From: a virus
Length of the DNA stretch: 35,411 bases
Strand: one strand, 5' to 3'
IMG/VR virus record: IMGVR_UViG_3300018049_003153
Coordinates: 1 to 35,411 of that record
Part shown: piece by piece, positions 1 to 35,411 of the stretch
Layout of the letters: each line of letters begins with the position of its first letter
How positions within the stretch are numbered: the first letter of the stretch is position 1
The notes under the pieces: model-generated
Database searches by the model: none
What the model was told of the DNA's origin: nothing
The model's input: the letters and a program-made list of their open reading frames with translations, nothing else
Position numbers and translations under genes: made by a program

Positions 1-1947
1 GTTGTTGAAAAAGAAATTAACACAGATACAAGTTTGCGTTTGCCTGGCAGAGGCGCAACAAACTTTGGAGAAGCAGTATTAACAAACTTTTTACATTTGC
101 TTGAAAACTTTGCTGACAACAATCCGCCTAGTAATCCCGTTGAAGGACAACTTTGGTATGATAATACTTCTCAAAACGATACATTAAAAGTTTATGATGG
201 TACTAATTGGGTTAGTGCAGGTGGATTAAAGAAAGGCACTGATGAGCCCGATATATCCAACAGTGTATTAGGAGATTTGTGGGTAAACACCAGTACACAG
301 CAACTCTACTTGTACAGCGGCAGCGGTTGGATTTTGGTAGGACCGGAAATTGCCAGCGGAACAAACACAGGTGCAAAAGCAGTTACAATAACAGATACCG
401 ACAATGTAGATAGACAAGCAATAATCAATTATGTTGATGATGTTGCAGTTAGTATTATAGTTGGTACAACATTTACACCTAAAATATTAATTCCTGGATT
501 TGGACAGTTATCACCAGGCGTTAATATAAGTTCTAGTATTGATAGTACTGTTGCAAGATTTAAAGGCATAGCAGACAAAGCTGAACAACTACTTGTAAAT
601 GGTAATCCTGTTGATGGCAATAAATTTGTTAGGAATGACGAAGCAACAATTACAACATTTCCTTTTACAGTAAGAACAAACGAAGGTATAGAAATTGGCA
701 ATACAAGAACTTTGGCATTTGAAGTAGAAGGAACTAATGCAGTTATTAGCCAAAATCAAAGCACTGGATTTTTTGATTTAAGAACAAATAATAATGGTAG
801 CACCATTACACCTATACGAATAAAAAATAACGGAAATGTTGGTATACTTACAGCTGATCCTGTTGAAGCATTAGACGTTACCGGTAATATTATAAACACA
901 GGAGATATTACAACAGCAGGAGATTTAACTGTTGCAGGGATATCTAGTTTTAGTGATAACATTACAGTTACTGGTAGTGCAAATATAAGCGGCGCACTTA
1001 CAACTGATAATATTTTTCCTGAAGAAGCTGGAATAACAAATATCGGAACAAATGCAAATAGATTTAATAATATTTTTGCAAATAAATTTACAGGAAGTTT
1101 AGTTGGCGATGTTACTGGTAATGTCACAGGTAGTTCAGGTAGTACAAATAAACTTACAAGTGCAACTACATTTAGTATGACAGGTGAAGTAAGTTCAACT
1201 AATAGCGTTGCATTTGACGGACAAACAGGCGGCTTGACCAAACAATTTACCACTCAAATTAACCAAACCTTTATTGCAGATAAAACAGCAGTAACTACAC
1301 CTGATTCTGCAGACGAAATTGTAATAAACAGACCTGGCACAGGTTTACGTAAAATTACACAATCTAATCTTGTAAGCACTATTCCTGTTATACCAATTGG
1401 TACATTAGTTCCATATGCAGGACTTACTGCCCCAACTGGATGGTTCTTGTGTGATGGATCAGAAAAAAGTTTATTAACATATGTTTTATTAGCAAATACT
1501 CTAGGTTATGATCCTGCTGATAACAACACATGGTATTGGGGAACATCTAGCAATCCTGCAACATTCTTTAACATTCCGGATCTTAGGGGTAGAATGCCAA
1601 CTGGTATATCTTCGAGTTTAACTGGACCAAACAGATTAGTTAGTGATCCGGCACTTGGCCAAATGGGCGGAATCGGCGGCGAAGAAAGTGTTGTTTTAGA
1701 TATAAACAATATACCAGATCACACGCATAACCTAGAAAGTGATGCAGGAGACACTTATTATGCAGTCAGTAAAGTTGACAACAGTGGCGAAACAGATGTG
1801 GATTTATATACACAAGAGGTTTCATCAAATGCTGCTAGTGGTATCACTACAACAGGAGGCGTAGATAATCCAACATTAGCTTCTAGTGTAGACATTACTC
1901 CGCCCTATGTTGCAATTAATTATATAATTTATCATGGAGTACTGTAA
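1..1947 (+). CDS. Tail fibre-like protein with C-terminal phage tail collar domain (5' partial)
   Basis: The reading frame is open from base 1, so the gene begins upstream of the window; the in-frame TTG at 34 is not a credible start. The first residues align with about residue 17 onward of the next gene, so roughly 20-25 codons are missing. The N-terminal part carries the module shared with the next two genes (NFGE...LLENFA, then GQLWYD and LKVYDGT). The middle is a Gly/Thr/Asn-rich beta-type fibre with GNVGIL and VTGN repeats. From about base 1396 to the end there is a tail collar/short-tail-fibre domain: GTLVPYAG, PTGWFLCDG, FNIPDLRGR, then IPDHTHN, whose HxH recalls the metal-binding histidines of T4 gp12. 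It is probably a virion adhesin at the baseplate. Its stop overlaps the next ATG by one base (TAATG). Confidence 0.85.
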   Translation, partial: VVEKEINTDTSLRLPGRGATNFGEAVLTNFLHLLENFADNNPPSNPVEGQLWYDNTSQNDTLKVYDGTNWVSAGGLKKGTDEPDISNSVLGDLWVNTSTQQLYLYSGSGWILVGPEIASGTNTGAKAVTITDTDNVDRQAIINYVDDVAVSIIVGTTFTPKILIPGFGQLSPGVNISSSIDSTVARFKGIADKAEQLLVNGNPVDGNKFVRNDEATITTFPFTVRTNEGIEIGNTRTLAFEVEGTNAVISQNQSTGFFDLRTNNNGSTITPIRIKNNGNVGILTADPVEALDVTGNIINTGDITTAGDLTVAGISSFSDNITVTGSANISGALTTDNIFPEEAGITNIGTNANRFNNIFANKFTGSLVGDVTGNVTGSSGSTNKLTSATTFSMTGEVSSTNSVAFDGQTGGLTKQFTTQINQTFIADKTAVTTPDSADEIVINRPGTGLRKITQSNLVSTIPVIPIGTLVPYAGLTAPTGWFLCDGSEKSLLTYVLLANTLGYDPADNNTWYWGTSSNPATFFNIPDLRGRMPTGISSSLTGPNRLVSDPALGQMGGIGGEESVVLDINNIPDHTHNLESDAGDTYYAVSKVDNSGETDVDLYTQEVSSNAASGITTTGGVDNPTLASSVDITPPYVAINYIIYHGVL

Positions 1948-3779
1948 TGGCATATCAATTAAACAAAACTGACGGATCTTTACTTACAGAAATAATTGAC
2001 GGTAAAATAGACGAAAACAGTACTAACTTAATTTTTATAGGTAGAAACTATAAAGGCTTTGGAGAATTTATAAATGAAAACTTTATAAAACTTTTAGAAA
2101 CTTTTGCTAATACTGCACCACCTAGTAAACCAATTAAAGGTCAGTTATGGTTTGATACTAGTGAAAATAGATTAAAAGTTTATGACGGCACTACATTTAG
2201 AAGCACAGATAATAGTACATATACTTCACCTCAACCAACGAGTTTAGTCGAAGGTGATATTTGGATTGATAGCGAAAACCAACAAATGTATTTTGCTACA
2301 GGTGAAGGAATTCAACTTGTAGGACCAAATTATACATCTAGCCAGTTGAAGTCAGGTCAGTTTATCGAAACTATACGAGATACAACAGGTACTAACCAAA
2401 CAATAACACAAGAATATATAAATGGAAGTTTGGTTTTGATTCACAGTAAAACTGCATTTACACCAGCTATTCCAATTAATGGATTTACCAGTATAAAAGT
2501 AGGTACAAATGTAAGTTCTCTGTTTAACTTCCAGTTTTATGGTACAGCATCAAACAGTTTAAAACTTACAGATAGCACAGGTACAGAATATACTCAAAAT
2601 GACTTTTTAACAACACAGTCGGGTCAAGGACAAAACACTACCAGCGCAGAAATTAATTTTTATAATAATAATGGTATTGTTATTGGACAAAGTCCACTTG
2701 TAAGGATTGCAACTGGATCTGATATTTTATTTAAAGCTGAAACAGAAGATACTGATATTAAAATTCAAGTTCAGCATGATACAGATTCTGATAATCAACC
2801 TGATGTGTTAGATGCTATTCATATAGATACAATTAATCAAAGAGTAGGTATTTTTAAAACAGATCCTGAATTCAATTTGGACGTTACAGGTGACGCAAGA
2901 ATTACAGGCAATTTACGTGTAGAAGGTGATACTACAAGTTTAGATGTAAGTAACTTACGTGTTGAAGATAAATTAATCGAGCTTGCTATTACAAGTGATA
3001 GTACATTATTAGAAGAAGCCGATGTAGATGGATCCGGAATAGCAATCAGAGTATCAGGTGATGACAAATATTGGACTTGGGAATTAGCTAATGATGCATG
3101 GACAAGTAGCACAAATATTGATATTCCTAAAGATTATGCTTATAAAATAAATGGTGTAAATGTATTAACGGCTACAAGTTTAGCTTCTAGTGTAGTAAAT
3201 GCACCTGGTTTAACAAATATAGGTGTACTTGGAGATTTAACAGTTGATAATATTGATATAGATGGCAACAGAATAACAAGTAGAATTAGCGGATTACAAT
3301 TAGATAGTGTTAACACAATTAGTTTGGTAACACAACAAAAAATTGCCAATGTTGCAGAACCCACTACGTCAACTGATGTTGCTACCAAGGGTTATGTAGA
3401 TACAAAATCAAATGCACAGCCACTTTACTTCAGTTTAGTAATAGATGGTATGGGTACAGGTGTTACATTACAAGCTAATGTTGGCACTGTGTTAAATGAA
3501 TTAGCGCCAGCAGCTGGATTAGCAGTTGGAACAATAGCTAAAGTTTATTGTGTTGCAAGTTCTTCAAGTACAGATCCAATTGATGTAAACACAGCAATCA
3601 GTAAAACATTTACAAACGTTGACAGTAACGGTGTACAAAACCAATCAGTAGTTGAAGACTTTAGTATTGCTGATGTATCAACAACTATTACCACAAATTA
3701 TACAAGAACAATTATGTCTTATAGTGTAAACGGTAGTAATGTTTGGACATATAGCTCAACAGTAACTTCGGCGGTATAA
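1947..3779 (+). CDS. Tail fibre-like structural protein
   Basis: This 610-residue protein has the same N-terminal module as its neighbours: DGKIDENSTNLIFIGRNY, then NFIKLLETFAN, GQLWFDTS and LKVYDGT. The central region resembles fibre-shaft segments common in marine T4-like phages, with LDVTGDARITGNLRVEGDTT around residues 310-330 and a KYWTWE strand near residue 375. It ends in a Thr/Ser-rich tail and lacks the collar domain of the upstream gene. The ATG is formed inside the preceding stop (TAATG), implying coupled translation. The likely role is a virion fibre or baseplate wedge-associated protein; the exact homologue is not identified. Confidence 0.8.
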   Translation: MAYQLNKTDGSLLTEIIDGKIDENSTNLIFIGRNYKGFGEFINENFIKLLETFANTAPPSKPIKGQLWFDTSENRLKVYDGTTFRSTDNSTYTSPQPTSLVEGDIWIDSENQQMYFATGEGIQLVGPNYTSSQLKSGQFIETIRDTTGTNQTITQEYINGSLVLIHSKTAFTPAIPINGFTSIKVGTNVSSLFNFQFYGTASNSLKLTDSTGTEYTQNDFLTTQSGQGQNTTSAEINFYNNNGIVIGQSPLVRIATGSDILFKAETEDTDIKIQVQHDTDSDNQPDVLDAIHIDTINQRVGIFKTDPEFNLDVTGDARITGNLRVEGDTTSLDVSNLRVEDKLIELAITSDSTLLEEADVDGSGIAIRVSGDDKYWTWELANDAWTSSTNIDIPKDYAYKINGVNVLTATSLASSVVNAPGLTNIGVLGDLTVDNIDIDGNRITSRISGLQLDSVNTISLVTQQKIANVAEPTTSTDVATKGYVDTKSNAQPLYFSLVIDGMGTGVTLQANVGTVLNELAPAAGLAVGTIAKVYCVASSSSTDPIDVNTAISKTFTNVDSNGVQNQSVVEDFSIADVSTTITTNYTRTIMSYSVNGSNVWTYSSTVTSAV

Positions 3780-3780
3780 G

Positions 3781-3788
3781 CATAAATA
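3781..3788 (+). promoter_or_regulatory. T4-type late promoter box (CATAAATA)
   Basis: CATAAATA fits the NATAAATA late box of T4-like phages. It lies in the only gap between the first tail genes, 26 bases before the ATG at 3815. A GAGGA ribosome-binding site at 3800-3804 falls between box and start, as expected. Confidence 0.55.
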
Positions 3789-3814
3789 TAGTGTAGAATG
3801 AGGAAAATCGTCAA

Positions 3815-5329
3815 ATGGCATACATAATTAACAAATTTAACGGTACACAACTTTTAACAGTTGAAGACGGTACAGTTGATAATACAACAGATCTAAAATT
3901 TGTAGGAAAAAACTACAGTGGATATGGTGAAATACAAAACGAAAATTATTTGTTTTTACTAGAAAATTTTGCAGGAACAGCTTCGCCTACTAAGGCAATC
4001 AGTGGTCAGATTTGGTTTGATGCATCTTTGAATAAATTAAAATTTTATACAGGATCTCAATGGAAAAACACTGGAGGTTCTGAAGTAAGCAGTAGTGCTC
4101 CAACAGGTTTGACTGTAGGTGATTTTTGGTTTAATAATGCCACAAACCAATTATATGCTAGAACTTCACAAGACGATTTTGTACTAGTAGGTCCACAAGC
4201 AGCAGGTGACGGACAAACACAAATGCGCAGTATTGATGTTGTTGATACTGGTAACACTAGTAAAGCTATTATAGCAGCATTGGTAAATGACAATGTGCAA
4301 TTTGTTATAAGTGATGAAGAATTTACACTCAAATCTACACAAGATTCTAATGTTCCTGTCGGAGTAAACAGTACTAATTTTCCAAAGATCAAAAAAGGTT
4401 TAACATTAATTAATACTGATTCTATTGGTGTTACTACAAATGCAGGACAAACAAACGAACCTGTGCTTTGGGCAACAGCTAGTGATGCACTTAGATTAGG
4501 CGGCATTCCTGCTGCTGATTATATTACTGTAAATGAAACAGATTTTACTAACCTAGTAACTTTTGACGATATTGGTTTTAGAGTAGGTGATAGTAATGAT
4601 TTAGCAGTAAAAGTTGTTGACGGAAATGTTGGACAAATTGAAAATACAGTTGGCGAAGAAGTACGTTTAGGTGCAAAATTAAATACAGATACAAACGCTA
4701 AAGTAATTGCAAAAGTAATTCATAACAATGAAAGAAAAGGTATTTTACCAGGATTAACAGAAGCTTACAACTTGGGCATTGAAACCGAAAAGTGGAATAA
4801 TGTTTGGGCAAATAATTTCAGAGGTATTGCAGACAAAGCAGATACAGTAAAATTAGGTAGTAGTTATGTAAGTGCTACCGCAGCTAGTTCAGCAGACACA
4901 GTAGTAGCTAGAGATGCTGATCAAAAAATTTACGCAGTAGAATTTGTAGGTGTAGCAAGCAGAGCTAGATATGCTGACTTAGCAGAAAAGTACACAACCG
5001 GCGAAACAGAATTACCAGCAGGTACAGCAGTAGCAGTTGGCGCAGACGATTGTTGTGAAGTAGTACCGGCTAAAGCAAGTGATATTTGCATTGGTGTTGT
5101 AAGCACAGATCCAGCGTATATGATGAATAGCGAAGCAGAAGGTCAGTACATTGGTTTAAAAGGTCGTGTGCCTGTTCGTGTAAAAGGTGCTGTTAAAAAA
5201 GGACAAGCAGTATACGCTTGGGAAGACGGAGTATGTGGTACTATACAAACAACTGGTTTAGTTGGGGTTGCATTAGAGTCAAATGATAGCGAAGAAGAAA
5301 AACTTGTAGAATGTGTTTTAAAAACATAA
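3815..5329 (+). CDS. Tail fibre-like structural protein with YADLAEKY C-terminal domain
   Basis: This 504-residue protein opens with the third copy of the shared N-terminal module (DGTVDNTTDLKFVGKNY, then LFLLENFA, GQIWFDAS, LKFYTG). Its C-terminal 130 residues differ from the other copies. RARYADLAEKY is followed by PAGTAVAVG, a Cys-containing strand (DDCCEVVPAKASDICIGVVS) and GLKGRVPVRVKG. This layout resembles the C-terminal peptidase-G2/intramolecular-chaperone-like domains at the ends of phage fibres, although I cannot see a confirmed catalytic pair. A GAGGA site precedes the ATG, and a late promoter box is upstream. It is probably a virion fibre. Confidence 0.8.
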   Translation: MAYIINKFNGTQLLTVEDGTVDNTTDLKFVGKNYSGYGEIQNENYLFLLENFAGTASPTKAISGQIWFDASLNKLKFYTGSQWKNTGGSEVSSSAPTGLTVGDFWFNNATNQLYARTSQDDFVLVGPQAAGDGQTQMRSIDVVDTGNTSKAIIAALVNDNVQFVISDEEFTLKSTQDSNVPVGVNSTNFPKIKKGLTLINTDSIGVTTNAGQTNEPVLWATASDALRLGGIPAADYITVNETDFTNLVTFDDIGFRVGDSNDLAVKVVDGNVGQIENTVGEEVRLGAKLNTDTNAKVIAKVIHNNERKGILPGLTEAYNLGIETEKWNNVWANNFRGIADKADTVKLGSSYVSATAASSADTVVARDADQKIYAVEFVGVASRARYADLAEKYTTGETELPAGTAVAVGADDCCEVVPAKASDICIGVVSTDPAYMMNSEAEGQYIGLKGRVPVRVKGAVKKGQAVYAWEDGVCGTIQTTGLVGVALESNDSEEEKLVECVLKT

Positions 5330-5349
5330 GTATATAAAAGGACTCTAAA

Positions 5350-6252
5350 ATGGTTAACCAAATTATTTCAGCATATAGATATAATGTTTTATTTGAAGCA
5401 ATTGAAAATATATTAGGTATTCCAAGTGGAGAAGGCATTGGCTATAATCAAAATGTTGAAAGTGAACGGCTTCCTAAAACTCGTATAGTTTATGCAGAAG
5501 ACATGAATAAACTATATAATGATTATGTAGCTGTGTATGCACATCAAAATGGAACTATACCTGCAACAATTAGCACTGTATCAGATGAAAATGAGATAAC
5601 AGAGTCTTTGTATTCTGCTTATGAAACACTTTATCCTCTATTGTTTACAAATAGATTTGATGCAGATGCATCGCAAATGGATTTAGGTGTTTCTGCAGGT
5701 ATTGATAGTATTAGAACAAGCACATGGGGCGGCACAGGAACACCACAAAGTATCACACACGAATGGAGTGCTACATTTAGCAGTGGTAATAACCTAAATG
5801 GTTTTTTCAATGCAGGCGGCAGTTTTGAAATGTCTTTTTCAATGGGTTCGACTGGTAGTGATGATAAATCACAAGGCTGGGAAACTATGTTAAACAACAT
5901 AGGAAATGTTACAATTGATTATACAGGCACTACTGTTAGCGGTTCTGGTAGCCCAGCAAGCAACACTGGTATATACGATTTAACAACTTCTTACGTAAAA
6001 ATCTTTGAAAAACTAGGAACAGGAATTTATACTAATAACGATTTAGAAATATATGCCAGAAAAGACGGCAATGTAATTTATTTCAAAACTGTACTTGCTG
6101 ACGAAAGCATTGGATCAGATCCAGGCGGAGTAGGGCCTATTGACGAAGTTGTTACTGGTAGAATTACTAGTTTTGTAAGACAAAACAGACCAGTTGGTAG
6201 TTATGTAGAACTGCCTTCTCCATCATATCAAAATATCACTGTTTTCCAATAA
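5350..6252 (+). CDS. Putative tail/baseplate structural protein
   Basis: This 300-residue protein is a paralogue of the one at 7248-8303. Both begin with a short helical N-terminus (FEAIENILGI here, NNIKSILENNFGI there). Both contain a YxHQNG segment (YAHQNGTIP / YHHQNGAVK) and a central block with GFFNAGGSFEMSFSM...W.TMLNNIGNV, matched by HFFMTGGEVRMSVDM...W.TMMSNMGTV. Both also have a PIDE.VTG segment near the C-terminus. This architecture is typical of phage virion proteins of the tail or baseplate, but the exact role is unknown. An AAAAGGA site precedes the ATG. The 3' end overlaps the convergent minus-strand radical SAM gene by 30 bases. Confidence 0.7.
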   Translation: MVNQIISAYRYNVLFEAIENILGIPSGEGIGYNQNVESERLPKTRIVYAEDMNKLYNDYVAVYAHQNGTIPATISTVSDENEITESLYSAYETLYPLLFTNRFDADASQMDLGVSAGIDSIRTSTWGGTGTPQSITHEWSATFSSGNNLNGFFNAGGSFEMSFSMGSTGSDDKSQGWETMLNNIGNVTIDYTGTTVSGSGSPASNTGIYDLTTSYVKIFEKLGTGIYTNNDLEIYARKDGNVIYFKTVLADESIGSDPGGVGPIDEVVTGRITSFVRQNRPVGSYVELPSPSYQNITVFQ

Positions 6253-7182
6253 TTTGCCTTTGTAATCTTTTATCTTTTTAGTTGTTAAATCTGTTAAACA
6301 ACTGCAAAATTCATATTGGCATTTAACTGGAACATAAGGTATGTTAAAATTCATGTCGTGTATATTTCCTAAAATAAAATTAGGAAAACATTGACTACCT
6401 ATAGTAACATTGCCCTGTCTTGTTATGTTTAATGTATCTATACCAATCCAACAAGCCCAACCTTTAAATTTATTTTTCTTTTCCAGTAAAAGTTTTTGTA
6501 AGTCTATAATATTATTGTTTTCGTCTACCATTGTAACGCCATAGTTGTCTTTTTTGATACCTGGCAATTTTATTAATGATTGCATCTGTTTTATTTGTTT
6601 AGATGTATAAGGCATAGATTCTGCTTTGTCTAAACTTACACGTAAAGGTTTGTAATCTAATCTTATGTGTTTGTTCAAGTTTTTTAAACAGTAATCATAT
6701 TGTTGTAGTGCTAAATCAAAATTTTCAATATCCATACATATTTGAAAATGTATATCAAAACTTCCAGCACATGCATTAAATTTGTCTACTAAATCTACAA
6801 TATTAACCTGAGCAACATGAACACTTACAACTACACTATCTATATTGTTTTGATTTTTTTGCCACCAACGTTTTGTTTTATTACCGTTTGTTAGCAACTG
6901 TACTTTGTTTTTTGGACTGATGCTTTTTACATAGGAAAAAAACTCAGGAATTTCTCGCCATATAGTTGGCTCACCACCAAATAAATTATACACAGCAAAT
7001 TTATCTGTATAAGTTGCTGCTATTTTATCAACTAAAAGTTTTGCATTTTCTAATGTAGGAAAATTGTATTTTCCGTCGTGTGCTGCTGGTTCACAATAAT
7101 GGCATGCGTAATTACATCTACTACTCATATCCCAATCAATGTAAACAAAATCTCTAGATTGTGCGTAATCAAATTGATCCAT
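6223..7182 (-). CDS. Radical SAM protein with C-terminal SPASM-like cysteines
   Basis: This 319-residue protein starts at the ATG at 7182; the frame continues upstream, but that region is the divergent promoter area. The radical SAM cluster motif is CNYACHYC (Cys23, 27, 30), followed by GGEPT (69-73) as the SAM-contacting segment. A C-terminal auxiliary-cluster region has Cys244, Gly257, Cys265, Cys288, Cys293 and Cys295, reminiscent of SPASM. It therefore probably performs SAM-dependent radical chemistry; the substrate is unknown. It is a single gene in opposite orientation to, and inserted between, two paralogous tail genes, and it overlaps the upstream one tail-to-tail. An AAATACTGC sequence lies immediately before the ATG and no Shine-Dalgarno is visible. 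Confidence 0.85.
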   Translation of the reverse strand: MDQFDYAQSRDFVYIDWDMSSRCNYACHYCEPAAHDGKYNFPTLENAKLLVDKIAATYTDKFAVYNLFGGEPTIWREIPEFFSYVKSISPKNKVQLLTNGNKTKRWWQKNQNNIDSVVVSVHVAQVNIVDLVDKFNACAGSFDIHFQICMDIENFDLALQQYDYCLKNLNKHIRLDYKPLRVSLDKAESMPYTSKQIKQMQSLIKLPGIKKDNYGVTMVDENNNIIDLQKLLLEKKNKFKGWACWIGIDTLNITRQGNVTIGSQCFPNFILGNIHDMNFNIPYVPVKCQYEFCSCLTDLTTKKIKDYKGKLLENSDILI

Positions 7183-7186
7183 GCAG

Positions 7187-7192
7187 TATTTA
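7187..7192 (-). promoter_or_regulatory. Possible late-type box (TAAATA) before minus-strand radical SAM gene
   Basis: On the minus strand GTTAAATACTGC directly precedes the ATG at 7182, leaving four bases between the box and the start codon. The same TAAATACTGC string occurs at 31922-31931 on the plus strand. If used as a T4-type late promoter, the transcript would be nearly leaderless. The assignment is tentative because the box is incomplete. Confidence 0.35.
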
Positions 7193-7197
7193 ACCGG

Positions 7198-7227
7198 TTG
7201 ACAAAAACTAGGTAAATAAAGTATACT
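7198..7227 (+). promoter_or_regulatory. Sigma70-like promoter TTGACA-18-TATACT
   Basis: TTGACA at 7198-7203 and TATACT at 7222-7227 are separated by 18 bases. The gene start at 7248 follows, with a GGAG site at 7239-7242. The promoter sits in the 65-base divergent gap between the minus-strand radical SAM gene and the tail gene. Confidence 0.65.
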
Positions 7228-7238
7228 ATTAAGAAACT

Positions 7239-7242
7239 GGAG
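7239..7242 (+). promoter_or_regulatory. Ribosome-binding site GGAG that fixes the start at 7248
   Basis: GGAG lies five bases before ATG 7248. A GTG at 7242 overlaps this site and so is unlikely to be the start. Confidence 0.6.
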
Positions 7243-7247
7243 TGTAC

Positions 7248-8303
7248 ATGAGCGGTCAAGGTACAGCAATATTAGCTACTGACTTTAACAATATAAAAAG
7301 TATTTTAGAAAATAATTTTGGTATAGGTAATTATGGATTTAGCACCGGAACTGGTGCTAATGATATTCCTAATGATGTTGTAGGCGGTAGTGACCCAGCT
7401 ACAAGTGATACTGTTTTGTCTGCTGATGTTGAAAGACTGTATAGCGTAGGACAACTAATACACTATCATCAAAATGGTGCAGTTAAAAGTTTATCAAGTG
7501 CCACGGGTTATGCAGATTTGCAAGTTGGAGAATTAATAGAATTTGCAGATTGGGGAGATGCTGCTAGTGTACAAGGGTTATATGATCTTGCAAATTCTTG
7601 TGCTGCATTTAATAGGTATACTACAGAATTTAGCGGCGACTTTAGTGTTGCAAATAATAGATCGCTTCGTTTTTTGTCTGACTGGCAATCATTAAACATA
7701 ATCTACATACATACATGGAACAGTGCAAACGAAATGACACACTTTTTCATGACCGGTGGAGAAGTTCGTATGAGTGTAGATATGATTAATATAGGCACAG
7801 CGGGCGATGCTAGTTACGATAAAAACCTTAATTGGCAAACTATGATGAGTAATATGGGTACAGTCAGGTTATTCTTGCGTCCTAATAGTGCCGGAACTGG
7901 CTACGAATGGGTTACTGAAAGTTTAAGCGGCGGTGGCACAGGAAGCATAATAGCTGATACTAACAATGCTGGACCTGCTAACAGTGGCAATGCGTATCTA
8001 GCTTATCAAAGAAACGGAGCCGGCTCAATTTATAATGACAATGAAATACGTATTACTGCAACCATATCTGCATCATCAGTGCGTTTAGAGCTTGATCTAA
8101 TTGATGGAGATACAGGTACAGGTAATCCAGCAGATGGTCCATCTAGCACACCTATTGATGAACCTGTAACTGGAGATGTAAGAGCAAATAGTCAAATATC
8201 TTATGCAGATAGTACTATTACCTTAAATGATGGTACTGCTGATACAGACTTTACATTACTTGGACCTCAACCTACAACAACTACAGGTCTTTGGGCAACC
8301 TAA
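7248..8303 (+). CDS. Putative tail/baseplate structural protein, paralogue of 5350-6252
   Basis: This 351-residue protein is related to the gene before the radical SAM insertion. Matching blocks are the N-terminal helix (FNNIKSILENNFGIG), YHHQNG near residue 70, the FFMTGGEVRMSVDM block with NWQTMMSNMGTV in the centre, and PIDEPVTG near the C-terminus. Strand-rich, Gly/Ser/Thr-rich composition supports a virion protein. The start is placed at ATG 7248 because of the GGAG site just upstream; the in-frame GTG two codons earlier is not favoured. It has its own sigma70-like promoter. Two related tail genes split by a foreign-orientation gene suggest an old tandem duplication followed by insertion. 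Confidence 0.7.
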   Translation: MSGQGTAILATDFNNIKSILENNFGIGNYGFSTGTGANDIPNDVVGGSDPATSDTVLSADVERLYSVGQLIHYHQNGAVKSLSSATGYADLQVGELIEFADWGDAASVQGLYDLANSCAAFNRYTTEFSGDFSVANNRSLRFLSDWQSLNIIYIHTWNSANEMTHFFMTGGEVRMSVDMINIGTAGDASYDKNLNWQTMMSNMGTVRLFLRPNSAGTGYEWVTESLSGGGTGSIIADTNNAGPANSGNAYLAYQRNGAGSIYNDNEIRITATISASSVRLELDLIDGDTGTGNPADGPSSTPIDEPVTGDVRANSQISYADSTITLNDGTADTDFTLLGPQPTTTTGLWAT

Positions 8304-8315
8304 ATCATATATCCG

Positions 8316-8344
8316 TTGACAATCACTTAAAAATAATATATACT
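8316..8344 (+). promoter_or_regulatory. Sigma70-like promoter TTGACA-17-TATACT
   Basis: TTGACA at 8316-8321 and TATACT at 8339-8344 have the ideal 17-base spacer. A GGAGG site at 8357-8361 and ATG 8367 follow. This is the best-formed promoter in the window and would drive the accessory operon 8367-13208. Confidence 0.75.
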
Positions 8345-8356
8345 GTAACCACAATT

Positions 8357-8361
8357 GGAGG
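8357..8361 (+). promoter_or_regulatory. Strong ribosome-binding site GGAGG that fixes the start at 8367
   Basis: GGAGG is five bases before ATG 8367. The in-frame TTG at 8355 overlaps the site and is rejected as a start. Confidence 0.65.
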
Positions 8362-8366
8362 TTTCT

Positions 8367-8714
8367 ATGGACGAGCGTCTTGAAAAAGCATTAGACATCA
8401 GTAACTACATGGTTACATTAAACAATCAAACACGTATTTTAAAAGAAAAGTATTACGAAAATCTTGTGTATTATTTCAATGGTGCTACTTTTACTGTTAC
8501 AAGAGAGTTAATTAACTTTATCAAAGGTTTAATAGATAGTGATCAGCAATCTGTAATTATAAGCGATGATAATGATATTCCTATTGAGATTGAAAACTTA
8601 GAAGAATTTCATCAAAATATTTTGAATACATATTTTACAGCATCAAATGAATACTTTGTTGAATACAACAAAATGAAAAGTAATAGAAACGTTGAAGGTA
8701 TTTTAGATATATGA
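8367..8714 (+). CDS. Small conserved-looking protein of unknown function
   Basis: This 115-residue protein is rich in charged residues, with predicted helices at both ends (MDERLEKALDISNYM; EEFHQNILNTYF) around a short strand segment (QQSVIISDDNDIPIEI). No catalytic motif, signal peptide or membrane segment is visible. The opening resembles small proteins I recall from cyanophage genomes, without known function. It is first in an operon with a strong promoter and ribosome-binding site. Its stop overlaps the next start (ATGA), so it is translationally coupled to a glycosyltransferase-like gene. Confidence 0.75.
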   Translation: MDERLEKALDISNYMVTLNNQTRILKEKYYENLVYYFNGATFTVTRELINFIKGLIDSDQQSVIISDDNDIPIEIENLEEFHQNILNTYFTASNEYFVEYNKMKSNRNVEGILDI

Positions 8715-9535
8715 GCAAAGGTGTTTTACTGTTTGCCAAAAGAAACAATGCATTAGATTATATTAAACAAGCTATATTTTGTGCTAAACGTGTAAAAAAA
8801 TATTTAGACGTTCCAGTATCAATTGCTACTGATATGGTAGATGATGATAGACTTGATTTTTTTGATCATGTAATTAAATTACAGCCAAGCAATAATGATA
8901 ACTCTAGAAAATTTAGAGATGGAAATCTTGCAACTAAGTTGGCAAACTTTAATAATGCAGATAGATATTTTGCATACGAATTAAGTCCTTATGACGAAAC
9001 TATCGTAATGGATACAGATTACATACTTGCTAATGATAAACTTAAAAATTGTTTTGGTTCTAAACAAGATTTGATGATGTATAGCAGTGCTGTAGATTTA
9101 TGTCATTGGCGTAATTTGACTGAATTTGATAGAGTAACTGATACAAGTATAAAGTTTTATTGGGCTACAGTTGTATATTTTAAAAAAACAGAAAAAACTA
9201 AATGCTTTTTTGATCTTGTGCAACACGTAAAAGAAAATTATACTCATTACAAAAGTTTGTATCAAATAATTAATCCGCTGTATAGAAATGATTTTGCCTT
9301 TAGTATTGCTGCTCATATACTAAATGGATTTACAGAAGATTTAACAATTGCAAGTTTACCAGGTAAAAAATACTTTACTACTGATAGAGATATATTGCAG
9401 AGTATTGACAATGATAAAATGATAATGTTGTTAGAAAAACAAAATCATGTTGGAGAATATACTGCAATAAAAACCAATAAACAAAGCATACATGTAATGA
9501 ATAAAATTAGTTTAGAAAGAGTGATTGATGGATAA
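8711..9535 (+). CDS. GT-A type glycosyltransferase-like protein
   Basis: This 274-residue protein has features of nucleotide-diphospho-sugar transferases. A Rossmann-type start (GVLLFAKRNN, then AIFCAKRVKKYLDVPVSIATD) is followed by ETIVMDTDYIL, whose DTD (residues 101-103) is a metal/sugar-nucleotide-binding DxD motif. The size and order resemble family GT8-type or related GT-A enzymes. No membrane anchor is seen, so it would be cytoplasmic during infection. It is related in layout to the next gene, which suggests a tandem pair. The donor, acceptor and even activity are inferred, not shown. It overlaps both neighbours. Confidence 0.65.
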   Translation: MSKGVLLFAKRNNALDYIKQAIFCAKRVKKYLDVPVSIATDMVDDDRLDFFDHVIKLQPSNNDNSRKFRDGNLATKLANFNNADRYFAYELSPYDETIVMDTDYILANDKLKNCFGSKQDLMMYSSAVDLCHWRNLTEFDRVTDTSIKFYWATVVYFKKTEKTKCFFDLVQHVKENYTHYKSLYQIINPLYRNDFAFSIAAHILNGFTEDLTIASLPGKKYFTTDRDILQSIDNDKMIMLLEKQNHVGEYTAIKTNKQSIHVMNKISLERVIDG

Positions 9536-10367
9536 AAACTTTACTCTCCTAGCTCAAAATAGTGACGAAGATTACGTTAAGCAAGCGTGTTTATGTGCAA
9601 TGAGTATACATGCTACAAATCCTGAAAGCAATGTTTCTTTAATTACTAATGACACTGTGCCTGAGAAGTATAAACAACTTTTTGATCACATAGTAGAAAT
9701 ACCGTGGGGCGATCACGCAGCAGAAGAAGATTGGAAAATAAGCAATCGTTGGAAAATATATCATGCAACACCGTATGATAATACTATGGTGCTTGACACT
9801 GATATGTTAATATTACAAAATTTAGATAGATGGTTTACTTATTTAGATAATTATGATCTATATTACACTAGCAATGTGTTAACATATAGAGGAGAAACGG
9901 TAACAAGTGATTACTATAGAAAAGCATTTACACAATTTGACTTGCCTAATTTATATAGTGGAGTGCATTGGTTTAAAGAACGTCCTCTAGCAAAAGAATT
10001 TTATGCTTGGTTAGAAATGATTACTAATAATTGGCAATTGTTTTACAAACATCATGCAGGAGGCAAAACGTTTCAAAAAAAATGTAGTATGGATTTAAGT
10101 GCAGCTATCGCAGCAAAGATAATGAACTGCGAAAATCAAATCACAAGTAATACTAGTTTTCCAACTTTTGTTCATATGAAACCAAAGTTACAAAAATGGA
10201 ATGCTTATGATAGTTTATCATGGCAATCACGTATTAGTGTTTACTTGAACGATGATTTAGATTTGTATGTTGGTAATTTTAAACAAAGTGGTATATTTCA
10301 TTATACAGAAAAAGATTTTGCAAAAGACGAAATAATAAACACATACGAAAAGCACTTGGGGATATAA
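9528..10367 (+). CDS. GT-A type glycosyltransferase-like protein
   Basis: This 279-residue protein starts at ATG 9528, overlapping the preceding stop by eight bases. It opens with FTLLAQNSDEDYVKQACLCAMSI, like its upstream neighbour. PYDNTMVLDTDMLIL (DTD at residues 90-92) is the DxD motif. The C-terminal half has YSGVHWF and a CSMDLSAAIAAKI helix near residue 190, as in acceptor-side segments of GT8-like enzymes. Two adjacent related GTs suggest sequential sugar addition. Acceptor candidates include the neighbouring virion proteins or a phage glycan; this is inference. Confidence 0.7.
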   Translation: MDKNFTLLAQNSDEDYVKQACLCAMSIHATNPESNVSLITNDTVPEKYKQLFDHIVEIPWGDHAAEEDWKISNRWKIYHATPYDNTMVLDTDMLILQNLDRWFTYLDNYDLYYTSNVLTYRGETVTSDYYRKAFTQFDLPNLYSGVHWFKERPLAKEFYAWLEMITNNWQLFYKHHAGGKTFQKKCSMDLSAAIAAKIMNCENQITSNTSFPTFVHMKPKLQKWNAYDSLSWQSRISVYLNDDLDLYVGNFKQSGIFHYTEKDFAKDEIINTYEKHLGI

Positions 10368-10928
10368 ATGCCAATAGTAGTAAAAAGTAATACAAAAAAA
10401 TATATTGAATTTGACGACGAAGGTAATATACAGGCTATAGTGAATACACCAAGCAGTGATCAATACATTCAAGTAGATAGCAAGGATATAATAGATTTAA
10501 TTAAAGGTATTGTACCTACACATCAATATCGAGTAGAGTTTGATATTGTAAAAAAAGATTATGTGTTGAATAAAACTGATTATTGGGAAGAAGCAAGAAG
10601 CTCTGATAGTTTTTTACATAAAATAGAATACAATGAAGATGCTGATGCTACATTAATCCAAAATAACATAAAAAAACAATGGGAATTAAAATTAGGTAAA
10701 AAAGTTTTACAAAATATGGATAAAATAAATGTCAATATGAAAAACTTGATTACCGGATTTAGTATTACTGATAAAAATAATCCTTATAATTTACATTATA
10801 TTTTAAACTTTGAAACTGATAAATTTACAATTCCTTTTCCTGATAATTTTCAGTTTGACAAATCTCTAGTAAGTGTTTATACTGTAAGGAGATTAGAGTC
10901 TTATTCTCACGAGGTAATCAATGACTGA
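10368..10928 (+). CDS. Protein of unknown function
   Basis: This 186-residue acidic/Asn-rich protein begins with MPIVVKSNTKKYIEFDDEGNI, a short beta-hairpin-like start. A mixed region with several Lys-rich helices follows, ending in FETDKFTIPFPDNFQFDKSLVSVYTVRRLES. I recognise no family motif, signal peptide or membrane helix. The start immediately follows the upstream stop, and the 3' end overlaps the next gene by eight bases, so it is part of the operon. The beta-strand-rich C-terminus would be compatible with a small virion or accessory protein, but that is a guess. Confidence 0.7.
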   Translation: MPIVVKSNTKKYIEFDDEGNIQAIVNTPSSDQYIQVDSKDIIDLIKGIVPTHQYRVEFDIVKKDYVLNKTDYWEEARSSDSFLHKIEYNEDADATLIQNNIKKQWELKLGKKVLQNMDKINVNMKNLITGFSITDKNNPYNLHYILNFETDKFTIPFPDNFQFDKSLVSVYTVRRLESYSHEVIND

Positions 10929-11838
10929 TATTTTTAGAGTAGTTGATCATGACATAATTTATCTTAGTTATGATGAGCCCAATGCCGAACAAAACTATGC
11001 AGATTTGCTTACAAAAGTTCCTTGGGCTAAACGTGTACACGGTGTAAAAGGAAGTGATGCTGCACACAAAGCTGCTGCAAATGCAAGTGATACAGAAAGA
11101 TTTATTACTATCGATGGTGATAATCGAATACGTGAAACTTTTTTAAGCCAAGAAGCAGATTTAAGTGAATATGACTTAACTGATAAAGTCATAAGTTGGA
11201 CTGCTTATAATCAAATAAACGGACTTGCATATGGCAACGGCGGTATTAAGTGTTGGCCTAAACATAAAGTTTTAAGTATGAAAACGCATGAAAACGCAGA
11301 TCCAGACAATGCACATGCACAAGTAGATTTTTGTTGGGACTTGCAATATATTCAAATGAATGGAACATTCAGTGACATTTACAATAATGCAACACCTCAA
11401 CAAGCATGGAGAGCAGGATTCCGTGAAGGTGTTAAAATGGCACTAGATCAAGGTATAAAACCAGATATTGAAGATTTTAAACGCAATCATTGGAAAAATT
11501 TGCATAGACTTTGGATATGGTTAATGGTAGGTGCAGATGCTGATAACGGACGTTGGGCAATTTATGGAGCAAGAGAAGGTTTGTACAAAACTATGTGTAC
11601 AGATTGGAACTTTATCAACGTGCGTGATTTTGAATGGTTAAACGATTATTGGAATAATATCGAGGTTAATGAAGAAACATTAGAAGATGAAACTCAAAGA
11701 CTCGGTGATGAACTTATGAATGAATTACAGGCTCCAATTGCATTACAGCCGTTAGATGCAAATCAAAGTAAGTTTTTTAAAACAGTGTATCAAAATCCTG
11801 TACGTAATCCTAAGTTTATCGATAAGGAACTTGGATGA
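10921..11838 (+). CDS. GT-A-like protein of the DGD-motif family (paralogue of 15225)
   Basis: This 305-residue protein begins with IIYLSYDEPNAEQNYADLL, then AKRVHGVKG, AAHKAAANASDTERFITIDGDNRI. The DGD (residues 65-67) sits where GT-A enzymes carry the DxD motif. GLAYGNGGIKCWP and AWRAGFREGVKM follow. The protein at 15225 carries the same blocks in the same order (FISYKEPNADENYQRLL, AKRIHGVKG, VDGDAQI, GLEYGYGGIKLFP, WKSAFRECVKL), so the two are clear paralogues. I infer a glycosyltransferase-like fold; activity is unproven. The ATG overlaps the previous gene by eight bases, and the stop overlaps the next ATG (ATGA). Confidence 0.65.
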   Translation: MTDIFRVVDHDIIYLSYDEPNAEQNYADLLTKVPWAKRVHGVKGSDAAHKAAANASDTERFITIDGDNRIRETFLSQEADLSEYDLTDKVISWTAYNQINGLAYGNGGIKCWPKHKVLSMKTHENADPDNAHAQVDFCWDLQYIQMNGTFSDIYNNATPQQAWRAGFREGVKMALDQGIKPDIEDFKRNHWKNLHRLWIWLMVGADADNGRWAIYGAREGLYKTMCTDWNFINVRDFEWLNDYWNNIEVNEETLEDETQRLGDELMNELQAPIALQPLDANQSKFFKTVYQNPVRNPKFIDKELG

Positions 11839-13208
11839 GCGAAAGAGACGAAGCAGTTCGTATAACAAAATACACAGACGAACAGATTTCTCCTACATTT
11901 TGTTTTGCTAAATGGTATCATGCAAACATTTATTTTCAGACAGGTGAAACACACAGTTGTTATCATCCTGCTCCTCATACAATTGATACACAAGCTATTT
12001 TAAAAAATCCTAGTGCTATTCATAATACAAAACAAAAAATTGAAGAACGTGCTGCAATGTTGCGTGGTGAACAACCTAAAGGCTGTCAATACTGTTGGAA
12101 CATTGAGAATATGGGTCCTGATTATATCAGCGATCGTAAAACCCGTAGCAGTAGTATTTACAACGAGGAAAGATTAAATGCTGTAAAACAAGGTGGCGCA
12201 GAATTTAATGTTAATCCGGAATATTTAGAAGTTAGCTTTGGTAATGAATGTAACTTCCGTTGTGGTTATTGTCATCCAAAAGCCAGCAGCAGATACTATC
12301 AAGAAATTAAGCAACACGGTCCATATGATATGGTGCGCAATCACCGATGTGATGTTGATTGGTTTAAAATTTATGAAGAAGACAATAATCCGTACCTAGA
12401 TGCATTTTGGAAATGGTGGCCTGATTTAAGCAACGACTTAACTATTTTACGCATCACAGGTGGAGAACCAACAATACAAAAGAGCACATATAAACTTTTT
12501 GATTTGTTGGAGCAGGATCCAAAGCCTCATTTAGAATTGAATGTTAACAGTAATTTAGGAGGCAAACCAAAGCAATTAGAAAAATTTACCGATGCAGTAA
12601 ATAGTTTGCTTAGTCAAAATAAAATTCGTAGATTCAAACTGTTTACAAGTATTGACACTTGGGGTGAACGTGCTGAGTACATACGTAACGGATTAGATAT
12701 TGATGTATTTGAGCGTAATTTAGATTATTTTATGCGTAATACAAATGCACCTGTAACTATAATGATTACATTTAATATTTTCAGTGTTACAACTTTTCAA
12801 ACATTACTTGAAAAAATATTAGAATGGCGCCGAAAGTATAATGATGTTGAAACATTTCGGTGGAATCGTTTAAGTTTTGATACACCTTATCTAAAAGAAC
12901 CATTACAATACGATATTAATATTTTGCCTCAGGAATATATGAAGTATATGCACAGTCATTTACAGTTTATAAAAGACAACTTAGATGATGAACGTAAAGA
13001 TGCATTTACTACAATGGAATATGAACGTTTTAGGCGTGTAGTTGATTACATGGATTCAACACAGTATGATCCTGCAAAAGTTATGCAAGGTCGTATTGAC
13101 TTTTGGCGTTTTTTCAATGAGCAAGATAAAAGAAGAAATACAAATTTTAAAGAAGCATTTCCTGAAATGGCTGACTTTTTTGAAACTTGTAAAGATACTG
13201 CTAGTTAA
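11835..13208 (+). CDS. N-terminal-twitch radical SAM protein
   Basis: This 457-residue protein has an auxiliary-cluster-like N-terminus: Cys23, Gly37, Cys42 (C-X13-G-X4-C), then Cys84 and Cys87 (GCQYC). This precedes the radical SAM core with CNFRCGYC (Cys139, 143, 146) and GGEPT (209-213). The second half is mixed alpha/beta, consistent with a partial TIM barrel. The C-terminal tail RRNTNFKEAFPEM resembles the tails at 22195 and 34083. Having the SPASM/twitch-like half before the core is the reverse of the usual order. The substrate is unknown. It is the last gene of the 8367 operon, and its stop shares a TTAA with the convergent gene. Confidence 0.85.
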   Translation: MSERDEAVRITKYTDEQISPTFCFAKWYHANIYFQTGETHSCYHPAPHTIDTQAILKNPSAIHNTKQKIEERAAMLRGEQPKGCQYCWNIENMGPDYISDRKTRSSSIYNEERLNAVKQGGAEFNVNPEYLEVSFGNECNFRCGYCHPKASSRYYQEIKQHGPYDMVRNHRCDVDWFKIYEEDNNPYLDAFWKWWPDLSNDLTILRITGGEPTIQKSTYKLFDLLEQDPKPHLELNVNSNLGGKPKQLEKFTDAVNSLLSQNKIRRFKLFTSIDTWGERAEYIRNGLDIDVFERNLDYFMRNTNAPVTIMITFNIFSVTTFQTLLEKILEWRRKYNDVETFRWNRLSFDTPYLKEPLQYDINILPQEYMKYMHSHLQFIKDNLDDERKDAFTTMEYERFRRVVDYMDSTQYDPAKVMQGRIDFWRFFNEQDKRRNTNFKEAFPEMADFFETCKDTAS

Positions 13209-13807
13209 AACAAAGGCAAAATTTCTTCAGCTTCTGGCCAACGTTCGTCTTCCATTTCTTTGTAGTAATTATCTACCTTAAACTTCCAAAAACTTTGTAT
13301 AGTTCCTCTATATTCTAGTTCAATCGGTTCTTCTAAAAATCCTTGCTTACGCCATTCTGGAGCCCAACGTGTGTGTACAGCTCGTTGTTTTGCAATTGGG
13401 CTAGGGTGAGTGCTTATGTACAAAGGATTATCTCTGCCGCAATGCTCAATACATGCAGGAATTAAAAATTGCGCACTTGGGTGATCATGTGGCCGCGGCG
13501 CACCTCTTAAGTTTCTTAAAGTGTTATGATTGCGTACACCTTGTACTAGATGTCCTAGCATACAAATTCTAGCACCTATGCGATAAGCGTTTCGTCCTAA
13601 TATTTCTAAGCCTGTTAACTTATGGCTTACAACACAGCCTACAATATTTTCATAGTTGTATAATAAGAATAAAGTTGAATCTTTTTCTTTTTCAAGAGAT
13701 GATAAAAGCATATCGGCGTTACTATTGTTGTAGTAACGCTTTTTTTCTGCTTCAATAAAAAAGTTTGTTAAATTTTGTGAACCATCATAGGTTTCAATTT
13801 TCCACAT
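13205..13807 (-). CDS. Possible GNAT-like acyltransferase, otherwise unknown
   Basis: This 200-residue protein has a central NIVGCVVSHKLTGLEIL-ILGRNAYRIGARICML stretch. That recalls the strand-turn-strand core of GNAT acetyltransferases, and it is followed by a helix-rich region with HSER-like polar segments (CIEHCGRDNPLYISTH). The acetyl-CoA P-loop (Q/RxxGxG/A) is not clear, so the assignment is weak. Similar proteins of unknown role occur in my recollection of T4-like marine phages. The ATG lies six bases after a consensus TATAAT, which would give a leaderless transcript. The stop coincides with that of the convergent radical SAM gene. Confidence 0.5.
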   Translation of the reverse strand: MWKIETYDGSQNLTNFFIEAEKKRYYNNSNADMLLSSLEKEKDSTLFLLYNYENIVGCVVSHKLTGLEILGRNAYRIGARICMLGHLVQGVRNHNTLRNLRGAPRPHDHPSAQFLIPACIEHCGRDNPLYISTHPSPIAKQRAVHTRWAPEWRKQGFLEEPIELEYRGTIQSFWKFKVDNYYKEMEDERWPEAEEILPLF

Positions 13808-13813
13808 ACTTGC

Positions 13814-13842
13814 ATTATAGTATAAAAATTATCCTAAGTCAA
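13814..13842 (-). promoter_or_regulatory. Sigma70-like promoter TTGACT-17-TATAAT
   Basis: On the minus strand TTGACT (13837-13842) and TATAAT (13814-13819) are 17 bases apart. The -10 ends six bases before the ATG of the gene at 13807, so the expected start of transcription is at or next to the first codon. The -35 lies inside the last codons of the upstream minus-strand fibre gene. Confidence 0.7.
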
Positions 13843-15154
13843 CCCAAGAATTGCCGTTATATCCTTGGAATTTATTTGTGCTGCTATTAAAGATAATCAT
13901 GCCTGCTGTTGCCGAAAGTGCATTACGTTCTGTGCTGTTTATAGGATGCGCTTTAAATGCATAACCGCCGACTGTACCTTGTCCGTCTACACTCAATTTT
14001 TTAGGACCGAGAACATCTGGCTGATTAGTGCCATCTGCTACACTTACGCCAAAAATTGTTTTGATGCTATTTGCGTTATCAGGAACAGTCCAATTTGGAT
14101 CAACTGCATATCCCCAATGTCCGGCAGTTTTATATTCTGTTCCGTTATAAGCTAATATAGCTCTTAGGTCTAGTAAATCTCCTGGTATAACTTTTGCTTT
14201 ACCGTCTGCGTTTACTCTATTGTAATGCATACGTCTTTGAGCAAATGGTCCACTTGGGTGTGGAATAACAACAAAATCATTGTATTCTCTATAATTTGCG
14301 TTAATTGTAAGTGTATCATCCACTGCCCCAAAAGACAAAGATCCGTTGTTATTTGTTGCAAGAGAAACATTGCCTTCTGCTGTAACACTCAAACCGATAT
14401 GTGTGCCTGCTGCATTCAATAAATCGCCTTGTATATTGCCTGTAACGTTACCTGTTATATCCCCAGTGATGTTACCTACAACATCTCCTACAACATTACC
14501 ATTTACATTACCTACAACATCGCCATTTAAATTTCCGTAAAATTCCGCAATATCTTGACTTGTGTCTACAACAGTTTGAGCACCTCTACCAATTACATCA
14601 CCAGTATGATCACCGATTGTGTCTCCCACTAAACTACCTTCTACGTCACCGTAAACATTACCAAAGTGTTGACCAGATACATCTCCTAATAATGGACCGT
14701 TAAATGTTCCTGCTGTAATGTCGGATACACTCAGACTTGAAACTTCTAAATTACCTAAATTAATAGTTTGAGTATTAATTCTATCAACTGTAAGAGTTCT
14801 ATTTGTAGCATCTAACATTACATTTTCTTGTTCGTCTAATATATCGCCTTGTACATTTCCAGTAACGTCACCAAACAAGTCTCCTACAACATCTCCGGTC
14901 ACATCGCCGATAAACACAGCATCAGTACCATTAGTTCCGCTGTTGAGAACTACACTTCCGTTGGTTGCTGTTACATTACCAGCTAATTCACCTTCGTGCT
15001 TTCCAAGTAAAACATTATTCACAGTATCAACTAGTGTGGTATTGTCACTACCTACCACCGGCCCTTTTAAAGCACTATTCCAGCTATCTACCAAAATTGT
15101 GCTATCACTGCCCGTAATATTTAATCTAATTGTATCCCCAGGTAATATGCTCAT
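13829..15154 (-). CDS. GDVTGN-repeat fibre-like structural protein
   Basis: This 441-residue protein has three blocks of four-residue G-D/N-V-x repeats (residues about 82-105, 154-190 and 207-246), resembling the beta-roll shafts of phage fibres. Near the start, a 17-residue unit is repeated twice (GSDSTILVDSWNSALKG and GSDNTTLVDTVNNVLLG). The C-terminus (LSATAGMIIFNSSTNKFQGYNGNSWVDLG) is the short terminal domain frequent in phage fibre proteins. AGGAG at 15162-15166 and a GATAAATA box give a well-formed late promoter and start. It is on the opposite strand to the other tail genes, so it is probably an accessory fibre gene. Confidence 0.75.
   Translation of the reverse strand: MSILPGDTIRLNITGSDSTILVDSWNSALKGPVVGSDNTTLVDTVNNVLLGKHEGELAGNVTATNGSVVLNSGTNGTDAVFIGDVTGDVVGDLFGDVTGNVQGDILDEQENVMLDATNRTLTVDRINTQTINLGNLEVSSLSVSDITAGTFNGPLLGDVSGQHFGNVYGDVEGSLVGDTIGDHTGDVIGRGAQTVVDTSQDIAEFYGNLNGDVVGNVNGNVVGDVVGNITGDITGNVTGNIQGDLLNAAGTHIGLSVTAEGNVSLATNNNGSLSFGAVDDTLTINANYREYNDFVVIPHPSGPFAQRRMHYNRVNADGKAKVIPGDLLDLRAILAYNGTEYKTAGHWGYAVDPNWTVPDNANSIKTIFGVSVADGTNQPDVLGPKKLSVDGQGTVGGYAFKAHPINSTERNALSATAGMIIFNSSTNKFQGYNGNSWVDLG
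14417..14536 (-). repeat. Tandem 12-base-type repeats encoding GDVxGN units
   Basis: On the minus strand about ten degenerate copies of a 12-base unit encode G-D/N-V/I-x. Two further blocks, at 14585-14695 and 14840-14911, carry the same unit. They keep the reading frame and are part of the fibre gene. Confidence 0.6.
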
Positions 15155-15161
15155 GTTTCTT

Positions 15162-15166
15162 CTCCT
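15162..15166 (-). promoter_or_regulatory. Ribosome-binding site AGGAG
   Basis: The minus-strand AGGAG is seven bases before the ATG at 15154 and supports that start. Confidence 0.6.
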
Positions 15167-15172
15167 ACTTTT

Positions 15173-15180
15173 TATTTATC
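15173..15180 (-). promoter_or_regulatory. T4-type late promoter box (GATAAATA)
   Basis: GATAAATA on the minus strand matches NATAAATA, 18 bases before the ATG of the fibre gene at 15154. It forms one arm of an inverted repeat, TATTTA-TCAG-TAAATA (15173-15188), whose other arm faces the plus-strand gene. Confidence 0.65.
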
Positions 15181-15182
15181 AG

Positions 15183-15188
15183 TAAATA
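15183..15188 (+). promoter_or_regulatory. Possible late box (TAAATA), plus arm of a divergent promoter
   Basis: TAAATA on the plus strand is 36 bases before ATG 15225. It mirrors the minus-strand box across four bases, in the same spacing as the inverted repeat at 31912-31927. A TTGACA at 15190-15195 lies just downstream, but no convincing -10 follows it. Confidence 0.4.
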
Positions 15189-15224
15189 GTTGACAAAACA
15201 ATTTTACTATGCTAAGTTATTATT

Positions 15225-16256
15225 ATGTATGATATCTATTTTATCGGATCAAACTCTCATCCACAATTTACTAAACTTAAAAACAGATTTATAACTGCAA
15301 AAGCAGTAGATTCTGTAATTACAGCCAAAACTCAATCTAATACTAAAATGCTGTGGGTTGTATATCCTGAACTTGAAATAAATGAAGATTGGGATTTTAT
15401 GTACAAGTCTAAACCTGATGATTTAAAATATACTCATGTTTTCCTTAATGGAAAAAATTATGATGGTATATGTTTGATGCCTAAAGATAGTCATCATGGA
15501 CCAGGTGAATTAGCTGCACGTTTTTATATCAACAAAAAATTTACAGATATTTCTGCTAGTACACCAATAGCTGAAACAAGCGATATAGTTTTTATAAGTT
15601 ACAAAGAACCAAATGCAGATGAAAATTATCAACGTCTGCTAGATAGATTCCCAAGAGCAAAACGTATACATGGAGTAAAAGGCATACACCAAGCACACAT
15701 TGAAGCTGCAAAGTTATGCGATACAGAACGTATATGGATCGTAGACGGTGATGCACAAATAGTAGATAATTTTAATTTTGACTATATACCCGAATGGTGG
15801 AATAAACGTGCTGTGCATGTATGGCGTAGTATAAATCCTGTAAATGGATTAGAATATGGATACGGCGGTATAAAATTATTTCCAAGAGAAGAAACTATTA
15901 ACATGGATACAAGTAAGCCTGATATGACTACAAGTATTAGTAACAAATTTGTACCAATGATGCAGGTTAGTAACTATACTTGTTTTGATACTGATCCTTT
16001 TAACACTTGGAAAAGTGCATTTAGAGAGTGTGTTAAATTAAGTAGTAGAGTAATTGATAGACAGAAAAACAATGAAACACAAACTAGATTAGTTGCTTGG
16101 TGTACTAAAAGCTCAGGCGAGTACAAAGAATATGCACTCATAGGTGCCAAATCTGGTGCTGCATATGGCGCAAGAAATAAAACTAATAAAGAAGCATTAT
16201 CCAAAATAAACGACTTTGATTGGCTAGAAGAAAGGTTCAACGATGAATGTAAATAA
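15225..16256 (+). CDS. GT-A-like protein with extra N-terminal domain (paralogue of 10921)
   Basis: This 343-residue protein has an N-terminal region (residues 1-110) containing MLWVVYPELEINEDWDFMY and THVFLNG. It is absent from the paralogue at 10921 and is perhaps a degenerate copy of a similar domain. The C-terminal region (from about 118) has FISYKEPNADENYQRLL, AKRIHGVKG, WIVDGDAQI (DGD at 174-176), YGYGGIKLFP and WKSAFRECVKL. I infer a glycosyltransferase-like fold; a sugar target is unknown. No clear ribosome-binding site precedes the ATG. The 3' end overlaps the methyltransferase-like gene by 14 bases. Confidence 0.6.
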   Translation: MYDIYFIGSNSHPQFTKLKNRFITAKAVDSVITAKTQSNTKMLWVVYPELEINEDWDFMYKSKPDDLKYTHVFLNGKNYDGICLMPKDSHHGPGELAARFYINKKFTDISASTPIAETSDIVFISYKEPNADENYQRLLDRFPRAKRIHGVKGIHQAHIEAAKLCDTERIWIVDGDAQIVDNFNFDYIPEWWNKRAVHVWRSINPVNGLEYGYGGIKLFPREETINMDTSKPDMTTSISNKFVPMMQVSNYTCFDTDPFNTWKSAFRECVKLSSRVIDRQKNNETQTRLVAWCTKSSGEYKEYALIGAKSGAAYGARNKTNKEALSKINDFDWLEERFNDECK

Positions 16257-17130
16257 CGAAATTGCAGTTGATAATATTAGCTGGTTACATGGACTTCAAG
16301 AGTATTTTGATTTTGTAAATGATAAAGAATCAAAAATGCTTGTAGATTTCTTTTTGAGTATGATGTATTCTAAAGACGATATGATACAATTATCATTGGA
16401 TTTTAATATTGCAGAATTTTTACATTTTTTAAGAAAACAAACTACTAATGAAATATTTGATATTTTTGACAAGTATTACAGAAATAATTACAACCCTATT
16501 TTTTTGCAAGATGCATTTAGTAGAGGACAAGTAAACAGTAAAATTTGGGCAATGGAAGAATTGTCTAAAATACAAAAAGAATTTGATACTGTTTATGTAT
16601 TAGGAGGTTGGTACGGACAAGTTAGACTGTTCCTTGAACAAGTTATAAAATACAATAAAATAAGAGTCTTTGATGTTGATTCTGAAGCATGTTACATCAG
16701 TGACAAGATTTTTAATTTTTCACGTATACAAGATTACAAGGTAAAATCTGTAGAAATGAAGTTGCCAATGGCAAGTAGTAGTGATGATGAAAAAAACATG
16801 GGCTGGGTAAGCAGAACTGGATGTACTTATAATGTAAAAAATTATACAAACGACAAAGAAATTTTTGAAAAAACACAGCCTGATTTAATTTTAAACACAA
16901 GTGCAGAGCATATGCCTAGTATTTGGTATCAAAAGTTTATACATAGACCAATGGAAAGTGATCCGTTGTTTATAATACAAAGCAATAACTTATTTGATGT
17001 AGAAGAACATGTAAATTGTGTACACAGTATTGATCATATGTGCAAAAAATTTCCAATGGAGCGTCTTGAATATGCAGGCGAACAAGAATTATATGGTTAC
17101 AAAAGATTTATGGTAATAGGACGTCCATGA
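16243..17130 (+). CDS. Class I SAM-dependent methyltransferase-like protein
   Basis: This 295-residue protein has an all-alpha N-terminal region (residues 10-110). A Rossmann-like half follows: TVYVLGGWYGQ (motif I, Gly-rich, 117-126), then RVFDVDSEAC (141-150, acidic residue at the end of strand 2), and ILNTSAEHM (216-224) at the place of motif IV. These fit a class I methyltransferase fold. The target is not evident. It lies between a GT-like gene and two small unknown genes, and the radical SAM run follows, which suggests a tailoring role. The stop overlaps the next start (ATGA). Confidence 0.6.
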   Translation: MNVNNEIAVDNISWLHGLQEYFDFVNDKESKMLVDFFLSMMYSKDDMIQLSLDFNIAEFLHFLRKQTTNEIFDIFDKYYRNNYNPIFLQDAFSRGQVNSKIWAMEELSKIQKEFDTVYVLGGWYGQVRLFLEQVIKYNKIRVFDVDSEACYISDKIFNFSRIQDYKVKSVEMKLPMASSSDDEKNMGWVSRTGCTYNVKNYTNDKEIFEKTQPDLILNTSAEHMPSIWYQKFIHRPMESDPLFIIQSNNLFDVEEHVNCVHSIDHMCKKFPMERLEYAGEQELYGYKRFMVIGRP

Positions 17131-17351
17131 TAGATTTAGATATTTTAAGTTTAAGACAATTGCAAAAAGAAAGTGCTAGAGCATTGAGTACTATGCAAGC
17201 AACTAATAACAATATTTGGCAGTTTAACAAACAAGCACATCACAATAGTCAGCAATGGTACAAAGCAGTAATACAATGGTATATCGATGAGTATGGAGAT
17301 TTGCCTAGTCAAACTGGACCTGGTAAAAAAGTAAAGTTAGTTATGGAATGA
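17127..17351 (+). CDS. Small protein of unknown function
   Basis: This 74-residue protein is Gln/Asn-rich, with a helix (SLRQLQKESARALSTMQATNN) followed by NIWQFNKQAHHNSQQWYKAVIQWYIDEYG and a Pro/Gly/Lys-rich tail (PSQTGPGKKVKL). No signal or membrane segment is present. Start and stop each overlap neighbours in ATGA style, supporting a real gene. It is one of only two short ORFs in the radical SAM region, so it is worth considering as a partner or peptide substrate. Nothing in its sequence proves that, and it lacks a typical leader-core split. Confidence 0.65.
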   Translation: MIDLDILSLRQLQKESARALSTMQATNNNIWQFNKQAHHNSQQWYKAVIQWYIDEYGDLPSQTGPGKKVKLVME

Positions 17352-17701
17352 AATATACAAAACCTATTAAAATATACTTGTTTAAAGATCAAAACAGAGT
17401 AGATGTTAGTGTAAAAGTTACAGACGATCTTGTTAATGGTTACAGATTTACAATTGATGAATTTGAAAAAATAATCGATAACTGGAAACATGGTGTTGAA
17501 TTTCAATTCGAAGGTGGTTATGCAGTTGTGGAGTATAAAAAACACGGACCGAGACCTGAACGTAAAATAGATCCTTATGTGCGTTTTAGCATAAGTATTG
17601 GGTATGGTACATTTCATCATAGATTAACATATGATGATATGATTACAATAGAAAAAGAATATTTCTATCAAAAAAATAATAAAATGTATTGGGACGAATA
17701 A
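17348..17701 (+). CDS. Protein of unknown function
   Basis: This 117-residue protein has alternating strand-like segments (PIKIYLFKDQ, RVDVSVKV, VEFQFEGGYAVVEYKK, RFSISIGYGTFHH) and short helices, so it is probably a small beta-rich fold. It is basic and has no cysteine. No family is recognised. It is coupled to both neighbours: ATG inside the previous stop region, and stop TAA overlapping the next ATG as TAATG. It is immediately followed by a radical SAM gene. A DNA- or glycan-binding role is possible but not supported. Confidence 0.65.
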   Translation: MKYTKPIKIYLFKDQNRVDVSVKVTDDLVNGYRFTIDEFEKIIDNWKHGVEFQFEGGYAVVEYKKHGPRPERKIDPYVRFSISIGYGTFHHRLTYDDMITIEKEYFYQKNNKMYWDE

Positions 17702-18786
17702 TGTATAGATATGAAGATGTAAAAGTTGTGCATTTAGAAGTAACACAACGATGCCAAGCAGCATGTCCTATGTGTGATCGTAATATGAACGGTGGTGCCG
17801 ATAATCCTCATATAACAAACGCAGAGCTTAGTTTAGAAGATTGTAAACGTATATTCAAACCTGAATTTATCCAACAACTCAAAACAATGTTTATGTGTGG
17901 CAATTTGGGCGATCCTATTGTTGCACGAGATACATTAGAAATATTCAAATATTTTAGAGAACACAACCCTAATATGTGGTTGAGTATGAACACAAACGCA
18001 GGAGCAAAAGATGAAACGTGGTGGCGTGAACTTGCCAAAGTCTTTGGTAGAATGGGCGCTGTTATTTTCAGCGTGGATGGTCTTAGTGACACTAATCATT
18101 TATACAGGCAGAATGTTGTCTGGGATAATGTAGAACGTAATATGAGAGCATTTATAGATGCCGGCGGTAGAGCTCGTTGGGATTATATTATTTTTGCACA
18201 CAACGAACATCAAGTAGAAGAAGCAGAAGCACTTGCTAATTCTTGGGGATGTGAAAAATTTATTAAAAAGAAAACTGGAAGATTTTACAGTACTGCTAAG
18301 TTAACAGGAAAAGAAACACACCAAGCAAAAAATCGCAAAGGTGAAGATACACAAAACTTAGCTAAACCTAAGAAAAAAGAAAATATTAACATTGCGTTGT
18401 TAAAAGAAAAACAACTTACCAAAGAATACGGTAGTATGAAAGATTACTACGATACTTGTAAAATTAAATGTAAAGTAGCAGAAGAAGGTAACATCTTTAT
18501 CACTGCCGAAGGACTAATGATGCCTTGTTGTTGGACTGCTGGACGCATGTATAAATGGTGGCATCCTGATCCTCGTGTAGAACAAGTATGGGACTTTATT
18601 GATCGTGCTGGGGGTAAAGAAGGCATAGATGTTATAGAAAATAATTTACAGGATGTAATGAATGGAACATTATTATCTGATATTGAAAATAGTTGGCATC
18701 TACCAAGCGTAAATGAAGGAAAATTAGGAGTATGTGCTCAAAAATGTGGCACAGAGTTCGATCCTTTTGCGGAGCAATTTAAATGA
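17701..18786 (+). CDS. Radical SAM protein with C-terminal SPASM-like domain
   Basis: This 361-residue protein starts at ATG 17701 (TAATG overlap); a TTG 12 bases upstream is not favoured. The cluster motif is CQAACPMC (Cys18, 22, 25). The usual GGEP is replaced by CGNLGDP (66-72). A block LYRQNVVWDNV...NEHQVEEAE (residues 134-185) is shared with the genes at 19791 and 26276. The C-terminus has Cys257, Gly271, Cys276-Cys277 (C-X13-G-X4-C) and Cys345-X3-Cys349, a second Fe-S site of SPASM type. It belongs to the radical SAM group with C-terminal auxiliary clusters. Its function is probably modification of a peptide or glycan substrate; unknown in detail. Confidence 0.85.
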   Translation: MYRYEDVKVVHLEVTQRCQAACPMCDRNMNGGADNPHITNAELSLEDCKRIFKPEFIQQLKTMFMCGNLGDPIVARDTLEIFKYFREHNPNMWLSMNTNAGAKDETWWRELAKVFGRMGAVIFSVDGLSDTNHLYRQNVVWDNVERNMRAFIDAGGRARWDYIIFAHNEHQVEEAEALANSWGCEKFIKKKTGRFYSTAKLTGKETHQAKNRKGEDTQNLAKPKKKENINIALLKEKQLTKEYGSMKDYYDTCKIKCKVAEEGNIFITAEGLMMPCCWTAGRMYKWWHPDPRVEQVWDFIDRAGGKEGIDVIENNLQDVMNGTLLSDIENSWHLPSVNEGKLGVCAQKCGTEFDPFAEQFK

Positions 18787-19508
18787 ATTGGAAAGGTAGA
18801 GAAATTGAATCTTTACATTTTGGACTTACATATAAATGCACATTAGGATGCTTAGAATGTGCAAGGACCTACGCTACAAAAAACAAAATTGCCGATATAT
18901 CAAATACTGTTCATGTTGATTATAAAAATTATACAAAATTAATTAATAAAATTAATCCTTCGTCGATTGAGTTTTGTGGAAATTGGGGAGATCCGATTTA
19001 CTATCCTGATTTAATACCTCTTGTGCAATTTATTAGGGAAAAAGAAAAAGACCTAGGCTTTCCAATAAAGATAAAGATGCATACAAATGGAAGTTATAGA
19101 GATAAAACGTTTTGGAATGAATTGGGCAATGTAATGACTTCAAATGATTGTATATTTTTTTCAATTGATGGTACAAGAGAAAATTTTACCAAATACAGAG
19201 TTAACGGAGATATTCAAAGCATAGACGTAGGTATTCAATCATTATTAGAAGTTGAAAATAAACCTACTTTGTATCAAAAAACTATTTGTTTTTCTTATAA
19301 CAAGTGGAAGTTAGTTGATATAGTAAAAGAAGCTATTAATGCTAAGTTTGATTATATAAGGTTTGACTGGCCGCATGTGAGTGAGCACGAATGGCTTCGT
19401 CCTGATTTTTCAGCACGTTGGGCTTGGAAAGTTTTAAAATTAGCTGGATATGATTTTAATTATCCAAAAAACAATACAGATATATTAGTAAAGTCGTTAA
19501 ATGTTTAA
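18783..19508 (+). CDS. Radical SAM catalytic subunit lacking its SPASM half (split gene)
   Basis: This 241-residue protein has CTLGCLEC (Cys19, 23, 26), CGNWGDP (residues 65-71) and HTNGSYRD, like the genes at 17701 and 19791, but it stops before the auxiliary cysteines. The next ORF, in another frame, begins KIKPMCMENLHPFVEINGLF and carries them. The ATG of that ORF lies eight bases inside this gene, so translation may be coupled. The pair therefore looks like one radical SAM enzyme in two chains, or one interrupted by a frameshift mutation or a sequencing error. No slippery heptamer is evident before the stop. Confidence 0.75.
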   Translation: MNWKGREIESLHFGLTYKCTLGCLECARTYATKNKIADISNTVHVDYKNYTKLINKINPSSIEFCGNWGDPIYYPDLIPLVQFIREKEKDLGFPIKIKMHTNGSYRDKTFWNELGNVMTSNDCIFFSIDGTRENFTKYRVNGDIQSIDVGIQSLLEVENKPTLYQKTICFSYNKWKLVDIVKEAINAKFDYIRFDWPHVSEHEWLRPDFSARWAWKVLKLAGYDFNYPKNNTDILVKSLNV

Positions 19509-19791
19509 AAAAATTAAACCTATGTGTATGGAAAATTTACACCCCTTTGTAGAAATAAATGGTTTATTTTTACCGTGTTGTTATTTAACAACTCATTCTA
19601 ATCATGAGCAGGAGTTAAGAAGTTTATTTGGTGACGATTACGAAATGTTAAAATTACAAAACAATCACCCAAAAAAAATTATGAAACTTTGGAATAAAAT
19701 TTATATGACTTGGAGAACAAAAAATCCTTATGTAGGATGCCTTAGGCATTGTCCTAAAAATGGCTCTTTAAAAATTAAGGAAAATGATTAA
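19501..19791 (+). CDS. Stand-alone SPASM-like partner of the split radical SAM protein
   Basis: This 96-residue protein has Cys9, Gly21, Cys26-Cys27 (C-X11-G-X4-C) and Cys80-X3-Cys84. That is the same arrangement as the C-terminal quarter of the proteins at 17701 and 26276, so it should hold an auxiliary Fe-S cluster. There is no radical SAM core. FLPCCYL aligns with MPCCWTA of 17701. Its start overlaps the upstream core by eight bases and its stop overlaps the next ATG as TAATG. It most likely acts with the preceding chain. Confidence 0.7.
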   Translation: MFKKIKPMCMENLHPFVEINGLFLPCCYLTTHSNHEQELRSLFGDDYEMLKLQNNHPKKIMKLWNKIYMTWRTKNPYVGCLRHCPKNGSLKIKEND

Positions 19792-20813
19792 TGTTTGGTA
19801 ATGCTAAAATATTACAATTAGAATTAAGTAGTATGTGTAATGCATTGTGTTTAGGTTGTCATAGGACCGAAACAATAAATTTTAATGAAACAAAAAAAGT
19901 AATACCAAAAAAACAATTAGTAAAATTAGAAACATTTGAAAAACTTTTGAAATCAAAAACTATGTCTACACTTACTGATTTAGAATTTTGTGGAACAATT
20001 GATGATCCGTTAATGCATCCAGATTTTGATAAATTTTTGTCAACAGCTAGTAAAATTAATAAAGATTTTGTTACTAGTGTGCATACAAATGGAAGTTTAC
20101 GTTCTCCTGAATATTTTAAAAAAATAGGCAAAGAATTACTAAAGTTTCCTAATCACAGTTTGCATTTTAGTATTGATGGATTGAGAAATACAAATCATAT
20201 ATATAGACAAAAGACCGATTTTGATAAAATCATAGAAAATGCCAAAGCAGCAATTGATAGCGGTGCTAGAGTTATTTGGCAATACTTGATATTTCCTTGG
20301 AATGAACATCAAGTTGATCAAGCAGAAGAATTAGCTTATAAAATGGGGTTTAAAAGTTTTCATAAAAGATACGATTTGTCTCATATAAGCGAAACCGAAA
20401 CACCTGAAAGTGTAGTGGTAAAAAAGGCAAAAAATAAGCCGTTACCGGATGATGATTTTGAGCCAAAAGATTATACAGAAAAAGAAAAACTTGAAATAAG
20501 TTGTCATAGTTTAGAACGTAAAATGTATTTTATGGGTTATGATAGTAAAATTTGGCCCTGTTGTTTTTTACATAATGGTTATTTTATGAATCACGGAATG
20601 TACAATCATATGACCGACCGTATCAATAAAAATTATGGAGATAACTTTAACAACTTAGAATATTATACAATGGATGAAATCGTCAAACACGAATTTTTTC
20701 AAAATGATTTAATAAAAAGTTTTGAAGCAAAAGTAGGCGAAGGCAAATGTGATAAAATAAAAAGATGTGCAGATACTTGCACAGTTAAAAGGAAAACAAA
20801 GCATGATGCGTAA
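19791..20813 (+). CDS. Radical SAM protein with C-terminal SPASM-like domain
   Basis: This 340-residue protein has CNALCLGC (Cys16, 20, 23). The GGEP position reads CGTIDDP (67-73), again not the canonical motif. SIDGLRNTNHIYRQ and WNEHQVDQAEELA match the neighbours. The C-terminus has Cys228, Cys247-Cys248 and Cys320/326/330; the glycine of C-X13-G-X4-C is a serine here. It therefore has a second cluster site. It overlaps the preceding gene by one base, and the next gene starts inside its last codons. Confidence 0.8.
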   Translation: MFGNAKILQLELSSMCNALCLGCHRTETINFNETKKVIPKKQLVKLETFEKLLKSKTMSTLTDLEFCGTIDDPLMHPDFDKFLSTASKINKDFVTSVHTNGSLRSPEYFKKIGKELLKFPNHSLHFSIDGLRNTNHIYRQKTDFDKIIENAKAAIDSGARVIWQYLIFPWNEHQVDQAEELAYKMGFKSFHKRYDLSHISETETPESVVVKKAKNKPLPDDDFEPKDYTEKEKLEISCHSLERKMYFMGYDSKIWPCCFLHNGYFMNHGMYNHMTDRINKNYGDNFNNLEYYTMDEIVKHEFFQNDLIKSFEAKVGEGKCDKIKRCADTCTVKRKTKHDA

Positions 20814-22167
20814 TTATACAGTAGCATTTATAGATAATACCGAATTAGCAAACAATGATATAGCCAGAGGAGTTAGTAAAAATTTAACTGAATTTTGGTG
20901 GGTAGAATTAGGAGCTCAAATAGGATTAAAAAATATTAAAAAGTTTTTGAGCCATCAGCAAGCTATTAAATATGCCGTTAAAAATAATGTAGAACACTTA
21001 GTATGTATTAATATGGGTAATGATTTAGAAGTACAAGGAAGATTCCTAGAAACCTTGGATAGCTTTTTAGTTGAAGATGATATATTAGTAGGGCACATAC
21101 TAGATAGAAAAGAACGTTATATTGAAATACATGATCAAGCATTTTATCTAAATACAAAAAAATTAAAAGAAATTAGCGATTGTGATTTCACAAGACACGA
21201 AGATAGTATAGAATTGATTGAGCCAACAAGAAGTGAAGAAAATCATCACGATGAATACACTCCATTTTGGATTGCGCCAAGTTTATTTACAAATACATAT
21301 AAAAATTGTAAGCGTGGTTATAAAATTGTAAATGATATTTTAAAAGCTGGATATACGATTAGAAGTTTTGATAATTATGTTAGAAAAAGCAAGTTTTATT
21401 TGTATCCAGACACTGATGATACTAGTGATAAATTAGCACAGCTTACAGAAAAACAGTTAATAAGTAAATTTTATGTATACAATACTGATACAAACAATAC
21501 TAATTCTAGGTTTGTTAAATCCTGTACTAATGCGCAACCTCTAAGTAGAATGGTTACAGTTGCAGCAGGATTAAATCATTTAAAAATTATAAAAGAAATA
21601 GGATACACAAAGGATTTTGAATTAATGTTTGCAGACTATGATAGATTTAGTTTGTATGTAATGCGTAAAATGTATGAAACATGGGATGGTAGAGATTACA
21701 AAAAATTTATTCAAAGTATAGATACACGTACATACAATGGAAACTTTGTAGCAGAAAACTTTGGCGATTTTGATAATGATTTTATAGAACACTGGGGAGG
21801 GTTTGAGGAGTGGTGTACTTGGTGGACCGAATTTAGAGATAATATCAAAGTTAAATTTGAAAGAGTAAACTATTTACTTGTTAGACAGCATACAGATCAA
21901 GTGAATAAAATACATGATTTTTTAAATGTTGAAGGAAATAAAATACTTTGGTTGAGTAATGTTTATCATTATAAACCTACAAGTATTTTCCATAGTCTGA
22001 TAGATAGGGCTAGAGCACAAGATTATTTAATTAGTCGAATACCAAATACTGTTCATATATTTGGTGATTTTGCTATGCCTTATGGATCTCCTGGACTTAC
22101 TAGTGACAAATATATAAAAATTGAAAAAATTGCACATCAATTTTTAAATCAAATAGAAAATAATTAA
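20803..22167 (+). CDS. Two-domain protein of unknown function (GT-like plus Rossmann-like), paralogue of 29866-31155
   Basis: This 454-residue protein starts at ATG 20803, after AAGGA; ATG 20806 is equally possible. Residues about 96-116 (VGHILDRKERYIEIHDQAFYLN) resemble a motif seen in some GT-like proteins. A later block is YVYNTDTN (224-231), VAAGLNHLKIIKEIGY (253-268), FADYDRFSLY (276-285) and TWDG (293-296), which could be a Rossmann/methyltransferase-like domain. The same block order occurs in the minus-strand gene at 29866. No catalytic assignment is safe. It ends the 15225-22167 operon. Confidence 0.6.
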   Translation: MMRNYTVAFIDNTELANNDIARGVSKNLTEFWWVELGAQIGLKNIKKFLSHQQAIKYAVKNNVEHLVCINMGNDLEVQGRFLETLDSFLVEDDILVGHILDRKERYIEIHDQAFYLNTKKLKEISDCDFTRHEDSIELIEPTRSEENHHDEYTPFWIAPSLFTNTYKNCKRGYKIVNDILKAGYTIRSFDNYVRKSKFYLYPDTDDTSDKLAQLTEKQLISKFYVYNTDTNNTNSRFVKSCTNAQPLSRMVTVAAGLNHLKIIKEIGYTKDFELMFADYDRFSLYVMRKMYETWDGRDYKKFIQSIDTRTYNGNFVAENFGDFDNDFIEHWGGFEEWCTWWTEFRDNIKVKFERVNYLLVRQHTDQVNKIHDFLNVEGNKILWLSNVYHYKPTSIFHSLIDRARAQDYLISRIPNTVHIFGDFAMPYGSPGLTSDKYIKIEKIAHQFLNQIENN

Positions 22168-22182
22168 GTGCGCAGTTAATGG

Positions 22183-22190
22183 AATAAATA
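22183..22190 (+). promoter_or_regulatory. Possible late promoter box (AATAAATA)
   Basis: AATAAATA matches NATAAATA and lies in the 27-base gap between operons, but only four bases separate it from ATG 22195. If used, the transcript would be leaderless or nearly so. No ribosome-binding site other than a weak GGA is present. Confidence 0.35.
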
Positions 22191-22194
22191 CAGT

Positions 22195-23595
22195 ATGAGT
22201 AAAGTATCAGATACATTTTGCATCCTTCCATGGGTGCATCTAAGCACAAGACCAGACGGAAGTATGCGTGTTTGTTGTACAGCAAACGCTAGTAGCGTTG
22301 GACCAACAAACGATAAAGAGCATGGTGGCCAAGTTGGTATCTTAAAAACGGATGATGGTAAACCAAACAATTTAAACGTAACAGATTTCCAAACTGCTTG
22401 GAACAGCAAATACATGAAAAATGTGCGTAAGCAAATGATGAATGGTGAAAAGCCGCCTAGTTGTTTAAAATGTTATAAAGAAGAAGCAGCAGGACACAAT
22501 TCAAAACGCATGTGGGAAACAGCGTATTGGAGTCAACGTGTAAATGTAGATGATTTGATTGCTAACACAACTGATGATGGCGAAGTGCCTCCTCAGCTTG
22601 CATACATTGATTTGCGTTTTGGAACCAAATGTCAGTTAGCTTGTGTAATGTGTAGTCCCCACGATAGTTCGGGTTGGATAAAAGATTATAAAAAGATCTT
22701 TCCAGATGTAAAAAATGAATCTCTAAAAGAAACAATGCAATGGCAAGACAAAGGCAGTTATAATGGTAGTAGTTATAACTGGCATAAACAGAATGATACG
22801 TTTTGGGAACAGTTTTATGAGCAAATGCCTAATATGCAGCAAATATATTTTGCTGGCGGCGAAAGTTTAATTATTGAGGAGCATTATGAGATACTTGAAG
22901 AAGCAATTCGACAAGGTATTGCAAAAGATCTTGAACTACGTTATAACTCAAATGGAGTTGAATGGAGAGAGGATTTATTTGATTTATGGAAAGAATTCAA
23001 ACTGGTGCGTTTTCACTATTCGGTAGATAGTATACACGAAATGAATAGCTATATTCGTTATCCTAGTGAATGGAAACGCACAGAAGAAGTATTCCACATA
23101 TTAGATAAAGAAACTAGCAATAATGTTGAAGTTACTATTGCTTGTGCAGTACAAGCGTTAAATGTGTATTACTTACCAGACTTTATTAAATGGAAACTTG
23201 AACAAGGGTTTAGTAAAATTAATATGTGGCCATTTGGCGCAGGCGGTATTAATTATCACTTTGTATATCATCCCCCACATCTTAATGTAAAAGTGTTACC
23301 TAAATGGTTTAAAGAAGAAGTGCGTAAAAAGTACGAAGAGTTTTATCCTTGGTGGAAAGAAAACTGGGAACTAGGTGTTCCTAGTTGGCACAAGGGCAAA
23401 GTTAATGAAAGCATGTTTGAAGCAGCACCGTACGGATTAAAACGTCTCGAAGGTATGTTAAGTTTTATGGAAAGTGAAGACTGGAGTGTTCGCTTACCAG
23501 AAATGAAAGAATTTATTGAGTTGTGCGACAAACAACGTGGATTAAACTGGCAGGAAATATTTCCTGAAATGAAGGATATATTTAAAGATGTCTGA
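22195..23595 (+). CDS. N-terminal-twitch radical SAM protein
   Basis: This 466-residue protein has N-terminal Cys9-X12-Gly22-X4-Cys27 (CILPWVHLSTRPDGSMRVCC) and Cys90-X2-Cys93. The core cluster CQLACVMC (Cys146, 150, 153) is next, then FAGGESL (residues 219-225). A central region with RYPSEWKRTEEVFHIL near residue 290 is shared with the next radical SAM gene (RHPAKWNKILKNLHLL). The C-terminal RGLNWQEIFPEM is like 11835 and 34083. Substrate unknown. It is the first gene of the 22195-29902 operon and overlaps the next by eight bases. Confidence 0.87.
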   Translation: MSKVSDTFCILPWVHLSTRPDGSMRVCCTANASSVGPTNDKEHGGQVGILKTDDGKPNNLNVTDFQTAWNSKYMKNVRKQMMNGEKPPSCLKCYKEEAAGHNSKRMWETAYWSQRVNVDDLIANTTDDGEVPPQLAYIDLRFGTKCQLACVMCSPHDSSGWIKDYKKIFPDVKNESLKETMQWQDKGSYNGSSYNWHKQNDTFWEQFYEQMPNMQQIYFAGGESLIIEEHYEILEEAIRQGIAKDLELRYNSNGVEWREDLFDLWKEFKLVRFHYSVDSIHEMNSYIRYPSEWKRTEEVFHILDKETSNNVEVTIACAVQALNVYYLPDFIKWKLEQGFSKINMWPFGAGGINYHFVYHPPHLNVKVLPKWFKEEVRKKYEEFYPWWKENWELGVPSWHKGKVNESMFEAAPYGLKRLEGMLSFMESEDWSVRLPEMKEFIELCDKQRGLNWQEIFPEMKDIFKDV

Positions 23596-24901
23596 TACAT
23601 TTTGTCCAATACCTTGGATTTTTCAAGCAGTGCGAGCAAACGGAGACATACGTGTTTGTTGTCAAGCAAACGTGACAAAAAACAAAGGTGTTATACGTAA
23701 AGAGGACGGAACTGCTTATAACGCTGGAGTTGATGTATTACAAGATGCACGTAACGCAGATTTTATGAAAACTATACGAAGTAATATGTTAATAGGCAAA
23801 TGGAGTGAAGAGTGCGGTCGTTGTCGTAGTGAAGAAGAAAATGGTTTGAATAGTAGACGCAAATACGAACAACAGAATTGGCCTCAATTTACATTAGAGA
23901 AAGCACAAGCTCAAACTGAATTAGATGGTAGTATTGATATAGAAGAAACACCTATTGAATATTATGATTTGCGTTTTGGTAACTTTTGTAATCTAAAATG
24001 TCGTATGTGCGGACCTACGGACAGTGACGCCTGGTATGATGACTGGATAAAACTTACAGGAAAAAATACATTTAAAGATACTAGTGGCGAAGTTGAAATC
24101 AAAATAGTTGGTAATAAGTTGTGTGCAACTGAATTTGATTGGCCAACATACGAGCCATTTTGGGAACAATTAGAAGCAAATGCACACAACATAAAACATG
24201 TTTATTTTGCAGGTGGAGAACCGATGCTAATTGAAAGGCATTATGATTTTTTAGAGCGCTGTATTGAAAACGGCAGTGCAAAAAATATGATTGTAGAATA
24301 CAATACCAACATGAGTACATTGCCTTCTAGAGTTTTGAAATTGTGGGAAAGTTTTAAACAAGTACGAGTAGGTGCTAGTGTTGATGGAATGAATGCAGTT
24401 TTAGAATATCAACGTCATCCTGCAAAATGGAATAAAATACTTAAAAATTTACATTTATTAGATAACACGCCATCTAATATAATGGGTTGGTTAGCTTTTA
24501 CAGTTACAGCATATAACGTAAATCATATGATAGATTTTATGAAATGGAAATTAACTGAAAGCAAATTTAAAAAAATTAACAGCACTAAAAGAAGACCTAT
24601 TATTACTCATCACGTAGCACACCATCCTAAGCATTTGAATATACGTGTGTTACCAGACGAAATGAAAAGCGAAATAATCAAAAGATTTGAAGGTTTTATG
24701 TATTGGGCAATGGAGCAAGATTTAGATGACAATACTTTTAACAAAGCACAAGATATAAAAAATAGTGTAATAAAATACATGACAAGTGAAAGTTATTATG
24801 ATACGCATTGGGAAGAGTTTTTAAAGTATACACAAGATCTTGATCGTATACGAGGAGAAAGTCTTTTAGATGTTGAACCAATGTTTTCGGAGTACATATG
24901 A
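23588..24901 (+). CDS. N-terminal-twitch radical SAM protein
   Basis: This 437-residue protein is a close paralogue of the upstream gene. It has Cys6-X12-Gly19-X4-Cys24 (CPIPWIFQAVRANGDIRVCC), then Cys76 and Cys79. The core cluster is CNLKCRMC (Cys124, 128, 131), followed by FAGGEPML. The HHVAHHPKHLNIRVLP segment matches HFVYHPPHLNVKVLP upstream. The C-terminal motif is divergent (DRIRGESLLDVEPMF). The adjacent related pair suggests tandem duplication. It overlaps the SDR-like gene by ATGA. Confidence 0.87.
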   Translation: MSDTFCPIPWIFQAVRANGDIRVCCQANVTKNKGVIRKEDGTAYNAGVDVLQDARNADFMKTIRSNMLIGKWSEECGRCRSEEENGLNSRRKYEQQNWPQFTLEKAQAQTELDGSIDIEETPIEYYDLRFGNFCNLKCRMCGPTDSDAWYDDWIKLTGKNTFKDTSGEVEIKIVGNKLCATEFDWPTYEPFWEQLEANAHNIKHVYFAGGEPMLIERHYDFLERCIENGSAKNMIVEYNTNMSTLPSRVLKLWESFKQVRVGASVDGMNAVLEYQRHPAKWNKILKNLHLLDNTPSNIMGWLAFTVTAYNVNHMIDFMKWKLTESKFKKINSTKRRPIITHHVAHHPKHLNIRVLPDEMKSEIIKRFEGFMYWAMEQDLDDNTFNKAQDIKNSVIKYMTSESYYDTHWEEFLKYTQDLDRIRGESLLDVEPMFSEYI

Positions 24902-25455
24902 TCATTACAGGAAATTTAGAAGAAAATTTAGCAAACGCATTGCATAAAATATACCCATATGCTCAATATTGCAGTCGTACAACAGGATTTGATTTAAGTT
25001 TACGTGAAGATCAAGTACGTGTAGCACAACTAGTTTTAGAACATGATGTTTTTATAAATTGTGCAGCATTATTTAAATTCCATCAAACAAATTTGTTAGA
25101 TGAAGTATATCGTGTGTGTACTGAAAATAATCATCGTCCTCATATTATTAATATAGGCAGTACAACCGATCGTGTAAAAAACGGAAAAGCATGGAGATAC
25201 AATGCCGAAAAGAAGGCGTTGCGTGATTACAGTAACACACTTGGTATAAGCGGAGTATGGGGTAAAACGCCAAAAATTACATACATAAGTTTTGGTACGC
25301 TAAGTAATAATAGTAAAAAACATCCAGAAAGAGTTTGCTTAGATATTAACCGAGCAGCAGAATATATTAAATGGATTGTAGATCAACCTAAAGACATAGG
25401 TATAAATGAAATAAGTATTGATCCTATGCAAGACAAATATTGGAACGAAGAATGA
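24898..25455 (+). CDS. Short-chain dehydrogenase/reductase-like protein
   Basis: This 185-residue protein resembles an SDR Rossmann fold but is shorter than the usual 240-260. It begins MIITGNLEENLANALHKIYP in place of a full TGxxxGIG motif. VFINCAALFKF (51-61) corresponds to the NAG region, HIINIGSTT (Ser88) to the catalytic Ser strand and YNAEK (Tyr101 to Lys105) to YxxxK. The glycine-rich loop is not canonical, so NAD(P) binding is uncertain. It could be a redox partner in the same tailoring pathway. Start overlaps the radical SAM stop; the stop overlaps the oxygenase ATG. Confidence 0.6.
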   Translation: MIITGNLEENLANALHKIYPYAQYCSRTTGFDLSLREDQVRVAQLVLEHDVFINCAALFKFHQTNLLDEVYRVCTENNHRPHIINIGSTTDRVKNGKAWRYNAEKKALRDYSNTLGISGVWGKTPKITYISFGTLSNNSKKHPERVCLDINRAAEYIKWIVDQPKDIGINEISIDPMQDKYWNEE

Positions 25456-26276
25456 GTATAGCTAAACTAGATACAGATCCAGATACAAAAATAGATTTTG
25501 AAGTTGCAGAAGAATATCACGAAGCATGGAAAGCTACATGGACTGATAGTTTTCAAGTACATGATGTAATGGATGAAGATGAACTTGAATGGCTCAAAGA
25601 ACACATGCTCAAACGCTATGACAAGATGCGTGTAAAAGAAACAGGTACACTACATTTTTTCAGTGATAACGCTGCTATTGAAGACAAGTTTTTTGATAAG
25701 TGGAAAAAATATATACCAGAACTAGAACAAACAGGCATGTGGGAAGGTAATTTTGTTATGACTGCAAGTCCATACAACTTGCATATTGATACAGGTCGTC
25801 CAGAATATCTTATGGATCGCGGGCTAGTACCAGGTAGACAAATTATTATTCCGTTGTGGGTTGGACATACAAATAAAACATACAAAGGTACAGATAAAAT
25901 ACCCCCTGCAGGTACCTGTTTGTTTGACAATAGATTTATCAAGTTTGGAACTAACTTTGCAAAAAGTGATAACAAATATGACACAGATGTTTTTTATACA
26001 GTGCGTAACTATGACAATTTGACTTGTTATAACAAAGATGGAAGCATTAAAGAAGTAGATTGGGATAAACCGTTTGACCCAGAAGTGCGAGAAAAATATT
26101 TAAGCCATTTTCCAGCACGTTGGTTAGATGGCTTTGACTTTGAAGCAATGTATAACTGGGACAGAGGCAGTATAATTGCATTTGATAGATGTCAAGCACA
26201 CAGTGGTATGGATTTTCCAAAATACAAAGTTACAATGAAAGCTGGATTAAGTTTAATGACTACAAGGAAACTTTAA
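25452..26276 (+). CDS. 2OG-Fe(II) oxygenase-like protein
   Basis: This 274-residue protein starts at ATG 25452 (ATGA overlap with the SDR-like gene). A likely iron-binding facial triad is present: His111 and Asp113 in NLHIDTGRPEY, and distal His250 in DRCQAHSGMDF. A basic residue follows at the right distance to bind 2-oxoglutarate (KYKVTMKAG). The strands IIIPLWVG and GSIIAFDR fit a double-stranded beta helix. This is the fold of prolyl/aspartyl and similar hydroxylases. The substrate, peptide or small molecule, is unknown. Radical SAM genes are on both sides of the SDR-oxygenase pair. Confidence 0.75.
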   Translation: MSIAKLDTDPDTKIDFEVAEEYHEAWKATWTDSFQVHDVMDEDELEWLKEHMLKRYDKMRVKETGTLHFFSDNAAIEDKFFDKWKKYIPELEQTGMWEGNFVMTASPYNLHIDTGRPEYLMDRGLVPGRQIIIPLWVGHTNKTYKGTDKIPPAGTCLFDNRFIKFGTNFAKSDNKYDTDVFYTVRNYDNLTCYNKDGSIKEVDWDKPFDPEVREKYLSHFPARWLDGFDFEAMYNWDRGSIIAFDRCQAHSGMDFPKYKVTMKAGLSLMTTRKL

Positions 26277-27316
26277 TGGTTCCTAATTTAAAACGTGTAC
26301 ATATAGAAGCAAGCGGACGTTGTAATAGCAAATGTCCTATGTGCAGTAGATTTACTACAGATGGATATTTACAACCTGGTTTAAACACAATGGATTTAGA
26401 GGATGAAATGTTCTTTAAATTTTTTACTGAAGAAAGAACAAACAATTTAGATCATGTTTACTTTAGTGGTGTATATGGAGATCCTTGTCTTAACAAAAGT
26501 CTTGTAGATTATGTAAAATGGTTTAAAAAACATGATGTAGATGTCGCTATTGATACAAATGCAGGGTATCGAAGCACAAAATGGTGGGCTGAATTAGGTG
26601 CTATGAACACAAGAGTGCATTTTGCAATAGATGGACTTGAAGATACAAATCATCTGTATCGACGTGGCGTTGTGTGGGATAAAGTTTGGAAAAATGTAAA
26701 TGCATTCCAAGAAGCAGGCGGTAATGGTGCTTGGACATTTATAGTTTTTAAACATAATGAACATCAAGTAGAAGAAGCTAAAGAACTTGCTGCAAAACTT
26801 GGTATGGATTTTAGATTAAAAGTTACTCAAAAATTTAGAGGACACAAAAACTGGGCAGTAATGGAAGATGGTGAACGTCTATATGATTTAGAACCTCCTG
26901 AAACACCAGAATATAGACATCCAAATGTTGGCGAACAGCACCATTATCCTGGTCCTGCGACTTTTGAGTTTAAGTTAGATAAGCCGTCGCCTTTTGATAA
27001 TGTAGAAATACAATGTCAAATACAAGATTGGAAAGAATTATTTTTAGCACATACTGGTCATGTGATGCCTTGTTGTTTTTTAGGAACATTACATCACGAC
27101 AGTCCTGGCGCTTATCAGTTTAACAAAGAGTTTGATATGAACAGTGTAGACTTGCATAAAGTTACACCAGAAGAAGCAATAGAAAACTTATATGATATCG
27201 AAAGACGTTTCAAATTAAAAAGTATTGCAGAAGGTAAATTGCTTACTTGTGCTAGAACATGCGGAAAGCAATTTCAAAACAAAACGGTTTATGTAAATGA
27301 CAGTAGTAAAAAATAG
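26276..27316 (+). CDS. Radical SAM protein with C-terminal SPASM-like domain
   Basis: This 346-residue protein starts at ATG 26276, which is formed in the stop of the oxygenase (TAATG); the frame is open further upstream inside that gene. It has CNSKCPMC (Cys16, 20, 23). SGVYGDP (64-70) replaces GGEP. HLYRRGVVWDKV and NEHQVEEAKELA are shared with 17701. The C-terminus has Cys257, Gly271, Cys276-Cys277 and Cys325-X3-Cys329, the auxiliary site. It belongs to the C-terminal-SPASM group. Its last 20 bases overlap the next gene. Confidence 0.83.
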   Translation: MVPNLKRVHIEASGRCNSKCPMCSRFTTDGYLQPGLNTMDLEDEMFFKFFTEERTNNLDHVYFSGVYGDPCLNKSLVDYVKWFKKHDVDVAIDTNAGYRSTKWWAELGAMNTRVHFAIDGLEDTNHLYRRGVVWDKVWKNVNAFQEAGGNGAWTFIVFKHNEHQVEEAKELAAKLGMDFRLKVTQKFRGHKNWAVMEDGERLYDLEPPETPEYRHPNVGEQHHYPGPATFEFKLDKPSPFDNVEIQCQIQDWKELFLAHTGHVMPCCFLGTLHHDSPGAYQFNKEFDMNSVDLHKVTPEEAIENLYDIERRFKLKSIAEGKLLTCARTCGKQFQNKTVYVNDSSKK

Positions 27317-28658
27317 TTTTTGTATATATCCTTGGATACACATGCAACTCAAACCAAACGGACAAGCAAAACCTTGTTGTAGATTTGACCATATGAACGC
27401 AGCATATAGAGACGAAAAAGGCAATCCTACAATGTCTCAGTATAATGTAAAAGAAAAATCATTTAAAGAAATTATGGAAAGTGATTTTTGGAACGAATTA
27501 CGCACAGATATGCTCAAAGGAAACACTATACCAGGATGCTACAAGTGCGACAGAGAAGATGCTGGCGATAAATTTAGTATGCGATTTAATGCTAATAATG
27601 CATGGAATGAACAAAACGAATTTCGTCCAATAGATGTTAATCAAGAACTAAGTTTTAAATACTTAGAATTAACAACTGGTAGATACTGCAATCTAGCTTG
27701 TAGAATGTGTAGTAGTGATTTAAGTACAACTTGGGATGCTGATGATAAAGTTTTAGCAGAAAAATATGAAGATAGATTTGATTTTAGTAAGCGTCCGCAA
27801 ATATTAAACTTAAATTTTACTGCTGATGATTTCAAAGAAACGCAATTAATTAAAATGACAGGTGGCGAACCTATGATTGTTCCTACCTTTATACCATTTA
27901 TAGATAAAGTAATAGAAAGCGGATACACAGATAATATAATGCTGCAAATTTATACAAATTGTAGTTGGGTGCCAAAAGCAAAAATTATTGATAGGTTAAA
28001 AAAGTTTGGATTAGTACAAATATATTTGAGCGTGGACGGATTAGATGAAGTTAATGATTACATAAGATATCCTAGTAAATGGTCAACAGTTGAAGAAAGT
28101 GCAAAAAAGTGGTTAAGTATTGCTAAAGATCACAGTAATTTTGATATAGTGTTTTCTCCAACTATTAGTTTGTACAATATACTTCAACTTCCGAAAATGT
28201 GGAATTGGTGGGAAAATTTACAAGAAGAAATATACGGAGAAAAGTTTATCGTTGACAATAACTTGTATTCAAAATATACTAGAAAAAATAAACACGGAAC
28301 TGACGTAAGTTACATATACGAAATTGCAAGATTTAGTCCTACTATGTTACAAACTCCGTCCTATTTAAGTAGCACTATGTTACCGCAAAAAGAAAAAGTG
28401 ATTGAACAATTAGATGAAATAATTAAAAAACATTCTAAACGTGTAGAAAATTTAGATGAATATGAAATATTTGTACGGTTTAGATATATGATAAAACATA
28501 TTATTAGTAGCTTCAATAAAAATACAAATACTAGTTTACAAGATTTTGTTGAGTATAGTGCAGATTTAGATAAACTTAGAAATCAAAAGTTGCAAGATTC
28601 ATTGCCAGAGTTATGGGAACAAATTAAAACAAGTGTTGAATATAAAGGAAAACTATGA
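27297..28658 (+). CDS. N-terminal-twitch radical SAM protein
   Basis: This 453-residue protein has Cys9-X12-Gly22-X4-Cys27 (CIYPWIHMQLKPNGQAKPCC), then Cys81 and Cys84. The core cluster is CNLACRMC (Cys131, 135, 138) and the SAM-contact motif is MTGGEPMIV. SVDGLDEVNDYIRYPSKW in the middle recalls the protein at 22195. The tail LDKLRNQKLQDSLPEL is a weak version of the shared C-terminal motif. The 20-base overlap with the upstream gene suggests coupling. The substrate is unknown. Confidence 0.85.
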   Translation: MTVVKNSFCIYPWIHMQLKPNGQAKPCCRFDHMNAAYRDEKGNPTMSQYNVKEKSFKEIMESDFWNELRTDMLKGNTIPGCYKCDREDAGDKFSMRFNANNAWNEQNEFRPIDVNQELSFKYLELTTGRYCNLACRMCSSDLSTTWDADDKVLAEKYEDRFDFSKRPQILNLNFTADDFKETQLIKMTGGEPMIVPTFIPFIDKVIESGYTDNIMLQIYTNCSWVPKAKIIDRLKKFGLVQIYLSVDGLDEVNDYIRYPSKWSTVEESAKKWLSIAKDHSNFDIVFSPTISLYNILQLPKMWNWWENLQEEIYGEKFIVDNNLYSKYTRKNKHGTDVSYIYEIARFSPTMLQTPSYLSSTMLPQKEKVIEQLDEIIKKHSKRVENLDEYEIFVRFRYMIKHIISSFNKNTNTSLQDFVEYSADLDKLRNQKLQDSLPELWEQIKTSVEYKGKL

Positions 28659-29902
28659 GTAAAACATTTTGTCCTATGCCATTTACTCATTTGAATATTA
28701 AACAAGAAGGCAAAGTTAGTGCCTGTTGGCGTTTTCCTGATAAATTAGGCGATTATAGAACTCAAACATTACAAGAAATTTGGAACGATGACGCATTGCA
28801 AAAACTAAGACACGACAGTTTAAATGATGTGCAAAATATTGGATGTAGAAGCTGTTGGGATATGGAGAAAAGTGAAAGTATTAGCACACGTATGCAGTGC
28901 AGTCAAACTTTTCCTTATGTCAACCAACCGTTTGTAGAAGAACATATTCAAGAAGATTATAGCTTTCCAACAAAATATATACGCAGTGTTGAAATACGTT
29001 TCGATAATATTTGCAATTTAATGTGTAGGCATTGTAGTCCTGATTATAGTAGTGTTTGGGAACAAGCAGTCAAGCGTGATCCTGCACTAATGGACAAGAT
29101 GCAAGAATATGGAACTTATAGAAAAGATGTTAACCATGTAAGTCTTACACAAGAAATGGTAGACGAAATAGCAAATGAGCTGGCACCTAACTTAGAAGAA
29201 ATAATGATTGCCGGCGGCGAACCATTGTATCATGACAAGCACTACAAATTTCTTGAAGACATGCAACCATATGCAAGTAACATACGCTTGAGTTACAACA
29301 CTAACCTAAACATATTAGAATACAAAGGTAAAAGTGTGTTAGACTTGTGGAAAAATTTCAAAGAAATTTGGTTGCGTATTAGTATAGATGGCGATCCTAG
29401 TTGTTATGAATATGTACGTGCAGCAGGTAATCTACACAAAGTTGAAGAAAACATAAAAAAACTAAACGAAACACTAATTAATACAGATATAAGTGCTACT
29501 TGTACTGTGAGTTTGTACAACATAACAAGATTTACTAACATTGTAAAATATTTTTGCGGATTAGATGTTTATTTTCACACAAGTTTGGTGCAATATCCAG
29601 AAGCTCTAAACATAAAATTGCTTCCACAAGAATTAAAAGATTCTATTACACAAGAATTTTGGCATTGGTATGAAAATGAAGCTGAAGATTATGTTAAAAG
29701 TGTTAGTAAAAAAGTAAAAGTACAAAAACAACTAGACAGAATTAAAAAATTTGCTACAAATACACTCAATTACATGAACAGCGAAGATAGACATGACAAA
29801 TGGCATTTGTTTTTAGATTACAGTGCCGCTTTAGATAGCTATCACGGCACTGATTTGTTCGAGAGTTACTCCGAATATTCTTCAAAATTAAATAAATCGT
29901 AA
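28655..29902 (+). CDS. N-terminal-twitch radical SAM protein
   Basis: This 415-residue protein has Cys6-X12-Gly19-X4-Cys24 (CPMPFTHLNIKQEGKVSACW) and Cys64/Cys67 (GCRSC). The core is CNLMCRHC (Cys120, 124, 127) with AGGEPLYHDKHY. The segment SIDGDPSCYEYVRAAG near residue 245 and the C-terminal ALDSYHGTDLFESYSE are divergent from the other family members. The 3' end overlaps the convergent minus-strand gene by 37 bases. It is the last plus-strand gene before the two minus-strand genes. Confidence 0.85.
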   Translation: MSKTFCPMPFTHLNIKQEGKVSACWRFPDKLGDYRTQTLQEIWNDDALQKLRHDSLNDVQNIGCRSCWDMEKSESISTRMQCSQTFPYVNQPFVEEHIQEDYSFPTKYIRSVEIRFDNICNLMCRHCSPDYSSVWEQAVKRDPALMDKMQEYGTYRKDVNHVSLTQEMVDEIANELAPNLEEIMIAGGEPLYHDKHYKFLEDMQPYASNIRLSYNTNLNILEYKGKSVLDLWKNFKEIWLRISIDGDPSCYEYVRAAGNLHKVEENIKKLNETLINTDISATCTVSLYNITRFTNIVKYFCGLDVYFHTSLVQYPEALNIKLLPQELKDSITQEFWHWYENEAEDYVKSVSKKVKVQKQLDRIKKFATNTLNYMNSEDRHDKWHLFLDYSAALDSYHGTDLFESYSEYSSKLNKS

Positions 29903-31155
29903 TCTTTTTGCAAATCATCTAATATATCATTATATTTTTTGAACTTTTGTAAATCGCTTGCTGGAACTTTGATATCACAATATAAGTTTGAGTTTATTTT
30001 TGCAACACGTTTAATATGACTTGCTGTAAGTGTGTTTATTTGTTGTAATCCAAACTGTAATGCATTGCTTCTAAACCCTGGAATGTCACCAATTGCATGA
30101 TATATACCAGTAATATTGAATTTTTCTAATTCGTTAATAATTGCAGCATCATCAAACAACATATTTGCAAGTGCATATGAATGATTTTTTGTTTTGTATA
30201 TTTGCCATGCATCGTATATAGCATCTTTGCTACCAAATTCTTGTAACAGCACATTCCATTGTTTCTCTATAATGTTATCTGAGCTATTATTCCAAAAATC
30301 AAAATCTCCATCACCTGCGTCATTGCACAAAGAAAGAGTTTTAACTAATCCTTTTTTTGTACCATCCCAATTTTTTGTAATTAGCTTTTTCCAAAGTAGA
30401 TTTCGATCAAAAATATCAAAGTGTAAATAGTTTTCTACATTGTCTATATACTTACTACCTAGTATAAATGCTTTAAACATGCTACAAGGGCCTACAACAG
30501 TGTTTATAGCGCCCTGTACGGTACTCAAATGTGTTTTATCAGTGCATATAGCTTCTGTATTATAAAGAAAAAACACCCCTTTATCCTGATCATTTGCGTG
30601 CCTTGGATTACGTGTTGTAAGAAGTTTAATAAACAAATCAGTAAGGTTTGTATTAATAATAGGAAGTTTAGTAAAATGATTTAACTCGTCATTCCATGCC
30701 TGTGGATTTTGTGTTGCTTTAGAATCTAATAACTGTTTAATTATTACGTTATTGATTTTTTTACTATCTGATTTTATGTAATCAGCAATCTTGGGTTTTC
30801 CTTTTTCTCGCCAATGTTTTAAATTTATTATCTGTATAGTTGGAGATTTTTTGTCGTGTATTACACTCCACTCTGTTTTATGACTTTCTATATCATATAT
30901 ACACATTTTATGAATATGCCAAAAATCGTGATGATACATTCCAAACCAAGTCACAATTAGATATTCAGTTTTTTTGTCAGCAATTATATCTAATATGTCA
31001 TCTACTGATTCTGCCCATACAAATGGATGCTGCTCAACACTTTGTTTTACATAATGTCCACGTTGATAATACAACATCCAGCTTTGATAAAGGTCTCGAT
31101 CAATATTGTTTTTTATATTTTTAGGTACAACAACGGCATGTTGTATATTAAGCAT
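29866..31155 (-). CDS. Two-domain protein of unknown function, paralogue of 20803
   Basis: This 429-residue protein starts at the ATG at 31155, which follows GGAG and lies inside the last codons of the upstream gene. The frame extends further 5' into that gene, but the ribosome-binding site favours this start. Shared blocks with 20803 are IHDKKSPTIQIINLKHWREKG (99-119; compare HDQAFYLNTKKLKEI), FFLYNTEAI (185-193), VQGAINTVV (203-211), FDIFDRNLLWKKL (226-238) and NWDG (242-245). The common YNT...D..DR..L...WDG pattern is distinctive. I do not recognise a characterised family. The pair suggests a family specific to this cluster. Confidence 0.6.
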   Translation of the reverse strand: MLNIQHAVVVPKNIKNNIDRDLYQSWMLYYQRGHYVKQSVEQHPFVWAESVDDILDIIADKKTEYLIVTWFGMYHHDFWHIHKMCIYDIESHKTEWSVIHDKKSPTIQIINLKHWREKGKPKIADYIKSDSKKINNVIIKQLLDSKATQNPQAWNDELNHFTKLPIINTNLTDLFIKLLTTRNPRHANDQDKGVFFLYNTEAICTDKTHLSTVQGAINTVVGPCSMFKAFILGSKYIDNVENYLHFDIFDRNLLWKKLITKNWDGTKKGLVKTLSLCNDAGDGDFDFWNNSSDNIIEKQWNVLLQEFGSKDAIYDAWQIYKTKNHSYALANMLFDDAAIINELEKFNITGIYHAIGDIPGFRSNALQFGLQQINTLTASHIKRVAKINSNLYCDIKVPASDLQKFKKYNDILDDLQKDYDLFNFEEYSE

Positions 31156-31882
31156 AAATTTTTCTCCAGTGATGGTAACTTTCTTCAATACGTTTGTTCC
31201 AACCGTCACCTAACCTGCCGTGTGCAATAATATGATATCTATCCTCATTGCTCCAATTATATACACAATGTATATTATAGAGATTTAACTTGATAATACG
31301 TCCTTGTTCCCAAGGCAAATAGCCTATTTCGTCCATGTAGAAATGGCATTCTTCTGGATTGTTTAATGCTATATTAGTAGGACCGATATGATTTTCGTCT
31401 AGTGTAATACTATCTCTATGTGGAATAATCCAGCCTCCTGGAGATAATTTCATAATACGTATTCTGTCATACTGTTTGTAATCAAATCTGTTTTCAAAAA
31501 AATCTCTAATAGTAGGACACCAGTCTGCTACGTCGGTCCACCTGTATGGTGCGTCTTTTCTGTCATTGTATCCGTAAGTATGATGAGATTCTGTGTGTAC
31601 ACTACTCAAGCCATGGATGCACAAACTACTCCAACCGCTGTGACTTTCATGATGTCTATGAGGAACATAGTGTTTTTCTAATCTTTTAGCTTCCCAAAGC
31701 ATTTTCTCCCAATCAGCATCTTCAAAACCTGTAATAGGTAAAAAGTCTAGTTGATCACTCATGTGTATTTCACGAGATGTTTTTAAGTTTTGTGGATATT
31801 TTGGTTTAGCTGGAAATTTATTACGTTCTGCAAATATCTCTGGCGGTTCGTTGCTTACTCCCCATTCTGTAATTGTATACAT
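31148..31882 (-). CDS. Aspartyl/asparaginyl beta-hydroxylase-like 2OG oxygenase
   Basis: This 244-residue protein has WIIPHRDS (His155, Asp157) followed by NLYNIHCVYNWSNEDRYHIIAHG, with distal His205 and Arg215. That is the order seen in aspartyl/asparaginyl beta-hydroxylase-type oxygenases (Fe via HxD...H, 2-oxoglutarate via the arginine). This would hydroxylate a peptide side chain or related substrate. It differs in family from the oxygenase at 25452, so the region has two kinds. An AAAGGA site lies before the ATG, and a divergent late box lies upstream. It is coupled by an eight-base overlap to the following minus-strand gene. Confidence 0.75.
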   Translation of the reverse strand: MYTITEWGVSNEPPEIFAERNKFPAKPKYPQNLKTSREIHMSDQLDFLPITGFEDADWEKMLWEAKRLEKHYVPHRHHESHSGWSSLCIHGLSSVHTESHHTYGYNDRKDAPYRWTDVADWCPTIRDFFENRFDYKQYDRIRIMKLSPGGWIIPHRDSITLDENHIGPTNIALNNPEECHFYMDEIGYLPWEQGRIIKLNLYNIHCVYNWSNEDRYHIIAHGRLGDGWNKRIEESYHHWRKIYA

Positions 31883-31911
31883 GTCGAATCCTTTTCTTCA
31901 TTATATACGTA

Positions 31912-31918
31912 TATTTAG
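31912..31918 (-). promoter_or_regulatory. Late-type promoter box, minus arm (CTAAATA)
   Basis: CTAAATA on the minus strand, 29 bases before the ATG at 31882, is one arm of the perfect inverted repeat TATTTAG-TG-CTAAATA at 31912-31927. The same TATTTA-N4-TAAATA layout occurs at 15173-15188. Confidence 0.55.
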
Positions 31919-31920
31919 TG

Positions 31921-31927
31921 CTAAATA
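31921..31927 (+). promoter_or_regulatory. Late-type promoter box, plus arm (CTAAATA)
   Basis: CTAAATA on the plus strand is followed by a GGAGA ribosome-binding site and ATG 31946. It mirrors the minus arm across two bases and would drive the 31946-35348 operon. Confidence 0.55.
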
Positions 31928-31945
31928 CTGCGGAGAATAGAAAAT

Positions 31946-32929
31946 ATGAGCCTTGTTGCATATCATAAATTACACAAAAAAATAGATGACTTATCCGAAT
32001 GGGGAATGTTTTTTAGAAAAGTAAACTTTCCAAAAAGAACAACAGACAATTGTAGATGTAAAAGAGATTTGAAATATATTTTGTGGGGCATAGCTAGATG
32101 TATTTTGCATCAAGATCCAAAATTAATTAACGAGATTTCTCATAAATTTGTAAAAAATAAAAAACTTGTCCTAACTGATCATAGAGTAGAATTAGCTGTT
32201 TATGCTTATATAGAAGGTGAGTTATACAAACTACTTAAACACCATAGAGATGATGTTGAAATTATGATAGAAGCAATGCAGTTGCTAAAAGATAATTTTA
32301 AAAAACTAGAAGAAGCAAACTACACTAGAGAATTTAGTGATTTGATTAAAGAAAGAAAAACTACATTTACATGGTTAGATAAAAAAGTTACGCAAGAAAC
32401 AGTTGAAGATATATTGTTAGACTTACACATGTACGCACCTAGTAAACAAAATAGAATGCCTTACTATCTTGATGTTTTAGATTGGAAGGACCCTGAGTTG
32501 AGACATAATATTTTTGAATGGTGCTGGAGAGACCTTAAACATGATGCACAAACAGATAAAGGAAATCCTCAAACATTAGCACCTTATCTATTTTGTTTTA
32601 CTCCACGGATATCTAATAATCCTGACGATAATGCTTTGGAAGAAGCAATGATTGAAATAGGTATAGCCAGTAGCTTTATTATTTGGAATGCACAAAGTAG
32701 AGGATTAAGTACAGGTTATTGTGCATGTATTCAAGATCCTACAATGATAAGTAATGCATTAGGACGTCCGAATAATCAGGTTAAATTGTTATTAGGTATG
32801 GGCTACAAAGATGAGAACGCTAACAGTTATTTTGATCCAAGAATACAGGCCGATAAATTGCTACCAAGTGATAATTCATTCCATAAATCTAATCAGGAAA
32901 ATATAGGATCTTATATCGTATGGCATTAA
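31946..32929 (+). CDS. Nitroreductase-like flavoprotein with N-terminal extension
   Basis: This 327-residue protein has a helical N-terminal ~140 residues without a recognised family. The C-terminal part resembles an FMN-dependent nitroreductase: MYAPSKQNRMPYY (162-174) corresponds to the FMN-binding SPSxxN segment. IGIASSFIIWNAQSRGLSTGYCACI (238-262) is the helix-loop of the flavin site, and LGRPNNQVKLLLGMGY (262-277) matches the family's end. Such enzymes reduce or oxidise small molecules or peptides; some act in peptide-azole biosynthesis. A GGAGA site precedes the ATG. It is the first gene of the operon, coupled to a radical SAM gene by a ten-base overlap. Confidence 0.65.
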   Translation: MSLVAYHKLHKKIDDLSEWGMFFRKVNFPKRTTDNCRCKRDLKYILWGIARCILHQDPKLINEISHKFVKNKKLVLTDHRVELAVYAYIEGELYKLLKHHRDDVEIMIEAMQLLKDNFKKLEEANYTREFSDLIKERKTTFTWLDKKVTQETVEDILLDLHMYAPSKQNRMPYYLDVLDWKDPELRHNIFEWCWRDLKHDAQTDKGNPQTLAPYLFCFTPRISNNPDDNALEEAMIEIGIASSFIIWNAQSRGLSTGYCACIQDPTMISNALGRPNNQVKLLLGMGYKDENANSYFDPRIQADKLLPSDNSFHKSNQENIGSYIVWH

Positions 32930-34086
32930 CAAAAACATTGTGCAGTGCAGCATGGTATGATATAAATGTTGACTTTGGAGCAAAAACATTAAGCCATTGT
33001 TGTAAAAGTCAACGTGAATCTTTTCCTGAGGTTGTTACAGAAGACTTTTTTAACAATAGTTTACACATACAAAAATTACGTGATGATTTAGTAAATGGTA
33101 TAGAAAATCCTGCATGTAATTTTTGTTGGAATAGTTATAAAGAAACTGGAACTGCATACAGAGATTTTAAAAACAAATGGATAGATAATTCTAGTGTTAA
33201 CTACAATGTAAATAATATAGAAATTACACTTGATAATATTTGTGATATGGCATGTATATATTGTGATGCTACTAGTAGCAGTAGGATTGCACAAGAATTA
33301 GGACATGAGCATGTTATGAATATTCCTAATGATGCTCATATGCAAACTTTCATAAATTGGTTTGAGCATGTAGCATTAAAACAAAAGTTTATACCTTTGA
33401 GTTTTTTAGGTGGCGAAATTAGTTACAGTAAAAACTTTTATAAATTTATGAATATGATTTTGCAAAAAAAGTCTATTTACAATAGCAGAATAAATTTTAG
33501 TGTATTAACCAATGGCAATGCAACTGAAAAAAATCAAAAAAAACTTTTAGCATTATTTGATAGTTTGCCTGAAAAATGGGGAATTAGTTTAGGCATCAGT
33601 AACGAATCTACTGGAGTTGTTGCTGAGTCAGTAAGATATGGACTGAATTGGAATCGTTTTCAAAACAACTTCATTGATTATATTAATCATCCTAGATTGG
33701 TAAATGTAACACTTGCTCCTACTCCTAATATTTTTACTGTAAAGCATATGTATGAGTATTTTGATTGGGTCATAAACGAATTGCGGAAAACAGATACCAA
33801 ACTTGCAATTTTTGGAAATTGGGTAAACTGGCCAAACGAACTAGATCCAAGTAAATTAGATGATGCATATAAGATACATGTGGATAAATGCTTGCAATTA
33901 ATCAAAACAAATAAAGATTTATTTTTAGATGCGGGACAATATAATCATACGTACAAATGGTTAGAACAATTAAAAGCACGTATAGGTACACAACAGCAAA
34001 ATGATGTTGAATTAGATAATTGGATACGTAAAACTGCAATACAAAAGAAAGATAACAGTCTTTTGAATTTAAGAGAGTATATATGA
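32920..34086 (+). CDS. N-terminal-twitch radical SAM protein
   Basis: This 388-residue protein has an N-terminal Cys8...Cys27-Cys28 half-motif in which the usual Gly is replaced by Lys, then Cys66 and Cys69. The core is CDMACIYC (Cys108, 112, 115) followed by FLGGEIS (residues 162-168), an Ile instead of Pro in GGEP. The tail is short (NSLLNLREYI), and the protein is the shortest of this group. It overlaps the nitroreductase-like gene and the following radical SAM gene (ATGA). The substrate is unknown. Confidence 0.82.
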   Translation: MALTKTLCSAAWYDINVDFGAKTLSHCCKSQRESFPEVVTEDFFNNSLHIQKLRDDLVNGIENPACNFCWNSYKETGTAYRDFKNKWIDNSSVNYNVNNIEITLDNICDMACIYCDATSSSRIAQELGHEHVMNIPNDAHMQTFINWFEHVALKQKFIPLSFLGGEISYSKNFYKFMNMILQKKSIYNSRINFSVLTNGNATEKNQKKLLALFDSLPEKWGISLGISNESTGVVAESVRYGLNWNRFQNNFIDYINHPRLVNVTLAPTPNIFTVKHMYEYFDWVINELRKTDTKLAIFGNWVNWPNELDPSKLDDAYKIHVDKCLQLIKTNKDLFLDAGQYNHTYKWLEQLKARIGTQQQNDVELDNWIRKTAIQKKDNSLLNLREYI

Positions 34087-35348
34087 CAAAGGAATGGAAA
34101 AACCCAGATTGGTTCCCTGCAAAAGGCAATAGAGCGTGTTTGCTTAAATGGAGTCAAGTTACATTAAGTTTATGGGATAACACTAGTAGTAGTTGTCACA
34201 GAAATGGAATGCATCAAATAGGTGAGGATTTTGATTTTCATAATGAACCAAAATGGGTAGAACATAGAGAAAAAATGTTAAATGGCGATTGGCCTAGTGA
34301 TGGATGGGGTTGCGAACATTGTCGAGATCAAGAAGCTATAGGCGGAACTAGCGATAGGATGCAATGGCTTAGTAATAACAATAACAAAAGATATGTTCCA
34401 AAAGAACTTTTTAATAATCCAACTGCCACTCGTATAAAACCTACACAAGTAAGTATGCATTTTAATAATAAATGTAATTTAAAGTGTGTTTATTGTGGGC
34501 CTCAGTATAGCAGTGCTTGGGTGAAAGAAATGCAAAAATATGAACCTAAACATAGTTTTATACAAGATGTAGATATAAAAGAAAAAACGTACGAACAAAG
34601 ACTGGAAAAATTCTACAAATGGATGGAAAACAATTATAGCAGTCTTAAAGCGTTTGATTTATTAGGCGGTGAACCTTTTATACAACAAGAAACATGGGAC
34701 TGTGTTGATTGGATGATAAAGCATCCTAATCCGGAATGTGATATAGAAATATACAGCAATATGGAAGTAAAACCTAAACTTTTTAAAAGAGGATGCGAAA
34801 AATTAAAAGAACTTAGCAAAACAGTCAAAGAAGTTGTATTTGTAATTAGTGTAGATACTTTTGGACCAGAAAGTGAGTATATAAGATTTCCACATAATTG
34901 GGAAGTTATGGAAGATAATATAAATTATTTAATTTATGAATGCCCAGAAATTATTCCAACTATGAATTGGACTGTTACTAATCTTAGTCTAAAAACTACT
35001 CCGGCATTAGTCCGTAAAGTTATTGAATGGAATAAACATCGGTATGTAAGTGTAAATTATAATAGATGTCACGATCCACATTTTTTTGATCCAAAAATTA
35101 TGCCAGAAGGGTTTTACGATGATGTAATTGATGAACTAAAAGAATTAAATCAAATAATGTATCAAGGAAACAACAGTCCATATATGGATTATGTTAACAC
35201 TATTTTCAAAGAAATAAACGAAACACCTGCAGATTACGAAGCTATAAAAATGCTTAAATGGCGCCTAACAGAACTTGATAAACGTAGGGGCACAAATTGG
35301 CAAGAAACATTTCCTTGGTTAACAACTGTTGGACATAATAGAATTTGA
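34083..35348 (+). CDS. N-terminal-twitch radical SAM protein
   Basis: This 421-residue protein has Cys19...Cys38 (C-X18-C, with Asn at the Gly position), then Cys77 and Cys80 (GCEHC). The core is CNLKCVYC (Cys131, 135, 138), followed by LLGGEPFIQQ. SVDTFGPESEYIRFPHNWEVM is in the middle. The C-terminal motif RRGTNWQETFPWL resembles 11835 and 22195. It is the last complete gene in the window and the last of the 31946 operon. A sigma70-like promoter begins at its stop codon. Confidence 0.85.
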   Translation: MTKEWKNPDWFPAKGNRACLLKWSQVTLSLWDNTSSSCHRNGMHQIGEDFDFHNEPKWVEHREKMLNGDWPSDGWGCEHCRDQEAIGGTSDRMQWLSNNNNKRYVPKELFNNPTATRIKPTQVSMHFNNKCNLKCVYCGPQYSSAWVKEMQKYEPKHSFIQDVDIKEKTYEQRLEKFYKWMENNYSSLKAFDLLGGEPFIQQETWDCVDWMIKHPNPECDIEIYSNMEVKPKLFKRGCEKLKELSKTVKEVVFVISVDTFGPESEYIRFPHNWEVMEDNINYLIYECPEIIPTMNWTVTNLSLKTTPALVRKVIEWNKHRYVSVNYNRCHDPHFFDPKIMPEGFYDDVIDELKELNQIMYQGNNSPYMDYVNTIFKEINETPADYEAIKMLKWRLTELDKRRGTNWQETFPWLTTVGHNRI

Positions 35349-35376
35349 TTGACAAAATAATTAAAGATAGTATACT
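35349..35376 (+). promoter_or_regulatory. Sigma70-like promoter TTGACA-16-TATACT
   Basis: TTGACA at 35349-35354 and TATACT at 35371-35376 have a 16-base spacer. The -10 ends six bases before ATG 35383, the same geometry as the promoter at 13814-13842, and would produce a leaderless message. Confidence 0.65.
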
Positions 35377-35382
35377 ATAGAT

Positions 35383-35411
35383 ATGACTGAAGATTTAAAA
35401 TGGTCTAATTA
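35383..35411 (+). CDS. Start of an unidentified gene (3' partial)
   Basis: An ATG six bases after the -10 of a well-formed promoter opens a frame reading MTEDLKWSN before the window ends. Too little is present to identify it. The only support is the promoter and the open frame. Confidence 0.4.

Follow-up and report, generated by a model that had tools for sequence, protein, structure and literature searches.

A radical SAM-rich gene cassette beside the fibre genes of an uncultured marine T4-like phage and its possible role in fibre decoration

The window examined here, a 35,411-nt stretch of viral DNA (IMG/VR record IMGVR_UViG_3300018049_003153), represents part of the genome of an uncultured, T4-like marine myophage; in it, twelve radical SAM (rSAM) genes, together with genes for glycosyltransferase (GT)-like and redox enzymes, adjoin tail and fibre-like genes (Table 1). 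The best explanation that can be offered, a tentative one falling slightly short of probable, is a cytoplasmic pathway that would glycosylate fibre-like surface proteins and whose putative glycan product would then be remodelled by radical chemistry. The gene content, the gene order, the folds of two families and the occurrence of core enzymes in bacteria are established here, whereas the acceptor, the order of the steps, all of the chemistry and the benefit are inferred. The first-pass annotation had left the substrate open among a peptide, a glycan and a virion protein; the findings here incline towards a fibre-like protein as the target of glycosylation.

Table 1. Features of the window, with the evidence for each (genes are named in the text by their start position).
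Position	Strand	Feature	Evidence or remark
34-5329 (34-1947, 1947-3779, 3815-5329)	+	Three tail/virion proteins with a common N-terminal module	PHROG tail/virion structural matches; 34-1947 tail collar (PF07484 Collar, E 3e-9)
5350-6252	+	Fibre-like protein 1, proposed acceptor	Fibre-like, upstream of GT8 pair
6223-7269	-	rSAM between both fibre-like genes	PF04055 E 4e-10
7242-8303	+	Fibre-like protein 2	Shares 24% identity with its distant paralogue 5350
8355-8714	+	Conserved 119-aa protein	G199 homologue 33%; none in cultured phages
8711-9535	+	GT8-like glycosyltransferase 1	Profile A5, invariant DxD
9525-10367	+	GT8-like glycosyltransferase 2	Profile A5
10368-10928	+	186-aa protein	Precedes GT-A 10921
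10921-11838	+	GT-A-like transferase	AlphaFold pLDDT 87.5, Foldseek to GT-A enzymes; G199 homologue 48%
11835-13208	+	Twitch rSAM (N_Twi_rSAM)	NF033640 319 bits
13205-13807	-	Conserved protein, putatively acetyltransferase-like	In 26/81 loci; no Pfam match
13829-15154	-	Fibre-like protein within cassette	Weak PHROG tail-fibre match; homologue in 35/80 loci
15225-16256	+	GT-A-like transferase, N-terminal degenerate module	Alignment A3, invariant DxD
16243-17130	+	Class-I methyltransferase-like	AlphaFold pLDDT 86; Foldseek E 2e-6 to SAM-dependent transferases
17127-17351	+	Conserved 74-aa protein	At least 70% identity in 61/80 loci; anchors block 2
17689-18786	+	rSAM with C-terminal SPASM/twitch cysteines	PF04055 E 4e-10; bacterial homologues 44-48%
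18783-19791	+	Apparently split rSAM	Core 18783-19508 (PF04055 E 1e-3) plus SPASM-like ORF 19501-19791
19791-20813	+	rSAM with C-terminal SPASM-type cysteines	PF04055 E 2e-11
20767-22167	+	Paralogue of 29866	Alignment A9; no Pfam match
22195-23595	+	Twitch rSAM, most conserved gene	NF033640 427 bits
23588-24901	+	Twitch rSAM	NF033640 372 bits; bacterial homologues 49-54%
24898-25455	+	SDR-like oxidoreductase (weak)	NCBIfam YdfG E 0.003, below cut-off; bacterial homologue 40%
25440-26276	+	2OG-Fe(II) oxygenase-like	Invariant HxD...H, alignment A8; no Pfam match
26189-27316	+	rSAM with C-terminal SPASM-type cysteines	PF04055 E 1e-11
27297-29902 (27297-28658, 28655-29902)	+	Two twitch rSAM	NF033640 296, 295 bits
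29866-31209	-	Paralogue of 20767	Alignment A9
31148-31882	-	Aspartyl/asparaginyl beta-hydroxylase-like	PF05118 (Asp_Arg_Hydrox) E 1e-8
31946-32929	+	Nitroreductase-like	PF00881 E 2e-7
32920-35348 (32920-34086, 34083-35348)	+	Two twitch rSAM	NF033640 159.5 (below cut-off), 248 bits

Source of the window and its radical SAM genes

A search of the window for CX3CX2C recovered the twelve ORFs counted in the first-pass annotation, the sole further match being an antisense frame of 91 codons. HMM searches bear out this count: all twelve proteins match PF04055 (E <= 1e-3), nine of them above the curated cut-off and 18783 most weakly (E 1e-3 to 6e-5), and their assignment to the rSAM superfamily is confirmed at the level of motif and core domain. 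Six of them (11835, 22195, 23588, 27297, 28655 and 34083) exceed the 170-bit cut-off of NF033640 (N_Twi_rSAM), a family of N-terminal twitch plus rSAM core to which no reaction has been assigned, and 32920 lies narrowly under it. The N-terminal cysteine set is invariant in all seven, which on sequence are of the N_Twi_rSAM kind and predicted to carry the twitch domain; membership for all twelve was rejected, since the other five score far below the cut-off. Protein 18783 has no SPASM part of its own; the separate 96-aa ORF 19501, which weakly matches the C-terminus of a full-length rSAM (E 5e-4), seems to take its place. The gene at 22195 has 383 relatives in IMG/VR and bacterial homologues at 59-62% identity. 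Among 81 related loci, 638 CX3CX2C-bearing ORFs longer than 200 aa were counted, about one per 2.3 kb, a density far above chance, and the rSAM gene set differs strongly from locus to locus.

Homologues of the three tail proteins occur in the same order in the related phages G003 and G004, and in the latter gp25 and gp6 lie upstream of the fibres and the cassette. One relative's capsid protein shares about 70% identity with its counterparts in the jumbo phages PA5oct and Vibrio 2.275.O. A pelagimyophage origin was rejected for G004: its T4 core genes show only remote similarity to HTVC008M (gp23 32%), and the capsid gene is nearest these jumbo phages, not Kyanoviridae. The T4-type late boxes reported earlier did not hold up: the window contains 0 exact copies of TATAAATA against 8.2 expected, and the late-promoter argument was rejected.

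Two conserved gene blocks and their neighbours

The earlier description of a tailoring cassette adjoining fibre genes is sustained by a fixed gene order in many contigs, and conserved clustering is present across related loci. Block 1 has the near-invariant order fibre-like protein, 119-aa protein, two GT8-like enzymes, 186-aa protein, GT-A-like enzyme and rSAM. Among loci found from GT8 alone, the GT8 pair is preceded by the fibre-like protein in 37/37 loci with room for it and by a 119-aa homologue in 40/40; a second GT8 follows the 8711-type gene in 41/41, GT-A is present in 36/36 and rSAM in 34/36, with further tail proteins at 36/37. The two fibre-like proteins 5350 and 7242 have a GG and other invariant positions in common (alignment A10), and homologues of 5350 were found in phages (best E 9e-22) and in a bacterial chromosome (G199, E 2e-11). 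No tblastn match to the GT8, GT-A, 119-aa or fibre-like proteins was obtained among 50,697 cultured phage records.

The four GT-like genes recognised earlier comprise two GT8-like enzymes, supported by a profile, and two GT-A-like enzymes, supported by AlphaFold and Foldseek. Membership of 8711 and 9525 in GT8 is distant, because single sequences give no Pfam match; their profile A5 matches glycogenin at E 4e-4, with D101 and D103 invariant. A PDB sequence search with the GT-A and methyltransferase families gave nothing useful, and structure prediction was therefore used for both. The GT-A model (pLDDT 87.5) has a best Foldseek E of 2e-4 at low TM scores of 0.2-0.5, resembling S-glycosyltransferases and a PBCV-1 capsid glycosyltransferase, among others; with their invariant DxD, 10921 and 15225 are thus predicted to be GT-A enzymes. 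The methyltransferase assignment of 16243 is likewise upheld by a predicted class-I fold.

These enzymes might instead alter a surface glycan of the infected host (O-antigen or capsule), with the shutting out of competing phages as one conceivable purpose; we consider this unlikely yet worth serious attention. This is the published reading of the GTs in pelagimyophage host-recognition clusters, where GT8 is the commonest GT family (PMC7029224); some relatives also encode UDP-glucose dehydrogenase, cytidylyltransferase and carbamoyltransferase, and core-bearing bacterial islands also carry GT2 and membrane proteins. A host-range locus would, moreover, equally adjoin fibre genes, which counts against fibre decoration. 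On the other hand, the enzymes are paired near-invariantly with one fibre-like family, and both occur together in the chromosome of G199. Neither a membrane initiating transferase nor a flippase, polymerase or ligase of lipid-linked O-antigen or capsule assembly was recognised in the window, functions that the host could supply. A simple hydropathy test predicted transmembrane segments in 0/35 window proteins, and at least two such segments in 8/1359 ORFs of related phage loci versus 7/51 ORFs of a bacterial island; lipid-linked polysaccharide assembly therefore seems not to be encoded.

Block 2 comprises, again in near-invariant order, GT-A, methyltransferase, the 74-aa protein and rSAM/SPASM. 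Among loci found from the 74-aa gene alone, a GT-A-like gene lies upstream in 77/77, the methyltransferase is present in 79/80 and rSAM follows in 60/61. In one phage family (12 loci), two GT-A domains and the methyltransferase are fused into a single ORF. SPASM and twitch rSAM enzymes often mature peptides. The cassette might serve to make a natural product, either diffusible or derived from a peptide; the 74-aa protein or some other small one would be its precursor or carrier, and the twitch/SPASM enzymes would act as maturases. The constant position of the 74-aa gene before rSAM/SPASM would suit this, as would the peptide-modifying SkfB and YydG, which are among the rSAM relatives of known structure alongside cytosylglucuronate decarboxylase, acting on a sugar nucleotide. 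It is nevertheless a distinctly unlikely account: conservation of the 74-aa protein extends from end to end and shows no leader/core pattern, which makes it an improbable RiPP precursor, and the protein was found in none of the bacterial loci tested (L097-L118); no exporter or peptidase was recognised in the window; and the glycosyltransferases are left unexplained.

Of the redox enzymes named earlier, the nitroreductase-like gene 31946 is corroborated by Pfam and the SDR-like gene 24898 matches weakly. As to the two 2OG-oxygenases, 31148 is recognised by Pfam, whereas 25440 is known only from its invariant HxD...H.

Proposed pathway and known systems

In the proposed pathway, soluble cassette enzymes would decorate the virion's fibre-like surface proteins 5350, 7242 and perhaps 13829. 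A short fibre-bound glycan would be assembled by the two GT8-like enzymes and GT-A 10921, with possible help from the 119-aa and 186-aa proteins, and a second module (GT-A 15225, the methyltransferase, the 74-aa protein, rSAM 17689 and the nearby rSAM 22195) would extend or cap it. Other twitch/SPASM rSAM enzymes, with the 2OG oxygenase, SDR and nitroreductase, may oxidise, rearrange or crosslink sugars or side chains, the remaining rSAM and redox enzymes being the fast-changing part of the cassette; the organ of host contact would thereby gain a coat of variable chemistry. It is also conceivable that blocks 1 and 2 act on different substrates. If fibre decoration is right, radical chemistry operates on virion proteins, which would explain such genes at the host-recognition loci of ocean phages.

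Calling the pathway undescribed goes too far: many-rSAM phages have been noted since 2010, and phages with 11 or 12 rSAM proteins and host-recognition rSAM cassettes were published in 2010, 2017 and 2020, in each case with no function (PMC2853527, PMC5332604, PMC7029224). A description of the two-block anatomy was not found in the literature. The question is now narrowed to one fibre-like protein with five neighbours and to the methyltransferase/74-aa/rSAM module.

The closest published setting is the pelagimyophage host-recognition cluster (Zaragoza-Solas 2020; cultured HTVC008M and Mosig EXVC030M; PMC7029224), a variable region of T4-like marine phages adjoining tail fibres and carrying GTs, rSAM cassettes and 2OG/Asp-Arg hydroxylases, with nitroreductases in Mosig. 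Its defining position is between VrlC and gp13/14, next to tail fibres; in the window, a fragment, tail proteins adjoin the cassette and VrlC and gp14 were not identified. The published hypervariability of this region (PMC7029224) raises the improbable alternative that the locus merely gathers unrelated metabolic genes of no common function, fibre co-location reflecting recombination hot spots. The divergent rSAM sets fit such a locus, as does the absence of an N_Twi gene from the available fragments of some contigs that share the capsid lineage; the two near-invariant blocks, the domain fusions and the recurrence of core genes in chromosomes all speak for a common function.

The T4-like Campylobacter phages CP220 and CPt10 encode 11 and 12 rSAM proteins, for which metabolic fitness at low oxygen was proposed (Timms 2010, PMC2853527). 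A block of these rSAM genes in CP220 adjoins two nucleotide-sugar transferases, a likeness to the window, but at the sequence level the only similarity covers half of one rSAM at about 24% identity, and the presence of an amidinotransferase is a further difference. TARA_ERS488813_N000010, a T4-like environmental genome of 183 kb with 12 rSAM (Nishimura 2017, PMC5332604), is likened here by description; as far as that account extends, it is treated as an Fe-S cluster user, with no cassette anatomy or function. The GTs that mycobacteriophages encode are used to decorate their structural proteins (Freeman 2023, as cited in PMC12619734). The proposed pathway would share virion glycosylation by virus-encoded GTs with these phages and with PBCV-1, the source of one Foldseek match above. 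We know of no rSAM enzymes or fibre-linked GT8 pairs in either system.

Bacterial chromosomal counterparts

Core enzymes of the cassette also occur in the chromosomes of a minority of genomes within one bacterial phylum, that of Bdellovibrio relatives. Bacterial genomes were scanned by DNA pattern, and the sample is not exhaustive because this finds exact pattern matches only; contigs of Rickettsiales MED657 and Acidimicrobiaceae were excluded as bacterial evidence because they are possibly misbinned phage. In G199, a fibre-like gene, the 119-aa gene, two GT8 genes, a 163-aa ORF and GT-A follow beyond pheT in the phage order. The 163-aa ORF has the position of the 186-aa protein 10368 and no similarity to it, and the remaining genes in the flank examined are ordinary chromosomal or rSAM genes, with no other phage gene recognised. 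Such gene sets in some bacterial chromosomes, once with a fibre gene, therefore suggest decoration of fibre-like surface proteins. Two observations count against it: the fibre and GT8 block was found in 1/192 sampled genomes of the phylum, and most bacterial clusters carry the rSAM/GT-A/methyltransferase core with no fibre-like gene.

A broader proposal, in our judgement rather unlikely, is that phage fibres and fibre-like surface proteins of some Bdellovibrio relatives may bear a new post-translational modification, a protein-bound GT8/GT-A glycan remodelled by up to twelve swappable rSAM enzymes. If true, it would provide chemical variation for an organ of host or prey recognition, and the chromosomal clusters named here offer places for genetic study of the same enzymes.

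Glycosyltransferases, 2OG oxygenases and rSAM enzymes are also known to take part in phage DNA hypermodification. A hypermodified base shielding the genome from restriction could draw on the QueC-like PP-loop genes of relatives, read from motif, and on a weak, sub-threshold TAGT match to the GT2 domain of a bacterial fusion. It is nonetheless highly improbable, since the Pfam scan of the window revealed no TET/JBP or hydroxymethylpyrimidine synthesis genes, thymidylate synthase appears in 1/88 family representatives of other loci, the cassette sits in the fibre region away from replication genes, and the core occurs in bacterial chromosomes, once adjoining sugar-nucleotide genes.

Homologues of the methyltransferase 16243 in bacteria share 28-33% identity with it. 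A 1220-aa bacterial fusion contains an rSAM stretch known by motif alone, which Pfam does not call. Two further bacterial contexts favour the proposed glycosylation: in a bacterium other than G199, a single protein joins the GT-A domain to two GT2 domains, and elsewhere GT-A has genes for a DegT aminotransferase and for an NDP-sugar epimerase as neighbours.

Radical SAM and accessory genes of the window

The 35,411-base window, a complete IMG/VR virus record, is most likely a piece of a larger genome and opens with tail and virion proteins, followed by about 30 densely packed and often overlapping genes. The twelve radical SAM (rSAM) genes that the first-pass annotation had counted from CX3CX2C motifs were exactly those returned by a frame-by-frame motif search, and PF04055 matched all 12. 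Seven encode twitch-domain proteins of the NCBIfam NF033640 type (six above cut-off) and share the N-terminal cysteines C9, C27, C90 and C93 (numbering of the protein starting at 22195), while SPASM-type C-terminal cysteines occur in three non-twitch proteins (17689, 19791 and 26189). The rSAM at 18783-19791 seems to be split: its core gene (18783) lacks SPASM, whereas the 96-aa ORF directly downstream (19501) shows SPASM-like cysteines and is also found in three near relatives (L001-L003).

The four glycosyltransferase (GT)-like genes and the methyltransferase-like and nitroreductase-like genes of the same annotation were recovered; one of its two 2OG-oxygenases stood, the other being assigned by motif, and its SDR-like gene was only weakly so. 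The 10921 and 15225 proteins form a single family with an invariant DxD, whose AlphaFold model (pLDDT 87.5) resembles GT-A glycosyltransferases with modest TM-scores. PP-loop ATPase genes (families 10 and 15; e.g., L007:13557-14387) occur in 50 of 81 collected loci and are missing from the window; judged by sequence, their C-terminal cysteine pattern in L007 and relatives reads like that of QueC. AMP-ligase genes occur in 18 loci.

Genes of the window with their class assignments
Feature	Gene start	Strand	Basis or remark
rSAM	6223	minus	one of five outside the twitch group
GT8-like	8711, 9525		profile
GT-A-like	10921, 15225		model and DxD
Class-I methyltransferase fold	16243		
SDR-like	24898		weak
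2OG-type	25440		invariant HxD...H as sole basis
Aspartyl/asparaginyl hydroxylase-like	31148		
Nitroreductase-like	31946		

The reported T4-type late boxes were not borne out, as TATAAATA was counted 0 times in the window against 8.2 expected. Since this octamer is missing despite 25 occurrences of TATAAAT and about 8 expected copies, selection against it is possible.

Two conserved blocks and their viral carriers

Conserved clustering across relatives, a check named in advance, was found: clustering of all ORFs in the first 80 loci revealed a fixed gene order, which held when retested from two non-rSAM queries, the 74-aa gene alone (80 loci) and GT8 8711 alone (41 loci). In counts that are partly non-independent, because some loci lie on first-set contigs and one virus population may supply several contigs, the 74-aa gene had the methyltransferase upstream in 79/80 cases, a GT-A-like gene upstream in 77/77 and a 17689-type rSAM downstream in 60/61, and GT8 8711 was accompanied by an upstream fibre-like protein (37/37), the 119-aa protein (40/40), the second GT8 (41/41), a 10921-type GT-A (36/36), an rSAM (34/36) and other tail proteins (36/37). 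It is thus rather doubtful that this is a mixed hypervariable locus of genes without joint function. One family (12 loci) has the methyltransferase fused with two GT-A domains into a single polypeptide, short repeats of variable number lying between them.

Repeat number varies among relatives (L053:4080-7463, L059:1210-4443, L056:5357-6676, L076:1214-3439); this applies to short repeats of the LRKAVLEENLHSLFRLLG type in methyltransferase proteins and to degenerate GT-like modules in 15225-type proteins. The 74-aa protein (17127-17351), with a mean identity of 65% across 464 IMG/VR stretches, is without known relative.

Of the 383 relatives that a protein search of IMG/VR with 22195 brought up, the top 80 are 82-100% identical, and the cultured phage collection yielded two matches, both remote. 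In twenty long relatives, the number of rSAM genes ranges from 5 to 22. A related phage contig, G004, encodes T4-like gp6, gp20, gp21, gp23, gp25, gp46, gp47 and gp55, with gp25 and gp6 upstream of the fibres and cassette. The G004 capsid protein shares 70% identity with its counterpart in Vibrio phage 2.275.O and 67% with the one in PA5oct, and this capsid type occurs on three further contigs with the cassette. The cassette is probably accessory in this lineage, because no N_Twi gene was found in the sequenced piece of some of its contigs, which are fragments and cannot establish absence.

Bacterial counterparts

Genome assemblies searched with a DNA pattern of the twitch rSAM core gave ten matching stretches. 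In one genome (G028), an island of ~40-50 kb between tuf and secE-nusG-rplKAJ-rpoBC holds homologues of 22195 (62%), 23588 (52%), 17689 (44%), 15225, 10921 and 16243; on its contig C34 (L107-L110), this usual neighbourhood is broken by the large island. Comparable islands exist in G022, G027 and G159 (936-kb contig), and several core genes are present in G079 (1.62-Mb contig), G149 and G199. Homologues of at least 56% identity occur in 9/192 sampled genomes of the phylum (Bdellovibrio relatives), the query's own not counted, so the system is accessory here too. A Rickettsiales MED657 genome (G024; L100, L103) shows ~30 N_Twi matches, the same ones recurring on several contigs, which probably belong to phages and were assigned to this genome during binning.

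Beyond pheT, G199 carries a 22195-type rSAM, a GT-A, another rSAM and then a block arranged as in the phage (fibre-like protein, 119-aa protein, two GT8, a 163-aa ORF and GT-A), followed by further twitch rSAM genes; the other genes seen in the upstream flank are ordinary chromosomal ones. Its fibre-like protein aligns with phage counterparts (best E 9e-22; 2e-11 for 5350), several of which also have its FFN(A/S)GGE motif. As the fibre and GT8 block occurs in only 1/192 sampled genomes of the phylum, it may have been acquired from a phage recently; in that case too, fibre and enzymes would have moved and stayed as one unit. In the Bdellovibrio-related genome G025, a 1220-aa protein fuses a 10921-type GT-A domain with two GT2 domains (L111:9895-13557); its CX3CX2C stretch gives no Pfam match. 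In G027, the GT-A domain adjoins a DegT aminotransferase and an NDP-sugar epimerase.

Putative acceptor and precedents

Near-invariant adjacency and the bacterial copy point to a fibre-like protein as acceptor, and the GT families, fusions and sugar-nucleotide neighbours to glycan chemistry; that DNA is modified instead is very improbable. No membrane segments were predicted among the proteins of the window, which argues against lipid-linked assembly. Our tentative reading, given nearly an even chance, is a soluble pathway in which fibre-like proteins would first be glycosylated by soluble enzymes and the glycan or side chains would then be remodelled through radical chemistry. Modification of the host envelope, which is how the GTs of host-recognition clusters in pelagimyophages have been interpreted in print (PMC7029224), appears unlikely, if still worth considering. 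Among structurally characterised relatives of the rSAM enzymes, the substrates include peptides and a sugar nucleotide, so no individual rSAM reaction can be named. A peptide or small-molecule product seems quite improbable.

The first-pass annotation had suggested that the pathway is undescribed. In the open-access literature, no account was found of either block or of their counterparts in bacteria. The kind, function aside, is already known: Campylobacter phages CP220 and CPt10 encode 11 and 12 rSAM proteins (PMC2853527), nucleotide-sugar transferases adjoining the rSAM genes in CP220; a 2017 paper reported an ocean T4-like genome with 12 rSAM genes (PMC5332604); host-recognition clusters with rSAM cassettes followed in 2020 (PMC7029224); and cultured Mosig EXVC030M carries like enzyme types at its host-recognition cluster.
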